The notes under the pieces were generated by a model that saw only the letters and a list, made by a program, of their open reading frames with translations, did not search any database and was not told where the DNA came from. A DNA stretch of 44,451 nucleotides from a virus, in the IMG/VR virus record IMGVR_UViG_3300020419_001420, positions 1 to 44,451 of that record, one strand, 5' to 3'. Position numbers and translations under genes: made by a program. Below are positions 1-44,451 of the stretch, piece after piece; positions within the stretch are counted from its first letter, which is position 1, and each line of letters begins with the position of its first letter.

Positions 1-18
1 TAACTCCGGGCAATTTAG

Positions 19-26
19 TATAAATA
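19..26 (+). promoter_or_regulatory. T4-like late promoter (TATAAATA)
   Basis: A perfect TATAAATA octamer lies 28 bases before the start codon of the first tail-fibre gene. In T4 and marine T4-like phages this motif, with one variable base, is the late promoter read by the phage sigma factor gp55. Its place before a virion structural gene fits late expression. A ribosome site (TAGGGG) lies between it and the ATG. The activity is inferred. Confidence 0.75.
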
Positions 27-54
27 CATGTAACACACGATTAGGGGTTAATAA

Positions 55-1536
55 ATGGCGTATATAATAAATTTAACTAACGGCACACAGTTAGCTTCGG
101 TTGAAGATGGCACTATAGACCAAAGCACCACACTAAAATTAGTGGGTAAAAACTATGCTGGTTATGGCGAAATCCAAAACGAAAACTTTGTGCATCTACT
201 GGAAAATTTTTCCAGTGCAAATCAACCTGCAAGTCCACTATCAGGACAGATATGGTTTGACAGTTCTGTAAAAAAACTAAAATTTTATGACGGAACTAAA
301 TTTAGAACAACAGGTGGTGCAGAAGTTTCAACTACCCAACCAGTAGGATTAACAACTGGTGATTTTTGGTGGGATACTACTAATAACCAATTATATGCTC
401 AAAACGACTCAGGTGGATTTGTCCTAATCGGTCCACAAAGCATTGGTACTACTGTTACTGCCATGGTGACAGGGCAAGTAAGAGATAATGCACAAACAAA
501 TAGAACTGTAATCAAAGGTACAGTCGATGACAATGTTGTGTTTATTATTAGTAATTCTGAATTCACTATTGATGCAACTGACCCTGCAAATGTTATATCA
601 GGATTTGATGTTGTACGACAAGGTTTAACATTAAGAAATACCACTTCTGCTACTAATGGAGTAACAGCAACAGCACATAGATTTTATGGTACTGCCACAA
701 ACGCTGATAGATTGAATGGTCAACCAGCTTCTAGCTATGCATTATCAGGAAACGCAAACTTTACAAGTACTGTAAGATTTGGTGATACAGGTTTTACTGT
801 AGGTGCGGCAAATGATTTAGCTGTTTTTATTGATTCTTCTGGTTCAGGTGACGAAGGAGTGATAGATAATACAGTTGGACAAAAAATAAGATTCAAAGTC
901 AAATCAAGTGCAGGTATTTCAACTGAACCATTCCATGTTCAGGCAGGAGGATTAATTCCTACGACAACTGCAACTTATGACATTGGTGATATAAACTACA
1001 AATTTAGAAATATCTATGCAAATTCATTTATTGGATTGGCAACAAATGCTACAAATTTACAAGTAGGTTCTAATTATAGAACTGGTGATGTTAATGCAAC
1101 AAATAATACCGTAGCAGTTAGAGATTCGAGTGGTAATATTGCCGCTAATACATTCAATGGTATAGCAACTTCAGCCAAATACGCTGACTTGGCAGAAAAA
1201 TACACTACGGATCAACATTATCCTGTAGGTACACTAATGGCAATTGGTGGTGATAAAGAAGCAACAGCAATTGATAAAACAGATGACACAGTTTGTATAG
1301 GAGTGATAAGTTCACAACCTGCATATTTAATGAATTCAGACTCAGATGGACAAGCAATAGCACTTGTTGGAAGGGTTCCAGTAAGGATTACTGGACCAGT
1401 CAAAAAAGGTCAAAAAGTTTTTGTTGCTCAAAACGGAACAGCTAGTGCAGAAGGTACAGGAAATATGATTGGTATAGCATTAGAGGATAATGAAAGACAT
1501 GAAGAGACACTAGTTGAGTGTATTTTAAAGTTATAA
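55..1536 (+). CDS. tail-fibre-like structural protein, 493 aa
   Basis: Virion structural protein of the marine T4-like tail-fibre kind, probably surface-exposed and used in host recognition. Near the N terminus there are two related beta motifs: GQIWFDSSVKKLKFYDGTKF at about residues 64-83, and a GDFWWDTTNNQLY version near 102-114. The middle is low-complexity and rich in Thr, Ala, Asn and Gly. The last about 120 residues (from 373, SAKYADLAEKY through GVISSQPAYLMN) resemble the C-terminal intramolecular-chaperone/autoprocessing domains (peptidase G2 type) of phage fibres and spikes. I see the similarity in the YADLAEKY and GVISSQPA segments but cannot name a catalytic residue. The ATG at 55 has the Shine-Dalgarno-like TAGGGG and the late promoter at 19-26. 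It is followed after 16 bases by a second structural gene. Class is fairly sure; exact fibre role is not. Confidence 0.8.
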   Translation: MAYIINLTNGTQLASVEDGTIDQSTTLKLVGKNYAGYGEIQNENFVHLLENFSSANQPASPLSGQIWFDSSVKKLKFYDGTKFRTTGGAEVSTTQPVGLTTGDFWWDTTNNQLYAQNDSGGFVLIGPQSIGTTVTAMVTGQVRDNAQTNRTVIKGTVDDNVVFIISNSEFTIDATDPANVISGFDVVRQGLTLRNTTSATNGVTATAHRFYGTATNADRLNGQPASSYALSGNANFTSTVRFGDTGFTVGAANDLAVFIDSSGSGDEGVIDNTVGQKIRFKVKSSAGISTEPFHVQAGGLIPTTTATYDIGDINYKFRNIYANSFIGLATNATNLQVGSNYRTGDVNATNNTVAVRDSSGNIAANTFNGIATSAKYADLAEKYTTDQHYPVGTLMAIGGDKEATAIDKTDDTVCIGVISSQPAYLMNSDSDGQAIALVGRVPVRITGPVKKGQKVFVAQNGTASAEGTGNMIGIALEDNERHEETLVECILKL

Positions 1537-1552
1537 AGTATAAGGAAGTATT

Positions 1553-2467
1553 ATGGCAGTAGGAGATACAATTACAGCGGCTCGTTACAACATTATACGA
1601 GCTCGAGTAGCTGGAATTTTAGGATTAGGTGCAGGTGATGAAGGTTATGGACAAGCTGTTGCTAGTGCAACTGTAGCCGCCGGTGCTACTGTAACTGCCG
1701 CACAGATGACAACTTTGTACAATGATATGGTAAAATGTCGTGTACATCAAACAGGATCTACACCAACAGAAATAGTAGCACCTGTAACTGGTAATACTAT
1801 CGAAGACAGTAACTCTACAAGTAAAAAAGGATATGTTGAATACGAAAATTTAAGTTTAACTTGTCAAACTGGTAGACTCAATGTAAGTGCGGGGAATTTA
1901 GGGCTTCAATCAGGAACAGAAAGTTCAAGATCATCTAGTTGGTCATCAGACATCAATCATACTGTGACAGTGACCTTTGGAGGATATTCAGTAACTAACG
2001 GAGATGGTACCGTAACAACGGTTAGTTCAAGCGATCACATGCGTGTATTTTTTAATGCAGGTGGTACTATATTATTCAGTGGTACAATTGGTTCAGGAAA
2101 TAGTGCAATAAACAATGACTGGCGTAACTTAATGACCTCAGTAGGTACTGTAGCTTTTGGTAGATCAACTACCTCTAATGGATCCACAGGAACATCATAC
2201 GGTTTTGCAAATTTACCTACAAGTTTTACTACAATTTTTAATAAAACTGCATCTGCATATAGCGATAACGATTATTTGATAGAAGGACAAAAAGTAGGTA
2301 ACGTATTGACATTTAGAATTACTTTCAATGAAGATAAAGGCGGAAATCCAAACTTTGATGAAGCTGTAACGGCAACAACAACCAGCACAGTACAACAGAA
2401 TCGTCCAAATAACACAAATGCTGTTAATATTACAGCACCAACTTTCCAGAACACAGACACCCTTTAG
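1553..2467 (+). CDS. phage structural protein, tail-fibre associated, 304 aa
   Basis: Probable virion protein. The N terminus (MAVGDTITAARYNIIRARVAGILG, about residues 1-24) is helical. It is followed by an Ala/Thr/Gly-rich stretch and then a Ser/Thr/Asn-rich beta-type body with patterns such as SSDHMRVFFNAGGTILFSG, typical of marine phage fibre or adhesin domains. There is no signal peptide or membrane segment. The ATG has a good ribosome site (AAGGAAG) and follows the fibre gene by 16 bases, so both are probably co-transcribed from the late promoter at 19. No enzymatic motif was found. The structural assignment rests on composition and position. Confidence 0.65.
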   Translation: MAVGDTITAARYNIIRARVAGILGLGAGDEGYGQAVASATVAAGATVTAAQMTTLYNDMVKCRVHQTGSTPTEIVAPVTGNTIEDSNSTSKKGYVEYENLSLTCQTGRLNVSAGNLGLQSGTESSRSSSWSSDINHTVTVTFGGYSVTNGDGTVTTVSSSDHMRVFFNAGGTILFSGTIGSGNSAINNDWRNLMTSVGTVAFGRSTTSNGSTGTSYGFANLPTSFTTIFNKTASAYSDNDYLIEGQKVGNVLTFRITFNEDKGGNPNFDEAVTATTTSTVQQNRPNNTNAVNITAPTFQNTDTL

Positions 2468-2502
2468 GATTAAATAGTTATACAATAACTAGGAGTATAA
2501 CT

Positions 2503-2850
2503 ATGGATGAATCATTAGAGAAAGCACTTGATTTTTCTAATTATATGATTACCTTCAATAACCAAAAAAGGATTATCCATGAAGAATACATGGAGGATTT
2601 GGTTGTATATCAGTTTGGAGGCAAGTTTACAGTAACCAAAGAACTAATTTCTTTTGTAGGCAACATACTTGATCAAGATAATTCTAAAACTGTCCTAATA
2701 GACGATAACAACACTCCTATTCTGATTGAAGACCTATCAACATTTATGTATGATATCAAAGGTTGCTACGGAACAGCTTCTGCAAAGTATTATGAGAAAT
2801 ATAAGAAGATGGTTAGCAAACGAAATGTGGAAAGTATAGTTGATGTCTAA
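2503..2850 (+). CDS. conserved-type phage hypothetical protein, 115 aa
   Basis: Small soluble acidic protein (MDESLEKALDFSNYMITFNN...) with no family I can name. It has a mixed alpha/beta pattern and no transmembrane segment. The start is supported by an AGGAG ribosome site at 2491-2495, seven bases before the ATG. Its 3' end overlaps the first glycosyltransferase-like gene by 8 bases. It therefore marks the join between the tail-fibre genes and the accessory island, and could belong to either. Confidence 0.6.
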   Translation: MDESLEKALDFSNYMITFNNQKRIIHEEYMEDLVVYQFGGKFTVTKELISFVGNILDQDNSKTVLIDDNNTPILIEDLSTFMYDIKGCYGTASAKYYEKYKKMVSKRNVESIVDV

Positions 2851-3676
2851 TGGTGTATTATGTTTTGCTAATAACAATGGAAAAGTTGACTATTTAAAAC
2901 AAGCAATATTTCTAGCTACCCGTGTTAAAAAATATTTACAACTACCTATTTCATTAGTGACATCAAATAAAAAAGACTTTGATCATTTGTATTCAGATCA
3001 ACGCGATTTATTTGACAAAATAATAGAAAGTGACAGTCAAGATCATAATTCTAAACGATATTATGACGGAAGTAATCACTACGAAACCTTACAATTTAAA
3101 AATGCAGGCCGTATAGACAGCTTTGATATTACACCCTATGATAAAACACTAGTATTGGACACTGACTATGTAATTTGTAATGAAAGTTTTAAAAAAGCAT
3201 TTGAGTCGGTAGCAGATTTTCAAATTTATAGACATGGAATAGATTTGTGTGATTGGAGAAAGTTACCAGAATTTAAATATATCAATGATACAGGTATAGC
3301 TTTTTATTGGGCTACTTGTTTTTGCTTTGCAAAAACCAAAGAAACAAAGATATTTTTTGATTTGATGAAACATATAAAAAATAATTGGCTTCACTATTCA
3401 CAAGTTTACAATTTAGGAAGCAGAAATTTTCGTAATGATCATATTTTCAGTATAGCTATTCATATAATGAACGGATTTCAAGAAGGAGAATGGGCAAAAA
3501 CTTTACCAGGAACAATGTTTTATACTCTTGATAGAGATTTAATTTATAAGTTAAATGAAGATAACTTGACTTTCTTGGTTGAAAAGGAAAATAGATCAGG
3601 AGAATACACTTTGGTGTCAACAAATAAATCTAATGTTCATGTGATGAATAAATTTAGTTTGGCAAGAGTATTATGA
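2843..3676 (+). CDS. glycosyltransferase-like protein (GT-A, DxD), 277 aa
   Basis: Probable nucleotide-sugar-dependent glycosyltransferase of the GT-A fold. A Rossmann-like N terminus (GVLCFANNNGKVDYLKQAI) leads to ITPYDKTLVLDTDYVI, in which Asp-Thr-Asp at residues 106-108 is the metal/nucleotide-sugar DxD motif. The next gene is a paralogue with the same TPY..T-VLDTD block. I start at the ATG at 2843 and not at the in-frame TTG three bases upstream. The gene overlaps its upstream neighbour by 8 bases and the next gene by ATGA. It begins the long plus-strand island. The acceptor is unknown: a virion protein, host glycan or small molecule are all possible. Confidence 0.7.
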   Translation: MSNGVLCFANNNGKVDYLKQAIFLATRVKKYLQLPISLVTSNKKDFDHLYSDQRDLFDKIIESDSQDHNSKRYYDGSNHYETLQFKNAGRIDSFDITPYDKTLVLDTDYVICNESFKKAFESVADFQIYRHGIDLCDWRKLPEFKYINDTGIAFYWATCFCFAKTKETKIFFDLMKHIKNNWLHYSQVYNLGSRNFRNDHIFSIAIHIMNGFQEGEWAKTLPGTMFYTLDRDLIYKLNEDNLTFLVEKENRSGEYTLVSTNKSNVHVMNKFSLARVL

Positions 3677-4515
3677 AGCAAGGTTACTTAATAGTTGCTA
3701 GTGGTAAAGATTATGTAAAGCAGGCTTGTCTGTGTGCTATGAGTATAAAACATACACAAACAATCAAAAACGTTTCAATTGTTACTAATGATACAGTTCC
3801 TAAAAAATATCAATCTTTATTTGATAAAATTATTGAAATACCTTGGATTGTAGATGGAGACGATACTTATTATTTGACCGAACAAAGATGGAAAGCATTT
3901 CATGTCACTCCATATAAGGAAACAATAGTATTAGATACTGACATGTTATTTTTAAGTGACGTAAGTCATTGGTGGAATATACTTGATAGATATGATGTAT
4001 TTTTAACAAGTAAAGTTTTTACTTATAGAAATCAAGAAGTTACAAGTGATTTTTATAGAAAAGCATTTGTTGAAAATAAATTACCTAATTTATATTGTGG
4101 TATACATTATTTTAAACAAAACGACATAGCACTGAATTATTATAAACAATTAGAGAATGTATGCCATAATCATATAGATTATTATAACAGATTTGTAAAA
4201 AAATCAAAACCAAAAGTTACTAATGCAAAAGGAGAAACATTTATATTATCTAGTATGGATATAAATCATGCAATTACGTCTTTACATTTAAATTTAAAAA
4301 ATATTACAAACAATTCTGTAAATTTTATTCACATGAAAAGTAAAGCACAGAATGTAGATAGTATAGGATTAGATTGGACGAACAATATTCCTTATTATAT
4401 TACAGATGATTTAGAATTAAAAGTTGGAAACTATTTACAAAAAGGCGTTTTCCATTATACTGAAAACAAGTTTTGTAAAGATACGATAAAAAAGTACGAA
4501 AGCAAAATTCTATGA
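3673..4515 (+). CDS. glycosyltransferase-like protein (GT-A, DxD), 280 aa
   Basis: Second GT-A-like glycosyltransferase, paralogous to the gene before it. The N terminus YLIVASGKDYVKQACLCAMSI is followed at about residues 79-94 by TPYKETIVLDTDMLFL, with the DTD metal-binding motif at 88-90. Length and block order match the upstream paralogue. The ATG overlaps the upstream TGA (ATGA), and its own TGA overlaps the next ATG the same way, so translation is probably coupled. The C-terminal half is very AT-rich and Asn/Lys-rich. The sugar donor and acceptor cannot be told. Confidence 0.7.
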   Translation: MKQGYLIVASGKDYVKQACLCAMSIKHTQTIKNVSIVTNDTVPKKYQSLFDKIIEIPWIVDGDDTYYLTEQRWKAFHVTPYKETIVLDTDMLFLSDVSHWWNILDRYDVFLTSKVFTYRNQEVTSDFYRKAFVENKLPNLYCGIHYFKQNDIALNYYKQLENVCHNHIDYYNRFVKKSKPKVTNAKGETFILSSMDINHAITSLHLNLKNITNNSVNFIHMKSKAQNVDSIGLDWTNNIPYYITDDLELKVGNYLQKGVFHYTENKFCKDTIKKYESKIL

Positions 4516-5060
4516 AACATGTAAAAGTAGAAATAAAACAATATATTTCTTTTGATCAAAAGACAGGAAAAATTTTTGGTATAGGACCTTCTATAATAGA
4601 AGGTAAAAATTATATAGAAGCGACAGAAAAAGAAGTTGAACCAATTAAAACACTTAAAGCAAAAATGACAGATTATTTGGTTGTGTACAATAGAAAAATA
4701 AAACAATTTAAACTTAAGAAAATTACAGTTTTAGAAGAAGATACTCTGTATCAAAAAATTCCAAAATTATCTAAAAAATCTGATTACGATGTATTATTAA
4801 ATATTGACAAAAAGGCTAAAAAATGTTATATTAATACAAATAATGATCTAATCGATATTATGGAAAAAACAAATATCGATATAAACAAACAGGTTACTTT
4901 TAGTTTTACAAAAAAAGGTGATCCACATATTCTTTATGACATGGTTACTTTTAATTTAATGGAAAAAACTAAAAAACCTTTGAAAATAAAAAACAAATAT
5001 GATATCTACACAAAGGTTGATATGGCTAGTTGTGTGTATGGAGAAGTAAATGAAAGTTAA
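4512..5060 (+). CDS. unknown lysine-rich protein, 182 aa
   Basis: I do not recognise this protein. It is Lys-rich and largely beta/alpha, with a start-like segment VEIKQYISFDQKTGKIFGIG and a central VVYNRKIKQFKLKKI. No signal peptide, membrane helix or catalytic motif is visible. The coding DNA is conspicuously AT-rich even for this window. It overlaps the genes on both sides (4 bases upstream, 11 downstream), so it is expressed with the glycosyltransferase-like genes. It could be a carrier or scaffold for them, but nothing in the sequence shows this. Confidence 0.55.
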   Translation: MKHVKVEIKQYISFDQKTGKIFGIGPSIIEGKNYIEATEKEVEPIKTLKAKMTDYLVVYNRKIKQFKLKKITVLEEDTLYQKIPKLSKKSDYDVLLNIDKKAKKCYINTNNDLIDIMEKTNIDINKQVTFSFTKKGDPHILYDMVTFNLMEKTKKPLKIKNKYDIYTKVDMASCVYGEVNES

Positions 5061-5970
5061 AATTGCAGAACTTGATATTATCTATTTAAGTTATGATGAG
5101 CCTAATGCAGAAAAAAATTATGCTGACTTGCTTACAAAGGTTCCTTGGGCAAAAAGAGTCCATGGAGTAAAAGGGTCAGATGCGGCCCATAAAGCATGTG
5201 CAAGATTAAGTGACACAGATAGATTTGTAACAGTAGACGGCGATAATACTGTAAGGCCGGAGTTTATAAATCAAGTTTTAGACTTTGACGAACATACAGA
5301 TTTAGCAAGTAGCGTTATAAGTTGGTGTGGAAGAAATACAATAAACGGTTTACTTTACGGAAATGGTGGACTAAAATGTTGGCCTAAAGAATTTGTTTTA
5401 AATATGAAAACTCATGAAAATGCAGAAGCTGATAATCCACATGCACAGGTTGATTTTTGTTGGGACATACAATATATTCAACAGAATAGTTGTTATAGTG
5501 ATGTGCATAATAACGAAACACCACACCAAGCCTGGAGAGCTGGTTTCAGAGAAGGCGTAAAGATGGCTCTAGATAGAGGAGTTAAACCATCACATGAAGA
5601 ATTTTTAAAAGGACATTGGAAAAATTTACATAGACTTTGGATCTGGTTAATGGTAGGATCAGATATAAAAAATGGATACTGGGCTATTGCAGGAGCAAGA
5701 GAAGGATTAGCAATGACAATGTTAACAGATTGGGATTATGTAAATGTAAGAGATTTTGATCATCTAAATGAACTTTGGGCAGATAGAGATGAAATGCCAG
5801 AAGATGTATTACATACAGAAATATTTAATCATGGTAGTGATTTAGTGGATAAATTAGGAATACCTATTGCTGTGCAACCACTTAATGAAGAACAGAGTGC
5901 CTTTTTTAAAACTGTGTATCAAAATCCAGCTAGGAGTAGCAGTCAACAATTTGTGATTGACGTGGAATAA
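5050..5970 (+). CDS. GT-A-like glycosyltransferase family protein with DGDN motif, 306 aa
   Basis: Probable GT-A-type glycosyltransferase of a phage family marked by the N-terminal block LDIIYLSYDEPNAEKNYADL and, at residues 63-66, Asp-Gly-Asp-Asn (RFVTVDGDNTVRP), which sits where GT-A enzymes carry the DxD motif. A C-terminal domain after about residue 190 (WKNLHRLWIWLMVGSD) is shared in shortened form with the paralogue at 7333. The ATG lies inside the end of the previous gene. The two paralogues flank a radical-SAM gene, which suggests joint work on one substrate. The glycosyltransferase label rests on the fold-like pattern and is not certain. Confidence 0.6.
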   Translation: MKVKIAELDIIYLSYDEPNAEKNYADLLTKVPWAKRVHGVKGSDAAHKACARLSDTDRFVTVDGDNTVRPEFINQVLDFDEHTDLASSVISWCGRNTINGLLYGNGGLKCWPKEFVLNMKTHENAEADNPHAQVDFCWDIQYIQQNSCYSDVHNNETPHQAWRAGFREGVKMALDRGVKPSHEEFLKGHWKNLHRLWIWLMVGSDIKNGYWAIAGAREGLAMTMLTDWDYVNVRDFDHLNELWADRDEMPEDVLHTEIFNHGSDLVDKLGIPIAVQPLNEEQSAFFKTVYQNPARSSSQQFVIDVE

Positions 5971-5971
5971 A

Positions 5972-7345
5972 ATGACATTTGAATGGCAAGAACCTGAACA
6001 TGTTCTAGATAAGTTGAACTCTGTTGGCTGTGGCTTTTGCCTAGCGAAATGGACACAGGTTACTATGCACCTTGGATCAGGACTTACACATAGTTGTCAT
6101 CACCCTAAAGCACATCCGATAGATTTAAATGATCTTGCTACAAACCCTGGAGCTTTACACAACACAGGATTCAAAAAAAACGTTAGAAAACAAATGCTCA
6201 GAGGTGAACGTCCTGGAGAATGTGATTACTGTTGGCGTATTGAAGACAATACAGGTATGTACAGTGACAGAACTTGGAAAAGTAGGGATCCTTTTAGTTG
6301 GCCAGATTTTGATTCTATATCGAAAATGACCGGAGATGAAGATGTGTATCCAAGATATGTTGAAGTTAGCTTTAGTAATGTTTGTAATTTTAAATGTGGG
6401 TATTGTGGCCCAGCGTTTAGTAGTAAATGGGGAGATGAAATAAAAAAAGATGGCCCATATACTTTCAGCATGATTAATTGGAGATATAATCAACCTACAG
6501 ATCATCAAGCACAGATTCCACAAAGGGAACATAACCCATACATAGAAGCTTTCTGGAAGTGGTTTCCAGAAGCAGTAAAACACATGCACACCTTTAGAAT
6601 TACTGGTGGCGAACCTTTAATGAGTAAAGATACTATCAAGGTAATGGATTATTTACTTGAGAATCCACAACCTAACTTAGAGCTATCAATCAACAGTAAT
6701 GCATGTCCTCCAGGAAATAAATGGGTTGAATTCGTAGATAAAGTTAAAATTTTAGAAGATAAAAAATGTATAAAACAATTTATATTATTTGTTAGTGCAG
6801 AAAGCAAAGGAGCACAAGCCGAGTACAATAGGTTTGGTATGGATTGGAAAATGTTTACAAATAATGTTGATTACTTTTTAAAAACAACAAAGGGTATTTG
6901 TAGTTTTATGAGTGCATTCAATGTTTTAAGTATTCCTAGCTTTTTTAATTTTTTGCAGTACGTATCAGATTTAAAAGATCAATTCGTAATTAAGGAACCA
7001 CAATTTCAAAGAGTAATTATAGACACGCCATACGTAAGAAGTCCTGGATTCTTAGACGCAAAAATTGCCACACACGATCTTGTAGAGAAATACCTATATC
7101 CTTGTATTCCCTTTATGCAAAAAAATAGTTTTACCGATAGAGAAGTTCAAAAGATGGATAGAATAGTAAAAGACTTAGATGTAAGGAATAACAAACCAGA
7201 AGAGTTTGAAAGAGAAGCAGTTGAAGGAAGACGCATGTTTTATGAATGGATTCAACAATATGACAAAAGACGTGGCACTGATTTTTTAAAAACATTTCCT
7301 GAAATGAATAAATTTTATGAGGATTGTAAAGCATGTATGATATAA
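5972..7345 (+). CDS. radical SAM protein with N-terminal twitch-like domain, 457 aa
   Basis: Radical S-adenosylmethionine enzyme. The CxxxCxxC [4Fe-4S] motif is C138, C142, C145 (SNVCNFKCGYCGP), followed by an S-adenosylmethionine-binding FRITGGEPLM block. Before this core lies a Cys-rich domain (C20, C23, C42, then C84 and C87 in RPGECDYCW) that matches the N-terminal twitch domain of the 'twitch domain-containing radical SAM' proteins; in that class it should hold an auxiliary iron-sulfur cluster. Such enzymes mostly modify peptides or proteins, but the substrate here is unknown. I start at ATG 5972 because the longer frame begins with a TTG inside the previous gene. It lies between two paralogous glycosyltransferase-like genes. 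Confidence 0.82.
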   Translation: MTFEWQEPEHVLDKLNSVGCGFCLAKWTQVTMHLGSGLTHSCHHPKAHPIDLNDLATNPGALHNTGFKKNVRKQMLRGERPGECDYCWRIEDNTGMYSDRTWKSRDPFSWPDFDSISKMTGDEDVYPRYVEVSFSNVCNFKCGYCGPAFSSKWGDEIKKDGPYTFSMINWRYNQPTDHQAQIPQREHNPYIEAFWKWFPEAVKHMHTFRITGGEPLMSKDTIKVMDYLLENPQPNLELSINSNACPPGNKWVEFVDKVKILEDKKCIKQFILFVSAESKGAQAEYNRFGMDWKMFTNNVDYFLKTTKGICSFMSAFNVLSIPSFFNFLQYVSDLKDQFVIKEPQFQRVIIDTPYVRSPGFLDAKIATHDLVEKYLYPCIPFMQKNSFTDREVQKMDRIVKDLDVRNNKPEEFEREAVEGRRMFYEWIQQYDKRRGTDFLKTFPEMNKFYEDCKACMI

Positions 7346-8019
7346 TCTTTATAAGTTATTACGAACCAAACGCAGAGAAAAATTTTAAAAATCTATATCA
7401 AAGATTTAATCAAGTAGGATTGTATGGAGAAAGAGTAAAACGTGTTACCAATATAAAAGGAATTCATAACGCACATGTTGAAGCGGCAAAAAAATCAAGC
7501 ACAGATTATTTTTTTGTTGTAGACGGTGATGCTGTGATAGTAGATGATTTTGATTTTTCTTATACTACCAAGGAAAAAGATGTTGTACATGTTTATAGAT
7601 GCATGAATCCTATTAATGATTTAGTATACGGATACGGAGGAGTAAAACTGTTTCCTACAACTTTAACAATTAAGATGGATACTAATACGAATGACATGAC
7701 TACAAGTATATCAAAAAAATTTAAATTAATTAATGAAATATCAAATATTACAGCATTTAATACAGATCCGTTTAACACATGGAAAAGTGCTTTTAGAGAA
7801 TGTGCAAAATTATCAAGCAAAACTATAGACAGACAAAAAGAGGAGGAAACAAATGAAAGACTTAAAACTTGGACAACCGTGGGACACGATAGATTATATG
7901 GCAAATACGCTTTGGCAGGCGCTACCGCTGGTATGGAGTTTGGCGTTTCTAGCAGGGCTAATCTGGGGCTAATAAATGACTTTGATTGGTTAAAGGAGCA
8001 ATTTAATGCAAACACATAA
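7333..8019 (+). CDS. GT-A-like glycosyltransferase family protein, short paralogue, 228 aa
   Basis: Shorter paralogue of the protein at 5050. It shares the opening block (YDIIFISYYEPNAEKN) and the Asp-Gly-Asp motif at residues 64-66 (FFVVDGDAVIVDDF), and the later GGVKLFP and TAGMEFG elements. About 80 residues of C-terminal sequence are missing relative to the paralogue, yet both ends look natural, so this is a shorter family member and not a broken gene. The ATG overlaps the upstream radical-SAM gene by 13 bases. Probable sugar transferase on the same unknown acceptor. Confidence 0.58.
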   Translation: MYDIIFISYYEPNAEKNFKNLYQRFNQVGLYGERVKRVTNIKGIHNAHVEAAKKSSTDYFFVVDGDAVIVDDFDFSYTTKEKDVVHVYRCMNPINDLVYGYGGVKLFPTTLTIKMDTNTNDMTTSISKKFKLINEISNITAFNTDPFNTWKSAFRECAKLSSKTIDRQKEEETNERLKTWTTVGHDRLYGKYALAGATAGMEFGVSSRANLGLINDFDWLKEQFNANT

Positions 8020-8842
8020 AATTTTAGATAGGATAGAATTACTTTTTCCTTTGAATAGCCAAGTAGCAGATTTACGTAGATCATTTATAGATAAAGACTT
8101 ACATAGTATTTTTAGGCTTATGAATGATAAAAATAAAGAACATCTAAGAAAAATAATTCTTGAAAACAATCAATGGAGCCTATGGAAAATTCTAGATAGT
8201 TATGTAGATACAAGATTTATACAAGCTCTAAAATCTTTTGAGGTGAATGAAATAAAATATGATGAAGATTGTTTAAGCAAAGGACAAATCAAAAGCAAAA
8301 TGTGGCTTATACAAGAATTGAAAAATTTGAATTTGGATCTTGGTGTTGTGTTCTTGTGTGCAGGTTGGTATGGAACTTTAGCTACAATGATTTTTGAAAG
8401 TAAAATAAATGTTACTAAAATAAGAAGTTTTGATATTGATAAATCTTGTAGACAAATTGCAGAAATTTTTAACAAGCCTTGGGTGTTAGAGGACTGGCTG
8501 TTTAAACCAGTAACACAAGATATTCATGATATAGATTTTAATTCGCATGACTATACTGTAACAAGAGCAGACGGTACACAATGTTCTTTGACTGATACAC
8601 CAGATACAGTTATAAACACCAGCTGTGAGCATATTGAGAATTTTTCTCAATGGTATGACAAAATACCAAAAGGAAAACTTGTTGTGTTGCAATCTAATGA
8701 TTATAGTGATGTGATAGAACATGTTAACTGTAGCATGGATGAAAAAAGTTTTTCGGAACATGCACCTATGGAAACAACACTTTATTTAGGCACATTAGAT
8801 CTAGATAAGTACAGTAGGTTTATGAAGATCGGAATAAAATAA
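8006..8842 (+). CDS. class I S-adenosylmethionine methyltransferase-like protein, 278 aa
   Basis: Probable methyltransferase. The core starts near residue 114 with VVFLCAGWYGTLATMIF, a variant of glycine-rich motif I. Next comes IRSFDIDKSCRQIAE, where D143 is the acidic residue expected to bind the S-adenosylmethionine ribose. A later segment, PDTVINTSCEHIENFSQWYDKIPKGKLVVLQ, has the usual strand-4/strand-5 layout. The first about 110 residues form a separate helical domain. The start (ATG 8006) overlaps the previous gene by 14 bases. Motif I is divergent (CAGWYG instead of GxGxG), so activity is probable but not certain. Neighbours point to modification of the same substrate as the glycosyltransferases. 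Confidence 0.68.
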   Translation: MQTHKILDRIELLFPLNSQVADLRRSFIDKDLHSIFRLMNDKNKEHLRKIILENNQWSLWKILDSYVDTRFIQALKSFEVNEIKYDEDCLSKGQIKSKMWLIQELKNLNLDLGVVFLCAGWYGTLATMIFESKINVTKIRSFDIDKSCRQIAEIFNKPWVLEDWLFKPVTQDIHDIDFNSHDYTVTRADGTQCSLTDTPDTVINTSCEHIENFSQWYDKIPKGKLVVLQSNDYSDVIEHVNCSMDEKSFSEHAPMETTLYLGTLDLDKYSRFMKIGIK

Positions 8843-9415
8843 GTGGCAAAATTTGCAAGAAACTACAGTGAATCTAAAAACTCAATAGAAGTTTTTAAAT
8901 CCCATGTTCATAAAAAAGTTAGTTTACAGCTAAGAAGAGGTCGACCTTTAGATCAAGCATGGTTTAATAACTATAATACTTTAGCAAAAACTAACAAGCA
9001 TTTGCCAAAACTTTTATCTTTAATTTCAGATACAGAATTTACCATGGAAAAGGTTGATGTTAAAGAAGATTTAGAAACTTATTTTTATCATTCCACTACC
9101 CCATATGGTAAGAAGTTTTTCAGTGAAGGATCAGAACTTAAAGTTGTATGTGAACACAATGATATGCAGATTAAAATATTAGATGCATTTAATACTTGTT
9201 GGATACAAGGTTTAAGATATTCACAGGAAAAACATCAATCGAAGAATTTTTTTGTGCATGGTGATATGAGCTTAAGAAATTTCGTAATAACAAAACAAAA
9301 CAATATTATGCTGTTAGATCCGGATGCATATAGTTGGCAAGGTAATTATATTTTTGCAAAACATTTTGCTCAGTACACACAGTTGTATGGAAATGTAATT
9401 AAAAACATGGCATAA
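8843..9415 (+). CDS. small kinase-like (aminoglycoside-phosphotransferase fold) protein, 190 aa
   Basis: Reduced kinase-fold protein. A catalytic loop reads HGDMSLRNFVI: H139, catalytic-base D141, and N146 for the metal. A DPD motif (D159-P-D161, IMLLDPDAYSW) takes the place of the DFG metal-binding motif, as in aminoglycoside-phosphotransferase and choline-kinase-type enzymes. FTMEKVD at 66-72 looks like the hinge after the N-lobe. The N-lobe is only about 65 residues and I cannot assign the usual ATP-binding Lys. The start is GTG at 8843, directly after the previous stop; no ATG is available nearby. It may phosphorylate a sugar, small molecule or protein in the island pathway. Confidence 0.62.
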   Translation: MAKFARNYSESKNSIEVFKSHVHKKVSLQLRRGRPLDQAWFNNYNTLAKTNKHLPKLLSLISDTEFTMEKVDVKEDLETYFYHSTTPYGKKFFSEGSELKVVCEHNDMQIKILDAFNTCWIQGLRYSQEKHQSKNFFVHGDMSLRNFVITKQNNIMLLDPDAYSWQGNYIFAKHFAQYTQLYGNVIKNMA

Positions 9416-10491
9416 TGTACAAGTACACAGATATAAAAACAATTCATTTAGAAGTTACACAGAACTGTCAAGCCAGTTGTCCTATGTGCGATAGAAATAT
9501 GAATGGTAAAGGTGTAAATCCGCATATAAATTTAGATGAACTATCGTTAGAAGATTGTAAAAATATTTTTGATCCTACTTTTATTAAACAATTAAATACT
9601 ATGTATATGTGTGGTAATTTAGGAGATCCTTTAATTGCCAAGGATACACTAGAAATTTTTAGATATTTTAGGCAACACAATCCTAATATTTGGTTAAGCA
9701 TGAATACTAATGCAGGTGCAAGAGAAGAAGCATGGTGGAAGGAACTTGCTAAAATATTTGGGCGTATGGGAGCTGTAATTTTCAGTGTAGACGGACTTGA
9801 ATCTACAAATCATATATATAGGCAGGGCGTAGTGTGGAAAAAAGTAGAACGTAGTATGGATGCATTTATCAAAGCAGGTGGTAGAGCCCGTTGGGATTTT
9901 TTAATTTTTGAACATAATCAACATCAGGTTGAAGAAGCAAGAAAATTAAGTGAACTGAAAGGCTTTGAAAAATTTATAGCAAAAAAGACAGGACGTTTTA
10001 TTACACAAGACTCTAAGAAAAAAGAATCTCATCAAGCAGTAAATAAAAAAGGTATAGCAACAAACGAAATTAAAAAACCAGATAATAAATATCAAAATGC
10101 CGCAATTAAAAGTCAAGACAAACTTGTTAAAAAGTATAATACTATGGATAACTATTACGATAAAGTATCTATCAATTGTAAAGTCAAGGATGAAGGAAGT
10201 CTTTATATAACAGCAGAAGGATTAGCTTTACCGTGTTGTTGGACGGCAGGTAGAATGTATAAATGGTGGCATAAGGATCCTTATGTTGAACAGATATGGG
10301 ATCATATTGATGTCGCTGGCGGCAAGGATGCCTTAGATGCTAGAAATGGATTGAAAGAAGTATTTGATACAGGAATCTTTGACACCATAGAACGCAGTTG
10401 GCAATTAGAAAGTTGCAATCTTGGCAAACTGAAAGTTTGTGCAATGAAGTGTGGTAAAGAGTTTGATCCTTTTGCGGAGCAATTTAAATGA
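9415..10491 (+). CDS. radical SAM/SPASM-type protein, 358 aa
   Basis: Radical-SAM enzyme with a C-terminal SPASM-like domain. The core motif is right at the N terminus: C18, C22, C25 (TQNCQASCPMCDR). The usual GGEP block is replaced by MCGNLGDPLI. The C-terminal region contains INCKVK, an ALPCCW segment and then C334, C342 and C346 (ESCNLGKLKVCAMKC), the spacing expected of auxiliary iron-sulfur cluster ligands. SPASM proteins typically modify peptides or proteins, but no peptide substrate was found next to it. Its ATG shares one base with the upstream TAA. This architecture differs from the N-terminal-twitch type found elsewhere in the island. Confidence 0.82.
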   Translation: MYKYTDIKTIHLEVTQNCQASCPMCDRNMNGKGVNPHINLDELSLEDCKNIFDPTFIKQLNTMYMCGNLGDPLIAKDTLEIFRYFRQHNPNIWLSMNTNAGAREEAWWKELAKIFGRMGAVIFSVDGLESTNHIYRQGVVWKKVERSMDAFIKAGGRARWDFLIFEHNQHQVEEARKLSELKGFEKFIAKKTGRFITQDSKKKESHQAVNKKGIATNEIKKPDNKYQNAAIKSQDKLVKKYNTMDNYYDKVSINCKVKDEGSLYITAEGLALPCCWTAGRMYKWWHKDPYVEQIWDHIDVAGGKDALDARNGLKEVFDTGIFDTIERSWQLESCNLGKLKVCAMKCGKEFDPFAEQFK

Positions 10492-11684
10492 GCAGTAAAT
10501 ATTGTCCTAAAGTCCATGATTCAATTCACTTTACGCCAGACGGAAAAGTTACGATGTGTTGTTTACAAGCCGGAGCAAATTTTGATTGGCCAAAAACATC
10601 AGATATAGATTTCAATGATATGAATGCTTGGTATAAAAACCATCCAAAATTTAAAGAAATCAGAGAAGCATTACACCGAGGTGAAAAACACTTTACTTGT
10701 GATATATGTTGGGATATAGAAAGCAAAGGTGCATATTCTAAACGCAAAAAAGAAATACATTTTAGAGAAAAACGTAAAAGACCTAAACACAATGAAACAG
10801 ACGGATTAGTTCATTCAGTAGATTACAGGATAAGCAACAAATGTAATTTACAATGTAAGATGTGTTGGCCTGGTGCAAGTGATCAGATTGATAATTTAGC
10901 GAAAGAATTAGACTCTAAAAATATAAAACATTTATTATTTAAGGATCCTCCAGTGACAGATGTAGGAAATGCTATTACGAAAAGATTGTTAGATTATCCT
11001 CAGTTACAAGGCATACAATTTGCAGGAGGTGAACCATTTGTTATGCCTGAAGTGGAAGAATTTTTAATTAAATTAGCGGAGAAAAACTATACGCATATTG
11101 CAATACGCATATTAACTAACTGCACAACAATAAAAACATCAGTATTGACTGCACTAGAAAAGTTTAATGATGTTGAAATCATGTGTAGTATAGACGGTGT
11201 TAAGGAAGAAATAGAATACCAAAGATATCCTTGCTCTTGGAAAACAATAGATAAAAATTTCACAAGATTATATAATTCGAAAATAAAAAAGGTTAGTTTA
11301 ACTCCATGTATAAGTTTTTTAAATTTTAGCACAATACCAGAGTTTTTTAAATGGGCAGAAAAGTTTCCTAAGACACACGTTGCCTTTAATTTAATACATA
11401 ATAAACATTTTTTAAATTACAGATTTATTCCTATGGAAAATAGAAAAGAAATGCTTAAAAAGTTTGCCGGATACAGTTTTAAAAATAATGTGAACACGGG
11501 TTGGAGATGGTTCAAAGAAAAAGGTATGTTTGAGTATGTAAACCCAACACAATCTGATTGTGATACTTTGTATATTCAATCACAAAATGTGTGGGATTAT
11601 AAATGTAAAGTTAAATTTTTAGATGCATATCCTTGGGCCACATACATGTTAAATCGTGCAAAAGTGGACTTAAATACAATATGA
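10488..11684 (+). CDS. radical SAM protein with N-terminal twitch-like domain, 398 aa
   Basis: N-twitch radical-SAM protein. Auxiliary-domain cysteines are C6, C24, C25 (VTMCCLQ), C71 and C74 (FTCDICWDIES); the core cluster ligands are C119, C123 and C126 (SNKCNLQCKMCWPG). The QFAGGEPFVMPEV block is the S-adenosylmethionine-binding GGE motif. MCSIDGVKEEIEYQRYP is the later substrate-barrel segment seen in its relatives here. The ATG overlaps the upstream stop as ATGA. It is followed with a 4-base overlap by another member of the same family, so the two may act in succession or as partners. Confidence 0.82.
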   Translation: MSSKYCPKVHDSIHFTPDGKVTMCCLQAGANFDWPKTSDIDFNDMNAWYKNHPKFKEIREALHRGEKHFTCDICWDIESKGAYSKRKKEIHFREKRKRPKHNETDGLVHSVDYRISNKCNLQCKMCWPGASDQIDNLAKELDSKNIKHLLFKDPPVTDVGNAITKRLLDYPQLQGIQFAGGEPFVMPEVEEFLIKLAEKNYTHIAIRILTNCTTIKTSVLTALEKFNDVEIMCSIDGVKEEIEYQRYPCSWKTIDKNFTRLYNSKIKKVSLTPCISFLNFSTIPEFFKWAEKFPKTHVAFNLIHNKHFLNYRFIPMENRKEMLKKFAGYSFKNNVNTGWRWFKEKGMFEYVNPTQSDCDTLYIQSQNVWDYKCKVKFLDAYPWATYMLNRAKVDLNTI

Positions 11685-13096
11685 GTAAAGTTTTACCTTC
11701 AGAAACGTTTTGTGCATTACCATGGTTACATCTAAGCAGTCGTCCCGATGGTAAAATGCGTACTTGCTGTACCTCTAATGCAAGTAGTGTGCAGGACCCA
11801 GATTCTAATCTTAAAATAGGAGGAGGAGAAGTTGGTGTTGTAAAAAATGACGATGGAGTACCAGCTAATTTTAATCACACTACTCTTGAAGAAGCATGGA
11901 ATAGCGGATATATGCGTAATGTTAGAAAAATGATGTTGCGTGGAGATAAACCTGCAAGTTGTTTAAAGTGTTACAAGGAAGAAGATGCTGGTCATTTATC
12001 TAAACGTAATTGGGAAACTGAGTATTGGGGTAACAGATATGATATTGATGAACTTGTTGCAGAAACAAACCCAGACGGAAGTATACCTCCTAAAATAAGA
12101 TACATTGATTTGAGACTAGGTAGCAAATGCCAATTGTCCTGTGTAATGTGTAGTCCTCATGATTCAACTGGATGGATAAAAGAATGGCAAGACATGTATC
12201 CAAAAATACAGAATGAAAAACTAAAAAACACAAGTGCTTGGGAAAACAAAGGACGTAATCACGGTGCAAGTTATAATTGGCACAAAAATAATCCTAGATT
12301 TTGGAACGATCTGATGGATCAAATACCACACATGTATCAGTTATATTTTGCAGGTGGAGAAAGTCTTATCATCGAAGAACACTACGATCTATTAGAAGAA
12401 TGTATTAAAAGAGGACACGCAAAAAATATAGAACTAAGATACAATTCTAATGCTGTAGAATGGCGCGATGATTTATTTGATCTTTGGAATAATTTTAAAA
12501 GAGTAAGATTCCATTACAGTATTGATGCACTTGGAGAACAAAATGATTACATACGCTATCCAAGTAATTGGGAGCATCAGGAGAAAGTATTTTGGAAATT
12601 AGATAATACTAGTAATAATGTAGAAGTGACTACAGCAACTACAATTATGGCTTTAAACATAGGATACGTTCCTGAGTTTGTCAAATGGAAAGTAGAACAA
12701 GGATTTAAAAAAATAAACAAATGGCCTTTGGGTGCAGGTGGAATAAATTGTCATTTTGCATATTGGCCACCTCAGCTTAATGTTAAAGTTTTACCTAAAG
12801 CGGTAAAGCAACAGATTACTCACAAGTATGAAAAAGAATTTTATCCTTGGTTGTTTGAAAATTGGGAAAAATTTACAGGAGTTAACGGTGTAAGTAAAGC
12901 ACAATGGTTAAATGCTCCATATGGTTTAAAACGTTTTAAAGGCTTAATACAATTTATGAACAGTGAAGATTGGAGTGCAAGGCTTCCAGAAACAAGAGAA
13001 TATTTGACACTTGTAAACAAAAAACGGGGATGGGATAAGAAATTTTTAAAAGTCTTTCCTTTGTTTGATGAAGTTATGAACGGAGATATAAAATGA
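11681..13096 (+). CDS. radical SAM protein with N-terminal twitch-like domain, 471 aa
   Basis: N-twitch radical-SAM protein with the clearest family signature: FCALPWLHLSSRPDGKMRTCC (C11, C29, C30), then C94 and C97 (ASCLKCYKEED), then the core C150, C154 and C157 (GSKCQLSCVMCSP). The GGEP motif is altered to FAGGESLI. I chose the ATG at 11681, which overlaps the upstream TGA as ATGA; the longer frame upstream lies wholly within the previous gene. A 2OG-oxygenase-like gene follows with a 4-base overlap. Its substrate is unknown. Confidence 0.82.
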   Translation: MSKVLPSETFCALPWLHLSSRPDGKMRTCCTSNASSVQDPDSNLKIGGGEVGVVKNDDGVPANFNHTTLEEAWNSGYMRNVRKMMLRGDKPASCLKCYKEEDAGHLSKRNWETEYWGNRYDIDELVAETNPDGSIPPKIRYIDLRLGSKCQLSCVMCSPHDSTGWIKEWQDMYPKIQNEKLKNTSAWENKGRNHGASYNWHKNNPRFWNDLMDQIPHMYQLYFAGGESLIIEEHYDLLEECIKRGHAKNIELRYNSNAVEWRDDLFDLWNNFKRVRFHYSIDALGEQNDYIRYPSNWEHQEKVFWKLDNTSNNVEVTTATTIMALNIGYVPEFVKWKVEQGFKKINKWPLGAGGINCHFAYWPPQLNVKVLPKAVKQQITHKYEKEFYPWLFENWEKFTGVNGVSKAQWLNAPYGLKRFKGLIQFMNSEDWSARLPETREYLTLVNKKRGWDKKFLKVFPLFDEVMNGDIK

Positions 13097-13989
13097 TAGT
13101 AAATGAATATTTAAGAGAACACCACATGTTACCAATGGATCACCCCATAGCAGTGGAAAACATGAGAAGACATATTTCTCCTGCACAAAAGTTTGATAAT
13201 ATTTTTAGCAAAGAAGAACTAAACGATATTTGGAAAAAAGCATTTAGTGATAAAAGACAACCTCGTATGAATAGGAACGGCACAGTATTAGTGGCAGGTG
13301 CATTAGATGAAATATACTTTGAATATAAAGAACGTATTGATAAAATATTAGGCAAACACGCAGAAAAATCGCCTAGCATAGGAGGCAATTATTTTATTAC
13401 TCCCCAACAGTACGGTTTGCATAACGACAGTATTAGACCAGAAGATTTTGATGTTCATCTTACAACAACACCAATGAATCATGAACGTAGAAAATACACC
13501 TGTTGGAAAAATTTTCTTATTCCGTTATGGATTGGCACACATCATAATGAAGAAGATGGAGGGCAGATTGCTTTTTTTGAACAGCGTCATATCGATTGGG
13601 CTCATGTTTATAACGGCGGCGGCGAAACTCCTAACATAGCTAGTGTGTATAAAATTTCTACAGATTATTCTGAACTACAGTTTCATAATGGTAAAGGTGA
13701 AGCAATAGATAAATTGCAAAACAAAAAACCTTTTAATAAAGATATTCATAAAACTTGGATGAATACACCATATAATAGGTTACAAGGTTTAACAGTTGAA
13801 GAAGTTATGCAATGGGAACCAGGATGCCCAATGACATTTGATGCTGTACAACTACATAATAGTAATGAAGGAACAAAAGAAACTGGTAAGAAAATGTGGA
13901 ATTCAAAAATGGGATTGCTTTTAACTTTTCTTATAGAACTTGACGAGGATCTTTTAATAGAATGGCGCAAAGAACAAAAAAAGAATTAA
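13093..13989 (+). CDS. 2-oxoglutarate/Fe(II)-oxygenase-like protein, 298 aa
   Basis: Probable double-stranded beta-helix dioxygenase. The expected iron facial triad is visible: H110-x-D112 (YGLHNDSIRPEDFD) and the distal H255 (FDAVQLHNSNEGTKE), followed by a basic residue and a MGLLLTFLI strand as in 2OG oxygenases. An insertion between the triad halves (THHNEEDGGQIAFFEQRH) adds further His and acidic residues. It overlaps the radical-SAM genes on both sides (4 bases upstream, 28 downstream). Hydroxylation of a shared intermediate is a reasonable guess. The family label is by motif only. Confidence 0.62.
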   Translation: MIVNEYLREHHMLPMDHPIAVENMRRHISPAQKFDNIFSKEELNDIWKKAFSDKRQPRMNRNGTVLVAGALDEIYFEYKERIDKILGKHAEKSPSIGGNYFITPQQYGLHNDSIRPEDFDVHLTTTPMNHERRKYTCWKNFLIPLWIGTHHNEEDGGQIAFFEQRHIDWAHVYNGGGETPNIASVYKISTDYSELQFHNGKGEAIDKLQNKKPFNKDIHKTWMNTPYNRLQGLTVEEVMQWEPGCPMTFDAVQLHNSNEGTKETGKKMWNSKMGLLLTFLIELDEDLLIEWRKEQKKN

Positions 13990-15188
13990 AAAGATTAAAA
14001 CGTTTACATAAGTCAAAATTTTGTTCTCATCCGTATAGGGAAGTGCATATGGATAGCCAAGGAGTGTTTGGACCTTGCTGTCAATTTGTTCAAAGGTTTG
14101 TGGACGTTAAAAAATATCCTAAACTGGCTATGAAACATAGATATAATATGGCTGGGTTAGACACAATCAAACAATATTTAGAAAGTGCCCAGTTACAAAG
14201 ACTGAAAGATGATTTAAGTAAAGGCGTTGAGCCCGAGTCGTGTAAGCATTGTTGGAAAAATGAAAAGATAGGTTCGCCAAGTATGCGAACAAAAGATATA
14301 GAGAAAGATATATCGGCAGTAAAGGAAGTGTTTATAACTTTTGGCAATCAGTGTAATACAGCTTGTAGAATATGCAACAGCAGTAGATCAAGCCTTATTC
14401 AGAAATATGATAAATTGTATTCAGATAAAATAAAAGATCCATATCTAAAAGAGCTAATACAAAGAGATCATGCATGGGATAAAGGCAAGACATGGTATAC
14501 AGATATTGCAAAAAATATCTTAGATATTGTAGAAGATCTTGAAGTAATTAAAATAACAGGTGGTGAGCCTTTTATAAATGTTCATTTTGATAGATTTATT
14601 GATACACTTATATCTTCTGACAAGCAGTTACCTGATATTATGATTACCACCAATGGTAGTTTTAAATTGGATCAGATTAAAAAATTAAAAAAATTTAAAA
14701 GCGTTCAATTGTTAATTAGTTGTGATGCATTAGGAAAAGAACATTATGAACATTTAAGATGGCCATTAAAGTGGGATAACTTTATAGATAGTATAGATAG
14801 TGTATTTGATTTAGACTTTGAGGTAAGAGTAAATTTTCAAATAGTAATACATAATTTAAATTTACAGCACATTCCAGATGCTATTAAATATTTTAATAAT
14901 AATTTTATTGGAAAAAATGCAAGATGTTCATTTACAACACTTAATGGAGCTGATTGGTATACTGTAGCAAACACTCCGGAGAAATTAAGAAAAGAAACGT
15001 GTGAAAAAATTGCAAAAATGCAAATAGATTCACGCATTAAACCAGATGCTAATCAAATGATCAGTTATATCAAAAATAGTAAAAGGCAAAGATTGAGTTC
15101 ATTAATTTCTCATGTAAAGCATACAGATCAATATAGAGATGTAGATACTTGGAAATTTCTAGGTTGGTCTCCGGAACAAATATCGTGA
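13962..15188 (+). CDS. radical SAM protein with N-terminal twitch-like domain, 408 aa
   Basis: N-twitch radical-SAM protein. After a basic N-terminal tail come C21 (KFCSHPYREVHMDSQG), C39-C40 (GPCCQF), C94 and C97 (ESCKHCW), then the core C131, C135 and C138 (GNQCNTACRICNS) and the IKITGGEPFINV block. The ATG at 13962 gives a 28-base overlap with the previous gene; no closer in-frame ATG follows, so this start is likely. It is the last of three such enzymes between 10488 and 15188 and ends just before the best ribosome site in the cluster. Confidence 0.82.
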   Translation: MAQRTKKELKRLKRLHKSKFCSHPYREVHMDSQGVFGPCCQFVQRFVDVKKYPKLAMKHRYNMAGLDTIKQYLESAQLQRLKDDLSKGVEPESCKHCWKNEKIGSPSMRTKDIEKDISAVKEVFITFGNQCNTACRICNSSRSSLIQKYDKLYSDKIKDPYLKELIQRDHAWDKGKTWYTDIAKNILDIVEDLEVIKITGGEPFINVHFDRFIDTLISSDKQLPDIMITTNGSFKLDQIKKLKKFKSVQLLISCDALGKEHYEHLRWPLKWDNFIDSIDSVFDLDFEVRVNFQIVIHNLNLQHIPDAIKYFNNNFIGKNARCSFTTLNGADWYTVANTPEKLRKETCEKIAKMQIDSRIKPDANQMISYIKNSKRQRLSSLISHVKHTDQYRDVDTWKFLGWSPEQIS

Positions 15189-15213
15189 ATAAGTAAATTA
15201 CAAGGAGAGAATT

Positions 15214-15936
15214 ATGGCAGTAGGAAAAGCAAATAGAAGTAACCAAGCAAATTATTGGTTTAATTTAAAAAGAGATCCTAAATCTGTAGAACCGTCTGCT
15301 GAGGATATTAAGTGTGAACTACAACTACAAGCACTTTGTGATTTTGAACCATTGAATTTTAACATTGATTACGGCAAATTTAAAAAAGAAATGGAACCGT
15401 ATGAAGATAAATGGGTTCCTTATCTTGAAAGAGAAGGTGTTACAAATAATCGACAAGGACTTTGTTTATATGGACTTCCAGGTGACAATCCTTGGGATAG
15501 TTTAAGTTTACCTGAAGCTAGAAAACGCACTGGCAGACAAGATTTACATGAATTAGATTTTGATACTCCTACACAATTAGCAAATGATCTTGAAAGTCTA
15601 AAAGAGATACTAGGATTTTGGAAGCCAATAGGCAGAAGTATGTTAGTGAAAACAAACGCTGGCGGATGGTTTCCTCCACATAAAGATCATCCTTTGCTTA
15701 ATAGAACATGTTTTAGAGTAATTGCTTTTTTAGGAAACAATGTAGATCATGAGTCTTATGAATGGGAAATGAATAACAGAATTTGGCCATTACGTCCTAA
15801 TAGAGCTTACTATGTTGATACAAGGAAAACACACAGAACTCATAGTTGGCAAGATAACAGTATACATTTAATTATGAATGTGCCTAAAACTTGGGAAAAT
15901 GTAATGAAATTATTATCGAGAACGAAAAATTTTTAA
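15214..15936 (+). CDS. 2OG/Fe(II)-oxygenase-like protein, aspartyl/asparaginyl hydroxylase type, 240 aa
   Basis: Probable 2OG-dependent dioxygenase resembling aspartyl/asparaginyl beta-hydroxylases. WFPPHKDHPLL gives H156-x-D158, RTCFRVIAFLGN is the co-substrate strand, and YYVDTRKTHRTHSW supplies the distal His (207 or 210), followed by SIHLIMNV. In this family the fold hydroxylates protein side chains or related substrates. It is one of the few island genes with its own spacing (25 bases upstream) and a strong AAGGAGAG ribosome site before the ATG, so it may be translated more strongly than its neighbours. A radical-SAM gene follows after 2 bases. Confidence 0.68.
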   Translation: MAVGKANRSNQANYWFNLKRDPKSVEPSAEDIKCELQLQALCDFEPLNFNIDYGKFKKEMEPYEDKWVPYLEREGVTNNRQGLCLYGLPGDNPWDSLSLPEARKRTGRQDLHELDFDTPTQLANDLESLKEILGFWKPIGRSMLVKTNAGGWFPPHKDHPLLNRTCFRVIAFLGNNVDHESYEWEMNNRIWPLRPNRAYYVDTRKTHRTHSWQDNSIHLIMNVPKTWENVMKLLSRTKNF

Positions 15937-15938
15937 AA

Positions 15939-17063
15939 ATGAAACAAGATTTAAAATGGAGTGCTTATGACTTTTCTAAAATACCTTATCAAGACCTTGT
16001 TAAGGTGGGACAAAGATCGCTTTTATACAGAGATATTTTTACTGTCAGTTGGCTTCTTGGTCGCTTTTGCAACTATCGTTGTAGTTATTGTTGGCCATAC
16101 GCCAGATCAGATCGCAAAGATCACAGGCCCACACAGCTCTGTTGTGATACAATCGATGAGATAAAAAGGCAAGCACGTGACAACGGTTTTAATAGTTTTC
16201 ATTTTTCTTTTTCTGGCGGGGAGCCTACTTTTCACCCTGGTTACAACGATCTTTTACGCCATCTTGCTAATGATATTGATAATACCAATTTTACTTCTAT
16301 TCATATGACGAGTAATTGTAGCCGCAAGATGAAATGGTTTCAAGAGTATACAGAAATAGCAAAAGCATTTCATAGAGCTAGTATCACTGCAAGTTTACAT
16401 ACTGAGCATGTAAATACTCCTCAAAAGATGCAAGACTTTGCAGATAAACTTATTCATTGTCAGGAAAATGATGTACAGGTAACAATAAACATGGTCATGG
16501 TGCCTGAGATATTTGAAAAAAGTTATGAAAATGCATTGTTCTTTCACGAGCAGGGAATAAATGTTACGTTGAAACCTCAAAGTGATCCAACAGCGAGTTT
16601 TGTTGTTGAAGGTTATACAGATGCACAACTAAAATTGTTACACAACGGTATGCCACAGAGAGCATTCACAGAGAATAAAAGAAAATGGAATGCTAGGCCT
16701 ATACCTAAGATTGCCAAGCTACCTGTTTTAGATAATGATACAGGAGAAAAAATACCTCCACATTTCCAAGTTGAATTTGAAGACTCGAAAGGAAAAAAGT
16801 GGTACATGGACCAAGCTGAACGATTCAATGCTTTTAATTTTAATAAATTTAAAGGTTGGCTATGTAATGCAGGTTACCAAGGAATAATAATTAGAGAACC
16901 AGATGGAAACATAAAAAGAAGTTATTCATGTTCAGATAAGCCCTTAGGAAATATAGAAACAGGCTTTAAAATATTTGATACACCAATGCCTTGTGTCACT
17001 GACAGTTGTGTAAGTAGTGCAGATAGTAAAATACCAAAAAGAAAAGTAAATGCGTACAATTGA
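15939..17063 (+). CDS. radical SAM protein, distinct subtype, 374 aa
   Basis: Radical-SAM enzyme without the N-terminal twitch. The core motif C44, C48, C51 (LGRFCNYRCSYCWPYAR) is followed by HFSFSGGEPTFHPG (GGEP at 93-96) and a HMTSNCSRKM strand. The C-terminal third carries extra cysteines in WLCNAGYQG, SYSCSD and PCVTDSC, which probably bind an auxiliary cluster (SPASM/twitch-like). I use ATG 15939, two bases after the upstream stop; the longer frame begins inside the previous gene. It overlaps the next oxygenase-like gene by 14 bases. Confidence 0.8.
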   Translation: MKQDLKWSAYDFSKIPYQDLVKVGQRSLLYRDIFTVSWLLGRFCNYRCSYCWPYARSDRKDHRPTQLCCDTIDEIKRQARDNGFNSFHFSFSGGEPTFHPGYNDLLRHLANDIDNTNFTSIHMTSNCSRKMKWFQEYTEIAKAFHRASITASLHTEHVNTPQKMQDFADKLIHCQENDVQVTINMVMVPEIFEKSYENALFFHEQGINVTLKPQSDPTASFVVEGYTDAQLKLLHNGMPQRAFTENKRKWNARPIPKIAKLPVLDNDTGEKIPPHFQVEFEDSKGKKWYMDQAERFNAFNFNKFKGWLCNAGYQGIIIREPDGNIKRSYSCSDKPLGNIETGFKIFDTPMPCVTDSCVSSADSKIPKRKVNAYN

Positions 17064-17745
17064 ACAGATAGAAAAAATAAAAGAGAAACAAAGTAAACCA
17101 ACTCAGTTGTGTAAATTTGTCAGCGAAAATGATATTGGAAAATTAATCAATCATTTTGAAATTAACGATAAAACAAAAAAGGATACTGGTCCTGAAGTTG
17201 TTTTTATTAAAGAAGAAGATAATATTTTAGATGACATACTTTATAACCTAAGGCAACTTTACGGAAATTTCAAGGTAAGAAATGCACATTTTTTCCATGT
17301 TACTCAACCGCATTTAATACATGTAGATGATGAGTTTGATTATCCGAATTCATATAAAGCATTTACTATACCTTTAAAAGTTGTAGGCGCTGATTGTAAT
17401 CTAGCAAAATTAATGTTTTTTAATCAATACTATTATGGAGGACCTGCAAAATTTGTGAAAGGCACAGATACAAAAGATAGGCCTGTGTATTATAATTCAT
17501 ACTTAAATGATTACAACAACGTAGACGGTTTAGACACTCAAGGTATAAACAGTGATATTAGAAAACATCTTACACATCTACGTCCTATGTGGTTACAAGG
17601 ACTTTCTTTTAACAGTTACTTTCCTTGGACTATAGGTAGCATAATTGCTTTTGATAGTTTACAGTTACATTGTGCTAGTGATTTTACAAAACACAATATA
17701 AAAAGTAAACTAGGTATTAGCATATTTACGACATGGGAAGATTAA
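17050..17745 (+). CDS. 2OG/Fe(II)-oxygenase-like protein, 231 aa
   Basis: Probable dioxygenase. H91-x-D93 (QPHLIHVDDEFDYPN) and H207 (FDSLQLHCASDFTKHN), with lysines and the LGISIFTTW strand after it, make the 2OG-Fe triad pattern. The region between has a Tyr/Asn-rich insertion (QYYYGGPAKFVKGTD). Its ATG overlaps the preceding radical-SAM gene by 14 bases, and a methyltransferase-like gene follows after one base. This is another case of a radical-SAM gene directly followed by an oxygenase gene. Confidence 0.62.
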   Translation: MRTIEQIEKIKEKQSKPTQLCKFVSENDIGKLINHFEINDKTKKDTGPEVVFIKEEDNILDDILYNLRQLYGNFKVRNAHFFHVTQPHLIHVDDEFDYPNSYKAFTIPLKVVGADCNLAKLMFFNQYYYGGPAKFVKGTDTKDRPVYYNSYLNDYNNVDGLDTQGINSDIRKHLTHLRPMWLQGLSFNSYFPWTIGSIIAFDSLQLHCASDFTKHNIKSKLGISIFTTWED

Positions 17746-17746
17746 C

Positions 17747-18211
17747 ATGGATTTATGTATTAGCGAACTTCATTTAAGACGTCCACCATGGCGCTTACGC
17801 AACAAGGTCATTGCAGAAAACTTATTGCCTAATAAATCAGTTTTGGATTTAGGTGGAGGTGCGGCAAACTTGTTAAAATATTATTCACCTACAGACTACA
17901 TGTGTGTAGATGGAATGGATATGCCAGAGGTAGATAAAAAATTAGATCTAAACACAGATTATCAAAACGAATTACCTAATAACTGGGATTATGCAGTTAA
18001 CAGTGGAATTCTTGAATATGTATATAATGTTGAATTATATTTAGATAGACAAAAAAGTTTAGCAAAGGAATATATTTTTACATGGTTTCCTGATAAATTA
18101 CAAGGAAAACAAGGACATGAATGGATAGTTCCAATCATCGAAAAAAATTATTCTATAACACAAACTATACCTTGGGGTATACAGAAGATATACAAATGCT
18201 TACCGAAATAA
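17747..18211 (+). CDS. small S-adenosylmethionine methyltransferase-like protein, 154 aa
   Basis: Compact class I methyltransferase-like protein. Motif I is SVLDLGGGAANLLKYY (LDLGGG at 33-38), and YMCVDGMDM provides the motif II acidic residue. NWDYAVNSGILEYV is the motif IV/post-IV region and AKEYIFTWFPD a later core strand. At 154 residues it is at the lower size limit for the fold and lacks an obvious substrate-binding domain, so it may act on a protein-bound partner or be regulatory. It overlaps the next radical-SAM gene by 16 bases. Confidence 0.68.
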   Translation: MDLCISELHLRRPPWRLRNKVIAENLLPNKSVLDLGGGAANLLKYYSPTDYMCVDGMDMPEVDKKLDLNTDYQNELPNNWDYAVNSGILEYVYNVELYLDRQKSLAKEYIFTWFPDKLQGKQGHEWIVPIIEKNYSITQTIPWGIQKIYKCLPK

Positions 18212-19236
18212 AAAAATGTGTTTATCCACAAAACGTGTTGGTTATAGGAAACGACGGATATACAATCAGTTGTCCTTTGGAAAATACTAATATAAAATTA
18301 GAAAATCTTAACAAGACAGGTATATTAGGAGCGTGGAATAGCGAAAAGTATTATGATTTTAGAAATAATTTAAATTCTTATTTAGAAGATCCTGGAAAGA
18401 TATGTTGGCAATGCAATAAATTAGAAAAAGCAAATTCTATTAGTCTAAGAACTGAATTTCCTGTTTTAAGCAAAGAGCCTAAATTAAAAGGAATTCAATT
18501 TAAGTTGAGTAATAGATGCCAGCTAGTATGTGCTCATTGCGGTCCTTTATTGTCAAGTTCATGGGGGAAGTTCCTCGGTAAGAAAGATTATATTCAAGAG
18601 TACCAAATGGATGATAAAATAGTTGATGAACTATTAGATATTGTACCTTCATTAGATTTTATAAGATTTACAGGCGGTGAACCTTGGATGGATCCCATGC
18701 ATAAAAAACTTTTACGTAAGTTAGAAAAAATTGATAAAGGAAACTGTGAACTTAATTATATTACTAATGGTTTATCTAAGTTTGATTTCAATCTATGGAA
18801 AAGTTGGAAACGTGTGAAAATTATGTTAAGTGTTGACGGATATGGTAAAGCATATGAATGGTTTAGAAGAGGAGCTTCTTGGAATCAGCTAGTAGAAAGT
18901 TATGAAAAATTAAAAGCTATGCCAAATACAAGTATCACTATAAATTTTTCACTCACACCTTGGACAATAAATTATTTAAATGATGCAAAAGGTTTTTTCA
19001 AAGAAGATCCTATGATGGTAGTGCCAATAATGCATCCGTATTATTGTAGTTTATCTTCAATATCTAAAGAGGATTATGATAGATTAGGATTGACAAAATT
19101 TGAAAAATATGCTAATATAGTAGGTAGTGGCAAATCAAGTATAGACTCATTAAAAAAATGGGCGTTAAGTTGGGATAAAAAATGGAACACAGAAGGACAA
19201 GCACAAGAAGTACATCCATGGTTGAACAAAATATAA
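18196..19236 (+). CDS. radical SAM protein with N-terminal twitch-like domain, 346 aa
   Basis: Shortest of the N-twitch radical-SAM proteins. It has C8, C26 (YTISCPL), C70 and C73 (KICWQCNK), then the core C108, C112 and C115 (SNRCQLVCAHCGP) and the FIRFTGGEPWMDP block. The N-twitch lacks the usual CC pair (a single Cys at 26). The preferred ATG is 18196, which overlaps the methyltransferase gene by 16 bases; upstream in-frame codons belong to that gene. Substrate unknown. Confidence 0.8.
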   Translation: MLTEIKKCVYPQNVLVIGNDGYTISCPLENTNIKLENLNKTGILGAWNSEKYYDFRNNLNSYLEDPGKICWQCNKLEKANSISLRTEFPVLSKEPKLKGIQFKLSNRCQLVCAHCGPLLSSSWGKFLGKKDYIQEYQMDDKIVDELLDIVPSLDFIRFTGGEPWMDPMHKKLLRKLEKIDKGNCELNYITNGLSKFDFNLWKSWKRVKIMLSVDGYGKAYEWFRRGASWNQLVESYEKLKAMPNTSITINFSLTPWTINYLNDAKGFFKEDPMMVVPIMHPYYCSLSSISKEDYDRLGLTKFEKYANIVGSGKSSIDSLKKWALSWDKKWNTEGQAQEVHPWLNKI

Positions 19237-19826
19237 AAGTATATAAAGTAGATAAAAAATTACAGTCTAATGAAATATTAGAATTTTGTAAATTTGCAAA
19301 TTCGTTTGCAGACGACCCTGCTCATGTTAATATGTATCATAAGTATTGGCAAGACCATCCAGAAACTTTACCTTACTTAATTTACAATAGCGATAGATTT
19401 AAAGATAGTAACGGAGACTTTTTTGTTCTTAAATTAAATAGAAAAATTGTTGCTATATCAGGAGTGCAAAAATCTAGTTTTGACGACAATGTTGCTATGG
19501 CAGGTATTAGAAGTTGGATTGTTCCTAACCTCAGGGCTAAGATGTATATAGGACATTATCTGTTACCAGAGCACCTTGCATGGGCAAAAAGCAATGGATT
19601 GAAAACTGTACTACTATCTTTTAATAATTATAATAAACGTTTAATGAATTATTTTAAACGTACAGGAATGGGTGTTCCAAAAAAAAGAAATGAAACAAGA
19701 TTGTTTCATAATGGAGTTTTTGAAGTACCTTTTAGTGTAAACATACAGCATACAGAACAATGGGTACTATATCATAAAATAGACGAAACATATGAGCCTA
19801 ATTGGGAAAATATACGTTTTAAATAG
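19218..19826 (+). CDS. GNAT-type N-acetyltransferase-like protein, 202 aa
   Basis: Probable GNAT-fold acyltransferase. The pattern is FFVLKLNRKIVAISGVQ (strands 2-3, about residues 68-85), then SWIVPNLRAKMYIGHYLL (strand 4 and the acyl-CoA-binding turn, about 99-116), then the helix LAWAKSNGLKTVLLSFNNYNKRLMNYFKRTGM, which gives the typical Asn-rich strand 5 and end-of-fold element. The ATG at 19218 is chosen over an earlier in-frame one that would read through the end of the radical-SAM gene. It closes the first operon-like run; a 43-base gap with a late-promoter-like motif follows. Confidence 0.62.
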   Translation: MVEQNIKVYKVDKKLQSNEILEFCKFANSFADDPAHVNMYHKYWQDHPETLPYLIYNSDRFKDSNGDFFVLKLNRKIVAISGVQKSSFDDNVAMAGIRSWIVPNLRAKMYIGHYLLPEHLAWAKSNGLKTVLLSFNNYNKRLMNYFKRTGMGVPKKRNETRLFHNGVFEVPFSVNIQHTEQWVLYHKIDETYEPNWENIRFK

Positions 19827-19856
19827 CCAATCAATAAATTGAAGTATTACTGCCCA

Positions 19857-19864
19857 GATAAATA
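19857..19864 (+). promoter_or_regulatory. late-promoter-like GATAAATA
   Basis: GATAAATA matches the NATAAATA late-promoter form of marine T4-like phages. It sits in the 43-base gap before the first desaturase gene, 5 bases before its ATG, so any transcript from here would be almost leaderless. It may therefore serve mainly downstream genes, or be a chance match in AT-rich DNA. Confidence 0.35.
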
Positions 19865-19869
19865 TCTAT

Positions 19870-20631
19870 ATGCAGAAATACTTACAAAGTACAACAGATA
19901 CACTTAATTACATTCAATATTCAGCGATTGCAATAGCTATTGCTGGTATTTTTTTAGTGGATTTTACAATAGGAAACATAGCTTTAGCTGTGGCTTTTTT
20001 CTATGTGTTTAGCATTTTAGGCCTAAGTCTAACCTTACATAGATATTATTCACATAAGAATTTTAAATTTAAAAACGAATTACTTAGAAAAATCTTTACT
20101 GTGATAGCAATTTTGGCAGGAAGAGGTAGTCCTCTTGGTTGGGTTTATATCCACAGACTACATCACAGACATGCTGACACAGAAAACGATCCACACGGAC
20201 CAGAAACAATAGGATTTAGATTTTTTGGATTTAAACCTAATGATACTGGCGAAGAAAAAGCAAAAGTTTTCTTAATAAAGGATATGATGAATAAAGAACA
20301 TTTATTATATCATAATTATTATCTACTTTTCATAATAGGTTTTGCTGTGGTATTAGGTTTGATTAATTTTGAGTTTTTATACTTTATGTACATTATTCCT
20401 ATTTTAGGAATACAGTTCAGCCAGAATTGTTTTAATTATTTCGCACATAGATTTGGATATAGGAACCATCAAACAAAAGATGATAGTACAAATAACTTTG
20501 TGTTGTGGCCTTTTATACTTGGTGATGCATGGCACAACAATCATCACAATAATTTAGCAAAATTTACAACTAAAGAAAAATGGTGGGAATTTGATCCAGT
20601 AGTTGCTATAGCAGGGGTAATAAAAAAATGA
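19870..20631 (+). CDS. membrane fatty-acid desaturase (acyl-CoA/DesC type), 253 aa
   Basis: Integral-membrane diiron desaturase. The three histidine boxes are all present: HRYYSH (57-62), HRLHHRHAD (95-103) and HNNHH (222-226). Hydrophobic helices at about residues 16-36, 38-56, 128-148 and 150-170 fit the family topology. This family inserts a double bond into fatty-acyl chains using O2 and reduced electron carrier; no dedicated electron carrier lies next to it. The paralogue follows with an ATGA overlap. Together with the hydroxylase-family gene at 24135 it suggests lipid or lipid-linked chemistry. Function of the fold is secure; the substrate is not. Confidence 0.88.
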   Translation: MQKYLQSTTDTLNYIQYSAIAIAIAGIFLVDFTIGNIALAVAFFYVFSILGLSLTLHRYYSHKNFKFKNELLRKIFTVIAILAGRGSPLGWVYIHRLHHRHADTENDPHGPETIGFRFFGFKPNDTGEEKAKVFLIKDMMNKEHLLYHNYYLLFIIGFAVVLGLINFEFLYFMYIIPILGIQFSQNCFNYFAHRFGYRNHQTKDDSTNNFVLWPFILGDAWHNNHHNNLAKFTTKEKWWEFDPVVAIAGVIKK

Positions 20632-21401
20632 TTAAATATTTAAAAAGTAATACGCCGGTTGCACAAGGCATTATATTATTATCATTGTTAGGGACTGTTT
20701 ATGGCTATTACACTTATGGGTTGACATGGGGGACTTTTTTATTGCCTATATTAGGATACTTCCTATATGTAGGACTAGGAATAAGTGTTACTTTTCATAG
20801 ACAACTTACTCATAAATCTTACAAAACACATCCTTGGATAGTGAAGTTGGGTACACTATTAGGAACTTTAAGTAATACAGGTAGTAGCATAGTATGGGTG
20901 GCAATACATATGAATCATCATAGACATGCTGATACTGACAAAGACCCACATAGTCCAAAACACCAAGGTTTAAAAACTTTTGCACTTGAATATGATTTAG
21001 ATACCAGTAGAGTGAAATGGAAAATGAAACATCTTATAGGTGATCCTTTCCACATGTTTTTACACAAATATTATTTTGCAGTAATATTTGCATGGAGTTT
21101 AGTTTTATATCTTATAGGTGGATTATATTTAATGATTTTCCTACATTGGTTTCCTATGATAATTAGTGGTGCAATGAGTAATATAGTAAACTACGTAGGA
21201 CATAAACCTAACTGGTGGGGCGGATATAGAAGATATCCAACAAAAGATGACAGTATAAACAATTGGCTTTGGGCACTTCCTAGTTGGGGAGAAACACTAC
21301 ATAATAATCATCACAAAAGACCATACTCTTGGAGCCATGGTGAAAAGTGGTGGGAACTTGACGTTGGGGCATGGATAGTTAAGTTAATCAAGGTAGATTA
21401 A
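20628..21401 (+). CDS. membrane fatty-acid desaturase, paralogue, 257 aa
   Basis: Second diiron desaturase, paralogous to the gene before it. It has HRQLTH (57-62), HMNHHRHAD (94-102) and HNNHH (225-229), with hydrophobic segments near 12-30, 34-56 and 140-165. Both end in a conserved EKWWE motif. Two desaturases in tandem suggest two positions or two chain types. Its ATG overlaps the upstream TGA. A cobalamin-domain-type radical-SAM gene starts 6 bases after its stop. Confidence 0.88.
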   Translation: MIKYLKSNTPVAQGIILLSLLGTVYGYYTYGLTWGTFLLPILGYFLYVGLGISVTFHRQLTHKSYKTHPWIVKLGTLLGTLSNTGSSIVWVAIHMNHHRHADTDKDPHSPKHQGLKTFALEYDLDTSRVKWKMKHLIGDPFHMFLHKYYFAVIFAWSLVLYLIGGLYLMIFLHWFPMIISGAMSNIVNYVGHKPNWWGGYRRYPTKDDSINNWLWALPSWGETLHNNHHKRPYSWSHGEKWWELDVGAWIVKLIKVD

Positions 21402-21407
21402 ACTACA

Positions 21408-22979
21408 ATGGCACAGGTAATTATCTTTACCGGCACTTCTAGGACTAATCCTAAGATGTTTTATGACAAGGCAGATGCTACTTCCTTTGTCATGAATCGT
21501 CCACTAGGGGCATATCAAATCGCATCTATTTTACGGGATAACGGATATACGGTCCAAGTTATAGATAGATGGCACTGGATGATTAGAGAAAAAGGTGCAG
21601 AATTTTACACAGACGTCATAAAAAAATATATATCAAAAGATACTTTATGGATAGGTTGGAGCAATACCTTTTTTGAGGGCAAACCAGTCAAACTAGGAGA
21701 TACTTCAAATATAGGTTATATACAACCTGCCGCTGAAGCTGTAGGAATGAGAAATAGAGGTTTAGAAGCTTTTAAAAACTGGCGTAAACATATAAATCCA
21801 AATATTAAATTTGTTGTTGGTGGAGCAAAAACTTGGAGGTGGAGTCAACAGGATTTTAAATTTTTTGATTATTATGTTGAAGGCTATGCTGACGTAATGG
21901 CATTAGAACTAACAAATTATCTAGCAGGAAAAGGGCCAAAGCCTGTAACTGTAAAGACAGATGATGGTTCAGAAATACTAAATTATGATAGACGTGGAGA
22001 TAAGTTTAAATTTGTAAACCACAAACATAATTGGCATCAATCAGATCACATAGAACCAGATGAAGCGTTACCAATTGAAATTTCTCGAGGTTGCATATTC
22101 AGATGTGCATATTGTAGCTTTCCTTTGAATGGAAAAAAGAAACTAGACTTTATTAGAGATCCCGAACCATTGAAAGAAGAATTTATACAAAATTATGAAA
22201 AATATGGAGTAACAAAATATTATTATAGTGACGACACTCATAATGATAGTGTTGAAAAATTGGAATATTTATATAATGAGGTTTACAGTAAATTACCTTT
22301 TAAGATACAATTTGCTACCTATTTGAGGTTAGATCTTTTGGCCGCACATCCACACACTATTCCTTTACTTAAAGAAAGCGGGTTGGTTGGAACATTCTTT
22401 GGAATCGAAAGTTTCAATAACAAAGCAAATAAAACTGTTGGTAAAGGAGCAACAGAAGAACGTATCTATGAAAACTTATGGAAATGTAAAGAAGTTTGGA
22501 AGGATCAAGTTCATATACATTCTGGATTAATTTTTGGATTGCCAAATGATTCTGAAGAAACTATTAGAGATTGGTGTGCTAGAGCTATAGAAAAGGATTC
22601 ACCTATAGACTGGTCAATGATCACTGAATTGCATTTGTTTCCAAATTTCAAAAAGGATGCACATTGGTTAAACAGAATGGAAATGGATCCTGAATCTTTT
22701 GGCTACAAATTTGAAGCTGATGGAGTAAATTGGACTAACAACATGGGATTAACAAAAGCAAGGGCACAGGAATTATCTGCAGAGTTTAAAGAAATTATGT
22801 TTAAGAATAAAAAAGGTGATAGGGTACATCCTAAAAGCTGGTTTAGTTTTGCACATGCATCTAATTTAAAAATGGATACAGAAGAATTTTTAAAAACACA
22901 TCCTTTAAAAGTTTTAGAAAAAAGAGATAAAATTTTAAATGATTATTTTTTGAAATTGAAGAATGGAGATCCACAATGA
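21408..22979 (+). CDS. B12-binding-domain-type radical SAM protein, 523 aa
   Basis: Large radical-SAM protein of the cobalamin-domain class. An N-terminal Rossmann-like domain (about 1-170: RPLGAYQIASILRDNGYTVQVID, IKFVVGGAKTW, YVEGYADVMALEL) precedes the core C229, C233, C236 (ISRGCIFRCAYCSFP). Elp3-like elements follow (YYYSDDTHND, FFGIESFNNKANKTVGKG, HSGLIFGLPNDSEET). I see no canonical DxHxxG cobalamin-ligand motif, so cobalamin may be bound base-off or not at all. The class includes methylases and ring-forming enzymes acting on unactivated carbons, including lipids. It lies between the desaturases and two oxygenase-like genes. Confidence 0.8.
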   Translation: MAQVIIFTGTSRTNPKMFYDKADATSFVMNRPLGAYQIASILRDNGYTVQVIDRWHWMIREKGAEFYTDVIKKYISKDTLWIGWSNTFFEGKPVKLGDTSNIGYIQPAAEAVGMRNRGLEAFKNWRKHINPNIKFVVGGAKTWRWSQQDFKFFDYYVEGYADVMALELTNYLAGKGPKPVTVKTDDGSEILNYDRRGDKFKFVNHKHNWHQSDHIEPDEALPIEISRGCIFRCAYCSFPLNGKKKLDFIRDPEPLKEEFIQNYEKYGVTKYYYSDDTHNDSVEKLEYLYNEVYSKLPFKIQFATYLRLDLLAAHPHTIPLLKESGLVGTFFGIESFNNKANKTVGKGATEERIYENLWKCKEVWKDQVHIHSGLIFGLPNDSEETIRDWCARAIEKDSPIDWSMITELHLFPNFKKDAHWLNRMEMDPESFGYKFEADGVNWTNNMGLTKARAQELSAEFKEIMFKNKKGDRVHPKSWFSFAHASNLKMDTEEFLKTHPLKVLEKRDKILNDYFLKLKNGDPQ

Positions 22980-23524
22980 CAGAGTATGTAGAATTTATAA
23001 AAGTTCCAAATATTGTTAAAATACGGAAAGAACTATTTGCATACAGCAAGTGTTTTGAAGTTGGCAATGATACAACTGGTATAAATTTTAATTTACGACA
23101 AGCATCTTATAAATTACCTAATTTAGAAAAATGGTTGCAAAATTTTAAAATATATCCTACTGTGGCTAAATTTTACTTTATGCCGCCTAAGTGTGAATTA
23201 AAACCACATGCTGACGGAACAAGTAAGGCTCCAATGTTGTGGGGAATAAATATTCCGGTATCAAACTATAAAGACTCTGATACTTACTTTTACACATGTG
23301 AAGATAGTAACATAGAAAATATTTTCAGATGGAAAGTAAAAAAAGGTTTTAGAAAACCTATTGATGCAAGTAAATTAAAATTAGCCAACACATATACTAT
23401 TGACAAACCATGCATTATAAATACTAATATTATGCATTCTGCCACTAATCATAGTAACGACACAAGAATAATGTTACTTTTAAGATGGCCTCTAGATATA
23501 AAAAGTTATGAGGATATTACATGA
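22976..23524 (+). CDS. 2OG/Fe(II)-oxygenase-like protein, 182 aa
   Basis: Compact dioxygenase-like protein with a clean triad: H78-x-D80 (ELKPHADGTSKAPMLWGINIPV), H154 (CIINTNIMHSATNHSND) and R164, the likely 2OG-carboxylate ligand, on a RIMLLLRW strand. It overlaps its neighbours by ATGA at both ends. A related protein follows immediately, making a tandem pair. The substrate is unknown; neighbours favour a lipid or lipid-linked one. Confidence 0.66.
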   Translation: MTEYVEFIKVPNIVKIRKELFAYSKCFEVGNDTTGINFNLRQASYKLPNLEKWLQNFKIYPTVAKFYFMPPKCELKPHADGTSKAPMLWGINIPVSNYKDSDTYFYTCEDSNIENIFRWKVKKGFRKPIDASKLKLANTYTIDKPCIINTNIMHSATNHSNDTRIMLLLRWPLDIKSYEDIT

Positions 23525-24147
23525 ATTTTACTTTTTGTGCATTTGATTTAGGTATTACAAAAAAAGAAAAAGAAGAGATGTTGGCAGAAATTCTTAATTG
23601 TCCTGATAACTTTTGGTATTACGATAAATTTAGAGGATGTAAAATGTTACCTGTTTTTAATGGTGGTGATATCTTAAATAATACTTCTAAAGGCAGATTG
23701 AATTTTACTGTTGCAGGACTTAAATGCAAAACACTTAAAGATGTGTTAACGGAAAAAGTTTTTCCTTTAATGAACCCTATAGGTAGAGTAACTATTTTAA
23801 AAACAGATAAGAACACATCTCTAAATACACATTTAGATTGTAAAGAGTCGGAGATAGGATCACTGCAACATAAGTTTAGAATTGCACTCAAAGGACAAAT
23901 AGACACATTGTATTTTTTAGATAGAGAACTACAAAAAGTTTATATTCCTAAGAAATATGACACATACGTTCTAGACGGCGGACATCCTCATTCTTTAGAT
24001 CCAGGTAATGAAGAAAAAGTTACAATTTGTGTAGGAGCACCTTGGAAAGGATCTCCAACCAAACAATATAAAAGTATTTTACAAAATAGCTTACATACTA
24101 TGACAGTTACAAGACCAGAGAATATTAAAGAAGAATGGAAAAATTAA
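23521..24147 (+). CDS. 2OG/Fe(II)-oxygenase-like protein, 208 aa
   Basis: Second dioxygenase-like protein of the tandem. H104-x-D106 (TSLNTHLDCKES), a HKFRIALKG strand, distal His 155 or 157 (YVLDGGHPHSLDPGNEEK) and K166 or a nearby basic residue before VTICVGAPW fit the fold. Similarity to the preceding protein is only in the motif layout, not in detail. It ends at the TAATG that could also start the following membrane gene. Confidence 0.6.
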   Translation: MNFTFCAFDLGITKKEKEEMLAEILNCPDNFWYYDKFRGCKMLPVFNGGDILNNTSKGRLNFTVAGLKCKTLKDVLTEKVFPLMNPIGRVTILKTDKNTSLNTHLDCKESEIGSLQHKFRIALKGQIDTLYFLDRELQKVYIPKKYDTYVLDGGHPHSLDPGNEEKVTICVGAPWKGSPTKQYKSILQNSLHTMTVTRPENIKEEWKN

Positions 24148-24584
24148 TGCTTGAATACGTGGCTATATTTTTTGGTTGGACATTTATACTGTACTGGTGT
24201 CACAGGCTTTGTCATTATATTCCTTATCTAAAAGAAGTACATTGGCATCATCATAGATACGTAACTGGACAACAGCCTAAATGGATGTGGCAAAATATAT
24301 TTTTATTCAGTGATGATTGGATGAGTACACTTGACATAATCATTACAGAAATTATTCCTACACTTATATTCTGTTATTTTACTGGACATTGGTGGATATG
24401 CGGTGTATATTATATATGGACTGCTTTTATACAAGAATGGGTAGAACATAATCCTAAATTTGATATATTACCATTTAGTGCAGGAAAAACTCATCTAGTG
24501 CATCATAAAGATTGGAGATCAAATTATTCCTTATTTTTTCCTATTTGGGATATAGTTTTTAACACATACAGGAAAGCTAAATGA
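24135..24584 (+). CDS. sterol-desaturase/fatty-acid-hydroxylase family membrane protein, 149 aa
   Basis: Small diiron membrane oxygenase of the fatty-acid-hydroxylase family: HRLCH (23-27), HWHHH (36-40), VEHNP and HLVHHKDW (120-127), plus the C-terminal PIWDIVFNTY end characteristic of the family. Hydrophobic stretches are near 6-22 and 67-95. It hydroxylates or desaturates a lipid in members of known function. Two starts are possible: ATG 24135, or ATG 24147 (residue 5), which overlaps the upstream TAA by one base; translation coupling favours the latter. At 149 residues it is short for the family but keeps all the His boxes. Confidence 0.8.
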   Translation: MEKLMLEYVAIFFGWTFILYWCHRLCHYIPYLKEVHWHHHRYVTGQQPKWMWQNIFLFSDDWMSTLDIIITEIIPTLIFCYFTGHWWICGVYYIWTAFIQEWVEHNPKFDILPFSAGKTHLVHHKDWRSNYSLFFPIWDIVFNTYRKAK

Positions 24585-25519
24585 AATACTTCTCAGAAAA
24601 CAATTGGAGCAGTTGGAAATATGACGAGGGTCCTTTATTTGCTAGATCAAAAACTGCTGAAGAAAAACTTATTCCAGTATATAAAAAATTAACCAGACCT
24701 GTACTGTCTCTGAACCAAGAAGCAGTATTGGCCGCAAAAAGCACTAAAGATCATTTTCCAGATCAAAAGTTTAATGTTTTTTTAAGTGGTGGATTAGATA
24801 GTGAGTTAATGCTCAAGTCATTTCTTGATATAGGAGAAAAGCCTAAAGTGTTTATTGTTAGATACGAAAATGACATTAACTTATATGATGTTAGTTTAGC
24901 TGTTACTATTTGCTCGATGTATCAATTAAATTATAAAATTATTGATATGAATCTCAAAAAGTTTTTTGAAAATGATGCAGAAAAGGTAGCCGAAGATGCA
25001 CAATGCGATAGACCTAGAATGTTAGCTTCAATGACCTTTGCAGATCACGTAGATGGATTAAGTTTTCTAAGCATGGGTGACATGTATTGGGAACGCCCAC
25101 ATGATGACTATACACAAAAGGCAGAATGGAAAGCAATAGAACTAGAGAGTGATTTTGCCGCAGATCGATATAACATACTTCATAATAGAGAGTGTGTACA
25201 CTTATGGGCTAGATGGACGCCTGGAATGATGTTAGCACATACAAAATGGGAATGGTTTCATAGACTTATTAATGATAAAATATTTGGTAAATTAGGAAAT
25301 AGTTCTAGTAAGTTACAGGGTTGGCAAGAAGAATTTCCCAATGTAATACCAAGAGAAAAACTCCATGGATTTGAAAAAGTCGACCCGTTAATTAATGAGT
25401 TTGAAAAATTCCTTAACAATAAATTTAATGGATTGCCTTACAGAAGGCAGTATGAAATGTCCTTAGATGAATTATATGTTATGGTGACTGGACAGGATTA
25501 CGTTGCCAATAACGTTTAG
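24581..25519 (+). CDS. PP-loop ATPase (asparagine-synthase-like), 312 aa
   Basis: ATP-pyrophosphatase-fold protein. The PP-loop is FLSGGLDSE (SGGLDS at 69-74), which binds ATP to adenylate a substrate carbonyl or hydroxyl. This is the chemistry of asparagine synthetase C-domains, sugar amidotransferases and tRNA thiolases. No glutaminase domain is attached, so ammonia or another nucleophile must come from elsewhere. The ATG overlaps the upstream TGA. The 3' end overlaps the convergent minus-strand PP-loop gene by 41 bases. Role in the island: activation of an acid or sugar intermediate (inferred). Confidence 0.7.
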   Translation: MKYFSENNWSSWKYDEGPLFARSKTAEEKLIPVYKKLTRPVLSLNQEAVLAAKSTKDHFPDQKFNVFLSGGLDSELMLKSFLDIGEKPKVFIVRYENDINLYDVSLAVTICSMYQLNYKIIDMNLKKFFENDAEKVAEDAQCDRPRMLASMTFADHVDGLSFLSMGDMYWERPHDDYTQKAEWKAIELESDFAADRYNILHNRECVHLWARWTPGMMLAHTKWEWFHRLINDKIFGKLGNSSSKLQGWQEEFPNVIPREKLHGFEKVDPLINEFEKFLNNKFNGLPYRRQYEMSLDELYVMVTGQDYVANNV

Positions 25520-26387
25520 TTTCCTTACCATTTTCTAAGAATCTGATTGTATCTTCAACATTAAGGAATATTTGATTTTCTCTATATCTATGTTCCATGC
25601 CGTTAATTATAAAATCTATTTTTTCACACCCTTGATATTTTGGAAAGTAAATTAGGTCATTCTTCCAATTCTTTCCATAGAATATTGGTTTGATAAAAAG
25701 GTCCCAGTAATTAATTACACTGATAGGTTCTTCACCCAAAAAAGACAAACCTTCAATAGCATAATATTCCCAGGAATAGCACATAGAGGTCAGTATATTG
25801 TCCTTTAGAATGCTGAGTAGTATATGTTCATCTTTCTCGAAAGCCACCACTGTACGGGCTTTATTTCGCTGTTTATAGGCCCTTAAACGGGCATACTCAA
25901 CACTATTAGCTGTTTCTAATATGTAGTGTTTTCCCTCGTGTACATACGGATCAGGACCATTAAATCCTTCAACCAAAGTATATTTTTTTGGAAGTTTTTC
26001 TAAGAAAATGGAATGTAAAATTTGATTAGGAGGAATCTGTAAGCGTTCAGATTCACTTAAAATTTTATCTTTTTCCCTGTACGGATCAATCTCTATTTTT
26101 ATTAGATCCATATTGTGTTTCTCTACACATTTCTTTACGTTTTCATATTCGTTATCGTTATATGTAGGCATGTGTAAAAATGCACAAGGAATATCAATAC
26201 CTGAGTCTTTGAAAGCAAGATATGTAGCCTGGCTATCTATGCCTCCGCTGAAACTTAATATTAAATTTTTGTAGTGATTGTTTATAAAAGAAGCACGTTC
26301 GGAAAACTCTTGTCTAACAGAGCCTACCGAACGTGAACAAGGTTTTAAGTCTATATAGAATTTATTGTCAATAAATCCATAAGACAT
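25479..26387 (-). CDS. PP-loop ATPase, 302 aa
   Basis: Second PP-loop protein, on the opposite strand. The motif is LILSFSGGIDSQ (SGGIDS at 47-52), and the N terminus YGFIDNKFYIDLKPCSRSVG is a beta-rich extension. Later blocks (YYAIEGLSFLGEEP) differ from the other PP-loop proteins, so this is not a recent duplicate. ATG at 26387 is preferred, 4 bases after the stop of the DUF2061 gene. A GTG at 26417 would extend it by 10 residues into that gene. It is the last gene of a three-gene minus-strand operon. Confidence 0.66.
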   Translation of the reverse strand: MSYGFIDNKFYIDLKPCSRSVGSVRQEFSERASFINNHYKNLILSFSGGIDSQATYLAFKDSGIDIPCAFLHMPTYNDNEYENVKKCVEKHNMDLIKIEIDPYREKDKILSESERLQIPPNQILHSIFLEKLPKKYTLVEGFNGPDPYVHEGKHYILETANSVEYARLRAYKQRNKARTVVAFEKDEHILLSILKDNILTSMCYSWEYYAIEGLSFLGEEPISVINYWDLFIKPIFYGKNWKNDLIYFPKYQGCEKIDFIINGMEHRYRENQIFLNVEDTIRFLENGKETKRYWQRNPVQSP

Positions 26388-26391
26388 ATCA

Positions 26392-26895
26392 TTATGCAGT
26401 AGCTTTCTTTCTACCACGCTTTGGCTTATCGTTCAACGATGGATCAATAGCCGCATTAAGCATTGCTTTTGCCCATGGTACAATATTCCAAATACGTTCG
26501 TGTGCGTAGTACAAGAACATGTTTACTGCTGTTGCCAGTCCTGCAAAGATTGTAGCGGCACCCCAACTACCTGTTACGATGAATGGAATGAAGAAGTTAC
26601 TTGACGTAATGACTACTCTCCAAGTGATCATCTTTAACGCTGATCTTGGTTCACGATCATCGAAAGCTCTATCTTCATTTTCCTTTCGTAAGGCATTGAA
26701 ATAGTTCCAAGCTCGTTCATGTAGCCAATATAACGTACTGTTTATTACAGTCGCCCACCCGGCGATTTTTAGTCCAACAAGTAAACTACCTGTTGCAAGA
26801 AAACCATTGACTATATGAGAGATAGTTAATAGCACTCGCCACGACACCATCTTTGCAATAGTACGCGGATGCTTTTCTGTAAATTTTCCGAACAT
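26392..26895 (-). CDS. tandem DUF2061 membrane protein, 167 aa
   Basis: Predicted inner-membrane protein made of two DUF2061 units (about residues 9-64 and 86-137). Each has the family pattern: a RTIAKMVSWR or SALKMITWR start, two hydrophobic helices, then NxxLYWxHERxWN. The C terminus is basic (KPKRGRKKA), probably cytoplasmic. The function of DUF2061 is unknown. It has the strongest ribosome site in the island (AAAGGAG, 7 bases before the ATG) and lies between two PP-loop genes. It may anchor the neighbouring enzymes to the membrane, but this is only a guess from position. Confidence 0.85.
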   Translation of the reverse strand: MFGKFTEKHPRTIAKMVSWRVLLTISHIVNGFLATGSLLVGLKIAGWATVINSTLYWLHERAWNYFNALRKENEDRAFDDREPRSALKMITWRVVITSSNFFIPFIVTGSWGAATIFAGLATAVNMFLYYAHERIWNIVPWAKAMLNAAIDPSLNDKPKRGRKKATA

Positions 26896-26925
26896 TAATT
26901 CATCTCCTTTAGTTAACTATGTATA

Positions 26926-28110
26926 TTATTTACTCCACTTGAGTTCAAGGGGGTTTATTTCTGGCTCCATAGGTCCTAACTTGTAGTTGTATGCAAAAGT
27001 TTCCAAACCATCGTCAAAGCCATGCGTTCGATTCACAAAACGGCTAGCATGTTTTCGGACATAATTTATACCTTCCTTCCAAATATTATGGTGTTTGGTT
27101 CCTTTATGTCCTTCTATATACCATGAATCAAATTCTGAATACCAATCTAATGTTGCTTTATCTGCCTGCCAATAGTCATCTTTCCAAGTAGTATAAAGCA
27201 AAGGTCTTAATTCTCTTTCGTGTACTAGTCTAAATAGATCAGCAGTTAAATTTTTGTGAAACCAATAAGGTTGTTTTTTTGGATTAAGTTCTAACCAATT
27301 TTTGATTATGTATGCTTGTTTACACAGGATATCCACACCTTCTGGTGACCAATAAAAGTATTCGACAGTAGAATTATCATACTCACTAATATGATTTTCT
27401 ATGGTAATTATATTGCATGATCTATCATTGAATCTAATGTAAAAATTATTATTGCTGTGGATAAATGTCCTTGGTTTTTCTATACCTAATAGTAAAGCAA
27501 TTTTCTTGCTTTTATCAAATTGTTTCCTTACACCATCAAAATGTATATAATTGAAACGTGTTACATTCAAAGGATTCAAGCCTTCTTTCTTATCCATTAT
27601 CCAACTGGCATCTCCTACTGACAACCAAGAATCAAAAAGATAATCAGTCATATCTAGCACAGTGATTTTTGTCTTGGGAGATCTTTTTTCTATTTCCTTA
27701 AGTCTTGGAATTGTTTGTAGGTAATGTTCAGCCGCGGCATTCTTAGGATCAGTGTTATTCTTATCTATAATAGTGTGTTTTGAATTTGCTTTTTCCATTG
27801 TGTTTACAATTATTTCATCTATCAGCAAACCTTGTCTAATAAAACTTTCCGCAATTTGATTACTGTCTGACCCTCCACTAAAACTTAACATAATATAGTC
27901 ATAGCTTTCTCGCAGTTGTCTTGCTCTTAGATCATATAATTCATCTAAACTTTTTTCTGGTTCTATGTGCCAGGAATATTTTTCAAAAATTTCATTATTA
28001 AAATGCCAAACTACATCTTGATTATTTGTTTGAGCGTAAATACAAGCCTTAATTTTACTGTCAAATTCTATGTCTCCAACAGTATAGTATCCAAGTTTCT
28101 TGTTGATCAT
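26926..28110 (-). CDS. PP-loop ATPase, 394 aa, paralogue of the one at 31418
   Basis: PP-loop protein with SGGSDS at 78-83 (YDYIMLSFSGGSDSN). The N-terminal domain opens KKLGYYTVGDIEFDSKIKAC and is shared with the paralogue at 31418, as are the RPRT-like GIEKPRTFI, FYWSPEG and WYSEFDSWY blocks. The paralogue's matching N terminus decides the start: ATG 28110, not the longer frame to 28170, which would overlap the divergent gene. Its SGG-motif is close to PAPS-reductase-like phage proteins, but I see no reductase Cys motif at the C terminus. It heads the minus-strand operon running to 25479. Confidence 0.72.
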   Translation of the reverse strand: MINKKLGYYTVGDIEFDSKIKACIYAQTNNQDVVWHFNNEIFEKYSWHIEPEKSLDELYDLRARQLRESYDYIMLSFSGGSDSNQIAESFIRQGLLIDEIIVNTMEKANSKHTIIDKNNTDPKNAAAEHYLQTIPRLKEIEKRSPKTKITVLDMTDYLFDSWLSVGDASWIMDKKEGLNPLNVTRFNYIHFDGVRKQFDKSKKIALLLGIEKPRTFIHSNNNFYIRFNDRSCNIITIENHISEYDNSTVEYFYWSPEGVDILCKQAYIIKNWLELNPKKQPYWFHKNLTADLFRLVHERELRPLLYTTWKDDYWQADKATLDWYSEFDSWYIEGHKGTKHHNIWKEGINYVRKHASRFVNRTHGFDDGLETFAYNYKLGPMEPEINPLELKWSK

Positions 28111-28137
28111 ATTGTACTTATCACCATAAAACACACA

Positions 28138-28145
28138 CATAAATA
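28138..28145 (+). promoter_or_regulatory. late-promoter-like CATAAATA
   Basis: CATAAATA, running into a second overlapping ATAAATAT, lies in the 38-base divergent gap between the minus-strand PP-loop operon and the plus-strand flavoprotein gene, only 3 bases before the ATG at 28149 (6 before the ATG at 28152). This fits the NATAAATA late motif, but the transcript would be nearly leaderless, so the site is tentative. Confidence 0.35.
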
Positions 28146-28148
28146 AAT

Positions 28149-29081
28149 ATGATGAATACAAAAATCCCAATCATAGCCGCTTCAATGAATCAAGTATCTG
28201 ATGCCAATTTGGCTATAGCTTGCCAACAAGCAGGTATATTACCTAGCATAAGTTTTTTAAATTTTATTGATAAAACGACTCACAACATTGATGTCAAAGG
28301 ATTTTGTGATGAAGTAAAAAAGTACAATAATGAAACAGGTAGTAGCAACTTACTGATAAGTATAAGCACAAAAAGCCTACTTTTTAAAAGTATTAGAAAA
28401 ACTTTAAAGGATATTTTTAAACAAATTAATTACAGTCATTTAGAAATTATTCCTTTAGGAGATATAAATTTTACACATCCTGACTTTGAAAAAAATTACA
28501 AAGACAGATTAGATAGTTTGAAAGAAGTCTTGTTAGAATTAGAGGTGCCTTTTGTATATTGGAAAAGTGTTGGATTAAAGGGTGCAATAAAAGTATTAGA
28601 GTATTGTAATTTTGTAAATGGCATTATATTAAAAGGGGAAGATGGTGCCGGAACAACTCCTAAGTCTTATGGAAATTTAGAAGAAAATATCAATTATGTA
28701 AAAAAACACTTTCCTAATATAGAAGTAGTAGCAAGTGGCGGTATTAACACGTATGAAGAAATAAAAAAATATTTAAATATAGGAGCAGATAAAGTAGCTG
28801 TTGGCACTCCTTTTGCCGCTTCTTTAGAAAGTAAAATATCACATGATTCAAAGATGCAACTTGTAAAAAATAATAGTTTAGATCTTCAACGTATTAGTGA
28901 ACATCAAAACGGTATAATGTTCAAAAGATTAAAGGAAGATGATATGAACAATACTTTTAGCCTTCAACAGGGAATGATATCTCCGCAACAAGGACATCTT
29001 TTTGCAGGCAAAGGTATCGATTATATTGATGACATATATACTGTAAACACTATAGTGGAAAAATTATGGCCGATGAAATGA
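28149..29081 (+). CDS. nitronate monooxygenase/2-nitropropane-dioxygenase-like flavoprotein, 310 aa
   Basis: FMN-binding TIM-barrel protein of the nitronate-monooxygenase family. The N terminus IPIIAASMNQVSDANLAIAC-QQAG matches the family's opening PxxxAxMxxVSxxxLAxAxxxAG pattern. GEDGAGTTPKSYG near residue 180 and VVASGGINTYEEIKKYLNIG, followed by ADKVAVGTPFAAS, form the phosphate-binding and final barrel strands. Family members oxidise nitronates or reduce enoyl thioesters (FabK-like). The FabK-like possibility is notable next to desaturases. ATG 28149 or the adjacent 28152 could start it. The next radical-SAM gene overlaps its end by 16 bases. Confidence 0.75.
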   Translation: MMNTKIPIIAASMNQVSDANLAIACQQAGILPSISFLNFIDKTTHNIDVKGFCDEVKKYNNETGSSNLLISISTKSLLFKSIRKTLKDIFKQINYSHLEIIPLGDINFTHPDFEKNYKDRLDSLKEVLLELEVPFVYWKSVGLKGAIKVLEYCNFVNGIILKGEDGAGTTPKSYGNLEENINYVKKHFPNIEVVASGGINTYEEIKKYLNIGADKVAVGTPFAASLESKISHDSKMQLVKNNSLDLQRISEHQNGIMFKRLKEDDMNNTFSLQQGMISPQQGHLFAGKGIDYIDDIYTVNTIVEKLWPMK

Positions 29082-30466
29082 AATTTAATTTAGAAAGTTT
29101 CTGTCCCGAAGCGTGGAATCAGATAGAGATAGACGCTCAAGGAGATTATAAAATATGTTGTTTAGCAAATTTTGATAAAGACTTTGGCATGGCCTTAGAT
29201 AAAGATGGTAAGGTTATGAATGTGAAAACGCATACCATTGAAGAAGCAATGAACAGTGAAACTCACAAACAACATAGAAAAGAAATGAGCCAAAACATAA
29301 AACCTAAAAGATGTAGAAATTGTTTTGACAGTGAAGAAAGCACAAGAAATTTAAAAGGCTTTGGTAAACACAAAGATAAATTTGCACATCTTGGGATAAG
29401 CAAACGCCAAAGGGTTTTAAGAAAAACTACTAGAGATGTACCTGAATACACTAAAGTAGATGCGGCACATTTGGTTACAAGTGCTGATGGAACTTTAGAT
29501 ACTTCAAAATCAAAAGTGGTCAACCTAGACATGCGTTTTGGAAATCTTTGCAATCAAAAATGTATAATGTGTAGTCCACAACATAGTAATCAATGGTACG
29601 AAGATTGGGTAGCAATAGGTTATGGTGCTCCGCAATACAATAGAAATCAAGGAGTGTATCGAAAAGGTAAAGCCAGAGAATTCAGTTTTTATTATGATGA
29701 ACATGATAGAATAAAAATGGAAGGTATGGAACCTTGGTGGGAAAGCAATGATTGGTGGGATCGATTTGATTCAATGGCACCTAATTTAAGATACATTTAT
29801 TTTACAGGTGGCGAGCCTTTAATTGTTCCACAGATGCAACAATGTTTAGATAGACTTATCAAAGGTGACTTTGCAAAAAATATACAATTAAGATATGATA
29901 CAAATCTAAGTGTAATTAATCAAAAGGTTATAGATAAATGGAAGCATTTTAAAGAAGTATTTCTTTGCATCAGTGTAGATGATACTGGCGAAAGATATAA
30001 CACTATAAGATATCCCGGAAATTTTGATAGGATAGAAAAAAACATTGTCACACTGAAAAACAATGGTATGGATATAGAATATGTTAGCACTTGTATTGGA
30101 ATGGCAAGTCCTTATGCTGTACAGAGAATTTACGAGTTTGGAAAGAAATATGATATTGAAACAAATTTTAGATTCTTGGAAGGCCCTAATTGGTTAGATA
30201 TAAGAAACTATCCTCGTAAAGCAAAAGAAGAAATAATAGAAAATTTAAAAAATTATTCAGATGATGTAAAATATACTAGATGGGCTATAGCAGAAGTCAA
30301 GTTATTAGAAAAATACTTAGATCATAGTGAAGAAAAACACTTGCATGAGTTCATAAGGGTAATGGATATTCTTGACAAGCAAAGATCAACAGATTGGCGC
30401 AAAGCCATGCCTGATGTGGTAGACTTATTTAAAAAATATTGTCCCCATATATACAAGGAGAAGTAA
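29066..30466 (+). CDS. radical SAM protein with N-terminal twitch-like domain, 466 aa
   Basis: Sixth N-twitch radical-SAM protein. Cys-rich domain: C13 (SFCPEAWNQIEIDAQGD), C31-C32 (KICCLANF), C83 and C86 (RCRNCFDSEES); core C162, C166 and C169 (GNLCNQKCIMCSPQH); IYFTGGEPLIVP. It is most like the protein at 11681 in length and in the long insertion between core motif and GGEP (WWESNDWWDRFDSMAPN). The end AAGGAGAAG doubles as the ribosome site for the oxygenase-like gene that starts directly after its stop. Confidence 0.82.
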   Translation: MADEMKFNLESFCPEAWNQIEIDAQGDYKICCLANFDKDFGMALDKDGKVMNVKTHTIEEAMNSETHKQHRKEMSQNIKPKRCRNCFDSEESTRNLKGFGKHKDKFAHLGISKRQRVLRKTTRDVPEYTKVDAAHLVTSADGTLDTSKSKVVNLDMRFGNLCNQKCIMCSPQHSNQWYEDWVAIGYGAPQYNRNQGVYRKGKAREFSFYYDEHDRIKMEGMEPWWESNDWWDRFDSMAPNLRYIYFTGGEPLIVPQMQQCLDRLIKGDFAKNIQLRYDTNLSVINQKVIDKWKHFKEVFLCISVDDTGERYNTIRYPGNFDRIEKNIVTLKNNGMDIEYVSTCIGMASPYAVQRIYEFGKKYDIETNFRFLEGPNWLDIRNYPRKAKEEIIENLKNYSDDVKYTRWAIAEVKLLEKYLDHSEEKHLHEFIRVMDILDKQRSTDWRKAMPDVVDLFKKYCPHIYKEK

Positions 30467-31072
30467 ATGTTTTACTATAAATTAGGAAAACTTAATGAAG
30501 TTGTAGTGCAAGAAATGTTACAAGCAATTCTTTTAAAAAGTGAACCTAGTAAAGGATACCATTGGATAGAATTTGACGACAATTTAAATCAGATGTGGAA
30601 TAACATTTGGAAAAATAAAGAATTAAAAGTACAACGTTGGAATGATAAATGGATACAAAAAGCATTTTATAGTCCTGTTGGTAAAGGTTGGAAAATACAT
30701 AAAGATGGTATTAATTGTAAACTGGCATTAAATATTTCATTACAATCTAACGATTCTGATTGGGTAAGATGGTATGATGAAGAATTTATAAATCAAGTTG
30801 CAAATATCGACATGTCAAAAGGTAACCAAGGAAAAGGACATAGTAGAAATATACCAATAGACGAGTATCATGATTTGCCTTTTATAGAAGAATTAAAAGT
30901 AGAAGATGGTGATGTATATCTGGTCAACACAGATGTTTTCCATAGTTTTTATTGTGGCGGCCCAAAGGATAGAGTGATTGTGCAAACTAAATTTGAAGGC
31001 AATCCTGATTGGGATACTGTATTAGAAAGTGTAAAGAAGGAAAACTTTAGTCATCAAAGCCTTGTGAAATAA
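30467..31072 (+). CDS. 2OG/Fe(II)-oxygenase-like protein, 201 aa
   Basis: Compact dioxygenase-like protein with H78-x-D80 (GWKIHKDGINCKLALNISL), H159 (VYLVNTDVFHSFYCGGPKD) and R169 on a VIVQTKF strand, the usual iron triad and 2OG-binding Arg. It starts right after the radical-SAM stop and uses the AAGGAG at the end of that gene. Its 3' end overlaps a convergent minus-strand gene by 26 bases. It repeats the radical-SAM plus oxygenase pairing seen earlier in the island. Confidence 0.66.
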   Translation: MFYYKLGKLNEVVVQEMLQAILLKSEPSKGYHWIEFDDNLNQMWNNIWKNKELKVQRWNDKWIQKAFYSPVGKGWKIHKDGINCKLALNISLQSNDSDWVRWYDEEFINQVANIDMSKGNQGKGHSRNIPIDEYHDLPFIEELKVEDGDVYLVNTDVFHSFYCGGPKDRVIVQTKFEGNPDWDTVLESVKKENFSHQSLVK

Positions 31073-31355
31073 GAATAATTCCCCAGTCTGTATTATGCTG
31101 TTTTTCTTCTTCTAAAGATTCTTGCCATTCACTTGATGCTAAAATATTTGCCATGTCAGATGCTGAAGTGTCATCCCAATTACTTTCAAGTGTCATTGTA
31201 AGTTCACTAGAATCATCGTAAGTCATTTCACGAAATTTAGTACACTTTCCTGTGTCTTCGTAATTAGTTTTAATCCATGTTTTAAATTTATCACTTGGAG
31301 TAAACCAAGGAGCATCTGTATGAGGTCTCATAAAATTACGTTTATATACTTTCAT
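31047..31355 (-). CDS. unknown acidic protein, 102 aa
   Basis: I do not recognise a family. The protein is acidic and Asp/Glu/Ser-rich after a basic start (MKVYKRNFMRPHTDAPWF). It has no membrane helix or known motif. The ATG is preceded by a good ribosome site (GTAGGAGAAC) and a GATAAATA late-type promoter at 31381-31374, which supports a real, separately expressed gene. It overlaps the convergent oxygenase-like gene by 26 bases. Confidence 0.6.
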   Translation of the reverse strand: MKVYKRNFMRPHTDAPWFTPSDKFKTWIKTNYEDTGKCTKFREMTYDDSSELTMTLESNWDDTSASDMANILASSEWQESLEEEKQHNTDWGIILISQGFDD

Positions 31356-31373
31356 TTGCTGTTCTCCTACTAT

Positions 31374-31381
31374 TATTTATC
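31374..31381 (-). promoter_or_regulatory. late-promoter-like GATAAATA
   Basis: GATAAATA on the minus strand, 18 bases upstream of the 102-residue gene's ATG, with an AGGAGAAC ribosome site between. It matches the motif upstream of the tail-fibre gene at 34074 and the gene at 38933. The plus strand of this same gap has only a weaker CTAAATAA before the PP-loop gene at 31418. Confidence 0.5.
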
Positions 31382-31417
31382 ACTAAATAATTATAATACA
31401 ATATTTTAGGATACTCC

Positions 31418-32614
31418 ATGAAAATACCGCACAAACAACTTGGTTATTACACATGTGATAGCAAAATATTTACCTCCAAAATCCATGCTTGTATACATGC
31501 CACACAAACAAAAAAGGATCTACAGTGGCATTTCAATGATGAAGTTTTTGATAACTTTCCTTGGCACATAGAGCCACATGAAACATTAGATGATTTATAT
31601 TTTCAAAGAGCAAAACAACTAAGAGAAAAATATGATTATATCTGTTTAGCCTTTAGTGGCGGTGGAGATAGTAATAATATTTTAGAAGCTTTTTTAAGAC
31701 AAGGATTATTCATAGACGAAGTGGTGACAAATGTCATGGAAGATCTAAATCATATGACCACTGTGAATCCATACGAAATAAACAACTGGAATGAAGGTGC
31801 TGAATACAAATTACAAACTGAAGGAAGATTAAAAGAGCTTCACAAAAGATCTCCTAATACAAAAATTAGTGTGATTGATTTAAGTACTGGACTATTCAAT
31901 TTATTCAATAGTTACGGAGATGCTGGCTGGATAGAAAAGACAAGGGAAAGAATGAATCCAAGTGGATTCATGCGTCATAACTTTTTACACATGGCTGAAA
32001 TACGTAAAAGATTTGACAAAGATAAAAAGATATGCATGTTATTAGGAATTGAAAAACCTAGAACTTATATAAAGGGTAATACATTTAAAATGTGCTTTAG
32101 TGATAAAGCATGTAATATCGCTACTGTAAGCGAATTTGTAGAAGATTATGATAATACTGCTATAGAATATTTTTATTGGTCTCCAGAAGGAGCACCAATT
32201 ATTGCAAAACAATGCCATGTAATAAAAAAGTTTATAGAAGGAAATCCTAATTATATGAGATACTGGAAACCTAAAAACATAGGTGAAATTTGGAGTAACC
32301 ATAGAAAATATCATGAAAGGATTTTACGTCCATTAATTTACAATTCAACTTGGGCTGATAATTTTTGGCAAGCCAATAAAAGTACAAAAGACTGGTATAG
32401 TGAAATAGATGATTGGTTTTGGACTAACCATAAAGATTCAAAAGAACATGCAATCTGGAGGGCAGGGTTGGATTACGTAAAAGAAAATGCTAAAGACTGG
32501 ATGATGCCCGGTGATGTAGAAGGACTTAAAGGATTTTTAAAAGCCTATGAAATAGGAGAAATGAATCCTATAAAGTTAGAATTACCTACTAATAATGCTG
32601 TTCTAGTTGATTAG
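31418..32614 (+). CDS. PP-loop ATPase, 398 aa, paralogue of the one at 26926
   Basis: PP-loop protein with SGGGDS at 80-85 (YDYICLAFSGGGDSNN). It matches the minus-strand gene ending at 26926 along its length: LGYYT start, WHFNDEVF, WHIEPHETLDDLY, GIEKPRTYI, EYFYWSPEGAPI, HERILRPLIYN and DWYSEIDDWF. The family likely adenylates a substrate; no C-terminal reductase Cys motif is visible. It is the last gene of the island and its stop overlaps the stop of the convergent tail-fibre gene by 4 bases. Confidence 0.72.
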   Translation: MKIPHKQLGYYTCDSKIFTSKIHACIHATQTKKDLQWHFNDEVFDNFPWHIEPHETLDDLYFQRAKQLREKYDYICLAFSGGGDSNNILEAFLRQGLFIDEVVTNVMEDLNHMTTVNPYEINNWNEGAEYKLQTEGRLKELHKRSPNTKISVIDLSTGLFNLFNSYGDAGWIEKTRERMNPSGFMRHNFLHMAEIRKRFDKDKKICMLLGIEKPRTYIKGNTFKMCFSDKACNIATVSEFVEDYDNTAIEYFYWSPEGAPIIAKQCHVIKKFIEGNPNYMRYWKPKNIGEIWSNHRKYHERILRPLIYNSTWADNFWQANKSTKDWYSEIDDWFWTNHKDSKEHAIWRAGLDYVKENAKDWMMPGDVEGLKGFLKAYEIGEMNPIKLELPTNNAVLVD

Positions 32615-34074
32615 TTTAAGTCGGCCCAAGCCGCTCCAGTATATCCCTGAAACTTTTGACCAGTAGTATTGAAAATCATCATACCTGCTTCTGGATTTGG
32701 AACTGCGGCATCTCTTGCAGTATTGTTAGCATACACAGCCAACTTAAATGCACCCTTACCAAATGTTCCAACTGTTTGTATGGAACCTGCGGCAGATGTA
32801 GTTTTAATATCTAATGCACTCGGCACAACGCCACTTGAAACTGTTCCGTCTACTCGGCCAGTAATAAATGCGTTATCCTGATAAGCCGCTCCGTCATATC
32901 CTCTAAATGTAATTCTGTGCATCACATCACCTGAAGCTACTGCTAGTGGTGTGTCATAAGTTCCTCTGGATCTACCTAAAATTAATCTTGGACCATCTGC
33001 TACCGTGTTAGTATTACATAATGAATAAAAAGGAATACCTGTACCCGAAGTTGTTCTACCGTTGTGAATACCTGCTGTTACAAAAGTACCTTGATGATCA
33101 ATAGAAGCTCTTTCTAAAGGTGTACCTGAATTGTTTGAAACAAGGAAACTTAATTTACCTGGAGCTACATTCGCCGATGGTGTGCCTGCAGGATCAATTT
33201 CAGCTTTAATTTGTACTGCTGAAACATTTTTACTTAAATCTGAAAATGCAATAGCACCTATATCGTCACCTGCCAATAATGCAGTTTTACTTGCACTTGT
33301 GCCTCTAGATCGAGACATTGACATAAACATAGGATCTACACTATCATAACTACCGGAAGTACTAAAGCTAACACCTAATGCAGAATTAATTGTACTAATA
33401 ACTCTTCCTACTGCACTAATTGTTCCTGTAGAAGTTATTTGTGATGCATTAATTGTACTGTTAATACTATCAATGAATACACTACTGCTATCAGAGAATA
33501 AAGATCCTTTGAAGTTACCTTCGATAATAGATCCTTTGATTGTAGTTGCTTGTATTTCTTTAGCTATGACTTTGTTGTTATTAGCATCTACCATTACAGT
33601 ACTATCGTCTGCAAATAATGATCCTTTTACATCTCCTGTAACAGTACCTACTAAACTACCAACAACAGAACCTGTGTGTGAACCTACAGTATCACCTGTA
33701 AGTGTTCCAGTAAGTGTAGTTGCAGTTACAGATGAAGTTTGTACTGGTCCTACTATTTTTCCGTTAATTGCATCAACTAAAAGAGTGGAGTCATCTGCAT
33801 ATATATTACCTCTTAAGTCTAATGCTGGATTATTTGTTGCGGCCCAATTAGAACCGTTGTATACAAGTATTTGGTCTTTCAGTGGTGTTACTGATTGAAC
33901 ATTACCTAGGTTTTCTAGGTTTTGTGTGGATACAGATACAGCAATACCACCTTGTGTACTACCATCACCTACGTATACTTCTTTAGTGTCTGAATCGTAT
34001 ACTAGCTCTGCTAGTGCCGGTGTAAATCCTGTTCTCTGTGACGTTGTCCCACGTTTTATTTTTAGAGTACCCAT
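32611..34074 (-). CDS. tail-fibre protein with internal repeats, 487 aa
   Basis: Tail-fibre or similar adhesin of marine T4-like type. The N terminus TLKIKRGTTSQRTGFTPALAELVYDSDTKEVYVGDG is the attachment-type domain common in phage fibres and tropism determinants. Then come three copies of an about 18-residue repeat (89-106, 151-168, 190-207; core YADDSTLLVDAINGKI). A Gly-Thr-Ser-rich stretch lies between the first two copies (about 112-150). The C-terminal half is beta-type and ends MIFNTTGQKFQGYTGAAWADLN, a carbohydrate-binding-like tail seen in fibre ends. Late promoter at 34109-34102 and AGGAG ribosome site. Confidence 0.82.
   Translation of the reverse strand: MGTLKIKRGTTSQRTGFTPALAELVYDSDTKEVYVGDGSTQGGIAVSVSTQNLENLGNVQSVTPLKDQILVYNGSNWAATNNPALDLRGNIYADDSTLLVDAINGKIVGPVQTSSVTATTLTGTLTGDTVGSHTGSVVGSLVGTVTGDVKGSLFADDSTVMVDANNNKVIAKEIQATTIKGSIIEGNFKGSLFSDSSSVFIDSINSTINASQITSTGTISAVGRVISTINSALGVSFSTSGSYDSVDPMFMSMSRSRGTSASKTALLAGDDIGAIAFSDLSKNVSAVQIKAEIDPAGTPSANVAPGKLSFLVSNNSGTPLERASIDHQGTFVTAGIHNGRTTSGTGIPFYSLCNTNTVADGPRLILGRSRGTYDTPLAVASGDVMHRITFRGYDGAAYQDNAFITGRVDGTVSSGVVPSALDIKTTSAAGSIQTVGTFGKGAFKLAVYANNTARDAAVPNPEAGMMIFNTTGQKFQGYTGAAWADLN
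33454..33810 (-). repeat. three imperfect protein-level repeats in the tail fibre
   Basis: Residues 89-106, 151-168 and 190-207 repeat a (Y/F)(A/S)D(D/S)S(T/S)x(L/M/F)(V/I)DxxN core, encoded at about 33810-33757, 33624-33571 and 33507-33454. Between the first two copies lies a Gly-Thr-Ser-rich stretch. Such repeats fit a trimeric fibre shaft. They are divergent at DNA level, so expansion is not recent. Confidence 0.6.
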
Positions 34075-34101
34075 CTAATGCTCCTAATTCTTTGTTATAT
34101 A

Positions 34102-34109
34102 TATTTATC
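34102..34109 (-). promoter_or_regulatory. late-promoter-like GATAAATA
   Basis: GATAAATA on the minus strand, 27 bases upstream of the tail-fibre ATG at 34074. Like the perfect TATAAATA before the first fibre gene, it lies before a virion structural gene with an AGGAG ribosome site in the leader. This is the best-supported of the GATAAATA sites. Confidence 0.65.
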
Positions 34110-34121
34110 ACGAAACATAGA

Positions 34122-34439
34122 TTACTTCTTCTTCTTTTTCGTTGGGTTTTTTAGAAATGCTCGTGTCTTTTTTTCTACATCCCGCTTTAATTTAGCAGTA
34201 TTCAGCCTAAAATCAACATGGGTTATTTCTTTTTGATATGTATTAAATAAGTCCGATATAGACTTTTCTAGATTAACACCAGTCTGTTTTTTAGCATTAC
34301 AATCTATTTCCCATATATTACCCTTTCTAAATGCCACCTTTATAGAGGTGAGATATTCCAAGGGTAGTGTATGGACATCAATTTCTTCAAAAACTTCTGG
34401 CCAATATCTGATTACATCATCAGGAAGCCGTTTTGGCAC
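34122..34439 (-). CDS. conserved-type phage hypothetical protein, 105 aa
   Basis: Small basic protein ending in a poly-Lys tail (NPTKKKKK). The N terminus VIRYWPEVFEEIDVHTLPLEYL and IKVAFRKGNIWEIDC are its most distinct blocks; I do not recognise a family. The start codon is GTG at 34439, 20 bases inside the upstream gene; there is no early in-frame ATG. The Lys tail suggests nucleic-acid or charged-surface contact, but function is unknown. Confidence 0.6.
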   Translation of the reverse strand: MPKRLPDDVIRYWPEVFEEIDVHTLPLEYLTSIKVAFRKGNIWEIDCNAKKQTGVNLEKSISDLFNTYQKEITHVDFRLNTAKLKRDVEKKTRAFLKNPTKKKKK

Positions 34440-35073
34440 TGGCTTTGCTTTTCTTAGTAGGCACCAGTTCTTCTGCTTGTTCTCTTAAACGTTTTGCTTC
34501 TTTGAACATACTATCCGCTTGAGATCTATAACTTGCCGCTAATTGTTCGTCTGTAATAGCCGCATTGTCTGGTGCTTGTATATTAGCCGCCTGTGCTTCT
34601 GCCTGTACTTTAGTTGTTGCTGGCATTTCATTTACTGATCCAGCTTCTGTAAGTGTAGTTCCTTCTGGTAATTCATTAGGATCTTTCATTGCCAATCCTG
34701 CAATATCTGTACCTCTTTGTTCAGCTATCACTTTGTTCAGCTCATCTAAACCAATTGTATAATTTGGGTTAGGTAACATTTCTACCTGATCCATTGGAAT
34801 TTTAGTTAGTTTTCCGGTTGAATGGAAATTTGCTAACATATTAGAACCATCTGATAAAGTTGTTCTTGCCATGACTTCAGCAAATTCAAATGCTTCTTGT
34901 CCTGCAGGACCTTCTACTGTTTTGATTAAAGTATCATGATCAGCATCTGTCAAAGATGCAGTATCAATTACTAATGAGTTTGTAGGTGTTTCCTCACCAG
35001 GAATTACTCTATATGCAACTACAACTCTACGTTGATTTGCTTTGAGTCTTCCTACGTGTTTGGTCTCAGCCAT
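34420..35073 (-). CDS. conserved-type phage hypothetical protein, 217 aa
   Basis: Unknown protein typical of the T4-like marine phage backbone. The first half (VGRLKANQRRVVVAYRVIPG through MLPNPNYTIGLDELNKVIAEQRG) looks folded and beta-rich. After about residue 120 it becomes Ala/Glu/Gln-rich and probably helical or coiled-coil (QADSMFKEAKRLREQAEEL), with a basic C terminus. No enzyme motif. Strong ribosome site (AAAGGAGAAAAATA) before the ATG; one-base TAATG coupling to the upstream gene. A structural or assembly role is possible. Confidence 0.65.
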   Translation of the reverse strand: MAETKHVGRLKANQRRVVVAYRVIPGEETPTNSLVIDTASLTDADHDTLIKTVEGPAGQEAFEFAEVMARTTLSDGSNMLANFHSTGKLTKIPMDQVEMLPNPNYTIGLDELNKVIAEQRGTDIAGLAMKDPNELPEGTTLTEAGSVNEMPATTKVQAEAQAANIQAPDNAAITDEQLAASYRSQADSMFKEAKRLREQAEELVPTKKSKASAKTAS

Positions 35074-35345
35074 TATTTTTCTCCTTTAGGCTCTTCCGTA
35101 CCTTCTTTGGCTTTCTTTGCTTCTTCTTCTGCCTTTTGAACCTGCTGAAGGAAAGAGTCTAATTTATTGTATGTTTTACCAACTGCTTCCATTTCGTTGG
35201 CTTTAAATGCTCCCCTTTGAGAAGCAACATCGATTACAGATCTAATTACTCCAAGATCTTGTACAGTTAACTCAACTGCTTTCTGTTCACCTTGTGGTGG
35301 AGTAGCTTGTGGTTGAGCTTCTGGTTGTTTAGTTTCTTCGGACAT
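35073..35345 (-). CDS. small Glu/Gln-rich phage protein, 90 aa
   Basis: Hypothetical protein with a disordered Pro/Gln-rich N terminus (EETKQPEAQPQATPPQGEQ), a short central helix-rich segment (LTVQDLGVIRSVIDVASQRGAF) and a charged coiled-coil-like C terminus rich in Lys and Glu. No known motif. Good ribosome site (AAGGAG). Its stop shares a base with the following gene's ATG, so the two are translated together. Confidence 0.65.
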   Translation of the reverse strand: MSEETKQPEAQPQATPPQGEQKAVELTVQDLGVIRSVIDVASQRGAFKANEMEAVGKTYNKLDSFLQQVQKAEEEAKKAKEGTEEPKGEK

Positions 35346-35384
35346 ATTTTACACTCCTTATGTTATTATATATGCACTTTATAT

Positions 35385-35669
35385 TTACTTGTATTTTAAA
35401 AGTGGACAGGCTAAAACGAAATATGAAAGCTCTTTTGGATCTTCAAAACCCACTCTCAATATCTGTTCTATCTTGTTCTGTTTTGTTATGCCTACTGATT
35501 TGCCTAAAAAATACCTCTTTTTAAGGTGTTTATCTATCCATTTTTCAAGTGCCTTTTCTATATTATATGTGTGATGTAAGTCAATAGTTGCAAGATGAGG
35601 AGCCTGAAATTTCAGCTTTCTTATCTCAAAAAATTCTGCAGGACTGATTTTCTTCTTGGTAGCAATCAT
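35385..35669 (-). CDS. unknown basic protein, 94 aa
   Basis: Small basic protein with a readable core KKKISPAEFFEIRKLKFQAP and HHTYNIEKALEKWIDKHLKKRYFLGKSVG. Three ATGs are possible: 35669, 35684 and 35690, the last two overlapping the end of the VWA gene. I take 35669, which follows the VWA stop by 4 bases; no start has a convincing ribosome site. It is probably co-transcribed with the VWA gene. Function unknown. Confidence 0.55.
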   Translation of the reverse strand: MIATKKKISPAEFFEIRKLKFQAPHLATIDLHHTYNIEKALEKWIDKHLKKRYFLGKSVGITKQNKIEQILRVGFEDPKELSYFVLACPLLKYK

Positions 35670-35673
35670 ATTA

Positions 35674-36942
35674 TTAAGCGGCATCCTCATAATGGCAAGT
35701 AGTACCAAAAGGAGCCATTAAAGATCTATCATGATTACCATGTATTACAAAAACTGTATCACAGTAGTTTTCGTCACCCCAACTGCTCCAAGGATATCCA
35801 TCTGTAAACATAATAAACTTTTTAGGTTGTATATCATGTTCTTTCATGTAATCCCAGTTACAGTCAAATTCTGTTCCACCGCCACCCCTTGGTACATAAG
35901 AAGTAATATCTTCTCCATCTGTGGAACTAAAGTCTTGTTCGTTATATACCTTAGTATCAAAACACCAAATCTTCAAATTGTATTCTTTGAATTCATCCAT
36001 GATGCCTTTAACTTCTGTTAAGAATACTTTAGCTTGTTCATTACCAATTGAACCACTCATATCAATACCGACAGCACAATCAATCTGTTGATCAAAGTTC
36101 ATACCAGGAAGAATTACACCAGTGTGCCAACCTTTTCTACTTGGTCGACTAAATGTATAATCATTTCTAATAGTTGCCTGTATCTGTTGTCGTAATATTT
36201 CACGCCAATTCATTTTTGGCTCAGTAAGTTCTTTGATCATTCTTTCTACTTCACCAGGAACATTGCCTGCACCAGCGGCCTGTGCCGCAGAAATCATGTT
36301 CTCTTTTATTTCATCTCTAATCTTTTTAAGTTGATCTTTAGTGTATGTAGGTCTTTGTCCTTTACCACCTTTGCCTTTTGCTTCTTTACCTTTTCCGGAT
36401 TGTGGCTTTTCCCAATCAACATGTTCATCAAGTAATTCACCTAATCTTTCTAATTCTTCTTTATCATATTTTTTATGAATATCGTCATATACTTCTTCTG
36501 ATGACCAACCGTCATATTTCCAGTCTTGGAAGATAGGAATCATTTTTACTGCTTCACCAATCTTGTCTCTTACAAGAGTATTATTAACAATATAATCACA
36601 AGCAATATTGTAAATCTGTGGATCTCTATCGTCACGTCTAATAATATGATCAAATACACAATGAAGTATTTCATGTGCAATAACAAATTCTATTTCTTTA
36701 TTAGAAAGAGCATTAAAAAATTGTGTATTATAATATAAGTTTCTGCCATCAGTAGCGGCTGTAGGACACCAATCGTCACAATGGTTTACTTTCATTCTAG
36801 TTGCCATGTTGCCGAAAAATGGATGTCTTAGTAGTAAACCTACTCTAGCTACAATGATTCTATCCTGTACATCAACCCGCATTTCTTCCAGCTCTTTGTC
36901 TGTAAGTTTTTTAGGTTGAAATCCTTTAGTGTCTATAGTCAT
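35674..36942 (-). CDS. VWA-like metallopeptidase-domain protein (DUF2201 type), 422 aa
   Basis: Two-domain protein. The N-terminal part is a putative zinc-metallopeptidase domain with HEILH at 90-94 (IEFVIAHEILHCVFDHI) and a downstream ACDYIVN helix. The C-terminal part is a von Willebrand-A-like domain with the metal-adhesion motif DMSGS at 294-298 and a later FTDGYPW. A Lys/Gly-rich linker (about 183-196) joins them. Proteins of this kind work with MoxR-type AAA ATPases, one of which is the next gene upstream (37077). It has its own sigma-70-like promoter, a shared leader motif and an AGGAGG ribosome site. Its client is unknown; chaperone-like maturation of a phage or host complex is the usual model. 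Confidence 0.82.
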   Translation of the reverse strand: MTIDTKGFQPKKLTDKELEEMRVDVQDRIIVARVGLLLRHPFFGNMATRMKVNHCDDWCPTAATDGRNLYYNTQFFNALSNKEIEFVIAHEILHCVFDHIIRRDDRDPQIYNIACDYIVNNTLVRDKIGEAVKMIPIFQDWKYDGWSSEEVYDDIHKKYDKEELERLGELLDEHVDWEKPQSGKGKEAKGKGGKGQRPTYTKDQLKKIRDEIKENMISAAQAAGAGNVPGEVERMIKELTEPKMNWREILRQQIQATIRNDYTFSRPSRKGWHTGVILPGMNFDQQIDCAVGIDMSGSIGNEQAKVFLTEVKGIMDEFKEYNLKIWCFDTKVYNEQDFSSTDGEDITSYVPRGGGGTEFDCNWDYMKEHDIQPKKFIMFTDGYPWSSWGDENYCDTVFVIHGNHDRSLMAPFGTTCHYEDAA

Positions 36943-36954
36943 TGTTGCCTCCTA

Positions 36955-36964
36955 GTCAGTGCCT
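36955..36964 (-). promoter_or_regulatory. leader motif AGGCACTGAC (copy 1)
   Basis: The 10-mer AGGCACTGAC lies in the leader of the VWA gene, between the promoter's -10 and the AGGAGG ribosome site. The same 10-mer is in the leader of the MoxR gene at 38196-38187, and I saw no third copy. Being downstream of the expected transcription start in both, it could be an RNA element or a repressor operator. Confidence 0.5.
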
Positions 36965-36976
36965 TATTATGTTTAT

Positions 36977-37005
36977 ATAATACTATATTTAACATGAAAT
37001 GTCAA
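36977..37005 (-). promoter_or_regulatory. sigma-70-like promoter for the VWA gene
   Basis: Minus-strand TTGACA (37005-37000), 17-base spacer, TATTAT (36982-36977). This is a near-consensus bacterial promoter, so expression by unmodified host polymerase is likely, early in infection. It starts 14 bases after the terminator stem, so the VWA gene is set apart from the MoxR transcript. Confidence 0.75.
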
Positions 37006-37019
37006 GTGTTTTTGGTAAA

Positions 37020-37066
37020 ATATTGGGTGGGGACTTACCAGCATAAGCCGTTGCCCCACCCAATAT
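37020..37066 (-). terminator. strong stem-loop terminator after the MoxR gene
   Basis: Perfect 13-bp inverted repeat: ATATTGGGTGGGG at 37020-37032 pairs with CCCCACCCAATAT at 37054-37066, with a 21-base loop that can form a smaller CTTA/TAAG stem. On the minus strand it follows the MoxR stop by 10 bases and is followed by TTTT, so it looks like an intrinsic terminator. The stem is far more GC-rich than the surrounding DNA. Confidence 0.8.
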
Positions 37067-37076
37067 ACTGTACCTT

Positions 37077-38168
37077 TTAGGCACTCTGTGCGGCTTGGAT
37101 GTACTTACCAAAGCGATTATGGAACTCATCAAAACACTCAACCTCATCTGGGTCAATTGGTAAAGAGTATTGTGTGAGGGCTAACTTAATACCCATAACT
37201 ACCAATTCGGTGTCAAAATTATCCATCGCAAAACGTAAAAAGTTGTTTACCTTAGTATCGAACTTTTTATCGTTTTTATCACATGCTTCTTTAAGTTCAT
37301 AGCATAAAGAGACCGTTAAGGAATACATGGCACTGATTTCTTTGGTCTCAATTTCCTTCACCTTGCCATTTAAAATGTCAATTGGATCAGGAAGTTTTGA
37401 AGCAACCTTACGATGCGCCATGAACTTTACGGCAAGTCCTTCGCCGACTGCACCACTTACCAAGTCGGTAGTGGTATTCTCGTCATCATCGTCTTCGAGT
37501 AATTCGGAAACGAATGACCAAGAACGAGGTGTTGCAAAAGATCTACTTGGACTTTTAGGATCAAAGTCATACAAGTCTTTCTTTGCAAATGTCAAATAAC
37601 CTACAACATCTTCGTGGATGTCATTAGTTACTGCCCACTGGAACCAATCATCAAAATTTACTGATAGTTCTAAGTGTACAAATCTGTTTGCCAACGGAGC
37701 AGGCATTCTATAAGTTACGCCTTTGTCAGCTTCTCTGTTACCTGCGGCAACAATTACAACGTTTTCAGGTAATTTATAAGTACCAACACGTCTGTTAAGA
37801 ATAAGCTGATAAGCCGCCGCCTGTACTGCTGGAGGAGCCGAATTTAACTCATCCATGAATACAATAACTGTATCATACTTTTTGGCAGTTGCGGCATCTG
37901 GCAATTCTGCCGGAGGTGCCCATACCATTGTATTTGAATTACTATCAAAATATGGTATACCTTTAATGTCTGTAGGTTCCCAAAGTGATAGTCTAATATC
38001 TATTACTAGTGATTTTTTGATCTCAGAACCAATCTGATGAACAATCTCAGACTTACCAATGCCTGGAGGTCCCCATATAAAAATTGGTCTTTTCTTCTTA
38101 AATGCCCTACGAATGCTATTTTTAGCTTGATTCGGGCTTACAGTTCTTAGTGCTATATTATCTGCCAT
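37077..38168 (-). CDS. MoxR-type AAA ATPase, 363 aa
   Basis: AAA+ ATPase of the MoxR kind. Walker A is GPPGIGKS at 33-40, Walker B VIVFMDE at 101-107 (followed by LNSAP), and NRRVGTYKLPENVVIVAAGN is the sensor-1 region; MPAPLANRFVHLELSV is the family's arginine-finger region. It presumably acts with the VWA metallopeptidase-like protein encoded downstream, as such pairs do. It has its own TTGACT/TATACT promoter, the shared AGGCACTGAC leader motif and a strong AAAAGGAG ribosome site, and ends at a strong terminator. Confidence 0.87.
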   Translation of the reverse strand: MADNIALRTVSPNQAKNSIRRAFKKKRPIFIWGPPGIGKSEIVHQIGSEIKKSLVIDIRLSLWEPTDIKGIPYFDSNSNTMVWAPPAELPDAATAKKYDTVIVFMDELNSAPPAVQAAAYQLILNRRVGTYKLPENVVIVAAGNREADKGVTYRMPAPLANRFVHLELSVNFDDWFQWAVTNDIHEDVVGYLTFAKKDLYDFDPKSPSRSFATPRSWSFVSELLEDDDDENTTTDLVSGAVGEGLAVKFMAHRKVASKLPDPIDILNGKVKEIETKEISAMYSLTVSLCYELKEACDKNDKKFDTKVNNFLRFAMDNFDTELVVMGIKLALTQYSLPIDPDEVECFDEFHNRFGKYIQAAQSA

Positions 38169-38186
38169 GTTGTACTCCTTTTAGTT

Positions 38187-38196
38187 GTCAGTGCCT
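38187..38196 (-). promoter_or_regulatory. leader motif AGGCACTGAC (copy 2)
   Basis: Second exact copy of the 10-mer AGGCACTGAC, between the MoxR promoter's -10 (38221-38216) and the ribosome site AAAAGGAG. Both copies are preceded by an A/T-rich stretch with a TAA or TTA flank and lie 12-19 bases before the ribosome site or start. Shared regulation of the two partner genes is inferred. Confidence 0.5.
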
Positions 38197-38215
38197 AATT
38201 TCTAACTATGTATAC

Positions 38216-38243
38216 AGTATAGCATCTCTTGAACAGAAGTCAA
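38216..38243 (-). promoter_or_regulatory. sigma-70-like promoter for the MoxR gene
   Basis: Minus-strand TTGACT (38243-38238), 16-base spacer, TATACT (38221-38216). One mismatch in each hexamer and a 16-base spacer make a reasonable host-type promoter in a 94-base non-coding gap before the MoxR gene. Confidence 0.65.
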
Positions 38244-38262
38244 CCTCTTTTTTACCAAAATA

Positions 38263-38646
38263 TTATTTTTTTTGGCGTTCTATTGCTTTAATTAAACCAT
38301 ATTTTCTAAGATCACCGGAAAAAAGATGCAGTTCCATTGACTTCTTTTCGTCCGTTACATGTATACCTCTTGGAGTAAGATAGTATGGACAATTGATAAA
38401 CTTGTCCAAAAATATTATAGTTTGGGTGGTCATTACCAAATCTCTAGGAAAAGGAACTTCATAAAATTGCAAGTCTAATTTTTCTATGCAAAAGTCATAA
38501 CCTATATCAGTAAGTCGTAATCCTCCTTCTGATTTATCTCTAGTATTTTGCCACCAGAGAGGCATATATTGTTTTAATGTTGCTTCACTTATTGCAATAT
38601 TAGATTGTTTTAGGAAGATTTTAGTGTATGTTTCTTTCCAGTTCAT
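38263..38646 (-). CDS. conserved-type phage hypothetical protein, 127 aa
   Basis: Unknown soluble protein. Notable segments: MPLWWQNTRDKSEGGLRLTD, IFLDKFINCPYYLTPRGI and DLRKYGLIKAIERQKK. A basic C terminus and Trp/Tyr content suggest a nucleic-acid- or protein-binding role, but there is no recognisable motif. Its ATG overlaps the upstream TGA (ATGA). Downstream of it is the 94-base gap with the MoxR promoter. Confidence 0.6.
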   Translation of the reverse strand: MNWKETYTKIFLKQSNIAISEATLKQYMPLWWQNTRDKSEGGLRLTDIGYDFCIEKLDLQFYEVPFPRDLVMTTQTIIFLDKFINCPYYLTPRGIHVTDEKKSMELHLFSGDLRKYGLIKAIERQKK

Positions 38647-38933
38647 TCATCATGCACCAATTCACCTTGTGTCAATTTAAAAACTGCAAAGTCTTTTGTT
38701 TTAAACATTTCATTTAGTTTCTTTGCTAGATTATGTGCATGTCCTGGATTTGAAAATGAAACTTTTTTATATTTCGGTCCTGGGTATTGTGTAATTGCAT
38801 TTGACGTTTTAAGATTAAATGGTGCTTCTTGATAAAATACGGCCCATATTGCTTCAGCTTTTAACACCTGTTCGCACTTATAGGTTGCCTTGTCTACATT
38901 TTCTAAAATTACTGTTGGCTTTGGTCTGCTCAT
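38643..38933 (-). CDS. conserved-type phage hypothetical protein, 96 aa
   Basis: Small protein of unknown function (KPTVILENVDKATYKCEQVL ... VSFSNPGHAHNLAKKLNEMF). The pattern of a beta strand, helix and a SNPGHAHNLAKKLN helix suggests a compact folded domain. A GATAAATA late-type promoter lies 29 bases upstream of the ATG, with an AAAGGGA ribosome site. Translationally coupled to the next gene. Confidence 0.6.
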   Translation of the reverse strand: MSRPKPTVILENVDKATYKCEQVLKAEAIWAVFYQEAPFNLKTSNAITQYPGPKYKKVSFSNPGHAHNLAKKLNEMFKTKDFAVFKLTQGELVHDE

Positions 38934-38962
38934 ATGTGTAATCCCTTTATTAACTACACATA

Positions 38963-38970
38963 TATTTATC
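38963..38970 (-). promoter_or_regulatory. late-promoter-like GATAAATA
   Basis: GATAAATA on the minus strand in the 62-base gap before the gene starting at 38933, at the same kind of distance (29 bases) as the sites before the fibre genes. Part of a recurring NATAAATA set. Confidence 0.55.
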
Positions 38971-38995
38971 TCTTTTTGTAAGTTAAACTAGTGTT

Positions 38996-39241
38996 TTACT
39001 TCCAACTACTACCACCGTCCATGTTTATTGTAACAGTTTCGTCGCCGCTAGATTTATTATCTACTATCAATTGTTCTAGTCTTCCTGCCTGATTAGCCAT
39101 TACTGTGGATAAGGAAAACATTAGTGCTTTAGCCTGTGAAGTTGGAATCTTTATTTCTTTTATATTACCTGCATCTGCTGTCTTGACTTGCTGGATAAAT
39201 TGTTGGATAGGAATAGTGTTAATCGGATCTTTTGTTTGCAT
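38996..39241 (-). CDS. small phage hypothetical protein, 81 aa
   Basis: Unknown small protein (PINTIPIQQFIQQVKTADAGN ... LEQLIVDN), predicted mostly helical with a short beta-type C terminus (DETVTINMDGG). It overlaps the end of the upstream gene by 23 bases. No motif or membrane segment. Confidence 0.55.
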   Translation of the reverse strand: MQTKDPINTIPIQQFIQQVKTADAGNIKEIKIPTSQAKALMFSLSTVMANQAGRLEQLIVDNKSSGDETVTINMDGGSSWK

Positions 39242-39698
39242 CTGATAACTCCTGCCTCATTGTAAATTCTGTTTTAAAAGGTCCTTTAAAAGGATATTTT
39301 TCTAGTGTTACTAATTTAGGACAAAAACTTCTAACCCATCCTTTATCAAATCTTATTATGTAGTAACCTGCACAATATAAACTTTTTGATTTCTTGCTCT
39401 TTGTAAACAAAGGCAATTTCTTTTGTACATTGTACATTACATTATAAGGTGTTGTAGAAGTCGAAAAACCATGTATTTCTTTATTTAAAATTGTACCATC
39501 TGTAATCGAAGCCTTATCCCAACTTACTCCACCTATAAAACTATTGAAAGATTTTGTATCTGCGAAATATTCTGTACCAGTTGCACAACTATACATGTAT
39601 CTTTTATCTTCTTGTTTAGAAAGAGTACCAATCCTCTCTCCGCCTGATTCAATGATCCAAAACTTATTTTTAAGTATTGGTTTTGCTTTTATTTGCAT
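39219..39698 (-). CDS. conserved-type phage hypothetical protein, 159 aa
   Basis: Beta-rich unknown protein (KPILKNKFWIIESGGERIGT, then SKSLYCAGYYIIRFDKGWVRSFCPK). The start at 39698 is fixed by an excellent AAAGGAGG ribosome site 6 bases before the ATG; the longer frame to 39785 would run into the exonuclease gene. It follows the exonuclease after 10 bases and is probably in the same operon. No catalytic motif seen. Confidence 0.65.
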   Translation of the reverse strand: MQIKAKPILKNKFWIIESGGERIGTLSKQEDKRYMYSCATGTEYFADTKSFNSFIGGVSWDKASITDGTILNKEIHGFSTSTTPYNVMYNVQKKLPLFTKSKKSKSLYCAGYYIIRFDKGWVRSFCPKLVTLEKYPFKGPFKTEFTMRQELSDANKRSD

Positions 39699-39708
39699 TT
39701 TGCCTCCT

Positions 39709-40692
39709 TTATGCATACTTGGCGTTAAGTGCCTCCGCATACTGTTGAACATTGTCTGCAATTCTCTGCATATCGTGTTTTGCACAGAATTTCATTAAGT
39801 GTAATCCTACTTGTGAAACCTTTTTAGGTTCCATTGCATCTTCAATTACATCATTTATTATAGATCTTATGTTGCCAGGTTGTGCAGATAAATCACATAA
39901 TACTACATTTCTCTTATAGTCATCTAGTACTCTATGTTCATTACCTTCATGATCTACCCATCTTTGCAACATCATGTTATTCCAATTAAATCCTTTTGAC
40001 TCTTTATCTTCAAATGCTTCTATCAAGCCAACCTTGTTTTTTGTGCCTTTTGTTCTTACACCTGGATATGCACTGAATACGTTATCGCTTGTGTCGCCTC
40101 GCATACACTTTTCAAATAACATAAACTCAGGATTAGGTGCAAGTTTAGGTTGCCCTGTTTTTTTATCTATTACGGGGTTTTTCTTTTTATCGTCAAAATA
40201 ACCTTCATGTGTAATAATTGTATTACTTACACCATTGTATTGTTTTACGTTAGGTGCAATTAGTTGTGCAAAGTCACCATCTGTTGATATGATAACATGA
40301 TTATCATTAGGGTGTGCTTGTACCCAACCTGCAATAAGATCATCTGCTTCTAAATGAGGATGATGTAAAACAGAACAATTTGTTTTGTTTGTAACAAAGT
40401 CTTTCCACTCATCAAACATTTCCCAGAATACTTTGTCTTCTTCTTGTTGTTTTTCAGTCTGTGCCGCACGAGCATCACTTCTATTTCTTTTGTAAGGCTC
40501 ATAATAGTCTTTACGCCAACTACGGCCTTCCAAGCAGAACACAACATGGGCACCTTCAAAGTCATGCCATGCTTTTCTTATGCTACCTAATGTAATATGA
40601 AAAGCCATTCCAATTTTAGTGTCCAAGTCACCTCTAACTACATGTCTTGCTCTAAAAAATGTATTTGCCGTGTCTACTAAGATGTATGTCAT
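39709..40692 (-). CDS. rnh: T4 RNase H-like 5'-3' exonuclease, 327 aa
   Basis: FEN1/PIN-fold 5'-3' exonuclease of the T4 RNase H kind, which removes RNA primers and 5' flaps during phage DNA replication. Motifs visible: LVDTANTFFRARH (5-17), YKRNRSDAR, EADDLIAGW (115-123), ISTDGDFAQLI (135-145) and RGDTSDNV (198-205), which carry the metal-binding acidic residues. It also has a helix-hairpin-helix-like segment after that. The ATG overlaps the upstream TGA (ATGA). Size is as expected for T4-like phage members. Confidence 0.85.
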   Translation of the reverse strand: MTYILVDTANTFFRARHVVRGDLDTKIGMAFHITLGSIRKAWHDFEGAHVVFCLEGRSWRKDYYEPYKRNRSDARAAQTEKQQEEDKVFWEMFDEWKDFVTNKTNCSVLHHPHLEADDLIAGWVQAHPNDNHVIISTDGDFAQLIAPNVKQYNGVSNTIITHEGYFDDKKKNPVIDKKTGQPKLAPNPEFMLFEKCMRGDTSDNVFSAYPGVRTKGTKNKVGLIEAFEDKESKGFNWNNMMLQRWVDHEGNEHRVLDDYKRNVVLCDLSAQPGNIRSIINDVIEDAMEPKKVSQVGLHLMKFCAKHDMQRIADNVQQYAEALNAKYA

Positions 40693-41081
40693 TTTACTTC
40701 ACTTTTGTCTTTATCAAGTTTACTAGTATTAATATACCCTGAATTTCTGTCTGTGTCAAGTCCTTCATCTTCCAATATCTGTCTAGCTATTGTTTTAAAC
40801 CAACCATCTACAACTTCTTCAGCAGTTTCTCCAGAATATCCTGCATCCATTAGCTTTTCAACAAATTCATTGTTCCAATCAAGTTCAAAAAATCCGTTTC
40901 TAATATTTTCAGGATTGACCTTAGTATCTAATACACCTACCCAAGGTTCACCTTTAGCAGTAGCTTCTTCTTTTTCTTTAGCCATTACTGCCTTACGTTC
41001 TTCTTCTGGAGATAATTTCTTGGGTTCTTCAACTATTTTAGGAGTAACACCAAGTGTTTGTTTTAGTTTTTCCCAGTTCAT
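40689..41081 (-). CDS. conserved-type phage hypothetical protein, 130 aa
   Basis: Unknown, acidic and helical. It opens with MNWEKLKQTLGVTPKIVEEP, has a charged linker, then a folded part NPENIRNGFFELDWNNEFVEKL and a C-terminal SGETAEEVVDGWFKTIARQIL. Ribosome site AAGGAAAG. It lies between QueE and the exonuclease with a 4-base overlap to the latter. Possibly a replication-associated partner, only by position. Confidence 0.6.
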   Translation of the reverse strand: MNWEKLKQTLGVTPKIVEEPKKLSPEEERKAVMAKEKEEATAKGEPWVGVLDTKVNPENIRNGFFELDWNNEFVEKLMDAGYSGETAEEVVDGWFKTIARQILEDEGLDTDRNSGYINTSKLDKDKSEVK

Positions 41082-41093
41082 ATCTTTCCTTTC

Positions 41094-41990
41094 TTACGTT
41101 CCGATTGCATTACCAAATAGATAAACATGTACTCTTGCCGCAACATTATATCCTCTTTGAAATGCTTTTTGTGCCACAGATCCAGCAGTTGCCGTTTGCT
41201 CTTCTTCTCTTGCACCTGTAGGCATAATCCATACTGGCCAATCAACTCCAGCACTTCTAAATTTTTCAACTGCTTCTTCCATTTCATCCCATTCACGTTG
41301 CTTACTTCCTACTACAAATTTAAGTTGACCTTTTGTAGATGCTTGTAAGTATTCAGCAACAATCTCAGGCTTTATTGCCTTTTCAGGCTTTTCACCTGAT
41401 ACAGTAAACAGTTTAGGACTACAACTGAAAAATATTTCTGTGTCAATAGATTTAGCCCATTCTAAAAAAGGCTCTCTTAGTTTTTGTGTTCCGTTAGTTT
41501 CAAACGTCATCGATCCTGGCAAGTTATCTTGTCTTTTAAGTTCGTTGTATATACCAACCACTGCCTGTTGTCCTGTTACCATTAAAGGCTCGCCGCCTGT
41601 AAAGCAAAGATGTTGATGAAACTTACTTACAGGATGTAAAAACTTTCCTTCTGGATTGCTTTCATTTGTGATGCCTTTTACAATCTTATTTGCAAGTACA
41701 GTTGGAGTTTCATGTCCCATCAGCTTTTTAAACTTCTTTGCCCAAGTATAAGAACTATCACAACCCTTTTCCCATACAGGCAAGTCTTCAACCCTTTTTA
41801 CAGAGTCCACATCAAAATCTTCGAATGGTAATTCATAAGTATCTGGATTTGTAGGATCTATTTGTCCAAATCCGTTACATTGTAAATTACATAAGAAGAA
41901 ACGTATCCAAGCAGTCGGCACACCAGTATAGTGTCCTTCACCTTGTATACTGTAAAATATTTCAGAGTAATAATATTTCTTTTCTTCCAT
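41094..41990 (-). CDS. queE: 7-carboxy-7-deazaguanine synthase QueE, 298 aa
   Basis: Radical-SAM QueE, which converts 6-carboxy-tetrahydropterin to 7-carboxy-7-deazaguanine in the queuosine/7-deazaguanine pathway. The QueE signature SIQGEGHYTGVPTAWIRF leads into C34 and C38 (FFLCNLQCNGFG). The third cluster ligand is probably C77, in GCDSSYTW after an about 40-residue insertion, instead of the compact CxxC. LCFTGGEPLM, TFETNGTQ and FSCSPKLF are the remaining family blocks. With FolE nearby it suggests 7-deazaguanine modification of phage DNA or host tRNA. QueD, QueC and a DNA transglycosylase were not seen in this window. Its ATG shares one base with the preceding small gene's stop. Confidence 0.88.
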   Translation of the reverse strand: MEEKKYYYSEIFYSIQGEGHYTGVPTAWIRFFLCNLQCNGFGQIDPTNPDTYELPFEDFDVDSVKRVEDLPVWEKGCDSSYTWAKKFKKLMGHETPTVLANKIVKGITNESNPEGKFLHPVSKFHQHLCFTGGEPLMVTGQQAVVGIYNELKRQDNLPGSMTFETNGTQKLREPFLEWAKSIDTEIFFSCSPKLFTVSGEKPEKAIKPEIVAEYLQASTKGQLKFVVGSKQREWDEMEEAVEKFRSAGVDWPVWIMPTGAREEEQTATAGSVAQKAFQRGYNVAARVHVYLFGNAIGT

Positions 41991-42139
41991 TAAATAAACC
42001 TATCATATAATGCTATTATAACATGAAAAGCACCATATGTAAAGATACAAAATATAACAAACTTTAAAAATTTGTTCATTCCGTCATCAGCCATTACTTC
42101 CCAATGTGGTCTAGTGTCTTTTCTGTTAAACAGTTTCAT
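41990..42139 (-). CDS. small single-pass membrane protein, 49 aa
   Basis: A short reading frame supported by its setting: ATG at 42139, TAA at 41992-41990 sharing a base with queE's ATG. It reads MKLFNRKDTRPHWEVMADDG, then NKFLKFVIFCIFTYGAFHVI, then IALYDRFI. It has a charged cytoplasmic-like head and one hydrophobic helix of about 20 residues. The start overlaps the end of the upstream gene by 14 bases. It fills what would otherwise be the only gap in the cassette. Function unknown. Confidence 0.65.
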   Translation of the reverse strand: MKLFNRKDTRPHWEVMADDGMNKFLKFVIFCIFTYGAFHVIIALYDRFI

Positions 42140-42332
42140 TCGCTTTCACCTCTATCAACGGCTCAAAAAAAGTGCTGTCTGTATAATCACCACCTGGTGA
42201 AAACTTTCTTACCACAGTTTCTTTTACAAGTTGATTATTTTTTACAACGTATGTGATAAATTCCTGTTTTACTACACCCTTGGTATCTCTATGAAAAGCA
42301 GATGCCAAAGGACCGTCTTCTATAACCATCAT
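42126..42332 (-). CDS. small phage hypothetical protein, 68 aa
   Basis: Small soluble protein (MVIEDGPLASAFHRDTKG ... VRKFSPGGDYTDSTFFEPL), predicted beta-rich; no family known to me. ATG 42332 shares a base with the upstream TAA (TAATG); an adjacent in-frame ATG at 42329 is also possible. It is the third in a run of four tiny genes between folE and queE. Confidence 0.6.
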   Translation of the reverse strand: MMVIEDGPLASAFHRDTKGVVKQEFITYVVKNNQLVKETVVRKFSPGGDYTDSTFFEPLIEVKANETV

Positions 42333-42532
42333 TATACAATCTCCTCAACAATGCCTAATGCTTCAGCAATTACCAATGCTCCTCCTGTAAGCATGATTAA
42401 AAATCCACTTGGTGCAATAAAAATATCTGTATATTCATTTGCACTCCAAAGAATGTAACCTGCATAAGCTAACATTCCTCCTGCTACAATTCTAAAAATA
42501 CTTTTTACAATACTAACTGAAAAATGATTCAT
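42332..42532 (-). CDS. small two-helix membrane protein, 66 aa
   Basis: Two hydrophobic segments (about 12-30: IFRIVAGGMLAYAGYILW; about 38-62: IFIAPSGFLIMLTGGALVIA) with a short loop, so probably an inner-membrane protein. TAATG overlap on both sides. Function unknown; small membrane proteins of this sort in phages can be spanin, holin-like or inhibitors, but nothing here decides this. Confidence 0.6.
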   Translation of the reverse strand: MNHFSVSIVKSIFRIVAGGMLAYAGYILWSANEYTDIFIAPSGFLIMLTGGALVIAEALGIVEEIV

Positions 42533-42639
42533 TATATTCCTCCTGCATGACTATAAGCTAATATCATTCCGAATGCAAAAACTAAACCAACCCATATGGT
42601 CGGCAAGTTATCTAATATCATCCATTTAAATTTTTTCAT
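42532..42639 (-). CDS. very small membrane protein, 35 aa
   Basis: The start is ATG 42639, given by an excellent GGAAGGAAATT ribosome site; the longer frame reaches into folE and has no such site. It reads MKKFKWMILDNLPTIWVGLV, then FAFGMILAYSHAGGI: one helix with a basic N-terminal anchor. The stop overlaps the next gene as TAATG. Begins the string of tiny coupled genes after folE. Confidence 0.6.
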   Translation of the reverse strand: MKKFKWMILDNLPTIWVGLVFAFGMILAYSHAGGI

Positions 42640-42649
42640 AATTTCCTTC

Positions 42650-43339
42650 CTACTTGTTACAAGCAAATTCTTGTTGTAGTTTAATGTTATCCATAAACTC
42701 CTTTTTAGTTCCTGGATCTTCACCAAATGCTCCACGTAATACAGTTGTCTGTGTTAAACTACTGTGAGCACCAATACCTCTATTTTCACAACAACCATGT
42801 GTTGCTTGTAAGTAAACTCCTACATTCGGACTGCCTGTTGCTTTTTGTATTTCATTTGCAATCACGTTATTAAGCTCTTCCTGTAGTGTTCCACGTCTAG
42901 CACACCATTGTGCAATACGTGTATATTTAGAAAGTCCAATAAGAGTAGATGCGGCAATGATACCTATGTATGCTACACCATTTACAGGTTGATGATGATG
43001 CGAACACATACTTTTTATCTCACTTCTTACAACCAACATTCCTTTATAACCGTCATCAACATGATTAGGAAATGCAGTTGCATTAGGCATAGGCTCATAC
43101 CTACCACTCATAATTTCATTTATGTACATCTTTGCTAGACGTCTACCAGTATCCATACTGTTTGGATCATTGTGTCTATCAATAATCAAACTGTCTAGTA
43201 CTGCTTCAAACTTTGGTGTAAGCTCTTCGATAAGATCCTGTTTATCACCTTCTTTTAAAACTTCACTAATGTTATCTCCTGCCCAATACCTGATGTTGGC
43301 ATCTTGCAGTCTTTTAATAATTTCATCACTTTTTGTCAA
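42650..43339 (-). CDS. folE: GTP cyclohydrolase I FolE, 229 aa
   Basis: FolE converts GTP to dihydroneopterin triphosphate, the entry step to folate and to 7-deazaguanine via QueD/QueE/QueC. Visible zinc ligands: C112 and H115 (SMCSHHHQPV) and C183 or C184 (HGCCENRGIGAH). TGRRLAKMY, IGLSKYTRIAQWCARR and LQEELNNVIANEI are family blocks. The start codon is TTG at 43339: CGGAG lies 8 bases upstream, the next in-frame upstream codon is AAA and then TGA. A perfect TTGACA-17-TATAAT promoter precedes it. It probably feeds QueE, encoded 660 bases downstream. Confidence 0.9.
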   Translation of the reverse strand: MTKSDEIIKRLQDANIRYWAGDNISEVLKEGDKQDLIEELTPKFEAVLDSLIIDRHNDPNSMDTGRRLAKMYINEIMSGRYEPMPNATAFPNHVDDGYKGMLVVRSEIKSMCSHHHQPVNGVAYIGIIAASTLIGLSKYTRIAQWCARRGTLQEELNNVIANEIQKATGSPNVGVYLQATHGCCENRGIGAHSSLTQTTVLRGAFGEDPGTKKEFMDNIKLQQEFACNK

Positions 43340-43382
43340 TTTTCATCTCCGATGTTAAGGCAGTGGATTGCCATTTCTGTTT

Positions 43383-43411
43383 ATTATATAATGTATTTAG
43401 GTTTTTGTCAA
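43383..43411 (-). promoter_or_regulatory. consensus sigma-70 promoter for folE
   Basis: Minus-strand TTGACA (43411-43406), 17-base spacer, TATAAT (43388-43383): exact consensus hexamers at the optimal distance. The -35 overlaps the last codons and stop (TGA, 43410-43408) of the SGNH-hydrolase gene, so the intergenic gap is fully used. It implies expression by host polymerase early in infection. Confidence 0.85.
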
Positions 43412-44235
43412 GCATCTTGGCTCAAATCTGTTCCTTTAAGATAGCCAAAATAATCGTTTGCTATCTTACTATGCACTTCTTTGATATAATGTTCACCATC
43501 TAATCTATAATGATCTGTTTCTATATCCATCTTAAAACGATCTTTAAGGAATGCTTCTGCTGACATAGGTGCTCTAATGGCATCATTTTTACCAAAGAAA
43601 TCTATCTTGGGTGGTACAAACACCCTATCATTTATACTCCATAGATACCATTTGACTCCGTAGTCTTTGCACAACTTATCTATTACAAACATATCTAGGC
43701 AGTAGTCTTTAAACTGTAATGGAGTAATTAATTCATGAAACACTTTTGTATAGGTATACTTTTCGTGAAACAATGACCAACTATCTGTAACACCTGCACC
43801 ATCAAAAGAAAAACCTTTGAATTTTTCGTAATTACCTTTACGTGGTTGTTCTATCATTTCTACATAATGTTCTTGTATTCTTTCATCTGTGTAACGATCA
43901 ATCATTTCGTCCTTTGGTTGGTTTTCACACAAATAAAGAGTAGAATCTGTTTCTTCTCCCACGCTCAGTTCTTTTGAACAGGACAGTAAAAATCTATTCC
44001 AATAAGTTGACTGTACAAATACTTCATCTATGTCATCGTATCTATCAAACATAGATTTTATCCATACAGGATATTTGTGATTACAGCCTCCGGGGACGCT
44101 GTAAATCACTGTTTTTTTGTCATGCAATTTGGAATATAACTCTGCGTAGTTATTTGGCTCCCATGCATGGATCTTCCCGCCCATGTGATAGTATCCATGA
44201 GCATGACTGTCACCTAAGAATAGACTTCTAGTCAT
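43408..44235 (-). CDS. SGNH/GDSL-hydrolase-like protein, 275 aa
   Basis: Probable SGNH-fold hydrolase (esterase or acetyl-transfer type). Block I is SLFLGDSHAHG (GDSH at 8-11, Ser nucleophile S10). Block V is D246-x-x-H249 (YRLDGEHYI), the catalytic acid and base. A Gly (SVPGGCNHKY) and Asn/Trp-bearing segment (FVQSTYWNRF) may supply the oxyanion hole. No signal peptide, so it acts in the cytoplasm or as a virion part. ATG 44235 is chosen over the upstream TTG (44253), which lies inside the previous gene. It might remove or transfer acetyl groups on a glycan. Confidence 0.72.
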   Translation of the reverse strand: MTRSLFLGDSHAHGYYHMGGKIHAWEPNNYAELYSKLHDKKTVIYSVPGGCNHKYPVWIKSMFDRYDDIDEVFVQSTYWNRFLLSCSKELSVGEETDSTLYLCENQPKDEMIDRYTDERIQEHYVEMIEQPRKGNYEKFKGFSFDGAGVTDSWSLFHEKYTYTKVFHELITPLQFKDYCLDMFVIDKLCKDYGVKWYLWSINDRVFVPPKIDFFGKNDAIRAPMSAEAFLKDRFKMDIETDHYRLDGEHYIKEVHSKIANDYFGYLKGTDLSQDA

Positions 44236-44440
44236 TTTGTAAATATTTTTCAATCATTGCCAAACGATCATCAGCCGCCGCCAATTTATCAAGCTCTGAG
44301 ATAACTGCCTCAGTAACATCTGAATGTTCACCAATACCTGCTGGCATTGTTTGGTAAACTTGGATGTTAGCAAGATGTACTGCAACTTCACCTTCTGCTT
44401 GTTTTTTAGCCGCTAATATAATAGCTTCACCTGGTTTCAT
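44228..44440 (-). CDS. conserved-type phage hypothetical protein, 70 aa
   Basis: Short, helical Ala-rich protein (KPGEAIILAAKKQAEGEVAV ... ISELDKLAAADDRLAMIEKYL), likely coiled-coil, of the type common in T4-like marine phages. A GAGGT ribosome site precedes the ATG near the window's right edge. Its end overlaps the hydrolase gene by 8 bases. No function known. Confidence 0.6.
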   Translation of the reverse strand: MKPGEAIILAAKKQAEGEVAVHLANIQVYQTMPAGIGEHSDVTEAVISELDKLAAADDRLAMIEKYLQND

Positions 44441-44451
44441 TCATATACCTC

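Follow-up and report, generated by a model that had tools for sequence, protein, structure and literature searches.

Gene content of the island

The window analyzed here is a 44,451-nt stretch of viral DNA covering positions 1 to 44,451 of IMG/VR record IMGVR_UViG_3300020419_001420. Between fiber genes it carries an island (positions 2840 to 32614) rich in radical SAM (rSAM) enzymes, and the island and its flanks are laid out as follows.

19..26, +, T4-late-promoter-type motif TATAAATA, 28 nt before fibA; putative promoter
55..1536, +, fibA, tail-fiber-type, C-terminal Peptidase_G2/IMC domain (Pfam above cutoff; PHROG tail fiber); conserved flank
1553..2467, +, fibB, fiber-type, left module edge; full-length alignment with phages and one Bdellovibrionales chromosome
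2503..2850, +, o3, conserved 115-aa protein, always between fibB and GT1 (alignment); in 11 of 12 phage islands, the 12th being truncated
2840..3676, +, GT1, glycosyltransferase-like, core; conserved position, class putative because there is no Pfam match
3673..4515, +, GT2, glycosyltransferase-like, core, GT1 paralogue; clusters with GT1; phrog_1903
4512..5060, +, o6, protein without assigned function
5050..5970, +, GT3, GT-A-like, core; fused to GT4 in some relatives
5957..7345, +, rS1, twitch rSAM, array member; NF033640, 307 bits
7333..8019, +, GT4, predicted GT-A-fold glycosyltransferase, core; PDB neighbors; Bdellovibrionota orthologues
8006..8842, +, MT1, methyltransferase-like, core; conserved in phages and Bdellovibrionota
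8843..9415, +, KIN, APH/fructosamine-kinase-like; weak Pfam match, below cutoff
9415..10491, +, rS2, rSAM, core; PF04055 above cutoff; 45-51% identity in Bdellovibrionota
10488..11684, +, rS3, twitch rSAM, array; NF033640, 230 bits
11633..13096, +, rS4, twitch rSAM, core anchor; NF033640, 416 bits
13093..13989, +, OX1, 2OG-Fe-oxygenase-like; H-x-D/E...H...R pattern, no Pfam match
13962..15188, +, rS5, twitch rSAM, array; NF033640 above cutoff
15214..15936, +, OX2, 2OG-Fe-oxygenase-like, recurrent cassette; no Pfam match; partial motif by eye, script pattern unmatched
15891..17063, +, rS6, rSAM, core anchor; PF04055 above cutoff; Bdellovibrionota orthologues
17050..17745, +, OX3, 2OG-Fe-oxygenase-like, recurrent beside OX2/rS6; partial motif by eye, script pattern unmatched
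17747..18211, +, MT2, methyltransferase-like; Methyltransf_23 below cutoff
18121..19236, +, rS7, twitch rSAM, array; NF033640 above cutoff
19182..19826, +, GNAT-like; slightly below cutoff
19870..20631, +, DES1, membrane fatty-acid-desaturase-type diiron enzyme; PF00487 above cutoff
20628..21401, +, DES2, membrane desaturase-type diiron enzyme; PF00487 above cutoff
21408..22979, +, rS8, B12-dependent-type rSAM; PF04055 above cutoff, weak B12-binding match
22976..23524, +, OX4, Asp/Arg-hydroxylase-like; PF05118 below cutoff, HAD motif
23521..24147, +, OX5, 2OG-Fe-oxygenase-like; HLD motif
24135..24584, +, HYD, fatty-acid-hydroxylase-type diiron enzyme; PF04116 above cutoff
24581..25519, +, PP1, PP-loop protein; SGGLDS, weak NAD_synthase/QueC match
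25479..26417, -, PP2, PP-loop protein; SGGIDS, weak Pfam match
26392..26895, -, DUF2061 membrane protein; PF09834
26926..28170, -, PP3, PP-loop protein; SGGSDS, clusters with PP4
28149..29081, +, NMO-type flavoprotein; PF03060 above cutoff
29066..30466, +, rS9, twitch rSAM, array; NF033640 above cutoff
30467..31072, +, OX6, 2OG-Fe-oxygenase-like; HKD motif
31047..31355, -, small ORF, 102 aa, no assigned function
31418..32614, +, PP4, PP-loop protein; SGGGDS
32611..34074, -, fibC, fiber protein with Mtd_N domain (PF18454 above cutoff), right island boundary, conserved in several relatives

A first-pass annotation had listed most of these enzyme classes, and the nine rSAM proteins are all real: PF04055 matches at nine places, seven of them above the curated Pfam cutoff, and CX3CX2C is present in each. 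The two FA_desaturase proteins and one FA_hydroxylase protein counted as diiron membrane enzymes, and the single nitronate-monooxygenase-type flavoprotein, are likewise borne out by matches above the Pfam cutoff; all four PP-loop proteins carry SGGxDS, with weak Pfam matches in PP1 and PP2 only. The other assignments hold in part. For the six proposed 2OG-Fe oxygenases, a script finds H-x-D/E...H...R in OX1, OX4, OX5, and OX6, whereas OX2 and OX3 show it partially and by eye, and the only Pfam match among the six candidates is that of OX4, below cutoff. The GNAT match falls slightly short of the Pfam cutoff, and evidence for the methyltransferases and kinase is weak (MT2 below cutoff, MT1 without a Pfam match, KIN weak). 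None of the four proposed glycosyltransferases has a Pfam match, but the predicted structure of GT4 (AF2 pLDDT 91) adopts a GT-A fold, and a fold search against the PDB gave 45 matches (E≤1e-3), almost all of GT-A type, with TM-scores (query) of only 0.30 to 0.47. GT4 is, by this model, a putative GT-A glycosyltransferase.

Most genes overlap, as had been described, by 1 to 91 bases, but gaps of up to 62 bases also exist. Two corrections to the first-pass annotation concern gene layout: four island genes lie on the minus strand (25479-26417, 26392-26895, 26926-28170, and 31047-31355), and a tenth rSAM protein, QueE, is encoded just beyond the island at 41094-41990.

Conservation of the radical SAM enzymes

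Six of the window's rSAM proteins (rS1, rS3, rS4, rS5, rS7, and rS9) exceed the cutoff of NCBIfam NF033640, “twitch domain-containing radical SAM,” a subfamily that has no known substrate and says nothing of the pathway. Its members here carry both CX3CX2C and the N-terminal auxiliary-cluster cysteines. CX3CX2C is kept in all 187 island rSAM proteins, and seven cysteines and a GGE motif are invariant across 32 diverse twitch paralogues. With a median identity of only 29% between rSAM paralogues within a genome, this invariance suggests selection to keep the two-cluster enzymes active. Profile and fold neighbors of rS4 are led by rSAM enzymes that modify peptides or proteins (SkfB, SuiB, and anSME), with low TM-scores; no solved relative was found for rS4 or PP4 by single-sequence search or for rS6 by profile search. 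Two alignments of diverse twitch rSAM proteins (A2 and A3) were too variable for scanning the collection, so a DNA motif was used; because that scan is biased toward members with CNLKCRMC, its taxon counts are not a census.

A fixed locus with a conserved core and exchangeable cassettes

Related IMG/VR phage contigs of up to 330 kb carry the island at one fixed place between fiber genes. Locus and gene order are fixed in 12 contigs, with the core anchors present in nearly all, and the scattering of these genes over other loci that the first-pass annotation had named as a refutation of its own reading is not seen, the same fiber genes flanking them throughout. An abundant, uncultured lineage of large marine phages in the T4 superfamily carries the island at a set chromosomal position. 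“T4-like” is true of this lineage in a broad sense: the 330-kb relative (G001) encodes gp23 (PF07068, E=5e-102), and a gp23-type major capsid protein occurs in three relatives (G001, G004, and G007), while the window stops short of the capsid region. Beyond fibA, relatives encode a giant tail protein of 2750 to 5035 aa where fully seen; blastp, which may miss remote homology, gave no match between it and VrlC of the Pelagibacter phage Mosig. The other island flank reads fibC-VWA-AAA. The right flank of the island resembles jumbo phages.

The conserved core consists of o3, GT1 to GT4, MT1, rS2, rS4, and rS6. Between its anchors lie hypervariable cassettes, mostly diverged rSAM paralogues together with oxygenases, desaturases, and sugar enzymes; the last include LegC-, PseC-, and LegB-type enzymes, dTDP-glucose dehydratase, GDP-fucose synthase, and NodU. 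Singletons make up 137 of the 192 island protein clusters, and each contig carries 9 to 23 rSAM genes. Their density in the island is not due to chance, because rSAM genes account for 16 of the 48 island ORFs of G001 versus 0 of 293 elsewhere, as counted with a profile that omits QueE. rS4 is 70-86% identical across 80 viral loci. A tblastn search of 50,697 isolate phage records returned no match to GT4, MT1, or rS6 and only remote matches to rS4 and rS2.

By a simple hydropathy scan, 548 of the 575 island proteins lack predicted membrane segments, no flippase/polymerase or ABC exporter was seen among the 575, and the one 10-segment protein occurs in a single island. The window's membrane desaturases and hydroxylase suggest lipids as the target of some cassettes.

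The enzymatic core recurs in Bdellovibrionota chromosomes

The rSAM, glycosyltransferase, and methyltransferase core occurs as well in chromosomes of Bdellovibrionota, a predator group of bacteria, and the phage genes nest inside that diversity. The earlier description of a virus-encoded system is thus incomplete, because its enzymatic core is also a bacterial gene cluster. At a threshold of 1e-80, rS6 orthologues were found in 22 of 369 Bdellovibrionota genomes, beside rS4, rS2, GT3/GT4, and MT1; none was found at E≤1e-60 in 399 Pseudomonadota genomes. Bacterial rS4 proteins share 53-60% identity with their phage counterparts, which form one clade within the Bdellovibrionota diversity, sister to a Bdellovibrionales chromosome (G029). 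There, fibB-o3-GT1-GT2-GT3 adjoin the core directly after pheT, and no other phage structural genes were seen. As o3 is absent from 367 of the 369 genomes, is marginal in one (E=9e-4), and is convincing in G029 only, the bacterial fiber link comes from one contig, which ends inside the module, and we rejected fibB-o3 linkage as a general Bdellovibrionota feature. Contigs G034:C3 and G037:C6 of metagenome-assembled genomes were excluded as phage contigs that had entered the bins. No conserved small ORF of RiPP precursor size lies in the gaps between genes of the bacterial core clusters, and no precursor peptide gene linked to an rSAM gene was found in these clusters.

A late-type motif before fibB in some relatives

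Of 10 distinct related loci, 5 have TATAAATA at 24 to 27 nt ahead of fibB, compared with 0/72 upstream of rS6, 0/45 of GT4, and 0/24 of GT3. In the window itself it is missing before fibB and sits before fibA, and it is not enriched across the window (3 found versus 9.6 expected). Counts from sigma-70 promoter and terminator scans were at chance level.

Proposed function

The first-pass annotation proposed that the island decorates a surface molecule or fiber. The substrate is unproven, and this is still the most plausible function. It gains from the late-type motif before fibB, the repetition of the fibB-o3 linkage in one bacterial chromosome, the cassettes for deoxy-amino-sugar enzymes, and the almost complete lack of membrane proteins. 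Counting against it are the bacterial fiber link that comes from one contig, the missing motif before the window's own fibB and its lack of enrichment, the low TM-scores of the GT4 and rS4 fold matches, and the lipid-type membrane enzymes; hypervariable regions beside the fiber genes of T4-like phages hold unrelated metabolic genes too. The enzyme set probably builds variable chemical decorations for recognizing bacterial surfaces. More specifically, we tentatively favor, at slightly less than even confidence, cytosolic, late-expressed enzymes that decorate a fiber (fibB or a neighbor) or its glycan.

The same deoxy-amino-sugar enzymes would also suit a change of the host surface during infection, in O-antigen or capsule sugars, that blocks superinfection by competing phages. 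Such a role has been proposed for the analogous pelagimyophage island (PMC7029224), and Mosig, an isolated phage of SAR11, has an island of the same kind with some cassettes in common, at identities of up to 75%. We nevertheless consider it rather unlikely, as the islands show no flippase/polymerase-like proteins, their proteins being overwhelmingly free of predicted membrane segments, and the motif before fibB suggests expression at a stage when altering the host surface would be late.

More doubtful still is a hyperplastic region in which miscellaneous auxiliary metabolic genes accumulate that share no product, its rSAM enzymes boosting host metabolism. The abundance of singleton clusters fits this explanation, and Timms et al. 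suggested a host-metabolism benefit for the interchangeable rSAM module of CP220/CPt10 (PMC2853527). Against it stand the fixed order of the phage core, the co-clustering of the core enzymes in Bdellovibrionota, the confinement of rSAM genes to the island, and the retention of catalytic cysteines in all of them.

A natural-product pathway whose end product, either a RiPP-like peptide or a sugar, is secreted as a signal or toxin is improbable: the RiPP maturases SkfB and SuiB are nearest to rS4, and the cassettes include B12-type rSAM, NodU-type, and AMP-binding enzymes, but the bacterial core clusters offer no conserved precursor-size ORF, the window genes overlap almost everywhere, and the islands have no exporter-like series of membrane proteins. 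Least probable is DNA or nucleotide hypermodification protecting the phage genome, of which rSAM, oxygenase, glycosyltransferase, kinase-like, and PP-loop proteins are typical and to which QueC-like PP-loop proteins in the island and QueE and FolE nearby could be related, since QueE and FolE lie beyond the island in their own conserved context and since the hypervariable content, the fibB/o3 link, and the occurrence of the core in bacterial chromosomes that lack phage replication genes agree poorly with it.

Under fiber decoration, the left arm would be transcribed late together with fibB, and in the cytosol the glycosyltransferases and MT1 would assemble a glycan or a modified side group. Invariant radical steps would fall to rS2, rS4, and rS6, with strain-specific ones added by array paralogues and oxygenases; the product would be attached to the fiber protein (fibB or a neighbor) or to a glycan on the fiber, and cassette exchange may then alter the decoration and with it receptor fit or host recognition. 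A broader proposal, which we hold as doubtful, is that jumbo marine phages and Bdellovibrionota have in common a combinatorial radical-chemistry system: an unchanging rSAM/glycosyltransferase core, together with swappable rSAM enzymes, would decorate the attacker's surface fibers, providing chemical rather than sequence diversity for receptor recognition. The swappable set comprises up to about 20 paralogous enzymes.

If fiber decoration is correct, cassette swaps let phages alter binding-fiber chemistry, a route to a changed host range that is missed by comparing fiber sequences alone. The locus is in addition a source of dozens of active-looking rSAM enzymes with unassigned reactions, with the conserved rS2, rS4, and rS6 as first targets, and genetics may be possible on the cellular version in Bdellovibrionota chromosomes.

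Comparison with known systems

The earlier statement that no known pathway has this inventory was overstated, as similar hypervariable islands occur in pelagimyophages (PMC7029224) and in CP220/CPt10 (PMC2853527). The host recognition cluster (HRC) of pelagimyophages, which lies between VrlC and gp14, is a large hypervariable island beside tail fibers and VrlC, with glycosyltransferases and rSAM cassettes (PMC7029224), and it shares with the present island its large, hypervariable character, its place by the tail-fiber genes of a T4-type phage, and these two cassette types. Several cassettes of Mosig (EXVC030M) show homology at 40-75% identity, and the order within one run is much that of the related contig G022; Mosig has three MoaA-like rSAM genes but no match to rS4, GT4, MT1, or rS6. 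The conserved core, the array of 9 to 23 rSAM genes, and the Bdellovibrionota link have not been described for the HRC.

In the Campylobacter phages CP220 and CPt10, a cluster near baseplate/fiber genes contains five rSAM genes, putative sugar-transferase genes, and an amidinotransferase, and its rSAM module has been swapped between near-identical phages (PMC2853527); similarity to the island is only remote (23-32%), and no part of the conserved core was detected. A 183-kb environmental genome of T4-like type, TARA_ERS488813_N000010, carries 12 rSAM genes that were interpreted as Fe-S metabolism (PMC5332604); by description it resembles the present phages in being large, marine, T4-like, and rich in rSAM genes. 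Finally, Bdellovibrionota use phage-like fibers, the Bdellovibrio mosaic adhesive trimer (MAT) proteins, for prey recognition (PMC10769870); the link to the island, by analogy only, is the fibB-like gene that adjoins the core in one Bdellovibrionales chromosome.

Enzyme inventory of the window

The open reading frames and overlaps called in the first-pass annotation match the re-derived gene map, and its nine radical-SAM (rSAM) proteins are recovered as nine PF04055 matches from 6365 to 30097. Six of these proteins also pass the cut-off of NF033640, the twitch-rSAM family. The desaturases, hydroxylase, and NMO flavoprotein all score above Pfam cut-offs, while the oxygenase, kinase, GNAT, and methyltransferase labels have weaker profile support but mostly consistent motifs. 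The glycosyltransferase labels lack Pfam support, and we therefore modeled the structure of GT4. The model (pLDDT 91) has PDB neighbors at E<=1e-3 that are nearly all of the GT-A type (WrtF, SunS, ppGalNAcT, and the PBCV-1 capsid GT), with low TM scores, and neighbors in a viral structure library agree.

A long N-terminal extension is frequent on GT4, giving proteins of 541 to 969 aa in G001, G002, G003, G012, and G024; a Pfam search with the 969-aa protein returned no match. Some genomes encode GT3 and GT4 as a single fused protein (G009:44853-47336; L188:6486-8036). The core rSAM rS2 (9415-10491) carries GNxGD where the GGE motif is usual, possibly a distinct SAM-binding variant.

A conserved core with exchangeable cassettes

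Mapping the architecture over 12 contigs revealed a common gene order: giant tail protein, copies of the fiber-type gene fibA, the left-edge fiber gene fibB, the 115-aa protein o3, GT1, GT2, GT3, a variable stretch, GT4, the methyltransferase-like MT1, a variable stretch, rS2, a variable stretch, rS4, an rSAM array, rS6, a variable stretch, the reversed fiber gene fibC, and a VWA/AAA/exo/queE/folE block. The core anchors occur in nearly all contigs covering their positions, and the rS4-rS6 interval is not constant, holding 3 to 16 genes. The 575 island proteins form 192 clusters, of which 137 are singletons. Between closely related contigs, the differences are single cassettes: the slot order is the same in G034 and G022, at 56-88% identity, but G022 has two additional rSAMs (41038 and about 47.1 kb).

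The 12 contigs carry 9-23 rSAMs each, and the NF033640 family alone contributes 3-21 members per record (26 records, one a 5.5-kb fragment). In G001, rSAMs make up 16 of 48 island ORFs vs 0 of 293 elsewhere. The CX3CX2C motif is intact in all 187 island rSAMs, which look active. Across 32 diverse twitch paralogs, C27, C45, C110, C113, C166, C170, C173, and GGE are invariant despite a median within-genome identity of 29%, which argues for ancient divergence under selection rather than recent duplication or decay. Each of the three core rSAMs heads one diverged subfamily (119, 36, and 33 members), and the nearest solved relatives of rS4 are weakly led by the peptide- or protein-modifying SkfB, SuiB, and anSME. 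Among the non-rSAM cassettes are Asp/Arg hydroxylases, 2OG oxygenases, DegT aminotransferases, epimerases, a carbamoyltransferase, and nitroreductases; their best NCBIfam matches include LegC, PseC, LegB, dTDP-glucose dehydratase, GDP-fucose synthase, and NodU, which point to unusual sugars.

Predicted expression and compartment

The motif TATAAATA, the T4 late-promoter sequence, lies 24-27 nt upstream of fibB in 5 of 10 distinct loci and 28 nt upstream of fibA in the window. It precedes rS6 in 0/72, GT4 in 0/45, GT3 in 0/24, and unassigned genes in 15/397 cases. Every intergenic gap in the window from fibB through the GNAT gene is <=35 bases. We infer late cotranscription with the fibers. No membrane segment is predicted in 548 of the 575 island proteins, so the islands do not encode a complete LPS or capsule pathway. 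The island chemistry would be mostly cytosolic.

The phage lineage

Among 50,697 isolate phage records, GT4, MT1, and rS6 had zero matches, and rS4 had three and rS2 four, all remote. IMG/VR, whose 44,451-base viral record is the source of the window, holds 80 loci with rS4 at 70-86% identity and at least 553 stretches with rS6 relatives. T4-type gp23 is present in three relatives, including the 330-kb G001. The right flank of the window encodes the VWA/AAA pair, an exonuclease, QueE, and FolE, and its best DNA neighbors are jumbo phages. The description "T4-like" thus holds for a large T4-superfamily lineage but not in a narrower sense.

QueE (41094-41990) and FolE (42650-43339) lie just outside the island, are conserved in relatives, and could represent a 7-deazaguanine (preQ0-type) DNA or RNA modification branch. 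The VWA-like protein and AAA ATPase (35674-38168; phrog_1314 and phrog_1297) are 42-81% conserved in relatives, and the PHROG name "HNH endonuclease" for phrog_1314 looks doubtful. Two MAG contigs, G037:C6 and G034:C3 (L184-L187, L196, and L197), belong to phages of this lineage but had been placed in the bins Rickettsiales MED657 and Gammaproteobacteria MED685, and represent MAG contamination.

A cellular counterpart in Bdellovibrionota

A motif scan over genome contigs matched mostly Bdellovibrionota. NF033640 proteins number 4-37 per genome, many of them clustered (16 genomes, two with binned phage contigs); among G027, G028, G036, and G040 (L171-L183), twitch rSAM genes reach 37 in one genome, with many packed into dense clusters. 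Some of these rSAMs are 50-69% identical to cassettes of the phage arrays, which suggests that phages and Bdellovibrionota exchange cassettes.

The core itself also has counterparts. A 936-kb contig (G028) groups rS6 (65%), rS2 (49%), rS4 (57%), GT4 (41%), and MT1 (47%) with an array; read by eye, prmC, murA, and serS flank one side of this module and mscL and gmhA the other. Orthologs of rS6 occur in 22 of 369 Bdellovibrionota genomes, adjoined by rS4, rS2, GT4, GT3, and MT1, and in 0 of 399 Pseudomonadota genomes. In the rS4 tree, the 12 phage sequences form a single clade (100/100) that, with paralog rooting, nests inside bacterial diversity with G029 as sister (98/96). The direction of transfer suggested by this tree is likely rather than proven because the outgroup branches are long. 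The G029 module, immediately following trmD, rimM, pheS, and pheT as read by eye, includes fibB (30% identity, full length, E=3e-24) and o3 (35%, E=8e-20). In other Bdellovibrionota, o3 was not found apart from one marginal match, so the fibB-o3 linkage is a single instance that may reflect return transfer from a phage. The contig, which ends inside the module, may be chimeric.

Interpretation and comparison with known systems

The island is neither ordinary nor an artifact, and it has precedents: it is a strong variant of the hypervariable fiber-side island, with a newly recognized conserved core of cellular affinity. Full-text searches of mainly open-access literature found no description of this core or of its joint occurrence in phages and Bdellovibrionota. 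We tentatively favor decoration of the fiber or a fiber glycan by the island enzymes. Modification of the host surface is rather unlikely, and the remaining probability is divided among metabolic cassettes, modification of DNA, and natural products. One precedent is the hypervariable host recognition cluster of pelagimyophages, which holds GTs together with rSAM cassettes and was interpreted as O-chain modification (PMC7029224).

Other precedents include the swap module of Campylobacter phages CP220/CPt10, holding five rSAM genes (PMC2853527), and a T4-like marine genome of 183 kb in which 12 rSAMs were noted (PMC5332604); Bdellovibrio recognizes prey via phage-like MAT fibers (PMC10769870). 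The isolated SAR11 phage Mosig carries a hypervariable island of the pelagimyophage type and has cassettes in common with the window's lineage (desaturase, 75%; Asp/Arg hydroxylase, 70%; dioxygenase, 62%), several ordered much as in G022. Compared with G022:51-54.5 kb and G002:64572, the common cassettes of Mosig (L138) are 40-75% identical, and part of them keep the same order. These common cassettes hint that Mosig and the uncultured lineage share hosts.
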